In this document: one piece after another, positions 1 to 52,334 of the stretch | Layout: the number at the start of each line of letters is the position of its first letter | Numbering within the stretch: position 1 is the first letter of the stretch | IMG/VR virus record: IMGVR_UViG_3300049491_000673 | Location: 1-52,334 of that record | Reading direction: 5' to 3' (one strand) | DNA: 52,334 nt | Source: a virus | Notes under the pieces: model-generated | The model's input: the letters and a program-made list of their open reading frames with translations, nothing else | Told to the model about the DNA's origin: nothing | The model's database searches: none | Translations under genes and position numbers: made by a program

Positions 1-127
1 TCGTTTGCAGAGGTATGCAAACGATACTGGGCAGGACTGGAATGACGTGCGGACTCAGGCCAAGTACTTCCTACGCGAAGTCAATGGGCTTGAGGAGCCA
101 AAGGAGAAGAAGTATGGCGCTCAACTC
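1..127. repeat. Terminal overlap, left copy
   Basis: These bases are identical to 52208-52334. A gene reads through the join in frame, so this is the overlap of a circular contig rather than a duplicated locus. The length of 127 equals a common maximum assembler k-mer. It therefore says nothing about real terminal redundancy, only that the molecule is circular or circularly permuted in the reads. Confidence 0.95.
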
Positions 128-844
128 ATGGCTGCACAGAACGTGGATCAGGCTGCGCGAGCTAGCATCAGTCTTGCGCGGCCGGGAGGTTGGACTCCGA
201 ATAACCCCACCGCCGGTAACGGATACAAGCACACCTACGACGCCACGAAGCAGTTCGCAAAGGGCAATTACAAGGTCCCAACGCCGACTCAAAAGCTGAG
301 TGACACGGGCGCGAAATTCGACCCGAATGCTGCTGGTAAAGGATTCGATCTGACCACGATTGTGCCAAAAGCATCTGGTCAAAGTCCTGGTGCAGGCATG
401 GATTCACCGGACTACATACAAGGGCTGATTGAAAACGCCATTACGCCACAAGCAAAAAGGACGGGCAAGATTGCTGAAGGCGAAGTTGATCAAAGCCTTA
501 AGCCACTTGAATCCTTGCTCGTCGCAGGCACAGAGGCGGATCAAGTTGGCACATCCGAAGGAGATGCACCGATTCAGCCTGAGGATCCGACCATCAATTC
601 GAACCCAGATCGGCCGGGTGATTCAGGTTCATTGAATGGGACGGTGAGCAGAGATTTGTTTGACAGCGGCTCTCCCGCCTTGCAAATTTTCGCTGGAGTC
701 CTTTCTGCTTTGAGTCAAGGGTCTGCGGATGCAAAGAAAAAGAAGTCTAGCAGCCCGGACACTTCGATGTTCGACGCGGCCATGAACAGTGGAACCGCGC
801 GTGCTCCTTCAATAGCCCAGATCATGGCATCTATTCGAGTCTGA
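2..844 (+). CDS. Virion-associated lysozyme, C-terminal part (starts at 51984)
   Basis: Continuation of the gene that starts at 51984; the window begins inside it. The first about 80 residues here finish the lysozyme-like domain (TQAKYFLREVNG..., then RPGGWTPNNPTAGNGYKHTYDATKQFA, like the end of Phage_lysozyme2 domains). The rest is Gly/Ser/Pro/Asp-rich and probably disordered, ending with a small Ala/Gln/Ile segment (APSIAQIMASIRV) that could anchor it in the virion. An apparent start at base 5 is internal and should not be used. The stop at 842-844 lies 3 bases before the next gene. Confidence 0.75.
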   Translation, partial: RLQRYANDTGQDWNDVRTQAKYFLREVNGLEEPKEKKYGAQLMAAQNVDQAARASISLARPGGWTPNNPTAGNGYKHTYDATKQFAKGNYKVPTPTQKLSDTGAKFDPNAAGKGFDLTTIVPKASGQSPGAGMDSPDYIQGLIENAITPQAKRTGKIAEGEVDQSLKPLESLLVAGTEADQVGTSEGDAPIQPEDPTINSNPDRPGDSGSLNGTVSRDLFDSGSPALQIFAGVLSALSQGSADAKKKKSSSPDTSMFDAAMNSGTARAPSIAQIMASIRV

Positions 845-847
845 TCT

Positions 848-1441
848 ATGGCAGAGAAGGATGTGCTACTTAGGTTTAAGCGAGTCGGAGATTATACAGA
901 GGATCAACTCCTAAAGGACTTGCGTGATCTTAATGAAGAAGTTCAGCTTATCATTCGCAATGGTAATGGCGTTCCGATTCCCGGCCCTCCTGGCCCTGTT
1001 GGTCCTGCCGGTCCTGATGGGGAGCAGGGCCCTATTGGACTCCAGGGAGAGGATGGAGAACCCGGTCCTGCCGGAACAGATGGACTCTCCGCCTACGAGA
1101 CCGCTGTCCTATATGGATTCGAAGGGGGAGAGGTTGAGTGGCTCCTCTCGCTGCAAGCGGATAGCTCGTACGAGATTGCCGTCCGTCTCTATGGTTATAA
1201 CGGTACTTACGACCAATGGTACTATGAGTCTCGAAGTGTTCAAGACGATTGGGGATTCATCGCTGAAGATTATGGATTCCTATACGGCACTGTGCTGGAT
1301 TTCGAAGACTATGGTGGCCTCTTTGGACCAGTAGCGCCGTTGGAATTTGGAGTCAGTGGTGGGTACATCTTGAGTAGTGATCTGGCCTTCTTCCTTGTGC
1401 CGTCTGATTTCACGGCCTATGTAGCACACACAGGAACATAG
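848..1441 (+). CDS. Collagen-like tail fibre protein
   Basis: 197 aa. After a short helical N-terminus (residues 1-38) come Gly-X-Y triplets at about residues 42-78 (GPPGPVGPAGPDGEQGPIG and on), the collagen-like repeat used in trimeric phage fibres. A GLSAYETAVLYGFEGGEVEWLLSLQ motif follows, as commonly found after such repeats in fibre proteins. The C-terminal half is rich in Tyr, Phe, Gly and Asp. The gene starts three bases after the lysozyme stop with no clear Shine-Dalgarno, so translational coupling is likely. Fibre function is inferred from the repeat and from position; receptor contact is not shown. Confidence 0.75.
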   Translation: MAEKDVLLRFKRVGDYTEDQLLKDLRDLNEEVQLIIRNGNGVPIPGPPGPVGPAGPDGEQGPIGLQGEDGEPGPAGTDGLSAYETAVLYGFEGGEVEWLLSLQADSSYEIAVRLYGYNGTYDQWYYESRSVQDDWGFIAEDYGFLYGTVLDFEDYGGLFGPVAPLEFGVSGGYILSSDLAFFLVPSDFTAYVAHTGT

Positions 1442-1442
1442 T

Positions 1443-2534
1443 ATGGGCGACCCGGTCAATCCTAAGCCGATTCTAGCGTTCAACGAGAAGCTGATTCTGT
1501 CTGGCACAGAGCAGTATTTTGCGTATGATGCGGCTGGAGCGATCAAGGATATTCGATTCAGCGTTAATGCTGTTAGAGAGTATGTGCAGAGATACACGCC
1601 GTCGGGTGGGATAGCGGCCGCTACGATTCCGTTGGCAATTGCAGAATTGGATTTGGAAAAAGTCGCCAAGGCTGGCGATACGATGACCGCACCATTGCAC
1701 TTGATTGCGTCGGCCACAGCTCAACCTAATTGGTATAGCCCAGGCACTATGAGTCTGGCGCTTCAGGGCGAAGGTGGAGCGGTTATGTACGTTAGAAGAT
1801 ACGATTCTTCTAGTAGCTCTCCCTACGTTTACCTGACTAAATCTCGTGGAACCGTTGCGGCTCCTGCCGTGCTGGCGGCGAATGACCTATGTGGGATCAT
1901 TCGATGCGACGGAGAGACAGGAGCCGGCCAGAGTCCTGTGGTGCAGATGTTCATGGCGGTGGTTGCTGCTACTCCATCCGGCACAAATATGGAGTCACGT
2001 CTTAGAATTTTCGTGAATCCGGCTGCCTCGATTACTCAGACCGAGGTATTCCGTTTGGACCATGCAACTGGACTCAGCTTGTATGGGGCTAATGTTGTCG
2101 TCGATAACAATCGTATTTTCCGACTCCGTTCATATACCATCGCGACTCTGCCTGCTGCGGCTACTGCCGCCGGGCAAATGATCTACTGCTCTGACCTTGG
2201 TGGCGGTGGTGGACAGCTGAATTCCGATGGTACTACGTGGCGTCGAGTCAGTTCTGGTGGCCAAGCTGCTATTGCCACAGATGCGATTTTCACATTGACT
2301 CCGTTGACGAGTGCACCAGAGATCAAACACACTGGTACGCTCACGGCGAATCGTGCTGTGACTCTCTCCACGACCAATGCGTTTTCTGGTGCCAGATTTA
2401 GAATCACAAGAACTGGTGGCGGTGCGTTCACTCTGGATGTTGGAGGTGGACTCAAGTCACTCGCAACGAATACGTGGGCTGAGTTCATCTATGATGGTGC
2501 CGCGTGGTATCTGGCGGCTTATGGAGCACTGTGA
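1443..2534 (+). CDS. Tail fibre protein
   Basis: 363 aa, starting one base after the previous stop. It contains AGDTMTAPLHL (residues about 76-86), the short motif that recurs in phage tail-fibre shafts. The remainder is beta-rich and Gly/Ala/Thr-rich, with repeated strand-turn patterns such as TAAGQMIYCSDLGGGGGQLNSDGTTWRRVS that are common at fibre C-termini. It probably forms a trimeric fibre or the distal part of the fibre started by the preceding collagen-like gene. No enzymatic motif is visible. The stop codon overlaps the next start (TGATG). Confidence 0.7.
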   Translation: MGDPVNPKPILAFNEKLILSGTEQYFAYDAAGAIKDIRFSVNAVREYVQRYTPSGGIAAATIPLAIAELDLEKVAKAGDTMTAPLHLIASATAQPNWYSPGTMSLALQGEGGAVMYVRRYDSSSSSPYVYLTKSRGTVAAPAVLAANDLCGIIRCDGETGAGQSPVVQMFMAVVAATPSGTNMESRLRIFVNPAASITQTEVFRLDHATGLSLYGANVVVDNNRIFRLRSYTIATLPAAATAAGQMIYCSDLGGGGGQLNSDGTTWRRVSSGGQAAIATDAIFTLTPLTSAPEIKHTGTLTANRAVTLSTTNAFSGARFRITRTGGGAFTLDVGGGLKSLATNTWAEFIYDGAAWYLAAYGAL

Positions 2535-2830
2535 TGAGAATCGAAATTCAGAATTTCTACTGGGTCATGAAAGCTTTTGATGATCCGTTGACGCCAGCTT
2601 GGCAGATTCAGGTTGGCAAGACGGCCGAGAACATGGAGGAAATCCAGGCTCAAGGTGGTCAGTTGACGGTGATTCAAACTTGCAATATGGCTCAAGCAGC
2701 CGAACTGGGTGTGACGCTGGATGTTATCTCGGCGGTGATCAATGAATCATCGCTGGCGGAGTGTGATATGCTGCGTCAACAGATGCATGTGCTGCAGAAT
2801 CCGCCTCTGGACACAGGGGAGTCAGCATAA
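2534..2830 (+). CDS. Unknown small protein in the fibre cluster (possible fibre chaperone)
   Basis: 98 aa from the ATG at 2534, which overlaps the preceding TGA. An upstream in-frame non-ATG start at 2504 lies inside the fibre gene and is less likely. The protein is acidic and Gln/Met-rich with no membrane segment. A small soluble protein directly after a fibre gene fits a fibre-assembly chaperone or a minor tail component, but no family is recognised and this role is only a guess. Confidence 0.6.
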   Translation: MRIEIQNFYWVMKAFDDPLTPAWQIQVGKTAENMEEIQAQGGQLTVIQTCNMAQAAELGVTLDVISAVINESSLAECDMLRQQMHVLQNPPLDTGESA

Positions 2831-3181
2831 ATGGCCATCGGCCCCTATGCACAGATAAAGCAGCATCGTCGGGGCAGTACGGTGGATCATGCGCGATTCA
2901 CTGGCGCTCCCGGTGAATTTTCCATGGATACGACGAAGAAAACGGTCGTCGTGCATGACGGTTATACGCAGGGTGGAATTCCGCTTCCGAGTCCAGTAGC
3001 ACCCGGACTGTTCATCCAAGGTACACAGGTCACGTGGATTGTGGCCCTGACTCAAGCTGCGTACGATGCACTGACGGACAAGAACCCGACGTTCCTGTAC
3101 GTCATCATTCCATCGACTCTCATCGCCGAGACGGGTCTATTCGTCTTGAGCCCTATTGAAATGAATCCGCCCATCTATTAA
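2831..3181 (+). CDS. Virion protein with Mtd_N-like domain
   Basis: 116 aa. Residues 8-53 (IKQHRRGSTVDHARFTGAPG..DTTKKTVVVHDGYTQGG) match the N-terminal domain of the Bordetella phage major tropism determinant (Mtd_N: RRGT..H..FTG..GE..VDT....VHDG.T.GG). That domain attaches receptor-binding proteins to the tail. The C-terminus is short and hydrophobic, with no lectin domain, so this may be an adaptor or base piece. It has a good Shine-Dalgarno (AGGGGAGTCAGCATAA ATG) placed within the end of the previous gene. Confidence 0.7.
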   Translation: MAIGPYAQIKQHRRGSTVDHARFTGAPGEFSMDTTKKTVVVHDGYTQGGIPLPSPVAPGLFIQGTQVTWIVALTQAAYDALTDKNPTFLYVIIPSTLIAETGLFVLSPIEMNPPIY

Positions 3182-3193
3182 CAGGAGTCAACC

Positions 3194-3610
3194 GTGGCCG
3201 CCTTTCAAAAAGTCAATAGTTTTGTCGAAGCGATTGCGCTGAAGAAGCACAATCTCGGCACGGATCAGATCATGATCGCATTGTGCGCGACAGCGAATCC
3301 GCCTGTGGCTGCCAATGCTGTGCTGGCGGACCTCGTGCAGATCGCATACACGAATCTGTCGGCCAGGATTCTGACAACGATCAGTGCGACTCAGGTGGCT
3401 GGAGTGTTTTCCTACATCTGTGCTGACTTGACTCTGACAGCTGCCGGTGGATCGGTGGCAGCGTTTCAGTATGTCGTGCTGTACAACAACACGGCGACGA
3501 ACAAAGAGATTATTGGATTCTATGATATCGGGGCGCCGGTGACTCTACTGGATACTCAGACTTATCCGCTGGACTTCAACCAGACGACGGGCGTCTTTCA
3601 GATAGCGTAA
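3194..3610 (+). CDS. Virion/tail protein of unknown role
   Basis: 138 aa with a GTG start at 3194 preceded by AGGAGTCAACC, a strong Shine-Dalgarno. The opening FQKVNSFVEAIALKKHNLGTDQIMIALCATANPP resembles a widespread small phage structural family (F..F.E.L..G.HNL.TD....AL). It is beta-rich with no membrane segment or catalytic motif. Its position between fibre genes suggests a virion surface or tail-tip component. Confidence 0.65.
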   Translation: MAAFQKVNSFVEAIALKKHNLGTDQIMIALCATANPPVAANAVLADLVQIAYTNLSARILTTISATQVAGVFSYICADLTLTAAGGSVAAFQYVVLYNNTATNKEIIGFYDIGAPVTLLDTQTYPLDFNQTTGVFQIA

Positions 3611-3615
3611 GATTC

Positions 3616-4293
3616 ATGGCTATCGGATTCTTCTTCAACGGAATCCCTGCCAGCAAGTACTATCTTGGAAAGACTCAGGTCAACAAGATAGTGTATGGCG
3701 CGGCAGAGATTTATGATCGATTCGCAGCGAACCGTATGAACACAGGGTTCTTCACGCTGACGATGAAAGACGTGGTGGCGATCGGACCCGTGCGTCCTTC
3801 AGCGATTCTAAATACCGGGTTCTTCACGCTCACAGGGTTCCCGGTCACATTGACTCCTCCGCCAGTGGGTCATCGCTACTGGAGGGTGAATGTTTCTGCG
3901 GCTGCGGCTGCGGGCGGTACTGGAACGGTGAACGTCGGCGAATGCGAAATGGCGATCGCAGCAGCTGGTGCGAATCAGTCTACCGTCGGGGCTAATGCAG
4001 CAGCCAGCAGTGCTGTAGGTGGGCGAGGCGCGAATCTAGCATTTGATGCTTCGCTTGCTTCGACGAGCTTCTGGGCTGCTAGTGCGGCGTTGCCACAGTG
4101 GTTGTCGTATGACTTCGGAGTTGGGAATGCAAAGACGTTGTACGAGGTACGAATCGCGGTTCACACGCTTGCTCGTTATCCAAGCACGTTCACGATTGAA
4201 TTTTCGGATGACAACGCAGCTTGGACTGTGAAGAACACGTATACCGGAATCACTACGTGGGTCGTCGATACTTACAAGACCTTCGTGCTCTGA
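3616..4293 (+). CDS. Receptor-binding candidate with F5/8C (discoidin)-like domain
   Basis: 225 aa. A nine-residue unit, NTGFFTLTx, occurs twice near residues 42 and 65, forming an internal repeat. After a Pro-rich linker, residues about 87-225 (HRYWRVNVS...ANLAFDASLASTSFWAAS..PQWLSYDFG...YPSTFTIEFSDDNAAWTVKNTY) look like a coagulation factor 5/8 type C or discoidin jelly-roll, a carbohydrate-binding fold. That makes it a good candidate for contacting a cell-surface glycan. The start (AAGATTC ATG) follows the previous stop by 5 bases. Confidence 0.7.
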   Translation: MAIGFFFNGIPASKYYLGKTQVNKIVYGAAEIYDRFAANRMNTGFFTLTMKDVVAIGPVRPSAILNTGFFTLTGFPVTLTPPPVGHRYWRVNVSAAAAAGGTGTVNVGECEMAIAAAGANQSTVGANAAASSAVGGRGANLAFDASLASTSFWAASAALPQWLSYDFGVGNAKTLYEVRIAVHTLARYPSTFTIEFSDDNAAWTVKNTYTGITTWVVDTYKTFVL

Positions 4294-4305
4294 GAGATTG
4301 GAATC

Positions 4306-6318
4306 ATGCCTAAAGACCGTTTCCCCATCCCAGACATCGCGAGCTATACGCCGAACATCGATCCTCGTGGAGTGCCGACTCAGAACTTCGTCCTTCAGGG
4401 CGAGAATTTCCTGTTTGATCCAATGGGACCCAAAAGTGGATTCGGATCTCGAATTATTGCTAATGGTGAAAGTATCGAGGTCGAAGGTGGAGTCGTCCAG
4501 AGCATCCAGATTGCTAAGTTCAGCTTCGTGTTTACTACACTTGGAGTCTATATGGTGGATGTGGAGGATTTGGATGCCCCCTGGAGTCAAGTTCTGAGTT
4601 TGACTCCGTTCGCCAACACTCCGATTCCGGAGGACAAGAAGTGGACGGCGGCTTATTTGGCCAAAGGAATCTACTTCGTGCATCCAGTCTACGGGATGTA
4701 TGTGCTGGCTACGAACGTCAACGTTCCGGTGATGACTCCGAAAGACCAAGATGATATACCAGGATTGCCCTATAAGCCACAAGCCATTTGTGAAACGAAT
4801 GGACGGATGGTCGTACTCGGAATCAAGTACATTGGATGGTCAAACAGTGGAGAGCCGCAGAATTTCATTCCGGAGATTGGTGGAGCTGGGCAACAGCTTC
4901 TATCTGATCGAGTCAGTGGCAATCCGCTTACAATGTCGGGTTTCCAGACCGGATTCATAGTTTGGACCGACTCTGGATGCATGATAGCGGAGTTCATCGG
5001 CGGTGACACGGTATTCCGATTCGATCGGTCAACCACGAAGCAGTTGCCGATCAATGCGTTCACAGTCGAGGACCTTCCGAATGGGAGTCAAATCCTGTTG
5101 ACGAAGCAAGGACTGTTCATCACGGAGTCAGGAAAAGAACCGACGCCCGTAGCGCCGCTGTTTTCGGATTTCTTGATGACTCTGTTGAAGGAACGTCCAC
5201 AGCTACGAGCCCGATTAACTTATCAGATAGAATCCGATCTCCTATACGCACAGCTTCGAGACTGGACAGACCATTATGTATACACCTATGTCCTTGCGGT
5301 GTCGCTGGATAAATGGGGTATATTCAGTGAGCGGCATCTTGGAATCATCCGCTACTCTCCAGTTCGAGGTGCCTTTGGATATTGTGATTCGAAAGGCATT
5401 GTACGCCGATTTGTTGAAACGTTCACGAAGGAAGAAACGCCAGGAGTCTTCGTTGGGCTTGACTCATTTCTCGAAATAGGCTACATCCGGCCTCCGAACA
5501 TGCTGCCGTCGGTAGATGTGTTGCTGGAAATGCAGGAGTTGCTGCTCGGCGGAGTCCCTGCAAGGCCAAGTTGGTCGATTCCGGACTACGTGGACCTTGG
5601 GCCGTTTGGTGCTTTGCCTCCCCCGTCCGGGTATTTCTGTTTGGATTTTATGTCGGGTGAATGGAGGTTCAACGGAGTCGTCTATGACTCGCCGACGGAG
5701 TTGCTAGCAAACTACAACGGTGGATTCCTAGGAGGAAATGGCTATGAAGTCACAGATGCGGCCACTCCTGGAATCTACTCTGACCCACTCAATTCCCCTC
5801 CTATCGCCGTGTTCGTTGCAGCAAATGTCAACGACCCAGGCGTTACATTTCTTATTCAATACCGACGATTCGAAGATCCAGAACTTAATGACACAGGCTG
5901 GGTTCTTTACCTCCGGCACAAGTTTGACCCGCTTGATCCTGACGCTCGTCGAATCAATCTCCAGTTTGACCAGAACACTGGACTTGTCACACTCACTGAT
6001 CTCGGAGGAAACATTGCTCTGTCTCGTCCGCTGCCGAACGCAGGTGTTGCGAGAGTTGGAATCACACTTGCGCGAAATGATGGCCCAGCAGAACATGTCT
6101 ACTCGTTGAGTGTCAACGGCAGCACGGTGTCTGCGACTCGTGCTAGCACAGCATCCGTGAGTGAGATGGTGAATGGAGTCGAAGTAGATTTCGGATGGAA
6201 GCATGATGTTAATGCTCCGTTCGATAGATACTTTCAAGAACCGTTCTTCTTTCAGCAAATCTGCATCATGGAGTCACTTCAGGATGCTGACTTGACTCTG
6301 TGGACTGGAGACATCTGA
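4306..6318 (+). CDS. Tail nozzle / tail tubular protein B-like
   Basis: 670 aa. The length, the beta-propeller-like spacing of short strands (residues 1-400) and the position fit the nozzle protein closing the short tail (T7 gp12 / P22 gp10 class). The C-terminal part (about residues 480-670, ...VARVGITLARNDGPAEHVYSLSVNGSTVSAT) resembles a concanavalin/laminin-G-like sandwich and may bind sugars or fibres. The start ATG follows GGAATC. Six of the seven Gly-Val pairs I looked at in this gene are written GGA GTC, which creates GANTC sites. No catalytic motif is visible. Confidence 0.65.
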   Translation: MPKDRFPIPDIASYTPNIDPRGVPTQNFVLQGENFLFDPMGPKSGFGSRIIANGESIEVEGGVVQSIQIAKFSFVFTTLGVYMVDVEDLDAPWSQVLSLTPFANTPIPEDKKWTAAYLAKGIYFVHPVYGMYVLATNVNVPVMTPKDQDDIPGLPYKPQAICETNGRMVVLGIKYIGWSNSGEPQNFIPEIGGAGQQLLSDRVSGNPLTMSGFQTGFIVWTDSGCMIAEFIGGDTVFRFDRSTTKQLPINAFTVEDLPNGSQILLTKQGLFITESGKEPTPVAPLFSDFLMTLLKERPQLRARLTYQIESDLLYAQLRDWTDHYVYTYVLAVSLDKWGIFSERHLGIIRYSPVRGAFGYCDSKGIVRRFVETFTKEETPGVFVGLDSFLEIGYIRPPNMLPSVDVLLEMQELLLGGVPARPSWSIPDYVDLGPFGALPPPSGYFCLDFMSGEWRFNGVVYDSPTELLANYNGGFLGGNGYEVTDAATPGIYSDPLNSPPIAVFVAANVNDPGVTFLIQYRRFEDPELNDTGWVLYLRHKFDPLDPDARRINLQFDQNTGLVTLTDLGGNIALSRPLPNAGVARVGITLARNDGPAEHVYSLSVNGSTVSATRASTASVSEMVNGVEVDFGWKHDVNAPFDRYFQEPFFFQQICIMESLQDADLTLWTGDI

Positions 6319-6710
6319 TGGCTGACGAGTTCAACGATCTCAGAGACGGTGATACTCTTGATCTCCAGGGAACTGGATTCGACACGGTGGACTGGGTGCA
6401 GGACTGGGACGATACCTATGGTCTCCTGAACTACATCACGTATGAAATTACCATTGCGTGCGATCTAGACGGTCTCTATGATGAACTCATCACGATTCCG
6501 CTCATGGCAAACGAACAGGCTGGTTCGATTCTCTGGGTTCTCATGTCGAGTGGATTCTTTCAGCGCATTCGACTTCGTGCAACGGACTATCAGTATCTTC
6601 AGGTTGCTGGTGATCCAGAGCAAGTAGGTACGATTCATGAGCCGCATGGGCAACAGATTCATGTGCGGCTTGCCGAAGCAACCATGTATTACCAAGGACA
6701 GCTTTCATGA
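6318..6710 (+). CDS. Unknown tail-cluster protein
   Basis: 130 aa from the ATG at 6318, which overlaps the nozzle stop (TGATG). A GTG at 6300 in the same frame is less likely because it lies inside the nozzle gene. The N-terminus is acidic (MADEFNDLRDGDTLDLQGTGFDTVDWVQDWDDTYG), followed by a beta-rich region. It is not recognised. Tight coupling on both sides (ATGA overlap with the next gene) argues for a virion or assembly role linked to the nozzle and the next fibre. Confidence 0.65.
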   Translation: MADEFNDLRDGDTLDLQGTGFDTVDWVQDWDDTYGLLNYITYEITIACDLDGLYDELITIPLMANEQAGSILWVLMSSGFFQRIRLRATDYQYLQVAGDPEQVGTIHEPHGQQIHVRLAEATMYYQGQLS

Positions 6711-8005
6711 AAAAGGTTGCTTTCCCGCGCGGCACGACGGCAGAGAACGATCTCTATGTTGGAATCGACGGTCAAGTAACGGTCGATACAGATCGTTATG
6801 AGTTCCGACTCCATGATGGGATTACGCCCGGCGGCTGGAGAGTTCTCAACATTACGCAGTTGATTCAACTGTTCATGAGCAGGGACTCAGAGTTCGGCCA
6901 GGTGGCATTCGACGATGCCGACCGTGGCGTGCTGACGCGAGTCGGGGATAAGCAGTATGCACTTCGACTGATCAAGGCACTGGCTGCTGGCGGCATTCTG
7001 GTGTCCAAGGCTGATGGAGTCACTGTCAACCAGAACGGAGAGACTGATGACTTCTACCTATCAATTGATCCAGCTTATCTTTCTAGTCTACTTAGCCGAG
7101 CAGGTCGACTCGTTTATGCAGGTCTCACCACAGGCACTGCGGCTGCAATGGTCGCTACTGTACCGACTGGCTTTCCGGCAGTGGATGGGGCGATTCTAAC
7201 GTTCAAATGTCATGTGGCTCCGGCAGCGGCAGCTACGTTGACGTTGAGCATTGTGACGCCGGCTTCGACTCAAGGTCCATATCCGATTGTGACCCCAGTC
7301 GGCTCGAACAAGATCAACGAGATTTTGCCGATCAACACGATCGTCGAGGTCATGCGAGTCAACAATACGTGGGTCATCGTCAACTGGACGGTGGCGAAGG
7401 AATACGGGATTGCGCCTATTGCCGGACTCACAGCACTGAACATACAAGATGCACTCGCGGAGTTGAAGGCTGGGCAAGTCACGGGCGGCAGCGATCTCCA
7501 ACCATATCGCTATGACACTGACACGACTGGCAACAACAGCATAAATGTGCCAATGGCGGACAACGACCGTCGACTCGTCATGATGACTTTCCAGTCTGCT
7601 GGTTCCCCACAGAGCAGCAGACTGATGGTCAACGGAGTCGAGATGATAGCCTCGGTGACTCACCAGGGCCCATCAAGCACTACGTCTGGCGGCGGGAGTG
7701 ATGGTCGGGATCAAAATACGACGACGAGCACTACGTTGTATTACAACCATCTCGTCTACCATGGAATCATGCTCAGAAAGGGCACGAAACTTTATATCGG
7801 TGATATCTACAAACTTCGTGGTAGGTCTGGTGCACCCAGGGCATACAACTCCCCCGATCTGGAACAAGGAATCCCAGCAAGCAACACTGGCTGGTACTCC
7901 ATGTACAACTTAATCGACTGTGGAACTGTCGTCGCGAATCAGGTGACTATCAGCGGCGGCTCTACCATGTCATACAGCAAACTCGGAGTCCTGTTCCCAG
8001 GATAA
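6707..8005 (+). CDS. Tail fibre / receptor-binding protein with Mtd_N-like domain
   Basis: 432 aa; the start overlaps the previous stop (ATGA). Residues 5-47 (AFPRGTTAENDLYVG..GQVTVDTDRYEFRLHDGITPGGWRV) form a second Mtd_N-like attachment domain, the first being in the gene at 2831. The middle is helical and Ala-rich. The C-terminal about 170 residues (from DLQPYRYDTDTTGNNSINVPMADNDRRLVMMTFQSAG) form a Gly/Ser/Thr-rich beta domain likely to be the exposed tip. No reverse transcriptase or template repeat is nearby, so it is not obviously a diversity-generating target. Confidence 0.7.
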   Translation: MKKVAFPRGTTAENDLYVGIDGQVTVDTDRYEFRLHDGITPGGWRVLNITQLIQLFMSRDSEFGQVAFDDADRGVLTRVGDKQYALRLIKALAAGGILVSKADGVTVNQNGETDDFYLSIDPAYLSSLLSRAGRLVYAGLTTGTAAAMVATVPTGFPAVDGAILTFKCHVAPAAAATLTLSIVTPASTQGPYPIVTPVGSNKINEILPINTIVEVMRVNNTWVIVNWTVAKEYGIAPIAGLTALNIQDALAELKAGQVTGGSDLQPYRYDTDTTGNNSINVPMADNDRRLVMMTFQSAGSPQSSRLMVNGVEMIASVTHQGPSSTTSGGGSDGRDQNTTTSTTLYYNHLVYHGIMLRKGTKLYIGDIYKLRGRSGAPRAYNSPDLEQGIPASNTGWYSMYNLIDCGTVVANQVTISGGSTMSYSKLGVLFPG

Positions 8006-8017
8006 TAGGAGACTCAC

Positions 8018-8716
8018 ATGGATTTTCTTAGCGGCATCGGCAGTATCCTGGGTGGCCTATTCGGTGGCATGGGCGGTAAGGACTCGACGCAGGAGTTCGA
8101 GAAGCACTCGACGGTTAACAGCAGTGCTTCAGCAACGGATCTGAGTCCGGAACTACTGAAGTCTCTGGAGACTCTCTTTCAGTCCACCGTCAAGGGCGGA
8201 GGGTTCAAGAAGTCCGGAGATGCCATCACTGGTCGACTCAACCAGCTCATCTCACAGGCGAAACGGCCGGAGTTCGACGTGGCTGGGTTTGCCAAAGGGA
8301 TCACGGATCAGGCAACCAGCGCGGCTGGCCTGCAACTGGAATCCGACATCAACGGCCTTCTGTCCCAATCCGGCACTACGGAGTCAGGAAACAGCATGAG
8401 TCAGCTGATTGCAAACAAGCTGCGCAATCAGACGGCGGCGAATCTCTCTGGCATCAGTGCACAGGCTACTGGGGTCGGCGAAGGACTTCGTCAGTCCCAG
8501 CAGGGTCAGCTGACCGAGGGAATCGGAACGCTGAGCACCAGTCTGTCGGATCAGATCTTGAAGCTGATTCAGAGCACTCGTGGTGCCAGCACTTCCGGCA
8601 CTAGCACTAGCAAAGAGGACACCAAGGGCAAAGGCACTGCATCGGAGTCAGGAGATCCGTTCTCCGCTCTCGGTGGATTGTTCTCCTCCATGGGCAAAGC
8701 AAGGACGGATGCATAA
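8018..8716 (+). CDS. Putative DNA-ejection (internal virion) protein, small
   Basis: 232 aa, ATG after AGGAGACTCAC. The N-terminus (MDFLSGIGSILGGLFGGMGG) is a Gly-rich hydrophobic segment that could insert in a membrane. The rest is Ser/Thr/Gln/Gly-rich with helical stretches. Small Gly/Ser-rich proteins of this kind just before two very large Gln/Ala-rich proteins are typical of the three-protein ejection set of podoviruses (compare P22 gp7/20/16 and T7 gp14/15/16). The assignment rests on composition and context. Confidence 0.55.
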   Translation: MDFLSGIGSILGGLFGGMGGKDSTQEFEKHSTVNSSASATDLSPELLKSLETLFQSTVKGGGFKKSGDAITGRLNQLISQAKRPEFDVAGFAKGITDQATSAAGLQLESDINGLLSQSGTTESGNSMSQLIANKLRNQTAANLSGISAQATGVGEGLRQSQQGQLTEGIGTLSTSLSDQILKLIQSTRGASTSGTSTSKEDTKGKGTASESGDPFSALGGLFSSMGKARTDA

Positions 8717-11410
8717 ATGGTCGCTCCCCGGACTCAAGGACAGCTTCAGGCAAACGAACGGGTGCTTGCGTCCCCCTCTAGCACTCGTTCGGCCGGTGCC
8801 ACGACCGCCCCCCAGAGTGGCACCGGCAATTTTTCTTTCTCCATCGACCAGTTCACCCAGAGTCTGGATGAGCAGGCGGTGTTGACTCAACAGCGTCAGG
8901 CGGCTCAAATTGCACAGGGGAATGTGCAAGCAGGGATCATGGATCGCAGCAAGAAGTTGGCTGCGGCACAGGTTGATTCACTGGGTTTCATGCGAGATGA
9001 CTTGGCGACGGCGCAGCAGAAGGCAGCGCACGCGAGGAAGTTGGCTGACTCTATGAATCCGTTGGACACTCTGCGTCTGATGGGGCTACAGCTGATGGAC
9101 CCGAATGGCTATATTCGGGAGAATCGCGAGAAGAGACTCCAGGAAGATTCACAGCAGGTTGCCATTCAGAGTCAGATCTACGGGATCGGTCAGGAGGCAC
9201 TGAAGCAGGAGTTGCTGGCCAGTACAGCTGGAGTCGACCAAGCCACGCTGCTGGAAAACATCGGCACAGAGAAGCTCAAAAGCTTTGCGGCTAACGCTGC
9301 GCTGCTACACGAGAACATGAGCGCACTCGAAACGATGAAGCAGGATGCGATTCACACGATGACCGCGCAGGAGTTGGCGGCGGCTATCACCCAGAGCAAG
9401 GCTCCTGGGTCGAACGGCAGCGCGAACATCGCTGGAATCGATGTCGATCTTCGGACATTGGAGGAACGTAAGGCGAATCTGGATGAGCGGGACTACCAGA
9501 TGGAGTTGGGAGCTTACACTCGAATCCTTGGTCGCGCTGACATAGCGAATCTGAATACGGTGCTTGAAGGGAAGGCACTGGAGAATACGCTTCAGCAGGA
9601 TCGGAATGCGAATGCTACGACGGAACTGGCGTTGCAGCGCGGAGAGCGTGAGGCTCGAGTCGCTGCCTTGAGTGCGAAGAATCAGGAGAAGATCGTTCGC
9701 ACGTTCTCCATGAAAGAGTTGCTGGATCTTCAGGCGAATCACTACAAGGATGCGTCTGGACTCGACTACAATCCGGTGGTGGTGGATACGGAGTATGATC
9801 GTCAGAACCAAGCATTGAACAATCGAGTCCAAACTGCTGTGCGTGATCAACAGCTTGGCAGCTTCGACATGCAGGATTTGGCTGATGAAAAAGCCAGATT
9901 GTCGATTACGAAGAGTCGATTCGTTCCTGGCTCTGCTGGAGCCAAAGCAGCGGCGGAATACGAAAAGACGATTAACTTCGCTGCACTCGGCGCCGGCCCG
10001 ACCAACGATCTTGTGACTCGAGTCGTCGCCCAGACTGCATTCAGCAAGGCACAACAGGACTTCTACTCGAAGGTCGAAGCGCAAGCGAAGAAAGATGCTC
10101 CGAACGACGTGAACGAGCAGAAACTCCGCACGGCATACTATACTGGGAATCCTGTGCCCCAGGATGCTCTCAAGGATGCCGCCGCAGATCGACTCCGGAA
10201 GTTCAAGAGTCTATCGGATATTCTGCCATCCGACGTGGCGTTGAAAGTGGAGTCGAAGTACAAGGAGCTGCTCGGCGCCGCTCGGGCGAAGGCAAATGAT
10301 CCGGCGGCATACAGCAAGCCGGATGCAGTTGAGTCCAAGCTGATCGAAGAAAATGCTATTCAGCAGGCCATCGAATTCGGCGTCAATGATTCGCTGAATG
10401 GCGGTACGACGGACTTGCTCATCGGGGGCCAGGTTGGCGATCCGACTCATCCACTGTTCAAGCGGTGGAATCCAATGATGATTGTCAACGCCATGAAAAC
10501 GGCGGATGACAAGGCCAAAGGCCAGTTCATGCAGGATCATCAGTTGAGTGAAGGTGACGTGCAGAACATCATCGACGGCAAGCCTGTATCTGACAACCGT
10601 GACACGACTGGACTCAATGCAGAGTTGATCTACAAGCAGCATTCGGAGTTCCTGTTGAGTCTCGATGCCTATGAGCCAGGCATGGGGCATGAAGTTGCGA
10701 ATTGGTGGCAGAGTCAGGGAGCAGGCTATGTACAGAATCAGGCGGCAAATGCTCAAAGCGCAGCGGCGTCGTCGTTTCAGGGCGCTAACATGCTGGCGGT
10801 TTCTTCGGACGTTCAGAGTCAAGCACTTAATACATATGCTCTTGGACTCGGAGGCGCAGATGATCAGTCGAATGCTCAAAATGCGCAACGTAATGCGGAC
10901 TTCATCAACTTCGGCAATGATCCCAAGAATACTCAAATTGCGTTGCTGAGTGCCGACAAGAATCTATCGGCCGGCGAAAAGCAACAGTTGTTCACTGAAG
11001 TGATTCAGCCCCTGCTTGTCGAATCTCAGCAGAAGGGCATGGATTACGAGTCGACGAACTTGGCGATCGAGCAGAAGATCATGAACTATGAGGCTGTGAA
11101 TCCAGGTCTCAAGTCCGTGCTCAAGACTCTGCGTCGGGATCGGCCGCAGCTTGTGGAGAAGCTGAATGGTGACATGAAAACCATCAGCTTCCTCATGTAT
11201 CCGTTCGGTCCTTACATCAAGGGCAAGCTTGAGTCAGGTGCCACAGCGGTCGGATGGTACAGAGAGCTAACTGGCAAGAATCCGGCTGGCGATGCAGCCA
11301 TCCAGAAACGTGGTGTCATTCCACGTCCAAACCAAGGTCCTTTGAATCTCACAGGTGTGGTTCCTGCGGGACGGGACCTCACCATCGGTACTGACTCCGG
11401 TCGCAGGTAA
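8717..11410 (+). CDS. Putative internal virion / DNA-ejection protein, 897 aa
   Basis: 897 aa, starting directly after the preceding stop (TAA ATG). It is very rich in Ala, Gln, Asn, Asp and Lys, mostly helical with long coiled-coil-like stretches and almost no Cys. This is the composition of podovirus inner-core or ejection proteins that leave the head and build a conduit through the cell envelope. No enzymatic motif was seen. It is followed 9 bases later by the 1755-aa protein, its likely partner. Confidence 0.6.
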   Translation: MVAPRTQGQLQANERVLASPSSTRSAGATTAPQSGTGNFSFSIDQFTQSLDEQAVLTQQRQAAQIAQGNVQAGIMDRSKKLAAAQVDSLGFMRDDLATAQQKAAHARKLADSMNPLDTLRLMGLQLMDPNGYIRENREKRLQEDSQQVAIQSQIYGIGQEALKQELLASTAGVDQATLLENIGTEKLKSFAANAALLHENMSALETMKQDAIHTMTAQELAAAITQSKAPGSNGSANIAGIDVDLRTLEERKANLDERDYQMELGAYTRILGRADIANLNTVLEGKALENTLQQDRNANATTELALQRGEREARVAALSAKNQEKIVRTFSMKELLDLQANHYKDASGLDYNPVVVDTEYDRQNQALNNRVQTAVRDQQLGSFDMQDLADEKARLSITKSRFVPGSAGAKAAAEYEKTINFAALGAGPTNDLVTRVVAQTAFSKAQQDFYSKVEAQAKKDAPNDVNEQKLRTAYYTGNPVPQDALKDAAADRLRKFKSLSDILPSDVALKVESKYKELLGAARAKANDPAAYSKPDAVESKLIEENAIQQAIEFGVNDSLNGGTTDLLIGGQVGDPTHPLFKRWNPMMIVNAMKTADDKAKGQFMQDHQLSEGDVQNIIDGKPVSDNRDTTGLNAELIYKQHSEFLLSLDAYEPGMGHEVANWWQSQGAGYVQNQAANAQSAAASSFQGANMLAVSSDVQSQALNTYALGLGGADDQSNAQNAQRNADFINFGNDPKNTQIALLSADKNLSAGEKQQLFTEVIQPLLVESQQKGMDYESTNLAIEQKIMNYEAVNPGLKSVLKTLRRDRPQLVEKLNGDMKTISFLMYPFGPYIKGKLESGATAVGWYRELTGKNPAGDAAIQKRGVIPRPNQGPLNLTGVVPAGRDLTIGTDSGRR

Positions 11411-11419
11411 GGGGACGAA

Positions 11420-14400
11420 ATGCCACAGCTTGGCACATTGGCTGCCGTGCAGCAAGGTTATCTTCAGCCACGAGTCGGACCTGGGTCAGGGTACGGTACG
11501 CTTGCGCCGGAGCTGAGTGACGAGCAGAAGCAGCAGATGACTCAGAAGCTGTTTAACACCCAGTACAATGAGAACAAAGGAATCAGCTGGTACAGGGGCG
11601 TAGCGGAGACGGCCGCTGGCTCTCTGCTGAATTTCGGTGCGGATATCGTGAGTTTGACTCCAGGAGTGGACAAGACGGATGTTTGGGATTTTATCGGCGA
11701 TTATGGGCCAGTTGTTGGGTCCGAGTTACAGGACTATTACAGAAGGAACCAATCCCGAATTGACACCATATCCGGAATCGGAGGGGCAATCGGTACAGGG
11801 GTCCTGGCAGGAGAAGTGCTCTTGCCAAAGATCGCTTCGAGTCTTGCCTCGTCCACTATCATAAGTTCCAGCAGGCTGTGGCAGGCTGGAGCCAGGATCA
11901 ATGCGGCTACGCGAGCGGCTATGGAAGCTGGGAACATGGAGTCGGCATTTGCACAACAAGCTTACAGTGTGCTTAGAAGCACTAGCGGTAGGCGATTCCT
12001 CGCTGGCCAGATAGCCAAAGGTGCAGCGAAGGGGCTTGCAGAAGAAGTGGCTATTGCTGCTGTGATGCACAACAACGAAGCCATATGGTCCGACGATATG
12101 TCTACGAATCTGATGTGGGCTGGAGTTGGAGTCACTGTTGGTGGGTTGGTTGGAAGTGTCGGAGCCTTCGCTGAAATGCGTAGGTACGCGAACAGTCCTG
12201 TTATGCTACAAGCACGTGCTGCACAAGTTGACCCGCAGGGAATCACCTTCCTACGTGAGGATCAGCCAGCCATCAACATAGCTGCCCAAGTGCAGAGCAT
12301 CGTGCCGGCCAAGGAATCGGCCGTTGGCACAGCGTATGCGTTGGAGTGGAGACAGAGTGCTCCGCACAATGCCGTTCCGCAGGCACAGACTCGATTCGAA
12401 CAAGCCACTGTGAAGGCTGGTGAAGCAGTAAAACTGAGCAACGGAAAGGTGCTATCCAAAGGAGTCACTGGTGTCGGTAATACCCGAATCGCCGGAGATT
12501 CCCTGGAAGGGGAGCACATGTTCCAGGCACAGTACGAAGATCCAATGGCGAACTTCGGTCTGGATTCGGCTGGAAGGCTGCCGGATGATGACACGAAGTA
12601 TCTCGTGGCCAAGATGCCAGCGCCAGTCAGGACTACTGACAGGACGATTCTGCAAGCACGGCGGGACTTTGCTGCATTCGGCCAGAAGGCTTCTCCTCAG
12701 AATCCTTTCACAGCCGGCTTGTCCAGAGCAGAAGCACAGAAGTACGCAGATGAGTTGGATGCGCTGAAGGTTCAGAGTCAGGCTCACACGTTGGCTGCTG
12801 CAAAGCTTCAGGATGCACCGCCTCTAGAGCGACTCCTGGGTGCTCGTGATCTGGCTGTGAAGGCACTCGTTGGCTCTCACTTGGTCTCGAACATACGTGA
12901 AGGAGTCCGACTGGCTGCTCAGGATGCGAAGATTCTGGTGAGTGGCAAATGGATTAGTGCACGTCATCCGGAGGCTGTGACTCTTAGTGCCTACAAGCCC
13001 GGCAAGGTGAAGCTGAAGCAGCTGACCGCCGGCGTCCAAGCATTCCGATTCGACACACAGGGTGGCAGAACGATTCGAGTTGATGAAACGTTCCGGCCGA
13101 CCATGGGGAACCAGACACTGGCATTCTCCTCGCTGCCAATTGACGAGCGTTTGAGCGTGATTGAGGGCATGAATGCGTTCATGGACTCCATGCTTCGCTC
13201 AGGCTCTGCTCATGCTATTCAGAAGAACGCTGGCTGGTTCGAACTGGACAATGCGATTCGATTCGCAGAAAAGGGTGGCACTGTTCAGTTGCAGAACACT
13301 CCGTTCACCAGCATGGAAGAGGTGATGGTGGAGTCGCTGAAGAAAAAAGCAGCGGCTATCGGGAACAACAAGCGGTTGGATTATTGGGGCCGACTCGCTT
13401 ACAACCTTCCATTGCCCAACGCGTCAGAAAGCATCTACGATGCAGTTGGAGACTCTATGCGTGCTGTGCTCGACGCAGCCACACAGGGTGCGAATCAAGC
13501 ACAACTTGAGCAGCTTCGTGCCACGACAATGAACATCCATGGATTCAGTCTGAAGTCCGACGGCACTCCGCTCATGGGCAACATGTGGACTTTCAACAAA
13601 GGCACTACTGGAAAATCCAAAGGCAAATGGATGAATCCAGTAGTCGGCTTCTTCGACTCCGTGAACAACATGCCGACGTTTGATGCACGCGGTGTAGGTG
13701 AAATGCTGGCTGAGCAGAAGGTCCAGAGGACTCTGACTCTGGCCGACCCATCTGTGCCCGGTGGTTTCATGGCTGCACTGACACAGGTTATGCTTCGGAA
13801 TCCGGACTTCATGGCCAGCATGGAGGTGAGGGCGCTTCAGGACGATCAGATCACGGGCATCGGGAACTATGCGAGTCAGATCGCTGGCGAGTTCGTGACA
13901 CGAGAGTTCCAGGCCAGGGACAGCAAGACGATCTTGGCACTGACTCGTGTGCGCGAGATGGTCAACAGGGCCAGCAATGCACAGTTGCACGAGCTCATGA
14001 CTCAAGAGATGGGCGATGTCGTTCAGAGGCTCAGTGCGGCCCCAGCCGCTGGCAGCAAGAGCCTCGTGAATCAATTCTTCTCCAACACCAGCGGTTGGGA
14101 TTTGGAGGCGACTCCAGTTGCGACTGGAACCGGGTTCTGGGCATTTGAATTGTCAGAGACGGCGGCAAATGCAAAGCGGCTGGGCCGTTCCGTGGCTCAA
14201 GGCGAGACTCTAGTTAACATGCGCACACAGAAGGAGATCGTGCTCGATGATCTGGGACTCGAATACGCTACTCGCTTCAACGCTGTGGCCAATCGGATTC
14301 TCACTGACAAGAATAAAGTTCGTACGGCCATGGGGCTTACAGAGCTTCGAGTCAAGCCTTGGTACACTCCGCCGCCGGATACTCGGAACAAAATCGTTGC

Positions 14401-16687
14401 CTTCACGTTCGATGAGGACAATAACGTGGTTCCGGGAGGAGCGATCATTGCTTCGACTCAGGCTGAATATGATCATCAGTTCAATCTCCTATCAGCGAAT
14501 CTGCCTATGGGGCATACGATCCGTACGAAGGATCAGGTTGCGGCTGCCGGGGACCTCTACGACAGAGCCGCTATGGATTGGCTCGATCCAGGAATCACCG
14601 TGGCCCCTGCCAAGAACCAGGTCGGAGGACTATCATCGGCATCGGTGAATCCGAAAGCTATAGAAGATAGTCTGACTTGGGTGAAGTCGCAGACGGAGGC
14701 GAATGGCACTGGCTTCATGCGCGTGATGTATGATTCACAGTTGGGCATTGTGCGCGCTCGTGGTGCTGTGGAGAGGCTGGCCAGAGCTACGCCAGAGGAT
14801 TCCCCGATCAGGAATATCTTTGACGTATACGAAGCAACGGCACTGGGAAAGAGTCTCGGTTCCATGCAGCGCAGCATCAGCGGCAGCGTGATGAAGAAGC
14901 CAGAGTCTGTTATCAACGGTACGATCGCTGCTGTATGGCCTGCCATGAAGTGGATGGCTCCGAGTCAGCTGAACAACTGGGTCGGTGATTTGTACCAGCG
15001 GCTTGGCATCAGGGCACCGAAGTCTGCACGCACGTTCAACGAGCTTGTGAATCAGATTGGTACGAATACTCCGTACCAGAACGCTGTGGACTATGCCGAG
15101 CAGACTTTCAAAGTGAGTCGTCCGCCAGAAATACGTGCTATCACACAGGAGATGAGTCGATTGTCGGCGTCACTCCTGCTCCGTTGGTTTGAAATTCCAA
15201 TGGCAGCCATGAATATGGTCGGACTCATCACCACCATGCCATCTATCATTCAGTCTGGTCGAGCTCCCGTGACTTCACATTTCAATGTGGGGACTCGGAG
15301 ACTCGGAGTCGTAGACACTATGAAAATCATGATGGATGCGACCAAGGATATGGTGAGTCAGCGCAGCTTGGCTGACTGGCAAGTGATGGTCAAAAACGGA
15401 GATACGAAGCAGCAAGTGGCTGACTTCAACTCTATCATGGCGAGTCTAACGGACCGCAGCAAGACAATGCAGGTATTGCTAGGGAATCCAGCCAAAGAAG
15501 CCAAAAACATAAAGCACTGGCGCAGCATTGCTGACGGAATGAATAGTGCTAAAGCACTGGGAATCGATGGCCTCATCTCTGTGGCTACCGATACGACTGA
15601 GAACTGGTCTAGGTCTTGGTCGCACTTCGTCGGGCTTCGACTCGCTGATCTGCAGGGGATAACAGGAGTCGAAGCTCGACATTCATTTGCACGTGAAGTG
15701 GCGAATGCGGCAATAGCGAACTACAATCCTATGAATCGACCGGAGATGTATCAGTCGGCATTCGGATCGCAGTTTGGCTTGTTCATGAGTTACATGCAGA
15801 GCTACAATCAGCGACTCTTTCGGTGGATGGAAGATGGAGATTATCAGAGCATCGGCCGTCAGCTTTCGATGCAGACTACATTGTTCGGAGTGTCCTCACT
15901 GCCTGGATTCAATGTAGTGCAGGCCGCTCTTATGACAGCGGGTGTGGGCAAGACAGAGCAAGGTGATGATGCGACTCTGATTGACAACATCTATGCAAAG
16001 CTCGGTCCGGTTGTTGGCTCCGCTGTGGCTCACGGCAGCATCGCACAGCTTGGAGTCGCTCTCTATACTCGCGGTGACATGAACTACCGTGAGCCGACTC
16101 TGGACCCCACGAAGCTTATGGCCTCGTTGGGTATTGCATCGCAAGCAGCAAGCTGGGTGAAGGAGTCCTACAACACCTTGTTTGATCCGAACTCTCTGGA
16201 TGGCAACGGAAAGCTGCTGGAGGTTCTTGCCAGGAATATGCCGAATCGCGTTATGAAAGGCATGTTGAGTCAATATGCCAATGGCGGTCGGGATATAGAC
16301 GCTCGTGGCAAGATCATCTCTGAAAACAAAACTATGGCGGAGACTTGGATTCGTATGCTCGGAGTCCGTTCCACACGTCAGCAGGCAGAAGTCGAAGCGT
16401 TCTATGCGAATCAGAGCGCGATTGCCAAAGATGCAGCGAAGATGGAAGTACTTCGCGGAGAGACTCGTTCTCTGATGCGGAATGATCCAGATTGGAAGAA
16501 TCGAATCATGGATGTGTTCGATCAGTACGTCAAAACGGGTGGCCGTCCGGAGCACTTCCGGACTTGGATCAAAGATCAGATCCGTGAGTCAACCGGTACT
16601 CGTGGTGTGAATGATCTAGTGCAGGCCATGCGGAATCCGACAGGGCAGCAAGCAGTCTGGCGGTACAATGCCTATGGAGCGAACTGA
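11420..16687 (+). CDS. Giant internal virion protein, 1755 aa
   Basis: 1755 aa with the Shine-Dalgarno AAGGGG seven bases upstream. It is the largest gene in the genome. Gly/Ala-rich hydrophobic stretches occur at about residues 115-150 (GIGGAIGTGVLAGEVLLPKI), 215-255 (WAGVGVTVGGLVGSVGAFAE) and near 1260-1290 (LRWFEIPMAAMNMVGLITTM), and could interact with membrane during ejection. The rest is helical and Ala/Gln-rich. Length, position after the 897-aa protein and lack of a recognised enzyme domain fit the largest component of a podovirus ejection apparatus. I see no transglycosylase motif, so cell-wall cleavage may fall to the lysozyme at 51984. Confidence 0.6.
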   Translation: MPQLGTLAAVQQGYLQPRVGPGSGYGTLAPELSDEQKQQMTQKLFNTQYNENKGISWYRGVAETAAGSLLNFGADIVSLTPGVDKTDVWDFIGDYGPVVGSELQDYYRRNQSRIDTISGIGGAIGTGVLAGEVLLPKIASSLASSTIISSSRLWQAGARINAATRAAMEAGNMESAFAQQAYSVLRSTSGRRFLAGQIAKGAAKGLAEEVAIAAVMHNNEAIWSDDMSTNLMWAGVGVTVGGLVGSVGAFAEMRRYANSPVMLQARAAQVDPQGITFLREDQPAINIAAQVQSIVPAKESAVGTAYALEWRQSAPHNAVPQAQTRFEQATVKAGEAVKLSNGKVLSKGVTGVGNTRIAGDSLEGEHMFQAQYEDPMANFGLDSAGRLPDDDTKYLVAKMPAPVRTTDRTILQARRDFAAFGQKASPQNPFTAGLSRAEAQKYADELDALKVQSQAHTLAAAKLQDAPPLERLLGARDLAVKALVGSHLVSNIREGVRLAAQDAKILVSGKWISARHPEAVTLSAYKPGKVKLKQLTAGVQAFRFDTQGGRTIRVDETFRPTMGNQTLAFSSLPIDERLSVIEGMNAFMDSMLRSGSAHAIQKNAGWFELDNAIRFAEKGGTVQLQNTPFTSMEEVMVESLKKKAAAIGNNKRLDYWGRLAYNLPLPNASESIYDAVGDSMRAVLDAATQGANQAQLEQLRATTMNIHGFSLKSDGTPLMGNMWTFNKGTTGKSKGKWMNPVVGFFDSVNNMPTFDARGVGEMLAEQKVQRTLTLADPSVPGGFMAALTQVMLRNPDFMASMEVRALQDDQITGIGNYASQIAGEFVTREFQARDSKTILALTRVREMVNRASNAQLHELMTQEMGDVVQRLSAAPAAGSKSLVNQFFSNTSGWDLEATPVATGTGFWAFELSETAANAKRLGRSVAQGETLVNMRTQKEIVLDDLGLEYATRFNAVANRILTDKNKVRTAMGLTELRVKPWYTPPPDTRNKIVAFTFDEDNNVVPGGAIIASTQAEYDHQFNLLSANLPMGHTIRTKDQVAAAGDLYDRAAMDWLDPGITVAPAKNQVGGLSSASVNPKAIEDSLTWVKSQTEANGTGFMRVMYDSQLGIVRARGAVERLARATPEDSPIRNIFDVYEATALGKSLGSMQRSISGSVMKKPESVINGTIAAVWPAMKWMAPSQLNNWVGDLYQRLGIRAPKSARTFNELVNQIGTNTPYQNAVDYAEQTFKVSRPPEIRAITQEMSRLSASLLLRWFEIPMAAMNMVGLITTMPSIIQSGRAPVTSHFNVGTRRLGVVDTMKIMMDATKDMVSQRSLADWQVMVKNGDTKQQVADFNSIMASLTDRSKTMQVLLGNPAKEAKNIKHWRSIADGMNSAKALGIDGLISVATDTTENWSRSWSHFVGLRLADLQGITGVEARHSFAREVANAAIANYNPMNRPEMYQSAFGSQFGLFMSYMQSYNQRLFRWMEDGDYQSIGRQLSMQTTLFGVSSLPGFNVVQAALMTAGVGKTEQGDDATLIDNIYAKLGPVVGSAVAHGSIAQLGVALYTRGDMNYREPTLDPTKLMASLGIASQAASWVKESYNTLFDPNSLDGNGKLLEVLARNMPNRVMKGMLSQYANGGRDIDARGKIISENKTMAETWIRMLGVRSTRQQAEVEAFYANQSAIAKDAAKMEVLRGETRSLMRNDPDWKNRIMDVFDQYVKTGGRPEHFRTWIKDQIRESTGTRGVNDLVQAMRNPTGQQAVWRYNAYGAN

Positions 16688-16690
16688 GTC

Positions 16691-16921
16691 ATGCCGAAGG
16701 AGCCATTTGACGTAGTTAAATGGTCCTTCATTCTTGTGGCAACAGTTGTGTTGACACAGGTGATTCTAGTCGCCGTGGCATTATTTTTCTGTTTGGTCCA
16801 ATACGGTAACGCAATTGTCGTCCAAGGCAAGTCGTGCGGTGAACCGGGCCAGTTAGCTGAAATAATGAGTGCCGCTCTGGCAGCGGCACTTGGATTCGCG
16901 GGTGGGAGACTATCTAAATAG
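16691..16921 (+). CDS. Small membrane protein, holin candidate
   Basis: 76 aa. The N-terminal segment (residues 11-37, WSFILVATVVLTQVILVAVALFFCLVQ) is a strong transmembrane helix. A second, weaker hydrophobic stretch (AALAAALGFAGG) lies near a basic C-terminus. Size and topology fit a small holin or spanin-like membrane protein, although it lies at the end of the rightward arm and not beside the endolysin (51274). It is the last rightward gene, and its stop codon touches the last base of the leftward gene ending at 16922. Confidence 0.6.
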   Translation: MPKEPFDVVKWSFILVATVVLTQVILVAVALFFCLVQYGNAIVVQGKSCGEPGQLAEIMSAALAAALGFAGGRLSK

Positions 16922-18337
16922 TTAGGCACTTTTTCGGAGTCTCTCTCCCAGCTCTCTGACGTAGTTAGCCAGTTTCGAAGCTCCTACGGAACCTCCCAAC
17001 CGAATCTTATGACCTTCGGATATCAGACGGTTCATCTCGACGAGCCGTTGGAATATCTTTGACGTGTCGTCAGAGTCGAATCCTGCTCTCCCCATAATAG
17101 CATACAGAGTATTGCGGCTGTCGTTGCCTGGCATTGATTCCAGGACTTCGCGGACGATGGCATAAGCACGTCCTTCGATGCTCTTGTCGAGTCCGACATA
17201 TGCACCATCCATGTCTATTTCAGCCAGCCCCAGAATGACGTGAGCGAGAGCAACGTCCCGGCGGTTAACAACGTAGGGTGAGTCGCCACGTAGCAGGCAG
17301 ACCAAGGCTGCGATGCGTGCAAGATGATCCGACCGTCTGGAGGCATAGGCATTGAGTCGAAACTCGAGGGTCGGGACGTTCCAATTGTAGAGGTACACGT
17401 ATTCTTGTTCCGCCTCCTCGGAAAACGTGATCTCTCCGATTCCATCTGTCATCATCCGTTTAAGAGCATCGAGTAACCGTTCTTGTACAACGGCCTCTGC
17501 TGGGGATTGCTCTGGCGGGATAGGAACTGAATCGCCTTCCGCCCCTGCGTAGACAAATATGATACGGGACAGTATGCCGTGAGTGTGAGAATCTCTAGGT
17601 AGGATGCTGGCGAGATTCCCAGGAGTAGTCGCACCGAGGAGATTGATAAGTGGCGAAGGTATTCGTATGTTCCCTGATTTAGTCTGATAGAAGATAGGTT
17701 CGTTGTCGAGTCCATCAGCAAAGAAATCAAGGAGTTCACGCGTTTGCGACGTGAGGAGTCGCCCCAGCTCTTTGCTAGCAAAAAATATAGAGGATGGTCT
17801 AGTGCCGTGCCGCCCCATATGTGTGAGCACTGAGTCGAAGGAAGTAGTCCCCAGTTCGTCGAGTGATCCAGGTACCATGCTTGTTCCCGAATCATCTCCT
17901 CTGTCACGATAATCATCTTGCCACCTCGCTTGCATTGCAGTCATGATTCCATGTCGTGCTCCGCCAGTGTCCGTCGGACCGTAGTTCAGACTCAGGCTAC
18001 GGGCAAACCGCTGCATGAAATTGATGGCTGAACTTTTCCTGACCGCCGGTCGTCCTATCAGGACGATTCCAAGGTTCAGCTTCTTCCGCCCAATGATGCC
18101 GCGCGAAAGATAGCCGCTGTTGGATGCCAACGCGGCTGTTAAGGAGATCAGACTCCACAGGTGATACTGTTTCGGACTCTCTGTGTGCTCGACCAGAGCT
18201 ATGTAATCTCGGACTGCGTACAGAGAGGCGTCGAAGATATCAAGCGCCTGCGGGCTGTCCCATAGATTCGCCCACAAGAGCTCCGAACCAATGATGGCGA
18301 GCTCTTTGGTCGATCGATTCGCTATAGGGGAGTGCAT
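16922..18337 (-). CDS. DUF3987/primase-helicase-like P-loop ATPase
   Basis: 471 aa. Residues 91-103 (IVLIGRPAVRKSS) form a P-loop-like motif (GxPxxxKSS) as seen in the DUF3987/YfjI group. These proteins occur in mobile elements and phages as primase- or helicase-associated ATPases. Further conserved-looking blocks are SSIFFASKELGRLL (Walker B-like strand plus sensor region) and SPLINLLGATTPGNL. The C-terminus has a winged-helix-like part (SRNTLYAIMGRAGFDSDDTSKIFQRLVEMNRLISEG). A replication helicase or ATPase role is inferred from its neighbours. The ATG start implies a 98-bp overlap with the upstream gene and has no Shine-Dalgarno; a TTG near residue 21, preceded by GGAG, is an alternative. 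Confidence 0.6.
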   Translation of the reverse strand: MHSPIANRSTKELAIIGSELLWANLWDSPQALDIFDASLYAVRDYIALVEHTESPKQYHLWSLISLTAALASNSGYLSRGIIGRKKLNLGIVLIGRPAVRKSSAINFMQRFARSLSLNYGPTDTGGARHGIMTAMQARWQDDYRDRGDDSGTSMVPGSLDELGTTSFDSVLTHMGRHGTRPSSIFFASKELGRLLTSQTRELLDFFADGLDNEPIFYQTKSGNIRIPSPLINLLGATTPGNLASILPRDSHTHGILSRIIFVYAGAEGDSVPIPPEQSPAEAVVQERLLDALKRMMTDGIGEITFSEEAEQEYVYLYNWNVPTLEFRLNAYASRRSDHLARIAALVCLLRGDSPYVVNRRDVALAHVILGLAEIDMDGAYVGLDKSIEGRAYAIVREVLESMPGNDSRNTLYAIMGRAGFDSDDTSKIFQRLVEMNRLISEGHKIRLGGSVGASKLANYVRELGERLRKSA

Positions 18338-18890
18338 TGGCCAGCCGGATCTTGAATGCTTCTAGTGCTCTGTTGGAATCATAAGCCCGAAAACCATGCG
18401 GCTCGGGACTAAGGCAGAATCTAGAATCACCCTCGAACTGCTGTCCAATGGAGATCGACGCTGGTGCAATCACGATGGTGATTGTGAGTCGCGTATTGTG
18501 GTGGAGCCATTCCTGTTCATTTGCGAATCCAAGTGTGTCGTTAATGACCACTTGATTCTCATAGTGCCATGCAGGATACATGGCTGCCATGGCTTTGCAC
18601 CAATGTAGCGGATCAATCTCCCGTGCTTCCGTCGCACGTTTGATCATCTTTTGACGGCCGGTGAGTCCGTCAGGAAATACATGGACTTTGAAATCGTCAT
18701 AGTGCCCATACCAGTCCGCATCTCGCATTGATTCGCGCTGAAGCGGATCTGCGAATCGCATGAATGACGGCCAGTCCCCGGTAACAGCAGCGATCAGCGG
18801 GGCTATCTGAATCCCTAGCCACGTCTTTCCGATTCCTATTGGACCATTGATCGCAATGACCAACGGCCCTTTCTTATTACCTGATTCCAT
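18240..18890 (-). CDS. P-loop protein, possible deoxynucleoside monophosphate kinase
   Basis: 216 aa. Residues 9-24 (PLVIAINGPIGIGKTW) are a clear Walker A motif. The following RFADPLQRESMRDADW and the later SIDQRARHHWFGALVGE are arranged as in phage dNMP kinases (T4 gp1-like), which phosphorylate dNMPs for DNA synthesis. Adjacency to the polymerase and a helicase-like ATPase supports a nucleotide-supply role. A weak GAGAATC sequence precedes the ATG. A generic P-loop NTPase cannot be excluded. Confidence 0.55.
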   Translation of the reverse strand: MESGNKKGPLVIAINGPIGIGKTWLGIQIAPLIAAVTGDWPSFMRFADPLQRESMRDADWYGHYDDFKVHVFPDGLTGRQKMIKRATEAREIDPLHWCKAMAAMYPAWHYENQVVINDTLGFANEQEWLHHNTRLTITIVIAPASISIGQQFEGDSRFCLSPEPHGFRAYDSNRALEAFKIRLANALPYSESIDQRARHHWFGALVGESMGQPAGA

Positions 18891-19000
18891 CTGAGATTCT
18901 CGCTATGTCATGACAGTCGGTGACTCGGAATGATGAGGGTCAAACCAAGCCACCGACCAGAGGGGTTGAAACTGGTTGTTCCTAGGAACCCTTGAGTCCC
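18891..19000. other. Intergenic segment with dyads
   Basis: This 110-bp gap within the leftward operon holds a perfect 12-bp palindrome (GTTCCTAGGAAC, 18978-18989) and a 7-bp inverted repeat (GTCGGTG at 18916, CACCGAC at 18951). There is no T-tract, so they are more likely RNA-processing or stability elements than terminators. Confidence 0.4.
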
Positions 19001-19228
19001 TTAGGTGACAGCAGCCTTCAACCCAACGAGCATGACATAGAGCGAGTCGCGGCAGGCCGGCGACATCTCATCGAGGAACAGGCGATGCTCAAACTGCCCG
19101 GTCTGTTCCAGCGAGATCGCATCGATCAGCGCCTGAACCTTGGCCGGATCGCCGACCGGAGTCACGAAATCGATCGGATTGGTAAGTCCCAGCGCGTTTG
19201 CGGCTAGGTATGGATTCACGGTTCCCAT
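19001..19228 (-). CDS. Hypothetical protein, 75 aa
   Basis: 75 aa with a strong Shine-Dalgarno (GAGGAGACCCACT ATG). Sequence: MGTVNPYLAANALGLTNPID..., a soluble, mildly acidic helical protein. No family is recognised. Clear initiation signals and a gap on each side suggest it is expressed well. It lies between the homing endonuclease and the dNMP-kinase-like gene. Confidence 0.6.
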   Translation of the reverse strand: MGTVNPYLAANALGLTNPIDFVTPVGDPAKVQALIDAISLEQTGQFEHRLFLDEMSPACRDSLYVMLVGLKAAVT

Positions 19229-19309
19229 AGTGGGTCTCCTCGGTTGGTGGAAGTGGCGGTCAACTCACTCAGGATACAATAACAGAAAATTACCCGATAG
19301 TCCAGTAAG

Positions 19310-19633
19310 CTATGAAATTTTGAATAAGTTATCCACAGCTTTTTGCATGCGATTCGGATCAGGGCTATTACATCGATTCTTATTCTGGTCAGCCATAGTA
19401 ACCCAGCGTAGATTGCCTGGTTGATAACCCTTGTCATTATTGATTCGGTCCAATGTGTAGTATCGTTTACCGAAGTTAGGAAGAGTCGAAACATATTCAT
19501 AAAACTTTTTTTCGCTAACTTGCCATGGAAAGTAAACGGTGATTCCACGTCCACCGTATCGATGAAATGCTGTATGCTTATGATTAGTACAACGTTGTAT
19601 CATATTTCTCCATGTGTAATACAATGGGGTCAT
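19310..19633 (-). CDS. HNH homing endonuclease (free-standing)
   Basis: 107 aa. YYTWRNMIQRCTNHKHTAFHRYGGRGITVYFPW followed by YTLDRINNDKGYQPGNLRWVTMADQNKNR is the signature of phage HNH endonucleases (conserved YGGRGI, LDRI(N/D)NDxGYxPGNxRW and the closing N). The ATG overlaps the polymerase stop (ATGA), so it is translationally coupled to the polymerase gene, a common site for homing genes. The region is AT-richer than its neighbours, as expected for transferred DNA, yet carries five GANTC sites in 324 bp. It is the same family as the gene at 31426. Confidence 0.85.
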   Translation of the reverse strand: MTPLYYTWRNMIQRCTNHKHTAFHRYGGRGITVYFPWQVSEKKFYEYVSTLPNFGKRYYTLDRINNDKGYQPGNLRWVTMADQNKNRCNSPDPNRMQKAVDNLFKIS

Positions 19634-21804
19634 GTTAGTACCCTTGCTTCCTTCTCTGCTTTGATTCTCTTGTATTCTGAATCAAACAGAGTCAGTGCCC
19701 TGCGTGGTAGCTTGTCCAAGAACGTCTGGCAGTCATCGGAGTTGAACACACGAGTCGACTCTTTCCCTGCCCAACGATAGCTGATCTCGGCTTCTGTGCC
19801 GACTCTGAATTCCTCACCTTTGCAGATGATCGGTCGAGTCATGACAGCAAAAATTCTACTAACACCTTCACGCCAGTTAGGGTTAGTATGACGGACGTTA
19901 AAGGTAAATGAGTCGTGCGTCTGTAGGCGCAGACTGACACCGTGATCACGCTCATTAACAACAAGAGTACGACTAGCTGAGTCACTAGCGTCGCCATCAC
20001 GGAACCTAGTCAATCGGATTCCAAATTGGAGTTCATCCATTGCCATATTAATTCGCCCTGCGGTGTTGGCTTGTCCAGAAGTCGCAGCCGCAGCACGGAG
20101 AGTTGAGTCTTCATGAGGATCAGAGAGGAATCGCTGGTAGTAACCAAAGATTGTAGATATGCCTCCAGTCCTAACGAGTTCTTCTGTGAGTTCATTGTAC
20201 CAACTATTGACTCCAGTTCTCTTAAATCGTGGGTAATGCGTTCTGAATTTCGTTTCAAGAGCCGCACAGAACTTAACAAGTCTGTCCTGATTCCAGATCC
20301 CAGCGTCCGCATTTCCAAGTTCCTTTGCAGCTGCGACGATTGCTTCCCGGCCGGCGGTCATGAGCAGAGTCAAACCTGCCATTAGATAGTGATTTCCATG
20401 CACTAGTTTTTTAGTGATCTGCCGTATCCCCGTGATTGGGTGGACAACACGTGGGTCAGAGTCTTTCTTACCTTGGACAAGGGAATCGTAGGTCCAGTTC
20501 GGAAAGAAAATAAGTGCGTTAGTGCAGTGAATATCACGGCCACTTCGAACGAGCTCAATTTTCTTAGGCTCTCCTGATTCGAATGCAATAAATACGTCAT
20601 CTGCCCCTGAGTAGTCAATGTCGAGGAGGAATGAATCCTCATCAGCTTCCATAAACTTTCGATAATCTTTTCGAATGTTTTGCGCGTTTCCTCCATGTCC
20701 GAGTGCTGACTTTCGACTCGATAATCGTGTAGTTGTTGTTCCAGTTCCATCGTAAGCCGTAAGAAAACGTCCGTCGAGAAATTGAATCCCCACGACATTC
20801 GATAATTGCTTAGCAGGTTCAATAGACTCGAGTATACCATTGGCGATTCGCCGGAAGATAGGATGGTCTGTACGCATAGCTCGGAGAGGAACAGCTCCAG
20901 TAGAGGCGTCTGCGATTTTGCTAACGTATTTTCCTTTGGCATTTCGCATCCTGACTCCGAGTAGTCCATAGATTAACTCCGATTTTTGAGGGGCCGATTG
21001 TGGATTGAATTCGGAATCAGCTACGAGGTATTGGCAGCGAGTCAAAGCAGCTTCTGCGGTCGCGCTCAGTTCCACGTCGAGTTCATCTATGGTGTCAAGG
21101 TTCGCCTTCATTCCTTTGGCTGACATGGCGAGTCCAGCTACACTTCGTGTATGCGCTCTGAACCAGTTCTGCCGCATCCTCTGATCGACCATCATCATGT
21201 CGATTAGAATCAGTACATTGCGAAGCGTGTATTCACAGTCGCTTAACGCATAGTCACAGTACTCAAGGAAATCATCGGACTTGCGACCGGCCTTCCAGAA
21301 TTGATAGTCATCGAGCAGAATTGAGGATATAAATCCGAGTCGTTTAGGTAGCTCTGGCCACTTTGCCCAGAACATCATCATGGAATCGTATGCAAAATTA
21401 GCCACAGGCAGAAGATAACGGAGATGCCACATAAGATCATATACATAGTTTTGGCCACAGAATGGAATCCCGCTTGCGTTGATCCTACGACATGCTTTGT
21501 AAATAGCATCAGAGTGAGATGGAGCTCCTGACTCAGCTGCCTTTCCCGTCTGAAATGGGAAGAGAAAAGATTCCATATAACCGTTCGGCATTAGCCCGGT
21601 GTAACCGTTGACAGTCATCACGAACGGATATGGAATCCTTTTTCTATTCTGTATTGGTGGTTTCTTGTACGGAATTGTCTCGATATCATTCGATATAAGC
21701 ACGGCTTGCATCAGCCGTTTCTCGGCTTTGATTGCATCGGAGTCAGTCCAAACGATAGTCCGCTTGGCCTTCGTGCTTTTCAACATGCTAGAAAGTGATT
21801 GCAT
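19630..21804 (-). CDS. DNA polymerase, family A, with 3'-5' exonuclease
   Basis: 724 aa. The proofreading domain shows NDIET (D40, E42), GQNYVYD (N119, D123) and YALSD (Y185, D189), i.e. the DEDDy set. Polymerase motifs: A is LLDIDYSGADD (D397), B is RQITKKLVHGNHYLMAG (R461, K465/K466) and C is LQTHDSFTF (H630, D631, S632). Motif C has HDS where E. coli Pol I has HDE, and motif A has SGAD where most have SQIE. The metal-binding aspartates are present, so it should be active as the replicative polymerase. Upstream lies a structured leader; downstream, a coupled homing endonuclease. Confidence 0.9.
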   Translation of the reverse strand: MQSLSSMLKSTKAKRTIVWTDSDAIKAEKRLMQAVLISNDIETIPYKKPPIQNRKRIPYPFVMTVNGYTGLMPNGYMESFLFPFQTGKAAESGAPSHSDAIYKACRRINASGIPFCGQNYVYDLMWHLRYLLPVANFAYDSMMMFWAKWPELPKRLGFISSILLDDYQFWKAGRKSDDFLEYCDYALSDCEYTLRNVLILIDMMMVDQRMRQNWFRAHTRSVAGLAMSAKGMKANLDTIDELDVELSATAEAALTRCQYLVADSEFNPQSAPQKSELIYGLLGVRMRNAKGKYVSKIADASTGAVPLRAMRTDHPIFRRIANGILESIEPAKQLSNVVGIQFLDGRFLTAYDGTGTTTTRLSSRKSALGHGGNAQNIRKDYRKFMEADEDSFLLDIDYSGADDVFIAFESGEPKKIELVRSGRDIHCTNALIFFPNWTYDSLVQGKKDSDPRVVHPITGIRQITKKLVHGNHYLMAGLTLLMTAGREAIVAAAKELGNADAGIWNQDRLVKFCAALETKFRTHYPRFKRTGVNSWYNELTEELVRTGGISTIFGYYQRFLSDPHEDSTLRAAAATSGQANTAGRINMAMDELQFGIRLTRFRDGDASDSASRTLVVNERDHGVSLRLQTHDSFTFNVRHTNPNWREGVSRIFAVMTRPIICKGEEFRVGTEAEISYRWAGKESTRVFNSDDCQTFLDKLPRRALTLFDSEYKRIKAEKEARVLT

Positions 21805-21828
21805 TCTGCTACCGCATTTCGAATCTAA

Positions 21829-21890
21829 CTGGGGGAGGGGTTCAGGCCCTTCATCGGGGGTAGGGACGCTTGACCCGAATCCTCCCCCAG
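21829..21890 (-). ncRNA. Structured leader upstream of the polymerase gene
   Basis: CTGGGGGAGG at 21829-21838 is perfectly complementary to CCTCCCCCAG at 21881-21890. The 42-base interior can form inner pairs (CCCT with AGGG, GGGTC with GAACCC). On the coding (minus) strand this makes a long multi-tier hairpin ending about 25 bases before the polymerase ATG. It lacks a T-tract, so it is not a standard terminator. An attenuator, protein-binding leader or processing site is possible. Confidence 0.45.
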
Positions 21891-21892
21891 CC

Positions 21893-21930
21893 TAAGCTGG
21901 AGTCTGCCTCCTAGGTTCTACTCCAGCTTA
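21893..21930 (-). repeat. 11-bp inverted repeat overlapping a stop codon
   Basis: TAAGCTGGAGT at 21893-21903 and ACTCCAGCTTA at 21920-21930 are perfect inverted copies with a 16-base loop. On the minus strand the first arm includes the stop codon of the 81-aa gene, and the loop displays AGGAGG, a full Shine-Dalgarno, with no start codon at the usual distance. Confidence 0.6.
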
Positions 21931-22173
21931 TTTCTCCGAATCCTCGATGTGCCGGCGGGCGAGTCGTGCAGCGTTCAGCTGGGTAAGCAAACGTGCGTGC
22001 TCTTGGTCGGCCTTCATCTTAGCTTCGGCGAGTTGAGTCGCTTGACGCCGTAGATCATCGATGTTGCGATCGACTTCGTCAATCTTGGCTTTGATCTCCG
22101 CTTCGGTCGTCAGGTACAGCCGGATTCCTGTGTTAGTGCGTACAGGCAAATGAGTCACCTCGTTGGTCGTCAT
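21928..22173 (-). CDS. Small coiled-coil protein
   Basis: 81 aa; the start overlaps the preceding gene's stop (ATGA). Residues 20-75 (LTTEAEIKAKIDEVDRNIDDLRRQATQLAEAKMKADQEHARLLTQLNAARLARR) form one long charged amphipathic helix, probably a coiled coil. No family is recognised. Its place between the UDG-like gene and the polymerase suggests a replisome accessory or oligomerisation subunit, but this is only positional. Confidence 0.6.
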   Translation of the reverse strand: MTTNEVTHLPVRTNTGIRLYLTTEAEIKAKIDEVDRNIDDLRRQATQLAEAKMKADQEHARLLTQLNAARLARRHIEDSEK

Positions 22174-22808
22174 AGTACTACCTCATGGTTCGCTGTTATC
22201 TCCAGGAGTTTCCGCTTCTGGATGATTCGATGAGCCTTGTTTAAGTCCGCTTGCAACACGAACTTCCCATACGGAATCGTCATAGGCTCTAGCCACATTC
22301 CGTTGAGTTCTTCGGAGTCCGTTTGATCCCCTCCGTGATCAATCTCCCACTTCTCTTTATCTGTGTAGCCTTCGTTGAGTCGAGCAAGATCCTTCTCGTT
22401 TTTCTTTTGATGCCACACTGTGATAGGTAGAGTGATAAGAAAGGGCACTCCGTGAATCTCATATGCACCACCTCGTAAGTTGTCCAGGGTTGATTGATTC
22501 CACTCTGGATTTACAAGGAACGTCAGCGCGGCATCACAGCACAGGACGATGTCCGGCTTGATGGTAGTGATCTGACTCTCGACCCACGTGGCCAGCATCC
22601 TCTGTGCATCTGGGTCCGGGTTGAACCCTGGAGCCACGCGGTTTCCATTTCGGAACAGAAGTTGGATTCGATTGCCAAATGCCGTGAAGGTTTTTCTGTG
22701 TGCCACGGATGCTCCGCCCATTCCGGCGCGCAAGAGCAATAGCTGCCAGATCGACTGATAGGCTTGAGTCACCCCAAGCTTGTCCTCGAACAGCAGGATT
22801 TTAATCAT
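22170..22808 (-). CDS. Uracil-DNA-glycosylase-like fold protein (tentative)
   Basis: 212 aa. APGFNPDPDAQ, KPDIVLCCDAALTFLV and especially NLRGGAYEIHGVPFLITLP follow the order of the UDG superfamily (P-loop-like N-terminal region, central ...lvllG..A.., then LRG....G.p...T.HP), in the form seen at the N-terminus of some phage family A polymerases. Here the expected HP of the last motif reads LP, so catalysis is doubtful. Lying one small gene upstream of the polymerase, it could be a detached UDG-like accessory domain. The start overlaps the upstream stop (ATGA). Confidence 0.4.
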   Translation of the reverse strand: MIKILLFEDKLGVTQAYQSIWQLLLLRAGMGGASVAHRKTFTAFGNRIQLLFRNGNRVAPGFNPDPDAQRMLATWVESQITTIKPDIVLCCDAALTFLVNPEWNQSTLDNLRGGAYEIHGVPFLITLPITVWHQKKNEKDLARLNEGYTDKEKWEIDHGGDQTDSEELNGMWLEPMTIPYGKFVLQADLNKAHRIIQKRKLLEITANHEVVL

Positions 22809-23212
22809 GCCATCTCATCCTCGACTTCGACCGGAGCATCTGAACTCCAATCACGATGGACCATGTGAATCAGACTGAGCAAACGACTAAGCACCTCCTG
22901 CTCCGTCGGCCTCGGCTGCTGGTAGTAGTCGAATCCAATCCACCACGGCTCCTCCTCAAGCGGAAACTTCGCGAGGATGACAGCCGGAACATTCAGAATG
23001 TCTGATCCGATTCCTTCATAAGTGATGATGTTCCATGTGCGTGCACGGTCACACACGTTATCCCACAGAGTGCGAGAGAGATTCAAATACCCACACAGAT
23101 GACCACCAATTGGATGCTTGACGATGGCCAAGTAGTGCAATTGATTCCCTTCAATCGCTATGTAGAGTGCACGGTTCCAGGTGTCAGAATAGTGAATCAG
23201 TTTTGGTAACAT
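22805..23212 (-). CDS. Hypothetical protein, 135 aa
   Basis: I chose the ATG at 23212 (MLPKLIHYSDTWN...) because ACGGAGTCGAAG precedes it; the frame extends further upstream, but that part lies in a hairpin region and reads poorly. It is a globular, Trp/Tyr-rich protein with a helical acidic C-terminus (WSSDAPVEVEDEMA). No family is recognised. It lies between the SSB-like and UDG-like genes, so a DNA-metabolism role is plausible. Confidence 0.6.
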   Translation of the reverse strand: MLPKLIHYSDTWNRALYIAIEGNQLHYLAIVKHPIGGHLCGYLNLSRTLWDNVCDRARTWNIITYEGIGSDILNVPAVILAKFPLEEEPWWIGFDYYQQPRPTEQEVLSRLLSLIHMVHRDWSSDAPVEVEDEMA

Positions 23213-23232
23213 CTTCGACTCCGTTGAAACTC

Positions 23233-23268
23233 GGGCGGTGGAGCAAGTGCCCGCTTTCCCCACCGCCC
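23233..23268 (-). terminator. GC-rich hairpin after the SSB-like gene
   Basis: GGGCGGTGG (23233-23241) pairs perfectly with CCACCGCCC (23260-23268) around an 18-base loop, in the gap after the 173-aa gene. No T-run follows on the minus strand. It may therefore reduce read-through or protect the upstream mRNA rather than terminate fully. Confidence 0.4.
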
Positions 23269-23290
23269 TTCAAGTCAGCTACTTAACGAA

Positions 23291-23812
23291 TCAAGCAGCT
23301 TCCTTTTCCTCGTCCTCCAGGGGCAGCCAGTCGAAGTACGCCTGGGTCTGTCCATCCTTCCGCTTTCCGTGCCGGACTCGGATTCGGAACTTGTGGCTGA
23401 CCATGTTGTCGAGCCAGCCCGGCTCCTGTCCTTCGACTCCGCCCAGGGCGCCGTCGCGCTCCAGTCCGACGACCTTGTATCGGCCCTTGACGAGTCCGAT
23501 GCAGGCACTGAAGTCGGAAGGCCAAAGCGCGTAGCCCTCGCGGAGGGTCCGCCCGACGTAGGATTCGGGGTCCTTTTTCTTGTCCAGCGGTTCGGCGATG
23601 AGGATGTCAGCGAGGAAGTTGATCCGAAAGAGCGGCGGCTTTTCACCGTCCTCCGATTCCGTCATCGAAACCGTGACTTCTTTGCCGGCGACGGTGAAGA
23701 TACCGGCATCCGGCACGCGACTCATCAGGGTTTCGATTTCGTCCGTGTTGAACGAAGCTAAGTCGGCAAGCGACATATAGCCTGTTTCTGCGTTCATTTG
23801 GTCGAGAGACAT
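23291..23812 (-). CDS. Putative single-stranded DNA-binding protein
   Basis: 173 aa. It has a beta-rich body (FRINFLADILIAEPLDKK..., GRYKVVGLERDG, VSHKFRIRVRHGKRKDGQTQAYFDWLPL) and a short acidic tail (LEDEEKEAA), the layout of phage SSB proteins whose tail recruits partners. It directly follows the Sak4-like ATPase, and phage recombinases of that type are often paired with an SSB. The coding DNA is GC-richer and more C/G-ending at third positions than its neighbours, suggesting high expression. No family match can be confirmed from sequence alone. Confidence 0.5.
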   Translation of the reverse strand: MSLDQMNAETGYMSLADLASFNTDEIETLMSRVPDAGIFTVAGKEVTVSMTESEDGEKPPLFRINFLADILIAEPLDKKKDPESYVGRTLREGYALWPSDFSACIGLVKGRYKVVGLERDGALGGVEGQEPGWLDNMVSHKFRIRVRHGKRKDGQTQAYFDWLPLEDEEKEAA

Positions 23813-23819
23813 AGTTGAC

Positions 23820-24869
23820 TCACTTTGCTGTTTGCTGTTGGTTGCTGTTGGGTGTTGTAGGTTTCTTCAACATTGCAGAGACTGTCTGCTGTGCCGGAGT
23901 CTTGGCGATAGTCCCAACTGCGGTGACTCCTGTAGGCTTAGGCGCAGTTGATTCTTGTCTCGACTTCCATTCGGCGAAGGTCGAGTAACGGATGGCGGCG
24001 GGATCGGGCCAGGGTGAATCACCATAGCTCTCTGGCTTGCCAAACAGCTTAGCGAACTCCATCTCTTTGAGAGCTTCTCGCTTATCCGGCGTACCACCTC
24101 CGAGTCGACCGACCTCTACCTTGAAGTCCAGTTGGCGACGACTCGCAGGATCGAGTTCGATCCATCCGATTTGATTGAAGTACTTGCCCATGCTGTAGCC
24201 ATGGGGCTTGGACGATGACTGTGGAACTTTCACCGTCTCTTTGATTTGCATCTCATTGCGCTTGGACGATTCCTTCACGTTCCCTGGCTTCTTCTCCAAG
24301 CGTTCATACCAGACTCCATGAGCCTGCACGATGACGTGAAACTTCACGTGCTGGAGGATAGCACACAGGAGAGTCAGCTTGCGGCTAGCACCGCCGTAGA
24401 CTCCTTCTGAATTGTACTCGTCCATGTCCTCGATCGTCGTCTTTCGATCGGCGGCAGAGATGCCCATTGCATCGAGAGCGACAGAGGTCCATGAGTCAAT
24501 GTTCAAGATGAAGTTCCGTGGAAACTTCTCCGGCCACATCTCGACGATCTCGTCTGAATCAATGGCTTTAGATGACGTGAACTTTTCATCTTGCGTGATG
24601 TTCCAGCGAAAGATGCTGGACGTCAACATATCCTCGATGAACTTACAAGGATGATTCGTGCGGAAGTACAGCACACGATCCTCGTATTCACGGTTGCCCT
24701 TGAACACATAGCGCATCGCGCTGAGTCCATTGTCTGCATCCACGTAGATCATGCGCCAGCCATCGACGACAGCCTGTGCTCCGTATACGCTCTTGCCCAT
24801 CTTGGAGTCAGCAATGAGCAACAAGTGCACTGGGTCATGTGATGCTGGAATGTCGCCTAGCTTGGTCAT
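23820..24869 (-). CDS. Sak4-like RecA-fold ATPase (AAA family)
   Basis: 349 aa. LLLIADSKMGKSVYG (residues 16-30) is a degenerate Walker A and NFILNIDSWTSVAL a Walker B strand. The KFHVIVQAHGVWYE strand ending in Q-H is like the Sak4/RecA-type sensor. Sak4 proteins are single-strand annealing or RecA-like recombinases of phages. The C-terminus from about residue 300 is a low-complexity Pro/Thr/Gln tail that may bind the adjacent SSB-like protein. ATGA overlap with the upstream gene. Confidence 0.65.
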   Translation of the reverse strand: MTKLGDIPASHDPVHLLLIADSKMGKSVYGAQAVVDGWRMIYVDADNGLSAMRYVFKGNREYEDRVLYFRTNHPCKFIEDMLTSSIFRWNITQDEKFTSSKAIDSDEIVEMWPEKFPRNFILNIDSWTSVALDAMGISAADRKTTIEDMDEYNSEGVYGGASRKLTLLCAILQHVKFHVIVQAHGVWYERLEKKPGNVKESSKRNEMQIKETVKVPQSSSKPHGYSMGKYFNQIGWIELDPASRRQLDFKVEVGRLGGGTPDKREALKEMEFAKLFGKPESYGDSPWPDPAAIRYSTFAEWKSRQESTAPKPTGVTAVGTIAKTPAQQTVSAMLKKPTTPNSNQQQTAK

Positions 24870-25255
24870 GTATGAGTCACCCCTTTAAGCCACATCATGT
24901 AAAAGTCCTTCACCTCCCGTGCGACCAATTCCGTACTAGACTCAGGAGGATCAGCAGGAAACTCAACAGTACCCGAAGCATGAGTCGCTGATAGCGATTT
25001 GTGTTGTGCTGTGAGAGAGACGACCAGGAGATTCCCGCCATGAATATGAGCATTAAATGTGCAAAAGGATTCGGCCATAGCATGAGGCCAATCAGCGGTC
25101 CGTTCAATGAAGATTCCCCCAGCCCAGAAACTTTCCTCGCGACGAATGTTAATATGGCATGAGTCAATATGTATGTCAAGTGATTTCTTTTGAATCACTT
25201 CGTGACGAATTGCCTTCTTCATGCGCTCAAGTTCCAGATCGAATCGCACGGCCAT
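24866..25255 (-). CDS. Hypothetical protein, 129 aa
   Basis: 129 aa with the signal AAAGGTGGAGTA before the ATG. It has alternating beta strands (LDIHIDSCHINIRREESFWAGGIFIERTADWPH) and a helical C-terminus. It is coupled to the Sak4-like gene by an ATGA overlap, so it may act with it. No family is recognised. Confidence 0.55.
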   Translation of the reverse strand: MAVRFDLELERMKKAIRHEVIQKKSLDIHIDSCHINIRREESFWAGGIFIERTADWPHAMAESFCTFNAHIHGGNLLVVSLTAQHKSLSATHASGTVEFPADPPESSTELVAREVKDFYMMWLKGVTHT

Positions 25256-25467
25256 TACTCCACCTTTGGCATAGGGTGAGCAATCATAGCCTCGGTCATG
25301 CTCATGTACTGAGGCACTTCATGAATCGTGCTTCTGATCGGCACTGACTCCTTGCCACTCCCCTCGGAGGACACACGTGGGCTCTCGGTGTAGAACACTG
25401 GCATCCAGCGATTCCCTACTGTCCTTTCCCAACAGAAGTACTTGGGCTTGTCAGATGTTTTGGTCAT
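25255..25467 (-). CDS. Hypothetical protein, 70 aa
   Basis: I used the ATG at 25467 (MTKTSDKPKYFCWERTVGNRW), which overlaps the preceding stop (ATGA) and follows AGAGAGGAAATC; a longer frame starts at 25497. The motif CWERTVGNRWMPVFY may fold as a small beta unit. No family is recognised. Confidence 0.5.
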   Translation of the reverse strand: MTKTSDKPKYFCWERTVGNRWMPVFYTESPRVSSEGSGKESVPIRSTIHEVPQYMSMTEAMIAHPMPKVE

Positions 25468-25688
25468 GATTTCCTCTCTGTTTTGAATCGAAAGCATTTC
25501 TCTCCGTTATCGTCGTCAAAAATCTCCATCATCATGATGTACTTCCCGGTGGAATCCACGTCTTTGACCTTTAGAGTCACGTAGCCACCAGCTTGCACCA
25601 CCATAGCAAGCATGACCTGCGGTAGCATCTCGGCCAAGCCATCGTCGAGCAGTGGATTCCCGGTAGATTTGAAATAGCCTTTCGGCAT
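25464..25688 (-). CDS. Hypothetical protein, 74 aa
   Basis: 74 aa, ATG after GAGGGGGCCACT. Helical N-terminus with many Met/Leu, then beta strands ending basic (CFRFKTERKS). It overlaps the next gene by 4 bases. No family is recognised. Confidence 0.5.
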   Translation of the reverse strand: MPKGYFKSTGNPLLDDGLAEMLPQVMLAMVVQAGGYVTLKVKDVDSTGKYIMMMEIFDDDNGEKCFRFKTERKS

Positions 25689-25702
25689 AGTGGCCCCCTC
25701 GG

Positions 25703-26104
25703 TTATTGTAAGTTTAATGTTTTCTCTTCACGAGTCACCTCGTCGTAGCTCTTTCCTCCGGTAGCCAGCCAAGCATCTATGCGACTAGGCCATGGGAGTC
25801 CACAGCGCCATGCCTCTGCTTTCACGAAGTCCATGAAACTCATCATGGTCTCAATGTCCACGTCGTAGAGCAGGCACACGGAATCAGCGATGTTGCGAAG
25901 TCGAATCGTTTGATCCACATCACCTTCCATCGTAGCCTGTGCCGGCACTTCGGTGAGTGCGATGATGATCAGCTTCGCACAGTGCCATGCAGCACTGGCC
26001 TCATGGAGTCGCTCCGAGGGAAGCAATCCGTTCGGGGACAGATGGTCGATGTAGATGAATGGAGTCAGCCGCATTGGCATGTTGTTATCAGATTTTGTTC
26101 TCAT
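25703..26104 (-). CDS. Hypothetical protein, 133 aa
   Basis: Start chosen at the ATG at 26104 (ACAGGATTGAAG ATG) in preference to the TTG two codons earlier. The protein is mostly helical (LHEASAAWHCAKLIIIALTEV...QTIRLRNIADSVCLLYDVDIETMMSFMDFVKAEAW). The start overlaps the end of the upstream gene. No family is recognised. Confidence 0.55.
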   Translation of the reverse strand: MRTKSDNNMPMRLTPFIYIDHLSPNGLLPSERLHEASAAWHCAKLIIIALTEVPAQATMEGDVDQTIRLRNIADSVCLLYDVDIETMMSFMDFVKAEAWRCGLPWPSRIDAWLATGGKSYDEVTREEKTLNLQ

Positions 26105-26312
26105 CTTCAATCCTGTCTATTAGGACGCGACAAGCTTGAATCGTCGGTCCGTTTCCAAAACGTTGGTCCTCGTCGTGCCCAACGTAGTTCATGTGGTAGA
26201 ACTCGAAGGACCAATTGAGTCCATACTCCTCTACCATGTCACCAGCGAAGATGTCGTATCCACGGTAGCGGATTGGATTCGTAGGCCCTGAGCCTGGCAG
26301 CTTGTCACTCAT
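26088..26312 (-). CDS. Hypothetical protein, 74 aa
   Basis: 74 aa. Acidic, aromatic-rich beta protein (YRGYDIFAGDMVEEYGLNWSFEFYHMNYVGHDEDQRFGNGPTIQACRVLIDR). The ending TIQACRVLIDRIEDE parallels TSIEQARRLIDQWHL of the 68-aa product at 26468, and both have an early YRGYDI/YKGFIID strand. The two small proteins may be paralogues. Confidence 0.5.
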   Translation of the reverse strand: MSDKLPGSGPTNPIRYRGYDIFAGDMVEEYGLNWSFEFYHMNYVGHDEDQRFGNGPTIQACRVLIDRIEDENKI

Positions 26313-26502
26313 CTTGTGACTTGCTCAAAATTTTGCCACACTCGTCACAGTACGTGTACATGCCGATTCCACCGCCGGCAAGACCGTACTGCATTTTCGG
26401 TTCAAGGTCAGGGTGGTCTGGACATCGAATCGACTGATCCATTTCTGGCACAGTTTGTTCTGCTGAATCAATCAACACCGTAAAAGGTTTTTCGTCCGTC
26501 AT
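26305..26502 (-). CDS. Small zinc-ribbon-like protein
   Basis: 65 aa from the ATG at 26502, which follows GGAGAGAAAC; an ATG four codons upstream lacks a Shine-Dalgarno. RCPDHPDLEPKMQY...YTYCDECGKIL gives Cys/His pairs (CPDH and CDEC) suited to one zinc. Partner unknown. Confidence 0.55.
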   Translation of the reverse strand: MTDEKPFTVLIDSAEQTVPEMDQSIRCPDHPDLEPKMQYGLAGGGIGMYTYCDECGKILSKSQDE

Positions 26503-26674
26503 GTTTCTCTCCATGTAGATTCAAGTGCCACTGATCGATAAGTCGTCTAGCCTGCTCGATTGATGTGGCACCTACGATTCCATGTTTGCCGTTAAATGTT
26601 TTAGCTGCGTAAACTACATCGAAAGTGCGAAGATCGATGATGAATCCTTTATATAACTCACCAGTCAGGGTCAT
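26468..26674 (-). CDS. Hypothetical protein, 68 aa
   Basis: 68 aa; GGAG lies 9 bases upstream of the ATG. The pattern GELYKGFIIDLRTFDVVYAAKTFNG...ATSIEQARRLIDQWH is two strands, a hairpin and a helix, resembling small phage proteins of unknown role and the product of 26088. No function can be given. Confidence 0.5.
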   Translation of the reverse strand: MTLTGELYKGFIIDLRTFDVVYAAKTFNGKHGIVGATSIEQARRLIDQWHLNLHGEKHDGRKTFYGVD

Positions 26675-26969
26675 CTTCCCAATCTCCCTGTGCTATGGAA
26701 TCACAAATTTGTTCTTCCAAGTACTGTAGATCATATGGATGCATAACATGCATCAGCTCTGGTTCGAATCCAGGAAGCGTCACACTCCAGATGGTGATCT
26801 CCGGCGCTTCACCGGGTTCGTCCCATCCGTTCGACGGGCAGCCACGTGACTCAATGCTGAACTCCACATCGAACACTACACGAGTTTTCGGGTGAGTAAC
26901 GGAGTCACCATGCAGGCCGTATCTCGGTTTCGGATAGCGTTCACGCCGAGTCGGTTGAGGAAAGGTCAT
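26658..26969 (-). CDS. Hypothetical protein, 103 aa
   Basis: 103 aa. Basic N-terminus (MTFPQPTRRERYPKPRYG) and very acidic C-terminus (GDWEDDPDW). The central part (VVFDVEFSIESRGCPSNGWDEPGEAPEITIWSVTLPG) is a likely beta unit. It overlaps its neighbours on both sides. No family is recognised. Confidence 0.5.
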   Translation of the reverse strand: MTFPQPTRRERYPKPRYGLHGDSVTHPKTRVVFDVEFSIESRGCPSNGWDEPGEAPEITIWSVTLPGFEPELMHVMHPYDLQYLEEQICDSIAQGDWEDDPDW

Positions 26970-27126
26970 GACTCTTTATAAACTCCCTAATAGATTCGTT
27001 TAGTGGCTTTGAATTCAACACAATTTCTTCTGGAAATCCTAACTTTCGTCGCCAGAAATACCGTGTGGATTCAAGTCTACTATCAACCAATTGGTTAGCT
27101 TGTATTGCCGCTATTAATGGAATCAT
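26941..27126 (-). CDS. Hypothetical protein, 61 aa
   Basis: 61 aa. Start coupled to the upstream stop (ATGA). The local sequence is AT-richer than its surroundings. It is helical and basic in the middle (STRYFWRRKLGFPEEI). It could be recently gained or non-essential; no family is recognised. Confidence 0.4.
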   Translation of the reverse strand: MIPLIAAIQANQLVDSRLESTRYFWRRKLGFPEEIVLNSKPLNESIREFIKSHDLSSTDSA

Positions 27127-27512
27127 AGCGCGATGACTCTGAGGATCTGCAATATATCCTTCTCTTTCTCATCCTCTGTCATGGGTGTGGCCCTACCTCG
27201 ATCGAATCCAGCTGCCTCTGCTTCATGCAACATTTCGATAAAGGAGTCCAGATCAAACGGAGTTATGCCCTTCGCCTGCTTGGCTACGTTACAGAGCATC
27301 TGCATGGCTGAGTCACGCTCTTTCTGTGCCTGCCGCAGAGCCATCACGAGTCCACGTTCCTGACCTGCTTTGATCAAACAGGCGGGCTTCTCATCGGAGT
27401 CGTAGCCGAAATGATCTCTAGCTTCACCAATTGTTTTGAACGTCTCCGTACAGTGAAAGCACGTCCATCCGTGCACGGGGTTGCCTTCTGAATCCAACCA
27501 ACGAGCAGTCAT
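27123..27512 (-). CDS. Zinc-finger-like hypothetical protein
   Basis: 129 aa; GGAGG five bases before the ATG. WTCFHCTETFKTIGEARDHFG (residues 16-36) is a C2H-type zinc-binding motif found in many small phage proteins, followed by a long helical segment with charged residues. It lies directly after the Cas4/RecB-like nuclease gene (TAG ATG), suggesting co-translation. Function unknown. Confidence 0.6.
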   Translation of the reverse strand: MTARWLDSEGNPVHGWTCFHCTETFKTIGEARDHFGYDSDEKPACLIKAGQERGLVMALRQAQKERDSAMQMLCNVAKQAKGITPFDLDSFIEMLHEAEAAGFDRGRATPMTEDEKEKDILQILRVIAL

Positions 27513-28529
27513 CTATGCCTCCAATACCCAAATGGGCTCGTAGATTCTTTTATAATCTCTGAACCTGTCATTCGTTTTCTCGAACTCAAACCACGTTTCG
27601 ACAAACTTCTTGTCCCTCCGTGCGCAGATGTCAAGGAATCCACACGGACGGCCATAGAAGTCACAACCATGGGCACGACGGGGCCAGTATTCTTGCGTAG
27701 CATAATGGTGCATACGCTGGAGTCTTTCCATCTTTACGTGGATAGAATCAGAGACTTCTTCAGGATCGAGATGATAGGACAGAGGATAGACCAGCGGTCC
27801 ATCGTCGGCGAACATGGCAATGAAGTACGTCACATCGAGTCCGTTGTGCTCCCAGTCCAGATTCAGAGCATGATCGAGCACCATGCCATACTGTCCCACT
27901 TGCCCACTGAATCGGAAGCTGGCATCATGAGCCGGCAATTGTTTCATAGTGGTTTTGAGATCCACAGCACGATACCGTTTGGTGACTCGGTGACGGAGAA
28001 TGAAATCAATTTTCCCCTGTGTCGCAAGGTAGCCGACTTTATCATAGGGTCGTTTGACGAGGCCGAGCGAGCGATGAACGATTCGCCAAGGAACTTCAAT
28101 AGCCGCCCCAAATCCTTCGATTGTAACGAGTTCCCATTCTTGCCAGAAATCTGAGTCATAGATCGCCTCCAACAGCAGTAGTGCATTGCCCATAGTCCGG
28201 AGTCCAATGGGTAACTTCATCAGTACCCTTCGGTCCTCTACATCCCATGGCCAGTACTTCAGCAACTGAATCTCACCTAGCACCCTAGCTTGCTTGTCCG
28301 GCACGCCAGCATACAGACTCCGCTGCCACGTCTGTGTGGCTTCGTGCAACGCCGTGCCCACGTCCGCAGCCCAAGCATCGGATTCAAACTCCGGTGCTTT
28401 CAAATACATGTGGAGGAATTCGAATCTCCGAGGGCAGGACTCAAAGGTCCCGTCGATAGAGTGCGAAGTCACAATGAGTCCGATGTCTTGATCGGGTTCA
28501 ATGCTTTGAAATGGAACCATCTCATTCAT
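27513..28529 (-). CDS. PD-(D/E)XK nuclease, Cas4/RecB-like, with Fe-S cysteines
   Basis: 338 aa from the ATG at 28529 (TAGGATTCATTGTCA upstream); a TTG two codons earlier is less likely. Counting from that TTG, the motifs are SHSIDGTFESCPRRFEF (C34), GTALHEA (H64), GKIDF (D177), VDLKTT (D192, K194) and QVGQYG (Q212). The last cysteines are C291, C298 and C304 in HGCDFYGRPCGFLDIC. The four-cysteine layout matches Cas4/AddB-type nucleases with an iron-sulphur cluster. It probably resects DNA ends for recombination with the Sak4-like ATPase. Confidence 0.75.
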   Translation of the reverse strand: MNEMVPFQSIEPDQDIGLIVTSHSIDGTFESCPRRFEFLHMYLKAPEFESDAWAADVGTALHEATQTWQRSLYAGVPDKQARVLGEIQLLKYWPWDVEDRRVLMKLPIGLRTMGNALLLLEAIYDSDFWQEWELVTIEGFGAAIEVPWRIVHRSLGLVKRPYDKVGYLATQGKIDFILRHRVTKRYRAVDLKTTMKQLPAHDASFRFSGQVGQYGMVLDHALNLDWEHNGLDVTYFIAMFADDGPLVYPLSYHLDPEEVSDSIHVKMERLQRMHHYATQEYWPRRAHGCDFYGRPCGFLDICARRDKKFVETWFEFEKTNDRFRDYKRIYEPIWVLEA

Positions 28530-28541
28530 TGACAATGAATC

Positions 28542-29117
28542 CTATTTGAGTTTACTGAAATCTTCGATCGAAGAAGGAATGTCCATGGCTGGCAGCTTAT
28601 CCAGAATCGAAAGCATCATGCCAGTCTTAGAGGTTTTCTTCGCCTTCGTCTCACGCTTAGCGGTGATTGATTCCTTGCTCGCCTGTGCGTCCTCCTTCAC
28701 ATAGCGAATAAACTTCATGACATTGTGGACGTCACGGTCGATGAGGATGGAATCCAGCTCTGGCTGTTGAAGCAAGTCCGTCATGATGACCTTGACATGC
28801 CCTCGCACAGTGTCAATAGTGTATGGGCTGAGTCCAAGTTCACTCATGCACAGCCTGTCCAGTTCGTCCAGACGCTCTTTGAATCCAAGGTCTGGCATCA
28901 GGACGGCCGGCGGCTGCGGCTTACCCAATGGCAGTACACTGGGAATCAATTTCGCCACCGCGGTTGTTGTAGCAGGAGAGGCTGGCTTGGAGGGAATCGG
29001 CAGAGCCGGCTTCACAGTCATGGGAGGTGGAGGAGGGGCGGCGGACGGCTTGGCCGTTTCCACTTTGGCTTGTGGATTCGCCGCTAGCTTCTTGAAAATG
29101 GCAGGATCGATCGGCAT
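28542..29117 (-). CDS. Unknown protein sharing an N-terminal peptide with the helicase
   Basis: 191 aa. The first 11 residues, MPIDPAIFKKL, match MGIDPAMFKKL at the start of the SF1 helicase (32541-34499). A Pro/Ala-rich linker follows (about residues 22-75). Next come a helical domain (GFKERLDELDRLCMSELGLSPYTIDTVRGHVKVIMTDLL) and a Lys-rich C-terminus ending in an acidic helix. The shared peptide suggests a common docking partner. Start after AAGGATTCAACTAAT. Confidence 0.6.
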   Translation of the reverse strand: MPIDPAIFKKLAANPQAKVETAKPSAAPPPPPMTVKPALPIPSKPASPATTTAVAKLIPSVLPLGKPQPPAVLMPDLGFKERLDELDRLCMSELGLSPYTIDTVRGHVKVIMTDLLQQPELDSILIDRDVHNVMKFIRYVKEDAQASKESITAKRETKAKKTSKTGMMLSILDKLPAMDIPSSIEDFSKLK

Positions 29118-29118
29118 A

Positions 29119-29475
29119 TTAGTTGAATCCTTCTGGAAGTGTAAGGCCGCTATGTTCGAGGATGTTTTTGAAATGCTGATTCAGAGTCATATTCCAGCGC
29201 ACGATGACAGCTTCGCCTCTGATTCCAGCTTCATCGGTATAGGGGAAAGGGTCGGAGAGTTTGAACCCATATTGGAGTCTATTCTCCTCCGGCACCTTGG
29301 CCCGCTCTTTCGACATGCTGACTCTAATATTCTTCGCTGCCGCCAATGCCAATCGAGGTCCAGTAATCAAGACAACTGGGAGATCCTGATTCTCTCTCCA
29401 GCACTCCAATAGAATCGCCAGTGCTTGCCGACCCTGGATTGGGTGCCTGCGGAAATTGATCTGACGTACGCGCAT
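29119..29475 (-). CDS. Hypothetical protein overlapping the previous gene by 152 bp
   Basis: 118 aa. The ATG at 29475 has a proper Shine-Dalgarno (GGGAGATTCGTA ATG), although the upstream gene in another frame runs on to 29324. The overlapped part reads like real protein (INFRRHPIQGRQALAILLECWRENQDLPVVLITGPRLALAAAKNIRVS). A shorter 65-aa form from the ATG at 29316 is possible. No family is recognised. Confidence 0.55.
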   Translation of the reverse strand: MRVRQINFRRHPIQGRQALAILLECWRENQDLPVVLITGPRLALAAAKNIRVSMSKERAKVPEENRLQYGFKLSDPFPYTDEAGIRGEAVIVRWNMTLNQHFKNILEHSGLTLPEGFN

Positions 29476-29794
29476 TACGAATCTCCCGTAGGATTGCTTG
29501 ACGTTTCATTTCGGACTTAGGACTTCGCCAGCCCTCGATTCGAGGATCTCGGTCTCTGTCAGCTTCATCATAACCATGCGGTTTGTCGCTAAGTCCAAGC
29601 TCCCACAGTAGCGGATTCGCTGGCCATCCCTCTGCCTTGACCACTTCCCGCATAGCATCAAGGCAGACGATAGAATGAAAGACGATTCGGGGCCAGCGAG
29701 GACTCTGGAGTAGAGATTGGGTTGCATACTGGATTCCATCATAACCCCCTCCACAGATGATGCATACGGGTTGCGCCATTCCACCATGAGTCAT
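29324..29794 (-). CDS. Hypothetical protein with Cys/His-rich N-terminus
   Basis: 156 aa. The first about 105 residues look coding (CIICGGGYDGIQYATQSLLQSPRWPRIVFHSIVCLDAMREVVKAEGW..LWELGLSDKP). The last about 50, which overlap the next gene, are Ser/Gly/Pro-rich and look like a shadow frame. Either a true overlap or a frameshift that joins the two reading frames near 29475 would explain this. CIIC plus H and C in FHSIVC could bind zinc. Confidence 0.45.
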   Translation of the reverse strand: MTHGGMAQPVCIICGGGYDGIQYATQSLLQSPRWPRIVFHSIVCLDAMREVVKAEGWPANPLLWELGLSDKPHGYDEADRDRDPRIEGWRSPKSEMKRQAILREIRNARTSDQFPQAPNPGSASTGDSIGVLERESGSPSCLDYWTSIGIGGSEEY

Positions 29795-29812
29795 CTCCAG
29801 TTACCCACCATC

Positions 29813-30160
29813 TTAGCCATGGTGGACTCGGACCTTGTAGCCGAGGAATCGAAGGATTTTTATGACGGTCCCCGCCCTCGGTGCCTTCGTTTCACCGTAA
29901 GCAATGCGTGAGATCGTCGAGTGATTCATGCCCAACTTCGTGGCTATCTGATTAACCGTCGTCTTTCCATGGTGCATGTACTGAAAGAGTTCGTCCTGCA
30001 TGAATCGACAGACGCTGCTATCATCCTCCCAGTCGAGTACAAAGCTGTTCGACTTAGGACGAATCGGACCCGGGCCTCGTGCCGCCAGCACTTCCCGAGT
30101 CTGTTTGTTTATCATCGCCATTTCTTTCGGTTCTAGAATCGACATTAACCCGCTAACCAT
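29813..30160 (-). CDS. Helix-turn-helix transcriptional regulator
   Basis: 115 aa. TTVNQIATKLGMNHSTISRIAYGETKAPRAGTVIKILRFLGYKV (residues about 67-110) is a Cro/CI-type HTH. The N-terminal half is phage-specific and includes DSSVCRFMQDELFQYMHHG. The start at 30160 has GTGGAGTATCTGAA upstream, overlapping the previous gene; an ATG at 30145 overlaps its stop. With no lysogeny module visible, it may control early-to-late timing. The dyad-rich repeats at 41908-41997 are an obvious candidate target. Confidence 0.75.
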   Translation of the reverse strand: MVSGLMSILEPKEMAMINKQTREVLAARGPGPIRPKSNSFVLDWEDDSSVCRFMQDELFQYMHHGKTTVNQIATKLGMNHSTISRIAYGETKAPRAGTVIKILRFLGYKVRVHHG

Positions 30161-30417
30161 TTCAGATACTCCACTTCGTTTACAACTTGAACATCTGACT
30201 CCTGCACGTAGATCAAGTTCTCTCCACCTGACTCACGCACAGTACCCTTGAACTGGTAAATCATCTGGTACACAGCTGACTCACCTTCGTCCTCGACGTA
30301 ACTATCGATTTTCTTGCCGATCCAACCGACAGGCAAGAATCCTTTGCCGGCAGGAAAGCCACGACGAGTATAATAATCGTCCCTGAGTCGGACCTTAGTA
30401 TCATATCTCAAGGTCAT
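30145..30417 (-). CDS. Hypothetical protein, 90 aa
   Basis: 90 aa; start coupled to the upstream stop (ATGA). It is beta-rich (DTKVRLRDDYYTRRGFPAGKGFLPVGWIGKKIDSYV...YQMIYQFKGTVRE). The VRLRDDYYTRRG..G.PVG pattern may form a small SH3-like barrel. Function unknown. Confidence 0.55.
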   Translation of the reverse strand: MTLRYDTKVRLRDDYYTRRGFPAGKGFLPVGWIGKKIDSYVEDEGESAVYQMIYQFKGTVRESGGENLIYVQESDVQVVNEVEYLKWLAG

Positions 30418-30680
30418 TTTACTTCCGACTCCTTCGCTTTTTCACGAGGCGGGAACGTAACTCCTTCGCCCTGCTTCCACTCAAAGCAGATTGAATCTCC
30501 TCCATCAGTGATAATGACTCGATCAATGATTCCCATCCTTGCCCCGACGCTTGAAGTAAAGTGCGCCGCAGCATCAACAGCCTCTTCTGCTGAGACTCCT
30601 CTTCTAACATATTCGTATGACTCATCTTTGCTGAAGAATTGACACACAGAAAATTCTCCAACAGTCCCGGTCATGGCCAT
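30414..30680 (-). CDS. Hypothetical protein, 88 aa
   Basis: 88 aa from the ATG at 30680, preceded by GGGAGGATTCTAAG; a longer frame starting at 30704 lies inside the upstream gene. It has an alpha/beta pattern (VCQFFSKDESYEYVRRGVSAEEAVDAAAHFTSS...IDRVIITDGGDSICFEWK) like small phage proteins of unknown role. It overlaps the next gene by 4 bases. Confidence 0.55.
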   Translation of the reverse strand: MAMTGTVGEFSVCQFFSKDESYEYVRRGVSAEEAVDAAAHFTSSVGARMGIIDRVIITDGGDSICFEWKQGEGVTFPPREKAKESEVK

Positions 30681-30681
30681 C

Positions 30682-31413
30682 TTAGAATCCTCCCCCGCTT
30701 GCATTGAATTGCCGAATCATCTCGGCCCCCTCGTCTAAGGCATCCGCTAAGTCCTCCTCGCGAGTCAGCTCTGTTGCGTTTCCCCACTCTAAACCAAAGT
30801 TATCCGCACAGATCGGCCCATAGCCATAGTACAGTGAATCCTTGCTCCGTAATGTGATGCCACAAAAACAGCAGGAACGCTCGGCCTTACCGTAAACCCG
30901 TCCTGCATCACTTGGATTCGTGGCGAAATCCTCCAGCACCTTGCCCAGCCCTTGAGGTGGCTTATTCTTCCGGGACATTGAATATGCTCCACCCCGATCG
31001 ACTCCGCCAATCCACGGTCGCTTTCCATAATCGTCTTTGACATCGACATTAAGGTGAAGCTTGTCGTCTTTGCCATGGGTGAGTCGAATAGGCGTCTTAT
31101 CACACGTGAACTTGATGACCGGCCATTGTACATGTTTTGACTCCGCTCGTTCAAACAGTGCAAACAACTTCGTCACATCGCCAAGTTGAATCACCGTGTG
31201 CTCTGCCTTCTTCGGCACCATGCTGCCGGTCGTGCTCTCGTGCGCCCGCTCTGTGAGCGTCGTGACCCACGGGATTTGATTCTTGCTGAGCCAGCCCTTC
31301 TGATCCCACTGGGAGATGAGCTGGTTGGCGAACTTCTGATCTCGTTCATTGAGTCGATCGACGACATCGCGAAGCGCATCGACGATGAGGGACTTTGTTC
31401 CGGGAGTACCCAT
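30682..31413 (-). CDS. DUF6011-like zinc-motif protein
   Basis: 243 aa; AAAGGAATCATTAA precedes the ATG. The C-terminal region holds SCCFCGITLRSKDSLYYGYGPICADNFG (C181/C182, C184, C202), the small zinc motif that DUF6011-type domains use, often in phage proteins that handle nucleic acid. The N-terminal helical part (NERDQKFANQLISQWDQKGWLSKNQIPWVTTLTERA) is of the kind often found with this motif. Function unknown; DNA or RNA binding is plausible. Confidence 0.6.
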   Translation of the reverse strand: MGTPGTKSLIVDALRDVVDRLNERDQKFANQLISQWDQKGWLSKNQIPWVTTLTERAHESTTGSMVPKKAEHTVIQLGDVTKLFALFERAESKHVQWPVIKFTCDKTPIRLTHGKDDKLHLNVDVKDDYGKRPWIGGVDRGGAYSMSRKNKPPQGLGKVLEDFATNPSDAGRVYGKAERSCCFCGITLRSKDSLYYGYGPICADNFGLEWGNATELTREEDLADALDEGAEMIRQFNASGGGF

Positions 31414-31425
31414 TTAATGATTCCT

Positions 31426-31929
31426 TTATGAGTGTTTACGTCTATTTAGAGTTTGATCTAAGGCAGTTGACCACTGAAGATTACCTTCAGCATAATCACC
31501 ATTAGTATTGATTCGATCTAATGATAGACCAAATTTTTTTCTATTTTCATAGTCAAGTAGTGTCGAACAATAGGTAATAAAAGATTCAGCATCATGTTTC
31601 CATGATTCTTGCATCTTAATACCTCTTGCACCATACCATTTGAATCCCTTGTCATTAGGATTATAGCAACGTGATTTAGCATTTCGCCACACAGAATATA
31701 ATGGGTGCAAATGCAATCCATGAGTCAAAGGACGTACAATCTCAAGTTGCTTTAGTCTTAAACAACCACAAGATTTTACATTCCCGCTGCGTAGATTCGA
31801 ACCACGTATTTTCTTTTCAGTCCCACATTCGCACCTGCATAGAATAGGCCATGTAGCACGCCCATCATGTAGTGCAGTTAACTGCCCATACATTTGATTC
31901 TTTTTAATCACATAGCCAATGACAGACAT
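31426..31929 (-). CDS. HNH homing endonuclease with N-terminal zinc-binding region
   Basis: 167 aa. The N-terminal CRCECGTEKKIRGSNLRSGNVKSCGCLR is the zinc-binding DNA-contact region common to phage homing endonucleases. The nuclease part contains YSVWRNAKSRCYNPNDKGFKWYGARGIKM and LSLDRINTNGDYAEGNLQWSTALDQTLNRR (HNH-type). It is AT-rich compared with flanking genes, a sign of transfer, yet has seven GANTC sites in 504 bp. It lies between, not inside, genes. G-rich sequence (GGGGGGCGA) precedes the ATG. Confidence 0.85.
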   Translation of the reverse strand: MSVIGYVIKKNQMYGQLTALHDGRATWPILCRCECGTEKKIRGSNLRSGNVKSCGCLRLKQLEIVRPLTHGLHLHPLYSVWRNAKSRCYNPNDKGFKWYGARGIKMQESWKHDAESFITYCSTLLDYENRKKFGLSLDRINTNGDYAEGNLQWSTALDQTLNRRKHS

Positions 31930-31975
31930 TTCGCCCCCCGCGGTTAGCTTAGTTCGAGGTCCTCGGCGTGAGTCA

Positions 31976-32010
31976 GCGGGGCCGGTCGGATTCTTAAGCC
32001 CCGGCCCCGC
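31976..32010 (-). terminator. Strong GC-rich hairpin between the 93-aa gene and the HNH gene
   Basis: GCGGGGCCGG (31976-31985) pairs perfectly with CCGGCCCCGC (32001-32010) around 15 bases. No T-run follows on the minus strand. Located just upstream of the homing endonuclease, it may limit its transcription or protect the upstream mRNA. Confidence 0.45.
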
Positions 32011-32029
32011 CTTGACTCGTGCTTAGCCG

Positions 32030-32311
32030 CTAGACCGTGCGGCCTCGGCGACCAGAGTCAACCATGGCAGGGCGATCATCGCCGCCACCAGCAAGCGTGT
32101 GTAGGTCTTCATACACCTTCTCCATGAGTCCCTTAGGTATAGGCACTTCCGACGAGGCAAGGGGCTTTGAATCCTCGACGAAACAGAACGGCTTGATGAG
32201 GAGCGTCGGATACTGACTCCGAAGGTCCTCGACGGCCGATTCAGTGTAGAGTATGATGGTGCTGGAATAGCGGAAGCCGCACAGCCAGCCATCGATTTTG
32301 GGTTTGGACAT
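32030..32311 (-). CDS. Hypothetical protein, 93 aa
   Basis: I prefer the ATG at 32311 (MSKPKIDGWLCGFRYSSTIILY), spaced nine bases from GGAAAGGA; another ATG at 32320 overlaps the previous stop but touches the Shine-Dalgarno. The protein has strands and a helix and ends in a Gly/Asp/Arg-rich tail. No family is recognised. Confidence 0.5.
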   Translation of the reverse strand: MSKPKIDGWLCGFRYSSTIILYTESAVEDLRSQYPTLLIKPFCFVEDSKPLASSEVPIPKGLMEKVYEDLHTLAGGGDDRPAMVDSGRRGRTV

Positions 32312-32316
32312 TTGAC

Positions 32317-32535
32317 TCATTCCTTTCCAAGTCGCTGGCTGAGACCGACTTCCTTTTGGTTATCGATTCGCAGAGTCCAGCCGAAGTTGTTTGTCTCAAA
32401 CTGCCGTATGCGGGCACCCGTCGGATAGTAGATGCCGCCGAATGAGAACGGAGTCACCACTGTCCGTTCATGGGGACTCAACATCGTGCGCCTCGTCCCC
32501 ATGAAATGCTTGCTGACTGCGTATGCAGTTTCCAT
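32317..32535 (-). CDS. Hypothetical protein, 72 aa
   Basis: Start at the ATG at 32535 (TAGAGGATTGAGTCAG upstream), just after the helicase stop. The frame runs further upstream but that part overlaps the helicase and is not protein-like. The sequence METAYAVSKHFMGTRRTMLSPHERTVVTPFSFGGIYYPTGARIRQFETNN is probably a small beta-rich domain. No family is recognised. Confidence 0.5.
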   Translation of the reverse strand: METAYAVSKHFMGTRRTMLSPHERTVVTPFSFGGIYYPTGARIRQFETNNFGWTLRIDNQKEVGLSQRLGKE

Positions 32536-32540
32536 CTGAC

Positions 32541-34499
32541 TCAATCCTCTATTCTCGTGCGAACCTGTATCTTTAGCGGTCCGAGTCCTTCCATGCTGAT
32601 GGCCTGATACCGCTTGATCTTCTCGGCGAGATTCGCTCCGAAGATCTTCTGCTTGGACAAAGCGGATCTGATTCCGAAGTCCGTGTACAAAAACACCACG
32701 CGCTTGACCGCTCGCGTGACTGCCGTATAGAGCCACTCGCGACTCAACTGCGACTTCACAGAGTGATGCACGACGATGATGGCTGTGTCGAACTGGCTGC
32801 CTTGGCACTTGTGACACGTCGAGGCGTAGGCCAGCATCAGTGACTCAACTTGAGCTTTGCTGCTGAACACCCTGATGGCTCCAGTCTGGAACACGACGTG
32901 GACCTTGTGACTCGCAGCGCCACCACCGGCGGCATCTTTGTCCGCATCCTTATCCCCGGACAGATTGATTGACTCAATGTCCGGCAGATCGTCCACGGTG
33001 AAACGTGCGAAAGCATCGAGTCCAGACTGCGTGAACTTGCCGTCCGCGCCCTTGACGCCGCCCAGCCCGCCAGCACTGTTGAAGAAGTCCTCGATCTGAT
33101 TCTTCTTCGCCAACTGAACGTCCTTCTCCGGTCCGACGAGGGAATGATTCCCGTGCCAGCCCGGATGCTTCTCGATATGGACGATCTTGCCGACCATGCC
33201 GTTCGTGACTCGATCCTCGATGTCCGGGCTTTCATTCTTCGTAGCCATCACTCGATGACCGACTTCAAACTTCTTGATCGCCCGGCCAGCATCGATAATG
33301 ATTCGCGGGTTCTCATCCGTAGGCGGAACGATCAGATGAGAGAGTGCTTCGTTGATCCAGAACTGTTGGAGTCCGGCACCCGTCTTTTCCTCTTCGTACC
33401 CATTGCCCGCCGTGATGATTCGATCACGATATGGATCATAGACTGGAGGAGTCTCTGGATCGACCGAAGCGTGGACCTTGTAACCGCGAAGCGCATTCGC
33501 GATAGCAACCACTTGATGCCCAGCCTTATCTGGATTCGTATCCAGTTTGAAGCCGATCACTCGCCAATTGTGATTCGTTTGGCTATCGTCCATCTCGAAA
33601 GTATTGCCGGCGAGGATGCTGTGCGCCACTTCGATGATTCGATTGGCTGCCGGTTCCTTCTGACGATGGATGTGAGTCAGTTCGGCCACCGGCCACTGTG
33701 CCAGCGTGAACGCGAGGATGGAATATGAGGCGGTCGGAGTCAACTGATTCAGATCACCTATCATGAATATCTTCGTGCTGGGCTTGCAAGCATCCAGAAG
33801 CTGGTGCCAGAGTTCGAGGCCCACCATCGAGGATTCATCGATGACAATCACGTCGTGCATCAGCTTGTTCTGTGCATGACGCATCGGCATGAAGATCTGA
33901 CTCTCTTTGATCTGTCCGTTCTTCTGGACGATCTCGGTCTTGACCGGCGCGTATTCCAGCAAGCTGTGAATCGTCTTGCACGAAGGATGAAGCCATTCCG
34001 GCATGTTCTGCTTGATGACGTGAGTCGCCGTGCCCGTGAAGGCCACAAGCGCGATGTTCAGCCCCTGCTTGCCCGGCAGCATACGAACACGCTGCGGCTC
34101 GACTCCATACTCCTTGTCACCGTAGATCAGCTTCTGGAGAAAGAATCGAAGGCTCGTTGTTTTGCCGGAACCGGCCGCGCCGATCAAGCATCCGTATTGC
34201 TCAAACAGAAGCATCTTGATTGCTTCGATCTGACTCTCATCCAGCTGAATGTCTGGATTCACGAGCCGCGAATCCCGCTCGGACGGCAGGACGAAGGACT
34301 TACGCTTCGCCGCGCTCTCATCCGACTCCTCGTAGTAATCCTCTTCCTCGATCTCCGGCTGTGGCTGCGCGGTGACGATTCGAGTGGCGACGATATTTGC
34401 CTTCGTTTCCACATAGTCGCTGTCGCTGACTCTGGATTCAATGATAGCGCGCTTGGGCGTGTCGCCAAGCTTTTTGAACATTGCAGGATCGATACCCAT
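32541..34499 (-). CDS. SF1B DNA helicase (RecD2/Dda-like)
   Basis: 652 aa. Helicase motifs: I GAAGSGKTT (107-115), Ia LVAFTGTAT, II VIVIDESS (D221, E222), III GDLNQLTP (248-255) and VI REWLYTAVTRA near the C-terminus; SSKAQVESLMLAYASTCHKCQGSQFDTAIIV is the motif V region. The order fits 5'-3' SF1B helicases. Likely roles are strand opening for the polymerase or recombination. The first 11 residues (MGIDPAMFKKL) recur in the protein at 28542. Insert-like Gly/Asp/Lys-rich stretches occur near residues 475-560. Start after GAGAGGAATGAGTC. Confidence 0.85.
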   Translation of the reverse strand: MGIDPAMFKKLGDTPKRAIIESRVSDSDYVETKANIVATRIVTAQPQPEIEEEDYYEESDESAAKRKSFVLPSERDSRLVNPDIQLDESQIEAIKMLLFEQYGCLIGAAGSGKTTSLRFFLQKLIYGDKEYGVEPQRVRMLPGKQGLNIALVAFTGTATHVIKQNMPEWLHPSCKTIHSLLEYAPVKTEIVQKNGQIKESQIFMPMRHAQNKLMHDVIVIDESSMVGLELWHQLLDACKPSTKIFMIGDLNQLTPTASYSILAFTLAQWPVAELTHIHRQKEPAANRIIEVAHSILAGNTFEMDDSQTNHNWRVIGFKLDTNPDKAGHQVVAIANALRGYKVHASVDPETPPVYDPYRDRIITAGNGYEEEKTGAGLQQFWINEALSHLIVPPTDENPRIIIDAGRAIKKFEVGHRVMATKNESPDIEDRVTNGMVGKIVHIEKHPGWHGNHSLVGPEKDVQLAKKNQIEDFFNSAGGLGGVKGADGKFTQSGLDAFARFTVDDLPDIESINLSGDKDADKDAAGGGAASHKVHVVFQTGAIRVFSSKAQVESLMLAYASTCHKCQGSQFDTAIIVVHHSVKSQLSREWLYTAVTRAVKRVVFLYTDFGIRSALSKQKIFGANLAEKIKRYQAISMEGLGPLKIQVRTRIED

Positions 34500-34502
34500 G
34501 AC

Positions 34503-35876
34503 TCATTCCTCTCCCGGAATCTTCAACTCTGGCATGGCAACGCCACCACCCGAAGTGAATCGTTCTAACATTTGCATATTGAGTGAAAGTTTGCGAGGCT
34601 TTTTGACGGCCTTCTGTCCTTTGGACTCACGTGCCTTGGCTTCCATTTTCTCGATCTCTGCCATACGAGTCCGAAGAACTTCAGGAACCGCGTTGCCCGA
34701 AGTCAGATATTTGTTGTAAAGCTCTTTGGTCGCGGAGTCACCACGACGAACCTTCGTATTCCCGCCATGGTTCGCTTTGAGGCCCATCACATGCTTGAGT
34801 GACTCAACCCGCTTATCCGACCAACTAACTTCCATCGATTGATTAAGCGACTTAAGCAATGACTCCATATGATGAGTCTCTGCTTGAGTGGACTTCCGTT
34901 GGCCACGGCCTTCGAGGGCTTCATGAATCAAAGCCATCATAGCATTGCCACTAGTTCCAGTGGCGAACTTGCCAGCTGATTCCGCCTTCTCAAACTTGTT
35001 GATATAGGCATCCATATCACGGGTGCCCATACGACTCGAATTAGCCATGGCGATTGAATGCAAGGCTGCCGTGATAGTCGCGGCATTGCCTTCCGGCTTG
35101 TTTTTCATCTTGCGGATGCGGATGATCGAGTCAGATTCTAGCTTGGCTAGAAGGCTGTGGAAAGCGACGAAGGACCATTCAGCCTTGCGACGCAGAGTCA
35201 GAAAAGCTTCTTTCAATTCCGCTTCATAGACGGCAGAGCGCAGATTGTGAATCGCGTCCAGCCGCAGAAGGCATTCAAAACCACGTTGCGCGGCCTTAGC
35301 CTCCTCGATCTGAGTCGGAGCTTCGTTACTCACTACCTTCAGGATACGGATAGCCCTGTCGGCCGTGACTCCATCCTCGTCCGATGCCGTCAATATCTTG
35401 AACCAATTGTCCGGCAGATTGTTGAGTCCAACTTGAAACTCAATCAGGAATGCCAATTTGGCCATGCTATTCGTCGAGGTTTGAATCTCCCGAATAGGCA
35501 CGAGTGAGTCGAATAGCAACTTTCCGGCGAGATAGGCGAAAAGCATTTTCGGCCCAATAGCATCGGACTTCATGACTCGCACGAGCGTGCTGTGATCATG
35601 ATGCAAGCGGAAGCATGGTGCAGGGCGCGAGGATTGCGCCCAATGCTGGAGTCCGAACTTTTCGGACAGATCGTCCGCACTGGCGAACGGCGAGCGATCC
35701 TGCTCGATTCGCAGGCAACGCATGATTTCGGCATCAGCGATAGTGCCGATGACGACTCCGGTCAACGAACAATGGGTTTTGTCCCAGTGTTCCTTACGAA
35801 TCAGCTCCAAAGCTTCCTCGCGAATCTTTCCACCCAATTCGGGTAGTTCTGGCATTTGAGGCATTTGTATTGACAT
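34503..35876 (-). CDS. Unknown protein, 457 aa
   Basis: 457 aa with AAGGATTCAAGTT before the ATG. It is helical, with a short Met/Pro-rich N-terminus (MSIQMPQMPELPELGGK) and a Lys-rich C-terminus (KKPRKLSLNMQMLERF) that may bind nucleic acid. C37, H79 and C88 are not arranged as a known motif. The gene sits directly before the helicase (3-bp gap), so it may load or partner it. Family not recognised. Confidence 0.6.
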   Translation of the reverse strand: MSIQMPQMPELPELGGKIREEALELIRKEHWDKTHCSLTGVVIGTIADAEIMRCLRIEQDRSPFASADDLSEKFGLQHWAQSSRPAPCFRLHHDHSTLVRVMKSDAIGPKMLFAYLAGKLLFDSLVPIREIQTSTNSMAKLAFLIEFQVGLNNLPDNWFKILTASDEDGVTADRAIRILKVVSNEAPTQIEEAKAAQRGFECLLRLDAIHNLRSAVYEAELKEAFLTLRRKAEWSFVAFHSLLAKLESDSIIRIRKMKNKPEGNAATITAALHSIAMANSSRMGTRDMDAYINKFEKAESAGKFATGTSGNAMMALIHEALEGRGQRKSTQAETHHMESLLKSLNQSMEVSWSDKRVESLKHVMGLKANHGGNTKVRRGDSATKELYNKYLTSGNAVPEVLRTRMAEIEKMEAKARESKGQKAVKKPRKLSLNMQMLERFTSGGGVAMPELKIPGEE

Positions 35877-35909
35877 AACTTGAATCCTTGTCTAAATGAA
35901 TACGCGGTT

Positions 35910-36131
35910 TTAGCCGCGCGTGCTAGTGGCGAAAAGTGCAGGCTTAGATGTAGCGGGAATTGAATCAGCGTGTGGAGTAATCACCACGTCAATATCGTTG
36001 CGGCAGGCCCACATAAGAGTGTCCGTGAGTCGGCGAACATGGGTTGCTGACTTCAGATTCAGGATGAACGTGAAGTCTTGATTCGCATGTGCGTATGCGA
36101 GTTTGATTGTTGTCTTTTCGCGATCAGACAT
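35910..36131 (-). CDS. Hypothetical protein, 73 aa
   Basis: Start at the ATG at 36131 (MSDREKTTIKLAYAHANQDFTFILN), which overlaps the end of the upstream gene and follows GGAG by 10 bases; the frame is open further upstream. It has an alpha/beta pattern with strand FTFILNLKS and strand DIDVVITP. No family is recognised. Confidence 0.5.
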   Translation of the reverse strand: MSDREKTTIKLAYAHANQDFTFILNLKSATHVRRLTDTLMWACRNDIDVVITPHADSIPATSKPALFATSTRG

Positions 36132-36546
36132 TGGAGTCAGGCTCCATGTTCGCACGACGCATTCCGTCATACATCAACACGCGAAAAAGAGCCATTTGTG
36201 ACTCCTTGTTGATGTCATACATGAATTGCATCCAAGAGACCGGACGACCGAGATTGACCCATGATTCATAGGCCATTCGTGCATCATGTTGGCACTTGAT
36301 TGATTCCGCGATCATTTGCGGGAGTCGTTCATCGGCCGCGCGCACCCACGCGCGACGGTCTGAAGCATATTTCATTCGATCATTATAGGCCATTTTGAGT
36401 CCTTCATGAATAAAGCTTTGAGTCATAAGAAGCAAAGCCCGGTTGAGTCGAATCGATTTAGGGCGAGATTGCCCGCCCCTATTATGCACGAAACGCAAGG
36501 TTGTGTCAATCCCAAATTGCACGGAAAGGTTGCGAAACTTTCCCAA
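36124..36546 (-). CDS. Hypothetical protein, 140 aa, TTG start
   Basis: The best start is TTG at 36546, with AAAGGGGAACAAAA before it; the next ATG (about residue 41) has no Shine-Dalgarno, and the N-terminal FRNLSVQFGIDTTLRFVHNRGG looks coding. The body is helical and Met/Arg/Gln-rich. Function unknown. Confidence 0.55.
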   Translation of the reverse strand: MGKFRNLSVQFGIDTTLRFVHNRGGQSRPKSIRLNRALLLMTQSFIHEGLKMAYNDRMKYASDRRAWVRAADERLPQMIAESIKCQHDARMAYESWVNLGRPVSWMQFMYDINKESQMALFRVLMYDGMRRANMEPDSNV

Positions 36547-36566
36547 TTTTGTTCCCCTTTTGTTCT

Positions 36567-37562
36567 TTAGGGCTCCTCCTTGGATTCAAACCCACTCATT
36601 AGAGTTTCAAGGCTGAGGCCAGCTTGATTCTCAATCGCCGCTCGCATGATCTGTTTTGCGGATTGCTTGTTGGATTTTGCTTTTGATTCAAACACTTCCA
36701 TGCTCTGGCGCCTGGCTTCGGCGAGAATCTCTTGTCGAAAATGCCCCTCGTCGAGTGCAAGCGTTGATTCCCAGTTCAGTTTCCGATCGATCCCCTCGTC
36801 GAACATATTCGCGCAGACAGAGTATCGTCTTGCCCATTCCTGCAAGCTGCCCTCGTTGATGAATCGAAACATTAGCCGTCGCACATTGTAGAATTGGTTG
36901 CGATAGCTCTGCGGTGTGATTCGACTCAACTGTATCATACCATGCTCTGCCAGATTCTCATACGGAGTCCGAAAGCTGATGTTCATGCCCGGCAAAGACC
37001 ATTGAATCGCACCGAAATCCCAGCCCGATCCTTCCTCGGCCCACATAGGAGGAATACCAACTGACTCACCGTAAGGTTGTCGGCCCCTATTTACATCGAC
37101 CCAGGTCTTTGGATTCAACTGGCCGTCATGGATCGTGTCAATGATATCACCGTCAGCCGCTTCGGCAATGTAGATCGAGCCCCATCGGATTCGGTCATGA
37201 GCATCCCTAATATGTGCTTTGGAGTTTCGAATCAGAGATGATTGCACATTATCCATGGACAGCAGCTTGGGTAGAAAGGGAAGGATGAATCGACCTTCCG
37301 ATGCTCGAAACGGATAGTAGCCTTTGCCATAGTCTCCGACCCAGCCTCCGATCGGCTCCATCGAACATAGACTCGCCCATGCTAAAAAGGTGATTGGTCT
37401 AGGTCGAGGGATTCCATCATCAGCAAAAAAGTGCTGACCATGAGCAATCGCTGCGTCTGACATAAGGTTGTTCTGAAAGTTCACTGCATGAAGTTCGAGT
37501 CCAAGCATCATCATGGACTTCATCCAATGTCCGATCGTAAATGGCACGGTGATTTTCACCAT
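36567..37562 (-). CDS. Unknown protein, 331 aa
   Basis: 331 aa; AAGGAGTCAAAGTA precedes the ATG, which overlaps the previous stop (TAATG). Aromatic- and Gly-rich central region (GGWVGDYGKGYYPFRASEGRFILPFLPKLL, WGSIYIAEAADGDIIDTIHDG, GWDFGAIQWSLPGMNISF), with a helical Arg/Lys/Gln-rich C-terminus. It could be an enzyme or a structured DNA-binding protein. Nothing decisive is visible. Confidence 0.6.
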   Translation of the reverse strand: MVKITVPFTIGHWMKSMMMLGLELHAVNFQNNLMSDAAIAHGQHFFADDGIPRPRPITFLAWASLCSMEPIGGWVGDYGKGYYPFRASEGRFILPFLPKLLSMDNVQSSLIRNSKAHIRDAHDRIRWGSIYIAEAADGDIIDTIHDGQLNPKTWVDVNRGRQPYGESVGIPPMWAEEGSGWDFGAIQWSLPGMNISFRTPYENLAEHGMIQLSRITPQSYRNQFYNVRRLMFRFINEGSLQEWARRYSVCANMFDEGIDRKLNWESTLALDEGHFRQEILAEARRQSMEVFESKAKSNKQSAKQIMRAAIENQAGLSLETLMSGFESKEEP

Positions 37563-38317
37563 TACTTTGACTCCTTCACACCCATCATCAGAGCCTTGAA
37601 CGTAATCTCGCTCATAGGCATCTCCTGATTCAGCCTGCGCATAGAATCTATGAGTGATTCAAACTTCTTGTGAATCCACGCGTTGAGGTCATAGCTGGCA
37701 TTCACACGAAGGAATCTAGGGAAAGACTGGCCTTGGACTCGCTTGTGGACGAGCAGTTCCTGTTGATCGAGGAAGTAGAACACGCAAGCGGCGACCACCA
37801 ATGGCGTGTTCGTGCAAGTCGTGAGTAGATTCACCATATCTGAGAATGTTCCGACTCGAGTTCGATTGTCAACCTCGACAATGCCTCTGGCGATCTCATC
37901 GGACTTGACAATGGCAATCTCATCTCGGCTGAACCGATCCCAGAATTCGATATGGACTCCAAATAGCCTCGTCGATGTGCGAGTGCTGAAGTCATCTTGG
38001 ATAGTTAAACCGTATCGCTCTGATTCTTCCAGATACATCCTCCGCTTCTCCATCGGCATATAGGGCAGCTTGGCTCGATCGCAGAACAGTATCCATGCTG
38101 GTTCTGATTCAAGTGGCAGAAGCACGTGGGTCATGCCACGGCCCATAATGATCTTGAACAGTTCCATACAAGCCTGATTCAGGCCCATGTACCTCATCAT
38201 CTTGCCTTGCTCATTCGGCGACGGCGATCGATCGCGTTGAGCATGGTAGTTCACGGGAGTCGATTGCAATTCGCCGAATAGATTATCCAGCATTTTCTTT
38301 GGGTCATAGTCGGCCAT
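37562..38317 (-). CDS. Unknown protein, 251 aa
   Basis: 251 aa; AGAAGGTTTGATTCC precedes the ATG. Alpha/beta protein with ITVL-type strands (HVLLPLESEPAWILFCDRAKLPYMPMEKRRMYLEESERYGL, FGVHIEFWDRFSRDEIAIVKS). Coupled to the 331-aa gene by a 1-bp overlap, so the two probably act together. Not recognised. Confidence 0.6.
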   Translation of the reverse strand: MADYDPKKMLDNLFGELQSTPVNYHAQRDRSPSPNEQGKMMRYMGLNQACMELFKIIMGRGMTHVLLPLESEPAWILFCDRAKLPYMPMEKRRMYLEESERYGLTIQDDFSTRTSTRLFGVHIEFWDRFSRDEIAIVKSDEIARGIVEVDNRTRVGTFSDMVNLLTTCTNTPLVVAACVFYFLDQQELLVHKRVQGQSFPRFLRVNASYDLNAWIHKKFESLIDSMRRLNQEMPMSEITFKALMMGVKESK

Positions 38318-38321
38318 GGAA

Positions 38322-39233
38322 TCAAACCTTCTTTTCGATAGCAGTCTGCTCTGGCCAGATGATCTTGGTCAGAAACGGATATGCGGTTTTGAATGAATCC
38401 TCGACCAACTGCATAGCATTTATCTCGAACATGGCTTTGATTTCGAGCGCAACGAGTCCAACCTCCGCAGCGGTGATCTGTATCTGATCCGCATAGACCA
38501 CCTTATCCGTGGCATATATCTTGAATCTGTATTCATAGTGATTTGGATTCAAAAGCTCATGAATTGCTTTGCGGAATGTCACGAGATGCAGAGCATAGCT
38601 GGCTAGTTCTGACTCAAACTGTAGATTCGGCCCGCCGTTAATCGACTGCACCATGGCATCGAACAGGGCTTTCAGCGCCTTATCCTTGTGAATCGGATAC
38701 AGTTCGTAGTTCATACTGTGCTTGCTTTGAGTCATGAGCAGAATTCGGATCGGATGATATAGCTTGACTCCCCATGAATCCTCGCTCACCGGCTCATCCG
38801 TAAACGGCACGCAGAACTCCTCCATGGCTATGCACGCTGCGGTGGAACCGAAGGTGAGTCTAGCCAGCCCAGCCTTCTGTTGATTCAGCTCGTCGTCCAG
38901 ACTCTCCATCTGCTCACGCAACTCTTGCTTTTGACGCAGTATGGTCAATTCAGCCTGAGTCCTCGGCCACCAATCGAACTCTGCTTTCCTCTGCTCGACG
39001 GTCATATCTCTGACTCTGGCTACAAACTCCCGCCGAATGTAGACTCTCTCCCTGTCTATATCCTCGATCAAATACTCTTCTGGAATCCTGTTGTTATCCA
39101 CCAACCTCTGCATCTGATCCTTGCTGATCTTCCACAGCCTTGCTGCCGTCGCTCTGCGAATCCCGTGCAACTTCACCTGTGCCCGCTGCTGCACAAGAGT
39201 CTCCATGCGCTTGATTTCTGGTACATCGTTCAT
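38322..39233 (-). CDS. First leftward gene; unknown, HTH-like N-terminus
   Basis: 303 aa, the first gene behind the promoter at 39350-39379; AGGAGTGAGTCACA precedes the ATG. Residues about 16-72 (AQVKLHGIRRATAARLWKISKDQMQRLVDNNRIPEEYLIEDIDRERVYIRREFVARVRDM) resemble an excisionase/MerR-like winged HTH. A charged helix (RQKQELREQMESLDDELNQQKAGLA) and a C-terminal domain follow. As the first early product, a DNA-binding regulator or replication initiator is possible. Confidence 0.6.
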   Translation of the reverse strand: MNDVPEIKRMETLVQQRAQVKLHGIRRATAARLWKISKDQMQRLVDNNRIPEEYLIEDIDRERVYIRREFVARVRDMTVEQRKAEFDWWPRTQAELTILRQKQELREQMESLDDELNQQKAGLARLTFGSTAACIAMEEFCVPFTDEPVSEDSWGVKLYHPIRILLMTQSKHSMNYELYPIHKDKALKALFDAMVQSINGGPNLQFESELASYALHLVTFRKAIHELLNPNHYEYRFKIYATDKVVYADQIQITAAEVGLVALEIKAMFEINAMQLVEDSFKTAYPFLTKIIWPEQTAIEKKV

Positions 39234-39349
39234 TGTGACTCACTCCTATGGGTGTTTGTATTCCATACTAATATCATATCGTTTGTGCGAACGAATAGTT
39301 TGATCAGACTCCTTAGTATCTGAGTCATGGTCATTGGATTCGAGGGAGC

Positions 39350-39379
39350 ATTGTAGTCGAAGAATAGAAGGTTTGTCAA
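39350..39379 (-). promoter_or_regulatory. Sigma70-type leftward early promoter
   Basis: On the minus strand TTGACA (39379-39374) and TACAAT (39355-39350) are separated by 18 bases. This is a near-consensus promoter 117 bases upstream of the first leftward ATG. The leader contains a dyad, TCGTT(N6)AACGA, at 39279-39294. Host RNA polymerase should start here, which fits the absence of a phage RNA polymerase gene. Confidence 0.75.
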
Positions 39380-39504
39380 GGTGTTTGTTGGGAAATTAGT
39401 TGAAGGCGTTTGAGTCAAAGTCAGAAAGTGAGTGCGGCCCCAGCCGCTCCCTGCTCCTGCTGTTTTGATTCCAGTTGCGGTTGAGCATGAGATGTCCGGT
39501 AGCG

Positions 39505-39553
39505 TTACGCACAGTTTCACGTTCAATATGACTCATGAAAGTTTTACGCACAG
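39505..39553. repeat. Direct repeat pair TTACGCACAG
   Basis: TTACGCACAG occurs at 39505-39514 and 39544-39553, 39 bp apart, followed by a third TTACG. It may be a protein-binding site in the control region. Confidence 0.5.
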
Positions 39554-39670
39554 CTTTACGATGGCAGCGAATCCGGGATCGGCTAGGGTGCAGGCACGAG
39601 GATGAATCCAATAGCGCAGACGGCTGATGGGGCAGGCCCGGATGAGTCCGGCACTACGCAAGCGGGTGAT

Positions 39671-39837
39671 TGTAACAAGAAAAAGGTGCGCGAGGGCTCT
39701 ATATATAAAGGGGATAAGGCCCTTATTAAAATGGTCATTGTCTATGTAAACAATACGTAAACCAGAACAATGACCGTTACACGAAGGCCCTTATACGAGT
39801 CTGCATGGGTGCATACGCGCACTTTTTTCTTGTTACA
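39671..39837. repeat. 167-bp element with 22-bp inverted ends
   Basis: The left arm 39671-39692 (TGTAACAAGAAAAA...TGCGCG) and the inverse of 39816-39837 agree at 21 of 22 positions. Inside, GGTCATTGT (39733-39741) and ACAATGACC (39767-39775) form a second inverted pair, and AAGGCCCTTAT occurs twice in direct orientation. A leftward promoter-like pair (TTGTTT-17-TTTAAT) spans 39753-39725. Candidates are a replication origin, a divergent control element or a MITE-like insertion; I see no target duplication. Confidence 0.7.
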
Positions 39838-39865
39838 CAGACCTTGACTCGTAGAACATGAATCC

Positions 39866-39911
39866 ATCTGCGGTTCGAGATTTGATTCCAATGCGGTTTG
39901 ATCTGCGGTTC
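39866..39911. repeat. Direct repeat pair ATCTGCGGTTC
   Basis: Exact 11-bp copies at 39866-39876 and 39901-39911 (35 bp apart), with a partial copy (TGCGGTTTGATC) between them. Confidence 0.5.
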
Positions 39912-40017
39912 AGCCTCGGCTCCTCGGCGGCCCGGCGCCGGCCGGTATGGTTAACGCGACCGTGAACGAATCCAGAACGCCACGCTAAGGCCCCTAGCAG
40001 GCCCGTCAGACGCCGAG

Positions 40018-40091
40018 CGAGTCCGCAGGCCATAGGATTGCCTCCTGATCGATGTTCCGCAAGCGTTCACGTTTGATCGAGTCCGCAGGCC
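40018..40091. repeat. Direct repeat pair CGAGTCCGCAGGCC
   Basis: Exact 14-bp copies at 40018-40031 and 40078-40091, 60 bp apart. The core GAGTCCGCA also occurs inside genes at about 40556 and 41465. Confidence 0.55.
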
Positions 40092-40147
40092 CAATGCGCG
40101 CCGATCGATCGAAGGCTGATCGAAAGGCGATCGACCGCCGAGACCGA

Positions 40148-40185
40148 AGGCCAGGACGAAAATTGATACGATTAGGCCAGGACGA
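40148..40185. repeat. Direct repeat pair AGGCCAGGACGA
   Basis: Exact 12-bp copies at 40148-40159 and 40174-40185, 26 bp apart and about 125-160 bp upstream of the first rightward gene. They are candidate activator or operator sites. Confidence 0.5.
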
Positions 40186-40308
40186 TTTGCGACATGGAAC
40201 CCGCAGATCACTTGACTTTCAGGCCCAAAACGCCGACACTTTTCTTGCGGGCGACGCACGCCCGGAAACAGGCCATTCAGGCCAATTGACTCAGAAGGAC
40301 TAACCACC

Positions 40309-41322
40309 ATGGCGAAACAGCCAAACAAGACCGACTCGACCGAAAGCACGGAAACCGGCAGCAATGCCGAACTCGACCAGATCGACCAGACCTTGCAGCA
40401 AGGCGAAGGCGAAGGCTCGACCGAAGGCGAAGGTTCGACCGACTCGACCACGCAGACCGCGCCCGTCTATTCCAATGGCACGACCGACGCCGCGATCATC
40501 GCGAGCGTGAAGAAGGCAATCGGCGGAACCAAGGAAGAAGTCCGCAAGGTGTTTGAGTCCGCAGCCGTAGCGCAACCGGCATTCGACGCCGCCGCCGCAA
40601 TCGCGAGGACCATCAATCTCCCCGTGAAACAGAACGACATTCCCGCAGGAATGCAGGCTGTTGTGGCTGTTGTGGGTGCTCGACTCACCAATGAGACCAC
40701 CAAGAAGAAAGACACAGCGATCCGCGCGCTTGTCATGTTCCCGCTTCCATCGTCCGACGCATTCATGGAGGACGAGAAAGGAATCCAGTGGGTACGCAAG
40801 CTGATCGAGAAGGAGGCCGCCCACGTTGCATTCCGCGCGCTACGCAACGCCGAAGGCCCCGAAGAACTGTTGCTTGCGGCCGAAGGAATGCCCGCCGATG
40901 TTTCGTCCTACGTCGAGCAGTACAACGCGGGCGATGGACTCGACACGACGACGTTTGATATCGTTTGGCCCGCCGTTCGCGAGCACATCAAGAGCAAGAG
41001 CCCGAAGCTTGTGGCGACGTTCAGCCCGAAGGCGGAAATGCTCAAAGGCATTCGTTCCAAGCAGTACGCCGAATCGACGCCGGAATTGCAGCCGCTGGAG
41101 AAGATCGACCTCTTTAACTACATCGCCAAACTCTGCATTTTCGTCGCCGACAACTACATTAACGAGGAGACCAAGCAGGCCGAGCCGCTCGATTCGACCG
41201 AGATTGCCGCTTGGATTGCCAACCGCGCAACCTACGTTCCCGCCGTGCGCGCCACGCCCGAAAAGGACTTTGGCGCTATCGCCGGACTCGACCTCAACAA
41301 TCTGTTGGGCAACATAGGCTGA
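40309..41322 (+). CDS. Abundant early protein of unknown function, 337 aa
   Basis: 337 aa; AGAAGG lies upstream of the ATG. Residues 1-50 are low-complexity Thr/Ser/Glu/Gly/Gln (STEGEGSTDSTTQ). An Ala-rich helical body follows, then LDLNNLLGNIG at the C-terminus. Third positions are strongly C/G (GCC GCC GCC GCA ATC GCG), unlike most leftward genes, which suggests high expression tuned to a GC-rich host. It is the first gene on the rightward arm and has a hairpin terminator after it. No family is recognised; a host-takeover or DNA-coating role is conceivable. Confidence 0.7.
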   Translation: MAKQPNKTDSTESTETGSNAELDQIDQTLQQGEGEGSTEGEGSTDSTTQTAPVYSNGTTDAAIIASVKKAIGGTKEEVRKVFESAAVAQPAFDAAAAIARTINLPVKQNDIPAGMQAVVAVVGARLTNETTKKKDTAIRALVMFPLPSSDAFMEDEKGIQWVRKLIEKEAAHVAFRALRNAEGPEELLLAAEGMPADVSSYVEQYNAGDGLDTTTFDIVWPAVREHIKSKSPKLVATFSPKAEMLKGIRSKQYAESTPELQPLEKIDLFNYIAKLCIFVADNYINEETKQAEPLDSTEIAAWIANRATYVPAVRATPEKDFGAIAGLDLNNLLGNIG

Positions 41323-41334
41323 CACGCGAAAGAC

Positions 41335-41356
41335 CCCGGCGCGCAAATGCGCCGGG
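41335..41356 (+). terminator. Hairpin after the 337-aa gene
   Basis: CCCGGCGC (41335-41342) pairs with GCGCCGGG (41349-41356) around GCAAAT, 12 bases after the stop. Only a weak T-rich stretch follows, so it is probably a partial terminator or 3' protector. Confidence 0.55.
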
Positions 41357-41389
41357 CTTCACTCATTCACACAAGGATTGATTCTCCCA

Positions 41390-41524
41390 ATGACCCGCGT
41401 TCCCGCAGACTTCTATGACATCACGCCAGAGCAGCGAGCCGCTATGATCGAGCGGCGCACGTTTGAGTCCGCATGTTGCGGGAACTCAGGCGCGCCGAAC
41501 GCTGGCCACTCACACAGGCGCTAA
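41390..41524 (+). CDS. Small early protein, 44 aa
   Basis: ATG at 41390 after AAGGATTGATTCTCCCA. The sequence begins MTRVPADFYDITPEQRAAMIERR and ends Gly/His/Arg-rich. The DITPEQRAAMIERR segment looks like a short helix. The end overlaps the start of the membrane peptide at 41473 in another frame. Coding status is likely but not certain. Confidence 0.45.
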   Translation: MTRVPADFYDITPEQRAAMIERRTFESACCGNSGAPNAGHSHRR

Positions 41525-41580
41525 TCTATAGTGTGGCTGGAATCATCGCACTTGCTTTGCTTGGATTCCTATCCCATTAA
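41473..41580 (+). CDS. 35-aa single-span membrane peptide
   Basis: The ATG at 41473 (TTTGAGTCCGC upstream) opens a 35-aa frame. It has a basic N-terminus (MLRELRRAERWPLTQ) followed by a hydrophobic helix (ALIYSVAGIIALALLGFL) and stop. The basic-then-hydrophobic layout suggests an inner-membrane peptide with its N-terminus inside. In an early block such peptides often inhibit host functions or superinfection. It overlaps the 44-aa frame by 52 bases. Confidence 0.5.
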   Translation: MLRELRRAERWPLTQALIYSVAGIIALALLGFLSH

Positions 41581-41587
41581 TGCGTCA

Positions 41588-41615
41588 CCGGCGGAGGCAA
41601 TCCCGCCCCCGCCGG
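41588..41615 (+). terminator. GC-rich hairpin before the 83-aa gene
   Basis: CCGGCGG (41588-41594) pairs with CCGCCGG (41609-41615). No T-run follows. Confidence 0.35.
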
Positions 41616-41640
41616 AACCACTCGACAAGGACTCGACCCT

Positions 41641-41892
41641 ATGACGAAAGCACTTGCTAACTACCGCTTGAACCGTGACGCTTACGAGATCGAGCGTCAC
41701 AACCCATCGCATTCAATCGAATCCGTGAACATCACGCGCGAAGTGACCGAGCGACTTGCTACCATTCAAGACGCCCTCGACCTTCACGCCGTCATCATGG
41801 TTCAGATCGAAGGCCGCGACATGATGCGCGAGCGAATCCGTCAGGCCGAGGACGCATGGCAAGACTTACTTGCACTTTACTTTGAGTCCTAA
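41641..41892 (+). CDS. Hypothetical early protein, 83 aa
   Basis: 83 aa; AAGGACTCGACCCT precedes the ATG. Predominantly helical and charged (NITREVTERLATIQDALDLHAVIMVQIEGRDMMRERIRQAEDAWQDLLALYFES), possibly a small coiled coil. It is the last gene of the early rightward block and sits immediately before the iteron-like repeats. Confidence 0.6.
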   Translation: MTKALANYRLNRDAYEIERHNPSHSIESVNITREVTERLATIQDALDLHAVIMVQIEGRDMMRERIRQAEDAWQDLLALYFES

Positions 41893-41907
41893 CGCGAATG
41901 CTTGGCG

Positions 41908-41997
41908 CAAGTATAGTTTTGCTTGCGCCAAGTATAGTTTTACTTGTGCCAAGTATACTTTGAACCGAGTCAAGTATAGTTTGGGCCACTATACTTG
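41908..41997. repeat. Iteron-like array, 21-bp period
   Basis: CAAGTATAGTTT (third copy CAAGTATACTTT) begins at 41908, 41929, 41950 and 41971, exactly two helical turns apart. The first three copies form dyads CTTG-N3-CAAG with the bases before them. The fourth pairs with an inverted copy ACTATACTTG at 41988-41997, giving 10-bp arms and a 7-base loop. The array could bind a replication initiator or a repressor such as the HTH protein at 29813. Confidence 0.8.
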
Positions 41998-42048
41998 TCT
42001 TTACTCTGATTCTACTTGATACAACTAGGAGTTGAGTCGCCCATAAAT

Positions 42049-42130
42049 CCCCAAAAATTCGTTCAATTTTTTTTTACGACTCGACTGCGCTTCGCTCGTC
42101 TCGTCTAAAAAATTGAACGAATTTTTGGGG
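42049..42130. repeat. Perfect 24-bp inverted repeat
   Basis: Left arm 42049-42072 (CCCCAAAAATTCGTTCAA then six T) and right arm 42107-42130 are perfect inverted copies around a 34-base GC-richer loop that can itself pair (ACGA with TCGT). The outer ends are C4/G4 and the arms AT-rich, with nine T after the left arm. It could extrude as a cruciform or act as a bidirectional terminator. Confidence 0.85.
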
Positions 42131-42160
42131 CATGAAGTGCAAGGAAGTAAGGGAAGAAGA

Positions 42161-42208
42161 GTCCGAGCCACGGGTCTCGGACAAATAGAGTCGACCTAGT
42201 CGGTCGAC
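42161..42208 (+). repeat. Two tandem hairpins
   Basis: GTCCGAG (42161-42167) pairs with CTCGGAC (42176-42182). GTCGACC (42190-42196) pairs with GGTCGAC (42202-42208) around TAGTC. Both would form in rightward RNA upstream of the terminase genes. Confidence 0.55.
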
Positions 42209-42292
42209 AAAGACTAAAGGTCGAAGGAGGAGATCAAAGTCAGTGGTAGACCTTGGGACTCCTAATTGCTATGACGGGGGTATAAGCCCCCC

Positions 42293-42334
42293 ATTCTGGA
42301 CTGAGGTGGGCTGCATTAATATGACTCCCAGAAT
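42293..42334 (+). terminator. Terminator-like hairpin with T-rich tail
   Basis: ATTCTGG (42293-42299) pairs with CCAGAAT (42328-42334), followed by TTTTATATATA. The 28-base loop makes it weak. It would separate early transcripts from the late operon. Confidence 0.4.
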
Positions 42335-42418
42335 TTTTATATATAAAAAATTTATACCACTCCTATTCTCGTGAGTCAGTAGCAGGGCGTCCTCCTGAAT
42401 CAGAATGATGGTGTAGAA

Positions 42419-43195
42419 ATGGCCGGGCATCCCAACCGAGAAATTCAAGTTGATTCAGACCTCGAAGAGAACCTGAGTCAGATCATCGATGCTATGCCGA
42501 ATCTGGTCAAGGAGGCAGAGGAGAAGCAGCGACAGGAGCTGGATAAGGCAAAGCGGCCAGAGTTGACTCGAATCGCGCAGTTGATCTTGCAGATGGATGC
42601 AAGGGCGATTAGCAGCAGTGAGAGTCAGGAGATGGAGATCAAGAGTGAGTCGAGGAGGAAGTTGGCGGCGAGCCTCGGCTGCACGGCGGATGATCTGCAG
42701 TCAGTAGTGGATTCGTATGGAGAAGATCACTGGCAAGAGATGGTGCTGGAGGAGAGAGTCAGACACGGAATTGCCAGTACGGATATGCGGGACATCAGCT
42801 GGGACAGGCTGGAGTCAGCTACGCTGAAGAAGCTACTGCTGTTGGTGGATGCGAATAAAGTGGGAACGGTGCAAGAGTTATTGCAGATCGCGACCGCAGC
42901 CAACAAGGCGAATCGAGGGCAGCGATCCTCTTCGAGTCAAGGTGCTGGAGGGTTCAATGTACAGCAGAATAATGTCTATTTGCCTGGTAGTCCTGCTGAT
43001 GGTGTTCTGCCTGGAGGTAATCTCGGGAAGATTCATCTCAATCTGGGTCCTAGAGTCGTTCGACAGATAGAGGCGAGTCGGAATATTGATATGACGGGCG
43101 CTCCGGAGTTTGAGGGAAGGAAGCTGGATTCTATTGAGATGCTGGACCTTAAGCAAGTTCAACAGGCCATTACGGATGTGGAGACGCAGAAGTGA
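42419..43195 (+). CDS. Putative small terminase subunit
   Basis: 258 aa. It directly precedes the large terminase gene (GTGA overlap), the usual place of the small subunit that recognises phage DNA. N-terminal helices (LEENLSQIIDAMPNLVKEAEEKQRQELDKAKRPEL), a helical centre, then a Gly/Asn/Gln-rich linker (QGAGGFNVQQNNVYLPGSPADGVLPGG) and a short helical C-terminus that may contact the large subunit. The ATG has only a weak Shine-Dalgarno. The assignment is by position; the sequence motif is not diagnostic. Confidence 0.6.
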   Translation: MAGHPNREIQVDSDLEENLSQIIDAMPNLVKEAEEKQRQELDKAKRPELTRIAQLILQMDARAISSSESQEMEIKSESRRKLAASLGCTADDLQSVVDSYGEDHWQEMVLEERVRHGIASTDMRDISWDRLESATLKKLLLLVDANKVGTVQELLQIATAANKANRGQRSSSSQGAGGFNVQQNNVYLPGSPADGVLPGGNLGKIHLNLGPRVVRQIEASRNIDMTGAPEFEGRKLDSIEMLDLKQVQQAITDVETQK

Positions 43196-44736
43196 CTCAG
43201 GAAGTCACATTAAACAAGCATGAATTGCTAATGGCGATTCGTAAAGAGTGCGTCATGTTCTTGGCATTCTATCTTGGTGAGGAGTTGACTCTCACAGTTC
43301 CAGAGTTCCACATAGAAATTTGGGACGAGTTGCTGGAGATACTGGATCAGGTGAATCAACCTGACCAAGTGATCGGGCATTTGCAGAAGTTGTTTGCAGT
43401 GCCCAGAGAGCACAGTAAATCAACTCTAGCAAAGCTGGCTGTCATCTTATTCATGAGATACAGTCCATTTCGATTCACGATGTACGTGTCCAAAACGAAT
43501 ACGGTGGCCATGCAGGCCATCAAGGACATTATCATGTGGCTAAAGAGTCCACAAGAGCAGGAGTTGTATGGCCCAGTCACGATGGTGAAGAGTAATGAGA
43601 CAGAGTCCCTGTGGATTCTAATCATCTTCCTGGCAGATGGAAGGACACAGAAGCGGATCATTTTCAAAGCGATGGGTTCGAATCAACAGGTTCGTGGCAC
43701 CCTGATCGAAAACATGCGTCCTGAGTTAATTATTCTGGATGATATCGAGGACTTGGACACGGCTGATGATGGGATTCAGCAGAAGAAGCTGAATGAGTGG
43801 GTCATGGGCAGCTTGCTGAAGGCCAGCGCACGTCGCTCTGTGCGAGTGTTCGTCGGAAACATGATTCGAAGCACAACACTCTTGGCGAAGTTGAGTAAGG
43901 ATCCAGAGTGGAATCCAACAGTGTTCGGTGCTTTGGTGAAGGACAAGGTGACGGGCAAGCTGCAAGCACTGTGGGAAGGTCGATGGACAGTCGCTGCGTT
44001 GCTCAAGGATTATATGAGTTATCGTCGACTCGGACTTGGACATGTGTGGGAAGCAGAGATGATGAATCTTGCTGCTGACACGTTGTTAGCCATGAATCTG
44101 GATGGATCAGTGATTGTGCCAGACATAAATCCAGAGGAGTTGACAGCTGGATTCATTTGCCTTGATCCTGCATTCGGACAGAATTCGTGGAATGATGAGT
44201 CAGCGATTACAGTTCACGTGCGCAAACACGGAGTAGGGATACCTATTGTCTGCGATTCGAGGAAAGGGAGATGGACAGAGAGCCAAGTGTTCGACGAGAT
44301 GATGGCACTAAGCTATTACTGGAATCTGGCGACATGGACTATCGAAGCGGCGGCAGCCCAGAAACTCCTGATTCCACTCTTCCGACTCTTTTGCATCGAG
44401 AGAGGGATGCCACCCGACACCTTCACGATTCTCCCTATGACTGGTGGGCAGGAAGCGAAGAGCAGTAGAATCAATGCGTTCCGCCAATCCATCGCAAGTA
44501 AAAGTTACGGTTTGACAGAAAGCCAAATCGAACTCAAGCTAAGGCTGGAGGAATACTCTCCGGATACGAAAGTGCACGATGACTTGTGCGATTCAGGAGC
44601 TTTCGGTCCAATCGTATGGAACATGTACGGTCAGATGATCGAGAGTCAAGGCGTGCAGAGCATGGCTGGAAGGCTCATGCAAGTCAGGAATCAGAACACA
44701 ATGAATCTAGGAGAGCGCGATGTCTGTCTATTCTAA
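43192..44736 (+). CDS. Large terminase subunit (T7-like packaging motor)
   Basis: 514 aa, GTG start at 43192 with GGAGACGCAGAA upstream. The ATPase has Walker A VPREHSKST (70-78, the PRxxxKS form of T7-like terminases) and Walker B LIILDDIED (179-187). The nuclease has CLDPAFG (D325), WTIEAAAAQ (E385) and VHDDLCDSGAF (D463, D464). It pumps DNA into the prohead and cuts it. Its last 17 bases overlap the portal gene. The closest known packaging relatives should help predict the genome ends. Confidence 0.85.
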   Translation: MTQEVTLNKHELLMAIRKECVMFLAFYLGEELTLTVPEFHIEIWDELLEILDQVNQPDQVIGHLQKLFAVPREHSKSTLAKLAVILFMRYSPFRFTMYVSKTNTVAMQAIKDIIMWLKSPQEQELYGPVTMVKSNETESLWILIIFLADGRTQKRIIFKAMGSNQQVRGTLIENMRPELIILDDIEDLDTADDGIQQKKLNEWVMGSLLKASARRSVRVFVGNMIRSTTLLAKLSKDPEWNPTVFGALVKDKVTGKLQALWEGRWTVAALLKDYMSYRRLGLGHVWEAEMMNLAADTLLAMNLDGSVIVPDINPEELTAGFICLDPAFGQNSWNDESAITVHVRKHGVGIPIVCDSRKGRWTESQVFDEMMALSYYWNLATWTIEAAAAQKLLIPLFRLFCIERGMPPDTFTILPMTGGQEAKSSRINAFRQSIASKSYGLTESQIELKLRLEEYSPDTKVHDDLCDSGAFGPIVWNMYGQMIESQGVQSMAGRLMQVRNQNTMNLGERDVCLF

Positions 44737-46717
44737 TGCAAGCGAGCAGAATCTGAAGCCAGCGAAGATTGTGCTGGCGAATTCGAATGGACTCCTGAGC
44801 AAATTGACGGAAGATCAGTACAGTGATCTGAAGGATTATCTGCTGGGCCGTCTCACAAGTGGCAATGTGAATCGAAGCATTCGTTTGACGAGGTACTCTC
44901 GCATCGACCGAATGATCTCCACATGGCAGAAGTTGACTCCAGAGGACAGTCAACGCGAGATTGTGGAGGACAACACGGGCAAGAATCAGGCTCTGCCCAT
45001 GAACCTTCCGATTCTGGCTGCTCACCTGGACGACACGTGTGCGTTCTACGGCGAAGTGTTCTCGAGTCACAGCCGTGACTTCTACACGGTTCCGCCGAAG
45101 ATTCTCTCCGAGCCGACGAAGGCTCTGGCGGAGAAGATGAACAAGGATACGAAGAGTCGAAAATACTACAAGGAACTCGTGTCCGGCCTTCGGAGTCTGA
45201 TTAAGTACAATCTCGGTGGCTACGCAGTCAGATGGGAGGAAGGTGGAGGGCAAGGGGAACTGGCCGAACCGGGCAATCGAATCGAATCTATCGACATGTA
45301 CAACTATCTCTGGGATACCACGGTGCTGGATCCCAGTAAGATTCCGACTGAAGCCGAGTGGGCAGCCAGGGCGACGACGAAGAATCGCATGTGGCTAGAG
45401 CGTGGACAGCTCAACGGGCGGCTGGAGAACGTCGAGAAGGTGCTGTATCCGGATTCGAACACGCTGGCGGAGCGTGAGAGGGCCTATCCGAGCAATGCGC
45501 CGGTAGTGAACGGGAGCATGGGCAGGTACTATAAGCAACCGCCGACCTATGTTGGACTCAGCATGGATGCTACGGACGATCACACGGCCGCTGGGCTCAG
45601 TGCTCCGAACTGGGAGTCCTACGGTCTGTCTCTGGATTCAGAGGGCACCACTCCAATACCCGGCATCGAGGTAGTGGAGATGTACTGCTGGCTGAATCCG
45701 GATCAGTTCGGCCTAATGACTCCCACACAGAGCGGGACTCCGGACCCAAGTCAGCTTGGTGTGGATGCCAATGGGGAGAGCTACAGCCTCTGGAGATTCA
45801 CCATCGTAGGCTCCTGTGAGATCTGCAAGGCTGAACCAGTCAATGGAATCAGCGGTTCACAGCCTGAGATACCACATTATCTCGGATTCATGAGCGTGGA
45901 TGACATGAAAGAGGCACAGAGGAGTGTCATGGAGTTGCTGAAGCCCTTTCAGCGATTCAGTTCCTTCCTGTTTAACATCTTTGTGGCCGGCGCGAGGAAG
46001 AATATATGGGGACTCAAAGGCTACGACCCCACCATGTTCGACATCACAAAGATCAAACAGGGTGATGTGGCCGGATTCCTGGCCTCTATGCAGCCTGGGA
46101 GGGACGTGCGGACGGGTCTGATGACTCTGGATTCGAGCACAGGAACGGACAAGACGATGGAGATGTTGGATGGAGTCATGAATGTGACTCAGAAACTCTT
46201 TCCCAGCCAGTCTTTGCCGTCGCAAGTGGCCGGAATTGATCGTGCGGTGAAGAATCAAGTGGCGGCTGTGATGCAAGGGGCGGTCCGACGGCTCTCCATG
46301 ATTGCGAAGATCATGGATTCTGACATTATGGGTCCGATGCGGCTCCAGTGCTATCGGAATTTGAGTGTGAATGACTCTGAAGGGCTTCAGGGACTCAAAG
46401 AAGAGGACGTTGCGAAGGTTCTGGGTTCCGGATTGAACCAGTTGAACCGAGAATCGGTCGCCAGCGAGGTCAAGGAGATGATCTATGCTGTGATTCAGAA
46501 TCCAGAAGCGTCTCAGACCTATGATGTGGCCGGATTGATGAACTACTGGAGTCAAATGATGGATGCACCCAGTGATTTGGGTGAATTCGTCAAGACTCCG
46601 CCTCCGGCTGCCGCAGCAGGGGCTATTGGGCCTGATGGGCAGCCGATCGCGGCTCCTGGAGTCATGGACGCAAGCGGATTGGCTGGTGGTCAGCCAGTGC
46701 AGGTGCCTGGCATCTGA
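44720..46717 (+). CDS. Portal (head-tail connector) protein
   Basis: 665 aa, with TAGGAGAGCGCG before the ATG. Position after the large terminase and before the scaffold, large size and helical central part (DDMKEAQRSVMELLKPFQRFSSFLFNIFV, ...SQVAGIDRAVKNQVAAVMQGAVRRLSMIAKIM) fit a podovirus portal. The C-terminus is a Pro/Gly/Ala tail (PPPAAAAGAIGPDGQPIAAPG). It is longer than T7 gp8 (536 aa), with probable insertions in the outer wing. It forms the dodecameric channel for DNA. Confidence 0.75.
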   Translation: MSVYSNASEQNLKPAKIVLANSNGLLSKLTEDQYSDLKDYLLGRLTSGNVNRSIRLTRYSRIDRMISTWQKLTPEDSQREIVEDNTGKNQALPMNLPILAAHLDDTCAFYGEVFSSHSRDFYTVPPKILSEPTKALAEKMNKDTKSRKYYKELVSGLRSLIKYNLGGYAVRWEEGGGQGELAEPGNRIESIDMYNYLWDTTVLDPSKIPTEAEWAARATTKNRMWLERGQLNGRLENVEKVLYPDSNTLAERERAYPSNAPVVNGSMGRYYKQPPTYVGLSMDATDDHTAAGLSAPNWESYGLSLDSEGTTPIPGIEVVEMYCWLNPDQFGLMTPTQSGTPDPSQLGVDANGESYSLWRFTIVGSCEICKAEPVNGISGSQPEIPHYLGFMSVDDMKEAQRSVMELLKPFQRFSSFLFNIFVAGARKNIWGLKGYDPTMFDITKIKQGDVAGFLASMQPGRDVRTGLMTLDSSTGTDKTMEMLDGVMNVTQKLFPSQSLPSQVAGIDRAVKNQVAAVMQGAVRRLSMIAKIMDSDIMGPMRLQCYRNLSVNDSEGLQGLKEEDVAKVLGSGLNQLNRESVASEVKEMIYAVIQNPEASQTYDVAGLMNYWSQMMDAPSDLGEFVKTPPPAAAAGAIGPDGQPIAAPGVMDASGLAGGQPVQVPGI

Positions 46718-46734
46718 TTCAAGCGGTCCCCGGA

Positions 46735-46758
46735 GACCGAACGCGCCAGCGTTCGGTC
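46735..46758 (+). terminator. 10-bp perfect hairpin between portal and 85-aa gene
   Basis: GACCGAACGC (46735-46744) and GCGTTCGGTC (46749-46758) pair around GCCA; GGTCCCC upstream and GGAGACC downstream can extend it with small bulges. No T-run follows, and the capsid genes must still be read, so it is more likely an mRNA-processing or attenuation site. Confidence 0.5.
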
Positions 46759-46796
46759 GAGGAGACCTATACGAAGGACATAGGGGAAACAGAGTC

Positions 46797-47054
46797 ATGA
46801 ATCTCAGAGAAGTATTTAGCGAGTTGAGTGAGGAGGACAAGACCAGTGTTGCGAAGGCGATTCTGGTTTTGAACAATACTGGATTCCTGAACGAGATCAG
46901 CATCCAGAACAAGGAGCACATGCTGTCGGCGGTCAGGGAAGTGGCGCATCAAGGTGATTCGCACCGCTTCACGGCTGGCTGTGTGAGGTTTAATATGATG
47001 GAGGAGTTCCTTCGCACCCTCCATGATCTCACGAGTCACCTGGACAAGGAATAG
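46797..47054 (+). CDS. Hypothetical virion/assembly protein, 85 aa
   Basis: Start chosen at the ATG at 46797 (AGGGGAAACAGAGTC upstream); the frame extends back into the portal gene but is not coding there. Helical and acidic (MNLREVFSELSEEDKTSVAKAILVLNN...). It lies between portal and scaffold, so it may help prohead assembly. No family is recognised. Confidence 0.6.
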   Translation: MNLREVFSELSEEDKTSVAKAILVLNNTGFLNEISIQNKEHMLSAVREVAHQGDSHRFTAGCVRFNMMEEFLRTLHDLTSHLDKE

Positions 47055-47113
47055 CGGTTTAGTAAGGTATATTGAGTCAAGATTGGAACCTCAAAACGGA
47101 AGGCACGAGTGAA

Positions 47114-48001
47114 ATGGCAATATTCTCGAATATGTTTGGCGGCGGAGGCCAACAGCAGAATCAACAAGGGAATGGGCAGGGGAGCGACCAGGGCGGCACC
47201 GGGAATGGTGATATGAATCAAAACAGCGACCAGGGTATGTACGACGATGGCACCGAGGACAATGGACTCGAGATCTTCGGCGAATTGTTCAGCGAGGACG
47301 ATGGTGACGGCGGTGATGGCACTGGTGATGATCAGAATCAGAACCAGAATCAAAATCAAAATCAAAACCAGAACCAAAACCAGAATCAGAACCAGGGCGC
47401 CGGCGAGACCGACGAGCAGAAGATCGCCAAGGAGGTTCAGACTCTCTGGAATGCGATGACGGTGCCGGAAACGGTGATTCCGGAGAACTTCGATCCTACA
47501 GACCCCAAGCAGCTACGTGATGTGCTGGTGAAGTCGAATCAGGCGGCGGCACAACAGGTGATGGCCATGGTGTTCAAGCCCATGCAGGCGAGTCTGACGG
47601 CCTTCGCGAAGGATATTCGGCAGGAGCTGCAGGCTGGATTCCAGCAATATGGCAACCAGACCGGCGCACAGCAGGCACTGGAAACGATCGTGCCAGAGGT
47701 TCGAGATCCGAATCTCAAAGGCTTGGTCAATAGTCTGTTCTCCCAGGGCCAGAAGAAGTTCCCGAAGAATCCGACGCAGGCTGCTCAGGCCGTGCGCAAG
47801 GCACTCGATGTGATGGGAATCACAGGGCGTCAGAGTGGATCGGACCCTTCCAGGGGGGATTCTAACAACAGCCAGGGAGGGACGTTCAAGACTGGCAAGG
47901 ATGCGCTGGATATGTTTTTGCCGATGCCCAAGCGGCCCCAGAATGATCAGCAGAATCGCAATCAAGGCGGCACCGGGAATCAGAACCAGAACCGTCGGTG
48001 A
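47114..48001 (+). CDS. Capsid scaffolding protein with Gln-Asn repeat
   Basis: 295 aa from the ATG at 47114 (CGGAAGGCACGAGTGAA upstream); a TTG at 47072 in the same frame is less likely. The N-terminal 100 residues are Gly/Gln/Asn/Asp-rich with an uninterrupted Gln-Asn tract of 21 residues (47333-47395). Then come helical segments (IAKEVQTLWNAMTVPETVIPENFDP, TAFAKDIRQELQAGFQQYG) and a C-terminal Gln/Asn/Arg-rich tail. Position before the major capsid gene and composition fit a scaffold that is lost during maturation. Confidence 0.65.
   Translation: MAIFSNMFGGGGQQQNQQGNGQGSDQGGTGNGDMNQNSDQGMYDDGTEDNGLEIFGELFSEDDGDGGDGTGDDQNQNQNQNQNQNQNQNQNQNQGAGETDEQKIAKEVQTLWNAMTVPETVIPENFDPTDPKQLRDVLVKSNQAAAQQVMAMVFKPMQASLTAFAKDIRQELQAGFQQYGNQTGAQQALETIVPEVRDPNLKGLVNSLFSQGQKKFPKNPTQAAQAVRKALDVMGITGRQSGSDPSRGDSNNSQGGTFKTGKDALDMFLPMPKRPQNDQQNRNQGGTGNQNQNRR
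47333..47395 (+). repeat. Hexanucleotide Gln-Asn coding repeat
   Basis: Twenty-one codons alternate CAG/CAA and AAT/AAC. Synonymous changes interrupt the DNA repeat while the peptide is perfectly periodic. Slippage-prone in principle; such polar tracts make flexible linkers. Confidence 0.75.
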
Positions 48002-48010
48002 TGTCTGCTG

Positions 48011-48047
48011 GCGGTGGTTAAGGACGTGAGTCACCCTTAACCACCGC
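48011..48047 (+). terminator. 13-bp perfect hairpin between scaffold and capsid genes
   Basis: GCGGTGGTTAAGG (48011-48023) and CCTTAACCACCGC (48035-48047) pair perfectly around 11 bases. Only AATTTCCC follows. It may cap the 3' end of upstream mRNA or set the relative amount of capsid transcript. Confidence 0.55.
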
Positions 48048-48156
48048 AATTTCCCTAGCGTTGGAGTCAGACAAGAGTTACGTTCAATTGGTAAGTAAAT
48101 CCCTGCGAACCGGACCAAGGTCCACGATTCAAACGCGAAACGCAAAGGAGATTCAA

Positions 48157-49353
48157 ATGGCCGTTCGCGGAGTTTTTGCAAGTCACTCCGGTATCATCGG
48201 AGATCGAAGGGCGGATTTGTCCGCTCGAGTCCTCATGAACATGCCCGGCGGCTCTGCTCCGCTTCTGGCTCTTTCGTCCGGAATGCCGTCGTCGCCGGCG
48301 AATGACACGGCGTTCAGCTGGATCGAGGATTCGCATATCAGCGGCAATACCACGGTCGTCGGCACAGTCGGCTCGGGTGCGGTGACTGTTGTGGTTGCTG
48401 ATTCGAACATCTGGGTGCCCAACAGCATCATCATGAACCAGGCGACCGGCGAATACATGCTCGTGACTTCGGTCAACGGGAACAGCATCGGAATCCTTCG
48501 TGGCCTCGCCGGTACAACGGCAGCGGCTCTGACGAACGCCGATGCGCTTCAGTCAATCGGCTCTGGATTCGAAGAGGGCGGCGGAAAACCGACTCCTGTC
48601 AGCCAGCGCGGCGCCAGCATCACGAACTACGTCCAGATTTTCAAGAACGGCTGGGCGATCACCGGCACGGCGCAATCGATCGACTTCGTGACCGGCAGCC
48701 AGATGGCGATGAATCGCGAACAGGCGGCCGCCTATCACGCGGAGGACATCGAACGTGCGTTCTTCTGGGGCAAGAAGGATGTGCGGACCGTCAACAACAA
48801 GCAGTTCCGACTCACCAACGGCGTGCTCTCTCAGATCGCCAGCTACGGCGGACTCGTGTCGCCGGCGAACTACGGCGGTACTCCTGGTGCGATGGCTCTG
48901 GCTGGACTCCAGACCTTCATGCGGCAGATTTTCGACAAGCGCGTCAAGGGCTTGCCGAACGAGCGCATCGCGTTCTGTGGTTCGATCGTGCTGGAACTGA
49001 TTCAGAACATGGTGCTGAAAGACACCACGTATCAGATCACGGCCAACGAGAACAGCTACGGGATTCAGGTGACCACCCTGAACTTCTTCAACGGCCAGCT
49101 GAAGCTCGTGACTCATCCGCTGATGGTCGAAAACGCGACCTGGCAGCACGAGCTCTACGTCCTGCATCCCGGACTGATTCGAAAGCGGATCAAGCGCGAC
49201 TCGTGGTCGGAGGAGTTTTCGCCGCAGAAGCAGAACAACAACGGCATCGATGCGACCGAGGGCTATATCGCGATCGAACTGGGATTCGAGCTCAAGGGCG
49301 CCGCTTGCATGGGCATCATGCGGAACATCCAGACCGCGGTGAAGTCCTTCTAG
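48157..49353 (+). CDS. Major capsid protein (SU10/DUF5309-like, HK97 fold)
   Basis: 398 aa from the ATG at 48157, which follows AAAGGAGATTCAA, a very strong signal; a TTG further upstream is spurious. NYVQIFKNGWAITGTAQSIDFVTG, REQAAAYHAEDIERAFFWGKKDV and the C-terminal TEGYIAIELGFELKGAACMGIMRNI match the pattern of DUF5309 (SU10-type) capsid proteins. Codons are markedly C-ending, as expected for the most abundant protein. Hairpins flank it on both sides. Confidence 0.8.
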   Translation: MAVRGVFASHSGIIGDRRADLSARVLMNMPGGSAPLLALSSGMPSSPANDTAFSWIEDSHISGNTTVVGTVGSGAVTVVVADSNIWVPNSIIMNQATGEYMLVTSVNGNSIGILRGLAGTTAAALTNADALQSIGSGFEEGGGKPTPVSQRGASITNYVQIFKNGWAITGTAQSIDFVTGSQMAMNREQAAAYHAEDIERAFFWGKKDVRTVNNKQFRLTNGVLSQIASYGGLVSPANYGGTPGAMALAGLQTFMRQIFDKRVKGLPNERIAFCGSIVLELIQNMVLKDTTYQITANENSYGIQVTTLNFFNGQLKLVTHPLMVENATWQHELYVLHPGLIRKRIKRDSWSEEFSPQKQNNNGIDATEGYIAIELGFELKGAACMGIMRNIQTAVKSF

Positions 49354-49388
49354 TTCGGCGGCGAAGGTTCGAGGGCTGAATCGCCGAA
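49354..49388 (+). repeat. Hairpin immediately after the capsid stop
   Basis: TTCGGCG (49354-49360) pairs with CGCCGAA (49382-49388). It is the first of two stems after the capsid gene. Confidence 0.5.
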
Positions 49389-49390
49389 TA

Positions 49391-49429
49391 GCTGGGTCTG
49401 CTGCTTCCTGAGGTTCAAGCAGACCCAGC
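49391..49429 (+). terminator. 12-bp perfect hairpin after the capsid gene
   Basis: GCTGGGTCTGCT (49391-49402) and AGCAGACCCAGC (49418-49429) pair around 15 bases. No T-run follows. Likely limits read-through or stabilises the capsid mRNA. Confidence 0.55.
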
Positions 49430-49471
49430 GTCCCTCGTGAATCTCACATAGAGTTCAAAGGAATAGGGGAA

Positions 49472-50014
49472 ATGAATAGCTATAGGCACAGAGAGTTCAT
49501 GCGATTCCAGATCGGCGAGTGGGAGTTCAACGACTTCGTGCTCACGATTCCGGACGAGAACGACAACTACAGGTTCTTGGAACTGCTGTCCAAGCAACCG
49601 CGACTCGATCAGCTCCAGATCGTCGAATTCAATCCGGAGGCCGAGCGCCTGGCGAACATCAGCATGGCCGAGCGATTCGACGCAGCACGAGGACGTATCG
49701 GCAAGCAACAGGTGTTCAAGGGCGGCGCCCAGGATTCAACCGGCATGGTTGACGGTCCGAAGGACGGAAGTGCTGTGGCTCGGCAGCAGTTGCTGGCAGA
49801 GCAGGCTGAGACTGATCGTCTGGAGAAGCTGCGGATTCAGAATGAAGCAGCGCAGTTGGCGGCCGACAAGGCGAAGCGCGACGAGTTCATGGCGGAGCAG
49901 GCAGAGAAGGAGCGACTCGCCAAGGAAGAAGCATCGGCAGCGGCGGCGGAGCAGGCGGCGAAGGACGAAGCGGCCAAGAAGGCGGCTGCTGGAATCATCG
50001 CGTCCAAGAAGTAA
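49472..50014 (+). CDS. Coiled-coil virion/assembly protein, 180 aa
   Basis: 180 aa; AATAGGGGAA precedes the ATG. The N-terminal about 85 residues are globular (RHREFMRFQIGEWEFNDFVLTIPDENDNYRFLELLSKQPRLDQLQIVEFNPEAERLA). Residues about 100-175 are one long Ala/Glu/Lys-rich helix (coiled coil). Between capsid and neck genes, it could be a head-completion or minor head protein. No family is recognised. Confidence 0.6.
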   Translation: MNSYRHREFMRFQIGEWEFNDFVLTIPDENDNYRFLELLSKQPRLDQLQIVEFNPEAERLANISMAERFDAARGRIGKQQVFKGGAQDSTGMVDGPKDGSAVARQQLLAEQAETDRLEKLRIQNEAAQLAADKAKRDEFMAEQAEKERLAKEEASAAAAEQAAKDEAAKKAAAGIIASKK

Positions 50015-50043
50015 GCTTGCAGGTGAGCTAGTCGGAGTCGCAG

Positions 50044-50733
50044 ATGACCACATTCAGTCAAATGGTTGATGAACTGGTGCTGGAACATCTGCGACCCGAT
50101 TTGAAAACCAGTATTTGTGCCTATCTGAATCAAACAATACGGGAAGTGCATTCCGACAAGAACGGAATCCCGATTCTGTTTAATTCAAATAGGAACGAGC
50201 TGGATTACACAGTGACTGTACTGCCGGTCGTATGGCCGATTCCATCCGTGCCACGGTTCCAGAAACTTGACACGGCGTACTATCCGGAGAGCGGGCGGTA
50301 TGCTAAGGAGCGGGCTCTGAGTCGGGCTTACGATAATGGAGTTGGATCAGACGATGCCTATTGGTATCGATCGGGCCAGAACATCGTTTTCAATGGAGTT
50401 CTGGTTGGGAATCATATCTATCTGGCATGGTTTGAGTTCCCACGGCAACTGCTGTATTATGCTGTTGCGGATCGTCCAGCCACCTACGATGTGGAGAATG
50501 ATTCATACACCTATCTCCCTGCATACGATGTGGATGCAACGACTCGCGAAGACGCGGTAAACAAGACGGATAATTGGCTCCTGACTCGTTGGCCAGAGAT
50601 GATGAAACAGGGAGTCAGGTCTAAGATCTTCTCCAGGCTCGGGGAGGATGTGAGAGCGAAAACGAACTATTCGCTCTATGAGTCGCAGCGTGCTGGACTC
50701 ATCGGTTCCGAGCAATATAACTTGAACGGTTAA
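50044..50733 (+). CDS. Neck / head-to-tail adaptor (tail tubular protein A-like)
   Basis: 229 aa; TCGGAGTCGCAG precedes the ATG. Size, helical N-terminus (MVDELVLEHLRPDLKTSICAYLNQTIREVHSD) and helical C-terminal part (...DNWLLTRWPEMMKQGVRSKIFSRLGEDVRAKTNYSLYESQRAGLIG) fit the adaptor ring under the portal (T7 gp11 / P22 gp4 class). It connects the portal to the nozzle protein encoded at 4306. Confidence 0.65.
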   Translation: MTTFSQMVDELVLEHLRPDLKTSICAYLNQTIREVHSDKNGIPILFNSNRNELDYTVTVLPVVWPIPSVPRFQKLDTAYYPESGRYAKERALSRAYDNGVGSDDAYWYRSGQNIVFNGVLVGNHIYLAWFEFPRQLLYYAVADRPATYDVENDSYTYLPAYDVDATTREDAVNKTDNWLLTRWPEMMKQGVRSKIFSRLGEDVRAKTNYSLYESQRAGLIGSEQYNLNG

Positions 50734-50751
50734 CCTCCAAAGGAGAATCAA

Positions 50752-51162
50752 ATGGCCACCCTTCAATCCCCGTATAAGTTGTCGAAGGCATTCGATCAGC
50801 AGATTCAAGATCTTTCGTCCAAGCAGGCGGACATGAGCGTCGGCTACGACGACAACACGGTGGCCTACACGGCTGCTCGACTCATCGATGCGACCGACAT
50901 GGGCAAGTTCCTTTATATCACCACAGCCGGCGCCATCAACGTGACGTTGCAGTCGGACGCGAATGCTCCTGGAATCACGATCGGCCAGGAATGCGAAGTC
51001 ATGCAGGCGGGCGCTGGACTCATCACGTTCCTTGCTGGCGGCGGTGCGACGGTGAACAAGGCGGTTCCGACGCTCAAGACGCTCGGCCAGTGGAGTCGGT
51101 GCAAGGTCAAGAAGGTGGCGGCCAACACGTGGGTCGTCAACGGTGATCTCGCTCTGGTCTAA
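50752..51162 (+). CDS. Abundant small virion protein (decoration or fibre base candidate)
   Basis: 136 aa; AAAGGAGAATCAA before the ATG is the same strong signal as that of the capsid gene, and codons are C-ending. After a helical N-terminus, residues 35-136 form a beta-rich domain (YLIDATDMGKFLYITTAGAINVTLQSDANAPGITIGQECEVMQAGAGLITFLAGGG type) typical of phage surface proteins. A strong terminator follows. It may decorate the head or anchor fibres. Confidence 0.55.
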   Translation: MATLQSPYKLSKAFDQQIQDLSSKQADMSVGYDDNTVAYTAARLIDATDMGKFLYITTAGAINVTLQSDANAPGITIGQECEVMQAGAGLITFLAGGGATVNKAVPTLKTLGQWSRCKVKKVAANTWVVNGDLALV

Positions 51163-51207
51163 TCCTTGGCGCTGGGAGTGCGAGAGTTCTCCCTAGCTGA
51201 CTCGGAG

Positions 51208-51243
51208 ACGGGGACCAGCAACCGCCATGGTGCTGGTCCCCGT
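51208..51243 (+). terminator. Rho-independent-type terminator after the 136-aa gene
   Basis: ACGGGGACCAGCA (51208-51220) and TGCTGGTCCCCGT (51231-51243) form a perfect 13-bp stem followed by TTTGTG, the best terminator in the late operon. It would end most transcripts of the head genes before the lysis and tail genes. Confidence 0.7.
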
Positions 51244-51273
51244 TTGTGCATATGGGTGTGAAGGGGACTCACA

Positions 51274-51975
51274 ATGACTGGCCTGAATGTAGAGGAACTG
51301 AAAGTAACACAGCAGAAGCTGAAGGACGAAGGATTCGATCCTGGTGTGATCGATGGCCTGTGGGGCAGGAATACGTCCAGAGCAGTTCGTGCTTTTCAGT
51401 CGACTCAACATCTTGATCCCACGGGGATTCTAGACGAGCCTACGATGAAGGCACTCGGCCTTCAAAAGAAGATGAAGGCATTCGAGGTTGATCCTCCGTG
51501 GCTCGCGCTTGCACGGCAGAAGATGGGATTCCTTGAGAACGAGGAGCGGACCAAGGCGTTTCTAAAGGCCGATGGCAAGACACTCGGCGATCCGAGTCAG
51601 TTCCCATGGTGCGGAGATTTCATCGAGACGTGCTTTGGGCTCACGCTGCGGGATGAGATTCTTCCTGTGAATCCATATTATGCCCTGAATTGGCTCAAGT
51701 GGGGTCAAGGGCTCACAGAGCCTGCATTGGGCTGTGTGGGAGTCAAGAAGCGATTCCAGAACAAGGTGCTGGTTGGTGGCCATGTGTTCTTCGTGGTCGG
51801 TCAGACGCAGTTGAACATATTTGCTCTCGGAGGGAATCAGAGCAATCGCGTCAGCATCGTGACCATCAGCAAGAATGTTGTCGAGGGTTATCGCTGGCCT
51901 TCGACTCAGCCGCTGCCCCCTCCGATGGGCATCAGCCCTCCAGGCAGCTTTGCACGCGGTGGTAGTGAGGCATAG
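51274..51975 (+). CDS. Endolysin: peptidoglycan-binding domain plus CHAP/NlpC-like (TIGR02594) amidase
   Basis: 233 aa; GAAGGGGACTCACA precedes the ATG. Residues 5-62 (VTQQKLKDEGFDPGVIDGLWGRNTSRAVRAFQ...LDEPTMKALG) are a PG_binding_1 domain. Residues 75-205 are a TIGR02594/CHAP-type cysteine peptidase: PWCGDFIETC (C113), GGHVFFVVG (H170) and GGNQSN (N188). No signal peptide is visible, so export would need a holin (candidate at 16691). It degrades cell-wall peptides at lysis. Confidence 0.8.
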   Translation: MTGLNVEELKVTQQKLKDEGFDPGVIDGLWGRNTSRAVRAFQSTQHLDPTGILDEPTMKALGLQKKMKAFEVDPPWLALARQKMGFLENEERTKAFLKADGKTLGDPSQFPWCGDFIETCFGLTLRDEILPVNPYYALNWLKWGQGLTEPALGCVGVKKRFQNKVLVGGHVFFVVGQTQLNIFALGGNQSNRVSIVTISKNVVEGYRWPSTQPLPPPMGISPPGSFARGGSEA

Positions 51976-51983
51976 AGGGAATC

Positions 51984-52334
51984 ATGTCTTTCAAATCCAG
52001 CCCAGGGAACATTCCTATCGTGCGTGAGATTCTCATGCGCGGTGATCCGGAGCGTGGAATCAAAGGTTTGAGAGGGTTCGCGTTGGCTGGAGCACTGGCC
52101 AGGGTGAAGTCTGAATCACAGTTCGATCCAAAGGCGGTTCGGCTGAATGATGCTGGGCCGGGAAAGCATAGCCGTGGCTTGCTTCAGTGGAATCGTTCGC
52201 GCTTGGCTCGTTTGCAGAGGTATGCAAACGATACTGGGCAGGACTGGAATGACGTGCGGACTCAGGCCAAGTACTTCCTACGCGAAGTCAATGGGCTTGA
52301 GGAGCCAAAGGAGAAGAAGTATGGCGCTCAACTC
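51984..52334 (+). CDS. Virion-associated lysozyme, N-terminal part (continues at base 2)
   Basis: ATG at 51984 follows AGAGGGAATC. The frame is open through the circular join and ends at 844 in the first copy, giving 355 aa in total. The start reads MSFKSSPGNIPIVREILMRG. The segment ALARVKSESQFDP...SRGLLQWNRSRLARLQRYA resembles the Phage_lysozyme2 (PF18013-like) fold, in which a glutamate in the first helix (here E of KSESQF) and a GxxQW motif are typical. The likely role is local cleavage of peptidoglycan from the virion during DNA entry. It lies directly downstream of the endolysin gene and upstream of fibre genes, consistent with a tail-tip enzyme. The family assignment is by eye. Confidence 0.7.
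   Translation, partial: MSFKSSPGNIPIVREILMRGDPERGIKGLRGFALAGALARVKSESQFDPKAVRLNDAGPGKHSRGLLQWNRSRLARLQRYANDTGQDWNDVRTQAKYFLREVNGLEEPKEKKYGAQL
52208..52334. repeat. Terminal overlap, right copy
   Basis: Exact copy of bases 1-127. Removing one copy gives a 52,207-bp circle. Confidence 0.95.

Follow-up and report, generated by a model that had tools for sequence, protein, structure and literature searches.

GANTC content of the window

What does it mean that a phage genome is packed with GANTC, the target of CcrM in Alphaproteobacteria? Phages usually lose short palindromes. In the window, i.e., the whole 52,334-bp stretch of viral DNA analysed here, we counted 898 GANTC sites, whereas 203 were expected from mononucleotide composition (4.42-fold) and 330 from dinucleotides; Markov nulls of first, second and third order gave 330, 363 and 649.

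1..52334, no strand: array of 898 GANTC sites, 1 per 58 bp by counts, evenly dense in non-coding DNA and in genes of either strand

The genome-wide excess proposed in an earlier note from hand counts was confirmed and was larger than claimed. Those counts were exact for 1-1500 (22 sites), 15121-15720 (11) and 24001-24600 (9), and in non-coding DNA we found 18 sites in 39234-40308 (about 17 before) and 10 in 41893-42418 (about 10 before). Synonymous codon shuffling, which preserves both protein sequence and codon usage, gave 279±13 genic sites, far below the 716 observed (z=34.6). GANTC was the top over-represented word among those scanned; compared with other words of the form XYnZW, it reached 2.72 times its dinucleotide product and the runner-up 1.34 times, which supports its specificity. 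However, CTNAG and GTNAC, described earlier as near expectation, were both below it window-wide (0.57x and 0.62x). The four central bases were near parity (202-239 each), and the flanking bases were weakly biased and hardly matter. The word is its own reverse complement save for the central base. All full 2-kb blocks held 21-41 sites. As the earlier note had it, the excess held for genes of both orientations and for non-coding DNA; density was uniform across them, and the excess was equal in coding and non-coding DNA. A Chi-like signal would be an orientation-biased over-represented word, and GANTC had no orientation bias. Restriction avoidance would deplete the site, but it was 4.4-fold enriched.

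Opposite trends in related phages

When the count was repeated in related phages, nine relatives with core-protein identity of about 50-66% had the excess too (3.6-4.8x), and the near-complete GANTC-rich genomes held about 680-900 sites each. In the nearest outgroup, the sister lineage G004, GANTC was depleted to 0.36x, a near-total avoidance that goes as far as its proteins permit. GANTC was also avoided in Caulobacter phage Kuura and Roseobacter phage CRP-810. No similar array of another palindrome was seen in the other fetched loci, in G004 or in Pseudomonas phage 119X, and no GANTC-enriched phages were found in the literature. The earlier note had not noticed the opposite trend of the sister lineage, nor the spacing code and the exempt promoter described below.

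TCGA enrichment and CTAG depletion resemble those of Kuura, which is suggestive only as to an alphaproteobacterial host. If the host is alphaproteobacterial, a copied host bias, one of the earlier suggestions, is unlikely, because GANTC is depleted at least 2-fold in alphaproteobacterial genomes (PMC3973325), and because G004, Kuura and CRP-810 avoid it.

Spacing rule between sites

The spacing of GANTC in the window was checked as well and was far from random, with a coefficient of variation of 0.49 versus 0.90±0.03 when possible positions were drawn at random. For about 10,000 positions in eight genomes we determined the realised fraction, that is, the share of synonymously possible GANTC positions that are GANTC. 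It was 0.21-0.27 when the nearest GANTC was less than 22 bp away (the neutral level is about 25%), 0.60 at 22-25 bp as a sharp exception, 0.24-0.26 at 30-36 bp, and about 0.95 at 53-56 bp and at 66 bp or more. In this clade, nearly all protein-neutral positions are filled unless a neighbour lies within about 37 bp, with 22-25 bp partly exempt. Furthermore, positions 28-36 bp from one neighbour were realised at 0.16 up to 0.5-0.8, depending on the far-side gap. A coverage model in which each site serves ±28 bp (logL -4642) was better by 109 log units than pure exclusion with an equal number of parameters (-4751).

These two results bear on a sponge, by which the phage would titrate a GANTC-binding factor of its host (CcrM, GcrA or some other) and upset the host cell cycle, over-close sites adding nothing as they cannot be co-bound. 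The near-maximal site number, about 680-900 per near-complete rich genome with exclusion over about 37 bp, fits a sponge. However, the dependence on the far-side gap and the advantage of coverage over exclusion do not, and titration gives no reason for the 13.6-bp period described next, so that we regard it as improbable.

Spacings above 38 bp prefer multiples of about 13.6 bp. Two genome sets analysed separately both showed this oscillation, with matching phases close to zero, and its power was 15.1 versus at most 7.5 in all 226 simulated nulls; the 13.6-bp period differs among genomes and does not stand out in the window by itself (best there 8.8 bp). Helical phasing at 10.5 bp was not favoured, and a lattice in absolute coordinates was rejected, order being lost within about 120 bp. 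Inherited positions do not cause the spacing peaks: no more than 15-18% of sites have a counterpart at the homologous position in other genomes, which indicates that the rule is maintained through turnover. A longer or partner motif was also rejected, in view of the weakly biased flanks and of no other word being clearly position-linked. In addition, [DE]S dipeptides, encoded by GAN-TCN, were elevated up to about two-fold, and proteins therefore bend to the GANTC code.

Composition, codon usage and Markov effects failed to account for either count or spacing. More generally, GANTC might be generated by a neutral bias of mutation or repair, or by composition plus codon usage, consistent with the equal excess in coding and non-coding DNA. 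But realisation depends on spacing, which refutes a neutral origin unless a mutator senses the distance to the nearest site; the even spacing, the neutral level near existing sites, the changed dipeptides, the exemption of one promoter and the avoidance of GANTC in G004 also argue against it, and we find it barely credible.

A promoter kept free of GANTC

One strong promoter is kept GANTC-free over about 200 bp. The features around it are as follows.

40079..40288, + strand: longest stretch without GANTC in the window (209 bp), with 21 bp between its end and the start of the 337-aa gene
40212..40241, + strand: predicted strong promoter of sigma70 type (TTGACT-17-GACACT), lying within that stretch
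40309..41322, + strand: conserved 337-aa protein with no assigned function, present in all GANTC-rich genomes except a 14-kb fragment
39350..39379, - strand: leftward promoter-like site TTGACA-18-TACAAT, not GANTC-exempt
39671..39837, no strand: nested inverted repeat with arms 39671-39692/39816-39837 and 39714-39741/39767-39794

A top-ranking gap was found at the equivalent place in six of the eight relatives tested (seven of nine genomes with the window), ranking 1, 1, 3, 4, 4, 3 and 2 among about 700-900 gaps; G008 was without it. The relatives have a promoter of like type at the equivalent place, at about -100 to -70 relative to the start codon (TTGACA-16-CATACT in G002). At the leftward site, a GATTC (39337-39341) adjoins the expected transcription start. 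The nested inverted repeat has few GANTC (gap 39644-39797) and is possibly an origin or packaging element.

The 337-aa protein is a candidate for reading the array. Its structure model (pLDDT 70) gave no significant fold match, the weak ones being to phage ssDNA-binding proteins at E about 1, and no recognised DNA-binding domain was found in it. A remote homologue is present in GANTC-poor G004.

Genes of the window and the search for a reader

The other genes that bear on the question are these.

43192..44736, + strand: terminase large subunit
48061..49353, + strand: major head protein
19630..21804, - strand: DNA polymerase, A family
16922..18337, - strand: primase/helicase-like protein (DUF3987)
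32541..34499, - strand: RecD/Dda-like helicase
27513..28535, - strand: PD-(D/E)XK (RecB/Cas4-like) nuclease
34503..35876, - strand: 457-aa protein with no assigned function

Head-protein and polymerase profiles found no relative in 84,980 species genomes searched for a host. Enzymes encoded in the clade could themselves read GANTC as a replication or recombination signal needed every 100 bp or so, either the primase/helicase or, in a Chi-like manner, the RecD-like helicase with the PD-(D/E)XK nuclease. Several primase genes have a GANTC-free stretch in spite of 6-11 synonymous chances, the 3' part being free for 318-402 bp in G002, G003, G006 and G007 and not in the window. However, homologues of these enzymes also occur in the GANTC-poor or neutral G004, Tiera and EPV3, and priming or Chi sites could be much sparser and call for neither a 24-bp nor a 13.6-bp rule; we give such a signal little credence.

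The nucleases also allow a self/non-self mechanism, in which a phage or host nuclease would attack GANTC-free stretches, sparing dense phage DNA and degrading the site-poor host chromosome. Selection for coverage on gaps up to about 100 bp and the GANTC-poor alphaproteobacterial chromosomes (PMC3973325) are in line with it. But imported genes with few GANTC persist in G005, which has such patches of about 2 kb; its copy of the 457-aa protein gene is GANTC-poor and probably a recent import. We know of no nuclease system that attacks stretches without GANTC, and we consider one doubtful here.

Among the ten records (window and relatives) no N6/N4 methyltransferase of family PF01555 was detected, other methyltransferase families having been searched less than exhaustively; the earlier statement that no methyltransferase gene is seen holds for this family. 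No gene was found that is present in all GANTC-rich genomes yet absent from G004: profile searches gave remote G004 homologues for most candidates, including the 75-, 135- and 337-aa families, and the 331-aa family, with none in G004, had weak matches or none in G001 and G010, which are GANTC-rich, its model being too poor (pLDDT 52). PDB profile searches with A5-A7 gave nothing credible. A type IV CRISPR-like idea for the 331-, 457- and 337-aa proteins was dropped, as the resemblance was by eye only with no search backing. No GANTC-binding protein was identified among the proteins analysed.

A methyltransferase may instead be supplied by the host. A CcrM-type host methylase would methylate GANTC, and dense even marks would protect from a host nuclease or let GcrA-type methyl-specific proteins act along the genome, the exempt promoter staying methylation-independent. 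As for CcrM, any of the four bases occurs at the centre and the flanks are of little consequence, and the near-total avoidance in relatives suggests that GANTC acts as a loaded signal in these hosts. Other alphaproteobacterial phages encode cell-cycle regulators; for phiCbK, a GcrA homologue is cited in PMC7987155. However, these phages are without the PF01555 methyltransferase, and a mark alone leaves unexplained why a site at 22-25 bp is of use and one at 30-36 bp is not, and why longer spacings are quantised. We consider this explanation possible and on the whole unlikely.

A proposed protein array on phage DNA

Our preferred reading, to which we assign a probability of about 0.42, is that GANTC is a genome-wide sequence code positioning a protein array on phage DNA. 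Sites would anchor a sequence-specific DNA-binding protein, either encoded by the phage or captured from the host, and this protein would cover the genome with a phased and nearly continuous nucleoprotein array, a phage 'chromatin'. One bound unit would serve about 56 bp, two units could dock cooperatively at 24 bp, and neighbouring units would share the phase of a helical lattice with a step of about 13.6 bp, each site bringing a small additive benefit. Such an array may compact, label or shield the DNA against nucleases or host silencers and may repress promoters lying inside it; the exempt promoter would then keep the 337-aa protein, a candidate array protein, expressed. Against this reading speak the searches that found neither a GANTC-binding protein nor a gene of all rich genomes that is absent from G004, the remote G004 homologue of the 337-aa protein, the variation of the 13.6-bp period among genomes, the missing promoter gap of G008, and the site-poor imports of G005, by which coverage is not essential everywhere. 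Of the earlier readings, sites as a distributed signal fits best, because GANTC is selected for spacing and coverage.

A shade more tentatively, we propose a second positional code over genes, in which a 5-bp palindrome follows a distance rule (redundancy to about 37 bp, docking at 24 bp, register of about 13.6 bp), alters codons and dipeptides, and would place sequence-specific phage chromatin genome-wide except at one or two early promoters.

About ten divergent uncultured tailed phages maximise one short palindrome under a precise distance rule and a sister lineage avoids it, so that the fitness effect of a site and the geometry of its reader are legible from sequence alone. The pattern suggests that evenly placed sites for DNA-binding machinery form a scaffold throughout the phage genome, and its distances (24, about 37, about 56 and about 13.6 bp) are testable values for a system, so far undescribed, that organises DNA or marks it as self. 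Should a phage protein bind GANTC, this would be viral chromatin programmed by sequence; should a host factor be the reader, phages would be seen to turn an epigenetic signal from liability to asset.

Comparison with known systems

Fredfastierviridae (Pseudomonas phage 119X) and phages Tiera and EPV3 share with the window a recognisable TerL, head protein, polymerase, primase, nuclease and helicase at about 25% identity. However, Tiera and EPV3 have no GANTC array, and no evenly spaced palindrome was seen in 119X. Restriction-site avoidance likewise involves strong selection on a short palindrome, and G004 shows it for GANTC, but in the rich clade the sign is opposite. The CcrM/GcrA system of Alphaproteobacteria has the same word; in its hosts GANTC is scarce, with relatively more of it between genes (PMC3973325), whereas the phage clade maximises it everywhere without a PF01555 methyltransferase.

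HIP1 (GCGATCGC) has a lower density than GANTC in these phages; it is a longer word of cellular genomes, while here a phage carries 1 GANTC per 58 bp with a spacing code. Both are short palindromes far above chance, and HIP1 of cyanobacteria is tied to orphan methyltransferase sites, with its function debated (PMC4390886); that paper makes no mention of phage, GANTC or spacing. Like HIP1, GANTC exceeds composition across the whole genome, but no cognate orphan methyltransferase of family PF01555 was found in the ten records.

We know of no use of a short palindrome by protein p6 of phage phi29, whereas the phage clade has a short palindrome written throughout the genome. None of the tested proteins was named p6 by PHROGs or Pfam. 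p6 coats phage DNA in units of 12 bp for a monomer and 24 bp for a dimer, with a superhelical turn every 63 bp or so, and tells viral DNA apart by its superhelicity (PMC10899789). These scales of 12, 24 and 63 bp are comparable to the 13.6, 24 and 56 bp of the phage clade, the latter being read from the DNA letters only.

Results

The window belongs to an uncultured tailed phage with TerL, a head protein, polymerase A, a primase/helicase, a RecD-like helicase and a PD-(D/E)XK nuclease. Its TerL is about 25% identical to that of the Fredfastierviridae phage 119X, and also to those of Tiera and EPV3. A near relative was absent from GenBank phages, and no relatives were found in 84,980 species genomes. 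IMG/VR held relatives with core-protein identities of about 50-66%, and nine were rich in GANTC: G001 (4.2x), G002 (4.5x), G003 (4.6x), G005 (3.6x), G006 (4.7x), G007 (4.2x), G008 (4.8x, a 20-kb contig), G009 (4.1x, a 14-kb contig) and G010 (4.3x). The 96-aa protein encoded at 30414-30704 is 66% identical to its G001 counterpart, while most genes shared with G001 reach about 30-55%; on this contrast, a recent exchange is possible. The nearest outgroup, G004 (41-43% identity in polymerase, 52% in head protein), has GANTC at 0.36x, the Caulobacter phage Kuura at 0.31x and the Roseobacter phage CRP-810 at 0.49x. Remoter relatives span 0.05x to 2x, and their sites are spaced almost at random. One of them, L068, shows extreme avoidance (3 sites in 15.8 kb, 0.05x). 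In G004 (L027-L029), GANTC is avoided near-totally where this is synonymous, and GTAC has a count of zero in 43.5 kb.

The earlier note had claimed a genome-wide excess from local hand counts, and our recounts were exact or differed by at most one. The window contains 898 GANTC, whereas its base composition predicts 203. Markov models of first (dinucleotide), second (trinucleotide) and third order (tetranucleotide) predict 330, 363 and 649, the last being inflated because GANT and ANTC are raised by the GANTC sites themselves. The excess survived a synonymous-codon shuffle of 41 window genes in which proteins and codon usage were preserved (716 observed vs 279±13, z = 34.6). As also claimed, it extends to non-coding DNA, where density equals that of coding DNA (16-20 per kb in rich phages; 0.3 in G004). 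When gapped and ungapped words were scanned per genome, GANTC ranked first by z score in all rich genomes and had the smallest coefficient of variation (CV) of spacing in most. The four bases are nearly equal at its centre and its flanks are weakly biased, indicating that the bare palindrome GANTC is itself the unit. TCGA is about 2-2.7-fold enriched in all rich genomes yet randomly spaced (CV about 1), and TATA, TTAA and CTAG are low in all of them; Kuura is alike for TCGA and CTAG.

Selection on GANTC is strong in both directions, as indicated by the share of synonymously possible positions that are realised. Two reading frames allow GANTC to be avoided; there the share is 0-3% in G004, Kuura and CRP-810 and 33-51% in the rich phages. 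In the remaining frame, where GANTC spells [DE]S, the rich phages realise 77-90% of chances. Furthermore, protein sequences give way to the GANTC code: [DE]S dipeptides (GAN-TCN) occur at 3.5-5.4 per kb in rich phages and 2.5 in G004, compared with 2.3-3.2 for S[DE]. Two G005 genes, of the conserved 457- and 337-aa families (L030 10808-12118 and L031 54-908), realise only 12-13% of possible sites and are probably recent imports into an otherwise rich genome. This reading suggests that sites are gained gradually and that none is vital by itself, and such imports are useful for timing the gain.

Intervals in the window average 58 bp, and their SD is 28.5, compared with about 58 for a random process; the CV is 0.49, against 0.90±0.03 for random choice among synonymously possible positions. 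Pooling eight genomes, 49% of about 10,000 possible positions are realised. By distance to the nearest site, the fraction is 0.21 at 1-9 bp, 0.27 at 10-19 and 0.25 at 20-21, jumps to 0.60 at 22-25, falls to 0.26 at 30-33 and 0.24 at 34-36, and climbs through 0.55 (37-39), 0.76 (40-42) and 0.95 (53-56) to 0.94-0.96 at 66 bp or more. This distance dependence rules out a neutral bias as the generator of GANTC. The low values lie near the codon-shuffle expectation, which we estimate at about 0.2, indicating that close sites are redundant rather than harmful. Sites with one neighbour at 28-36 bp are used more often the wider the opposite gap, from 0.16 up to 0.5-0.8, and a coverage model that lets each site serve ±28 bp outperformed simple mutual exclusion (logL -4642 vs -4751). 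The spacing is thus gap filling, the genome being covered by sites. When the window is compared with rich relatives, only 15-18% of sites are positionally homologous (chance about 2%); the spacing rule therefore outlasts site turnover.

Realised pairs, normalised by available pairs, peak near 14, 24, 41, 54, 67, 77, 92 and 108 bp and dip near 19, 34, 45, 61, 73, 88, 98 and 114 bp. This pattern approximates a cosine with a period of about 13.4 bp whose maxima fall on its whole multiples. Once the short-range terms had been fitted on their own, the best period at spacings of 38-120 bp was 13.6 bp in both genome sets (logL gains 10.7 and 7.9; crest offsets 12.1 and 13.0 bp). A 10.5-bp period was not favoured. 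Spectral power was 15.1, against at most 7.5 in 226 Gibbs simulations with a smooth interaction. The period was unresolved in the window alone, and values for single genomes lie between about 12 and 15 bp. Both sets show the spike at 24 bp and the trough at 30-36 bp.

The features around the largest gap of the window are as follows.

40079-40288, largest GANTC-free interval (209 bp), ending 21 bp before the 337-aa gene
40309-41322 (+), 337-aa gene
Sigma70-like promoter found by scan, TTGACT-17-GACACT in the window and TTGACA-16-CATACT in G002
39379 to 39350, leftward promoter-like site, TTGACA-18-TACAAT, with GATTC at the expected start

Among roughly 700-900 gaps, the one upstream of the 337-aa gene ranks 1 in the window and G001, 2 in G010, 3 in G002 and G007, and 4 in G005 and G006, and measures 196-218 bp in these seven genomes except G005 (383 bp, in a generally site-poor patch). 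Exceptions are G003 (rank 33) and G008 (rank 108); in G003 a 186-bp gap instead covers a promoter match of 12/12 that precedes an extra gene. Within the GANTC-free intervals, about 70-100 bp ahead of the start codon, lies a sigma70-like promoter; for G006 and G010 it was identified by inspection of the sequence rather than by scan. Since the leftward site carries GATTC, some promoters are exempt and others embedded. The 3' part of the primase gene is GANTC-free for 318-402 bp at the same place in G002, G003, G006 and G007, with 6-11 synonymous chances unused and synonymous codons not unusually conserved; it is perhaps an origin. In the non-coding DNA of the window, a nested inverted repeat at 39671-39837 (22-nt arms 95% and 28-nt arms 79% complementary) overlaps a 153-bp GANTC gap and is a possible origin or packaging element. 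At 41880-41982, four 40-nt copies in register at 21-bp steps have AAGTATAGTTT at their core, overlapped by inverted repeats. A perfect 24-bp inverted repeat, CCCCAAAAATTCGTTCAATTTTTT, with a 34-nt loop (42049-42130) adjoins the terminase region on its upstream side and is terminator-like.

Discussion

Selection in these phages favours an almost complete coverage of the genome by GANTC sites that are evenly placed and follow a defined short-range geometry. A methylation code would need a GANTC methyltransferase supplied by the host, as a PF01555 search found none in these phages, in line with the earlier note. That note had also proposed a copied host bias, which is unlikely for an alphaproteobacterial host because GANTC is at least 2-fold below expectation in such genomes (PMC3973325). 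Titration of a GANTC-binding factor accounts for exclusion between sites but for neither gap filling nor the period, and a primase or Chi-like role leaves density and geometry unexplained. In the mechanism that we propose, a GANTC-binding protein would occupy about 37-56 bp per site, dock cooperatively at 24 bp and require neighbours in register. The foremost candidate for this reader is the 337-aa protein that follows the one exempt promoter, though it is an unlikely one; it has no recognised domain, its model gave no significant structural match, and a remote homologue in G004 counts against the role.

No GANTC-enriched or evenly spaced palindromes in phages were found in the literature searched, the coverage of which was incomplete, and as far as these searches show, no distance-coded array of a palindrome spanning a virus genome has been described. 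The closest genome signature is HIP1 of cyanobacteria, in a paper that mentions neither phages, GANTC nor spacing (PMC4390886). Physically, the closest precedent is phi29 p6, with DNA contacts every 12 bp, dimers that cover 24 bp and 63 bp wrapped in each turn (PMC10899789). However, the likeness is of scale only: p6 picks out viral DNA by superhelicity (PMC10899789), whereas here the word is the GANTC palindrome.

Follow-up and report, generated by a model that had tools for sequence, protein, structure and literature searches.

A 21-bp-phased repeat array between the early and late genes of an uncultured phage is a candidate initiator-binding site

In the replication origin of phage lambda, direct repeats of about 20 bp follow one another in tandem at a single locus, with AT-rich DNA next to them. 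Small terminase subunits have their sites in regions such as cosB of lambda and pac of SPP1, and the P1 centromere parS gathers several phased sites of both orientations into a single locus. We analysed a stretch of 52,334 nucleotides from a virus (IMG/VR record IMGVR_UViG_3300049491_000673), hereafter called the window, which contains an array resembling these systems in part. As in Rep_3 iteron origins, it consists of tandem direct repeats of about 20 bp at a single locus beside AT-rich DNA; it differs from Rep_3 plasmids and from the lambda origin by the absence of a recognisable adjacent initiator gene and of a nearby DnaA box, and by the fact that the phage has its own polymerase and primase. 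Compared with operators of the Cro/CI type (XRE, HTH_3), its word and its 21-bp step are almost those found ahead of HTH_3 genes in two bacterial loci, L104 and L107, whereas its four copies are direct and mostly asymmetric, none is found at other promoters and the regulator gene is not adjacent. Like cosB and pac, it lies close to the gene at the small-terminase position (terS) and to a G-run/C-run element, but on the far side of this element, and the equivalent array of contig G001 is 2 kb from terS. It shares with parS the phased sites of both orientations at one locus, but no partition gene was found among the window proteins scanned.

Structure of the array and its genomic setting

The array is built from the word CAAGTATA[G/C]TTT, which starts at 41908, 41929, 41950 (with one change) and 41971. 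Every start-to-start step is 21 bp, that is two helix turns, and the array is thus phase-locked. Its elements are:

41908-41919, plus strand: array copy 1, CAAGTATAGTTT, exact; outer dyad CTTGGCGCAAG at 41901-41911
41929-41940, plus strand: array copy 2, CAAGTATAGTTT, exact; outer dyad at 41922-41932
41950-41961, plus strand: array copy 3, CAAGTATACTTT, one mismatch; core AAGTATACTT, a perfect palindrome; outer dyad at 41943-41953
41971-41982, plus strand: array copy 4, CAAGTATAGTTT, exact; without outer dyad
41988-41997, minus strand: inverted copy ACTATACTTG, forming a 10-bp hairpin with copy 4
42007-42018, minus strand: weak second inverted copy CAAGTAGAATCA, three mismatches, 21 bp from the first inverted copy

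The first inverted copy pairs with 41971-41980 over 10 bp, leaving a loop of 7 nt, and since the second one lies 21 bp past it, the direct and inverted blocks both run in 21-bp steps. CTTG-N3-CAAG dyads starting at 41901, 41922 and 41943 accompany copies 1 to 3, the first two being able to pair with each other in a 14-15-bp stem (41898-41935). The core is palindromic in one of the four copies, and the outer dyad is present in three of the four. The spacers are widely different. The earlier note, made from the sequence alone, had described four 21-bp-spaced repeats, a terminal inverted copy making a 10-bp hairpin, three CTTG-N3-CAAG dyads and AT-rich, palindromic neighbouring DNA. Our analysis agrees on each point, three of the repeats being exact and one carrying a single change, and the neighbours being a 24-bp inverted repeat and a segment of 78% AT (42315-42364).

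The probability of such an array arising by chance was evaluated with a word-blind statistic, which retains 12-mers that are alike at 11 or more of 12 positions in successive copies at any lag from 15 to 40. Applied to the window, it returned one four-copy array (41908, lag 21) and one further three-copy array (47336, lag 24), and none of 60 windows simulated with a first-order Markov model contained an array of three or four copies. Single copies of the word are about as frequent as expected by chance, with 29 matches at up to three mismatches, the array counted, versus 21 +/- 4.5 in shuffles. The array is one locus within the 52-kb window, and no copies were observed at other window promoters. 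A sigma-70 promoter was also searched for within the array, where the sole match, on the minus strand, was weak (9/12) and not convincing.

The ends of the window are identical over 127 bp (1-127 and 52208-52334), indicating that it is probably the complete, circularly assembled genome, of about 52.2 kb, of an uncultured bacterial virus. The minus strand encodes a family-A DNA polymerase, a primase-like protein, a RecD-like helicase, a PD-(D/E)XK nuclease and an HNH endonuclease, and the packaging genes are on the plus strand. The terminase, capsid and polymerase of the phage indicate the PaP2/PaMx41 group (Fredfastierviridae according to the PaMx41 record) as its distant named relatives (about 25% identity). 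Phage Shea, a member of this group, was reported to persist as an episome (PMC13348215), so that one could envisage a plasmid-like origin in the window phage as well as a regulatory switch. The array stands between the early and the late genes, in the following setting:

29813-30160, minus strand: HTH_3 protein, named in the earlier note as a candidate binder
40309-41322, plus strand: 337-aa protein, with a homologue at the same place in five of eight clade contigs (window, L009, L023, L025, L026)
41641-41892, plus strand: 83-aa ORF, ending 15 bp before copy 1
42049-42072 and 42107-42130: perfect 24-bp inverted repeat with a 34-nt loop
42276-42323, plus strand: clade element made of a G-run, TAT and a C-run (42276-42295), then TTAATATG (42316-42323), upstream of the TerS-position gene
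42315-42364: AT-richest 50 bp of the genome, 78% AT, 318 bp downstream of the array
42419-43195, plus strand: TerS-position gene, the first late gene past the array, so named by position and weak similarity to the same-position gene of relatives
43192-44736, plus strand: terminase large subunit (phrog_38)

The clade element follows the pattern GGGGG..TAT..CCCCCC and then, in most cases after about 19-20 bp, TTTAATATG. It is shared by seven clade phages, as seen in an alignment of seven phages, and recurs in L027 (window 42276-42323; L009:5829, L021:301, L024:2468, L025:8427, L026:2255, L027:5986), and we consider it a candidate late promoter or cos site. In the array-less contigs L025 (8209-8407) and L023 (3320-3406), the same zone contains CTCGCTTCGCTCG repeats, and several of these repeats overlap a GANTC site. 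A similar sequence, CTGCGCTTCGCTCG, is found within the loop of the 24-bp inverted repeat of the window.

With a gap of about 421-422 bp between the end of the array and the TerS-position gene, the array might be a packaging signal, in which small terminase would bind cosB- or pac-like sites by a cos-like G-run/C-run element. The 422-bp distance, the recurrence of this element upstream of terS in the clade phages and L027, and the variation among relatives in both the TerS-position gene and the repeats of the zone are in line with such a role. However, the window array lies across the element from terS, and an endolysin gene occupies part of the 2 kb that separate the G001 array from its terS (phrog_51); we regard a packaging signal as improbable. 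A separate scan with the TerS-position protein found no relatives.

The array zone folds far better than shuffles (z -11.7 as DNA, -10.1 as RNA), as would be expected if its stems acted as DNA or RNA hairpins, in processing, termination or a single-strand origin, and not as protein sites. Much of this excess, however, comes from the 24-bp inverted repeat, the equivalent zones of six relatives show weak folding or none beyond that of shuffles (z +1.0 to -3.8), and the arrays of G001 and its sister G003 are free of inverted copies, apart from the imperfect symmetry that the word itself has, all of which makes hairpins a very improbable explanation. Hairpins conserved among the relatives were not supported in these six zones.

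The word pair in other viruses and ahead of HTH_3 and Rep_3 genes

The exact word pair at 21 bp was found in three other IMG/VR viral contigs, G001, G002 and G003, and was absent from a collection of genomes covering 84,980 species. Leaving the spacing free at 12-42 bp gave five contigs, with a spacing of 21 in three, 22 in one (L007, an exact tandem) and 33 in one (L008, a long repeat array), and the last two were set apart as being of another kind. When the array and its zone were compared by BLASTN with named phages and plasmids, nothing beyond chance was returned, and the proteins of the fragmentary contigs G001-G003 gave no match to window proteins at E 1e-3. The nearest relatives of the window, L009/G004 and L021-L026, are without the array.

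In all three contigs, the array is upstream of late genes and points towards the terminase genes. The AT-richest 50 bp of contig G002 are located about 260 bp downstream of its array. G001 and G003 are sisters, with terminases 94% identical; their array block is nearly invariant, the changes affecting mainly spacer letters, and their flanks are heavily diverged, so that the words and the 21-bp step have been kept and the spacers are freer. This comparison indicates that word and spacing are under selection between the two sister phages. The array could otherwise be a recent tandem duplication of a 21-bp unit devoid of function, in keeping with near-perfect duplicated pairs elsewhere (G002 at 21 bp and L007 as an exact 22-bp tandem). 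The widely different spacers of the window, the footprint in the sister phages and the recurrence at the same kind of position argue against it, and we judge it the least probable of the explanations considered here.

When the pair was relaxed to a looser form, two copies of AAGTATANTT at 21 bp, it was found in 28 stretches of viral contigs and at least 119 of genomes, the latter being mostly AT-rich noise among the matches listed. We used 105 of 144 new loci, among the matches listed, and counted the genes whose start faces an intergenic pair. HTH_3 genes accounted for 6 of 56 genes facing the looser pair, versus 2 of 120 genes facing control positions taken from these loci (p 0.013 in a one-sided Fisher test; among the matches listed), a modest value for a pattern chosen after the window had been seen. 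For Rep_3 initiators, the counts were 2 of 56 and 0 of 120, which is not significant (p 0.10; among the matches listed). Five of the six HTH_3 genes were viewed individually (L080, L094, L104, L107 and L142). Near-identical words stand directly ahead of small Cro/CI-type genes in L104 and L107, and 21-bp pairs of a related word stand ahead of Rep_3 genes in L047 and L140. Since HTH_3 and Rep_3 genes both face 21-bp pairs, both known kinds of 21-bp array use related words. In the bacterial loci L104 (5373-5720) and L107 (6919-7280), the small Cro/CI-type gene and an ORF of 55-56 aa are divergent, and AAGTATACTT-type sites separate the two, which are apparently an uncharacterised regulatory pair.

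The array could be a cooperative operator or activator site, at which an HTH regulator would fill the phased sites and repress or activate a late promoter, perhaps the clade element at 42276-42323. The HTH_3 excess and the words of L104 and L107 point in this direction, together with the location of the G001/G003 array in a divergent early/late intergenic region, the palindromic core AAGTATACTT of copy 3 and of the G002 copies, and the presence of an HTH_3 protein in the window. However, the palindrome is broken in three of the four window copies and in the main G001/G003 copies, other window promoters and the nearest relatives have no such array, and the statistic combines a modest p, a post hoc pattern and 105 of 144 fetched loci. 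Moreover, an operator usually has its regulator gene beside it, and the sole HTH_3 gene found in the window (29813) is 12 kb from the array, with no array copies near it. We take an operator to be a serious possibility, with the odds against it.

Reading the array as an iteron-like origin

The late-gene position of the array and the HTH_3 statistic lean to an operator; its copies, mostly asymmetric, direct and confined to a single locus, lean to an iteron-like origin. We favour the latter, and propose with a probability of roughly 40% that the array is a candidate binding array for a phage initiator, forming an iteron-like origin at the early/late junction. From the sequence we infer all three components of this reading, namely that a protein binds, that this protein is an initiator and that replication starts here. 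Iteron origins are characterised by a single locus of direct repeats, each about 17-22 bp long and arranged in tandem, as found here in exact 21-bp repeats that are asymmetric in three of four copies, and by an adjacent AT-rich unwinding region, for which the AT-richest DNA at 42315-42364 is a candidate unwinding element. A nearby DnaA box is common in such origins, though not universal; no exact box was found near the array, the sole one in the window being at 19329.

The cumulative GC skew of the window has its minimum at 42102, close to the array, and its maximum at 17847, nearly opposite on the 52.2-kb circle. The skew is still falling across the plus-strand genes at 40309-41892, so that its turn coincides with the array zone instead of the early/late divergence. 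In the array-less relatives L009, L021 and L023-L026, the turn of the skew likewise falls within this zone or close to it (L022 being too short to tell), so that the skew marks the zone and does not single out the array. The gene for the 337-aa protein may itself be C-rich, which would shift the turn, and gene composition is a possible cause of the turn as a whole. Against an origin also stand the nearest relatives, which have no array, and G002 and G006, in which no skew minimum was observed at the arrays. The location of the array fits a late-gene control region equally well.

The 303-, 331-, 251-, 337- and 457-aa proteins of the window, among them the 303- and 337-aa candidate binders of the earlier note, matched no PHROG or Pfam family, and no binding protein or initiator was recognised among the adjacent and unnamed early proteins scanned. 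The AlphaFold model of the 337-aa protein was poor (mean pLDDT 56), and no PDB match was obtained at E 0.001 or better. The earlier note had proposed an iteron-type origin or a cooperative operator. Phasing, recurrence and conservation between the sister phages support the protein-binding array that both have in common, and the sequence does not pick one of the two.

If the array is an iteron-like origin, a sequence-specific protein encoded by the phage, most likely its initiator, would land on the four direct sites, which are on the same face of the helix. One strong and one weak inverted site would close the array, and filling would be cooperative. Bending or wrapping of the DNA by the bound complex would then lead to opening of the AT-richest stretch, about 320 bp downstream, and this stretch would serve as the loading site of the phage helicase, primase and family-A polymerase.

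Word switching among relatives of G001 and GANTC enrichment in the clade

A search with the G001 terminase gave 68 loci, including G001 and G003 themselves, the only two with the CAAGTATA array. At least 2.5 kb of upstream sequence was available for 38 loci. An exact 11-mer recurs at lag 21 in 13 of these, in many cases as a coding-type or low-complexity repeat, and lag 18, found in 15 loci, is more frequent than lag 21. In the zone corresponding to that where G001 and G003 have the word of the window, four relatives with terminases 83-88% identical to that of G001 each show a dense array of their own word, with copies in both orientations; L189, L192 and L202 came from the lag scan and L239 was found via the centre that the four arrays share, CAATGA(A/T)ATCAAC. 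The words consist of TTGTC plus GGGC, CGCTC, GCGCAC or CGTCA. Forward sites are at -17 in all four arrays, with others between -28 and -70, and reverse sites are at +24, +35 and +66/67 in all four. We counted 10 to 13 copies, versus means of 0.1 to 1.0 for shuffled words (shuffle maxima 3 to 10). The L239 word has eight exact copies in its 43-kb record, all of them within 160 bp, and a 10-mer of L202 has nine copies in its 19.9-kb record, of which eight are inside the cluster. The arrays, located at L189:1086-1420, L192:662-870, L202:1955-2120 and L239:159-375, are followed by a GTGTCTA..GACAC hairpin. The lag-21 repeats of L214, L220, L221, L231, L232, L235, L236 and L250, mostly low-complexity or coding-type by eye, were set aside, and the lag-21 matches of L210 outside its array were left out of the word-switched count.

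The sequences of these four relatives indicate that the architecture is kept while the word changes. They suggest a class of phage control sites, probably origins, with a helix-locked geometry and a word exchanged between close relatives, the window array being one such word, shared across terminase families; we put this forward tentatively and rate it as somewhat unlikely. If true, such origins or switches, swapping their word and keeping their spacing, would form a natural series from which to learn how the DNA specificity of a phage protein changes without loss of its assembly geometry, and arrays would help to find where origins or switches lie in uncultured phages. The window array also offers a small and directly testable target.

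The window is also rich in GANTC, with 898 sites versus about 203 expected, a 4.4-fold over-representation. Their density is 16.9 per kb in the listed genes and 17.5 per kb outside, and the listed genes contain 757 sites versus 294 after synonymous codon shuffling (z 36). The observed/expected ratio is 3.3 to 4.9 in all eight clade contigs (window, L009/G004 and L021-L026), 0 to 1.34 in 17 more distant terminase relatives (L027-L043) and 0.31 to 1.43 in four named phages. A link between GANTC and the array was looked for and not found, the other array contigs not being GANTC-rich. No extended motif was found around GANTC and no methyltransferase among the window proteins scanned, which cover part of the ORFs; among the titles and abstracts listed for GANTC together with phage, none reports such an enrichment. 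The GANTC sites may serve a genome-coating protein as landing sites or may act as a sink for a CcrM/GcrA-like host system. The sites of the window are evenly spaced (mean 58 bp, CV 0.49, one gap above 160 bp). In the clade pool (about 2584 sites in 154 kb), gaps above 150 bp represent 0.6% versus 8% expected, and short distances, below about 40 bp, are under-represented apart from those near 22-25 bp.
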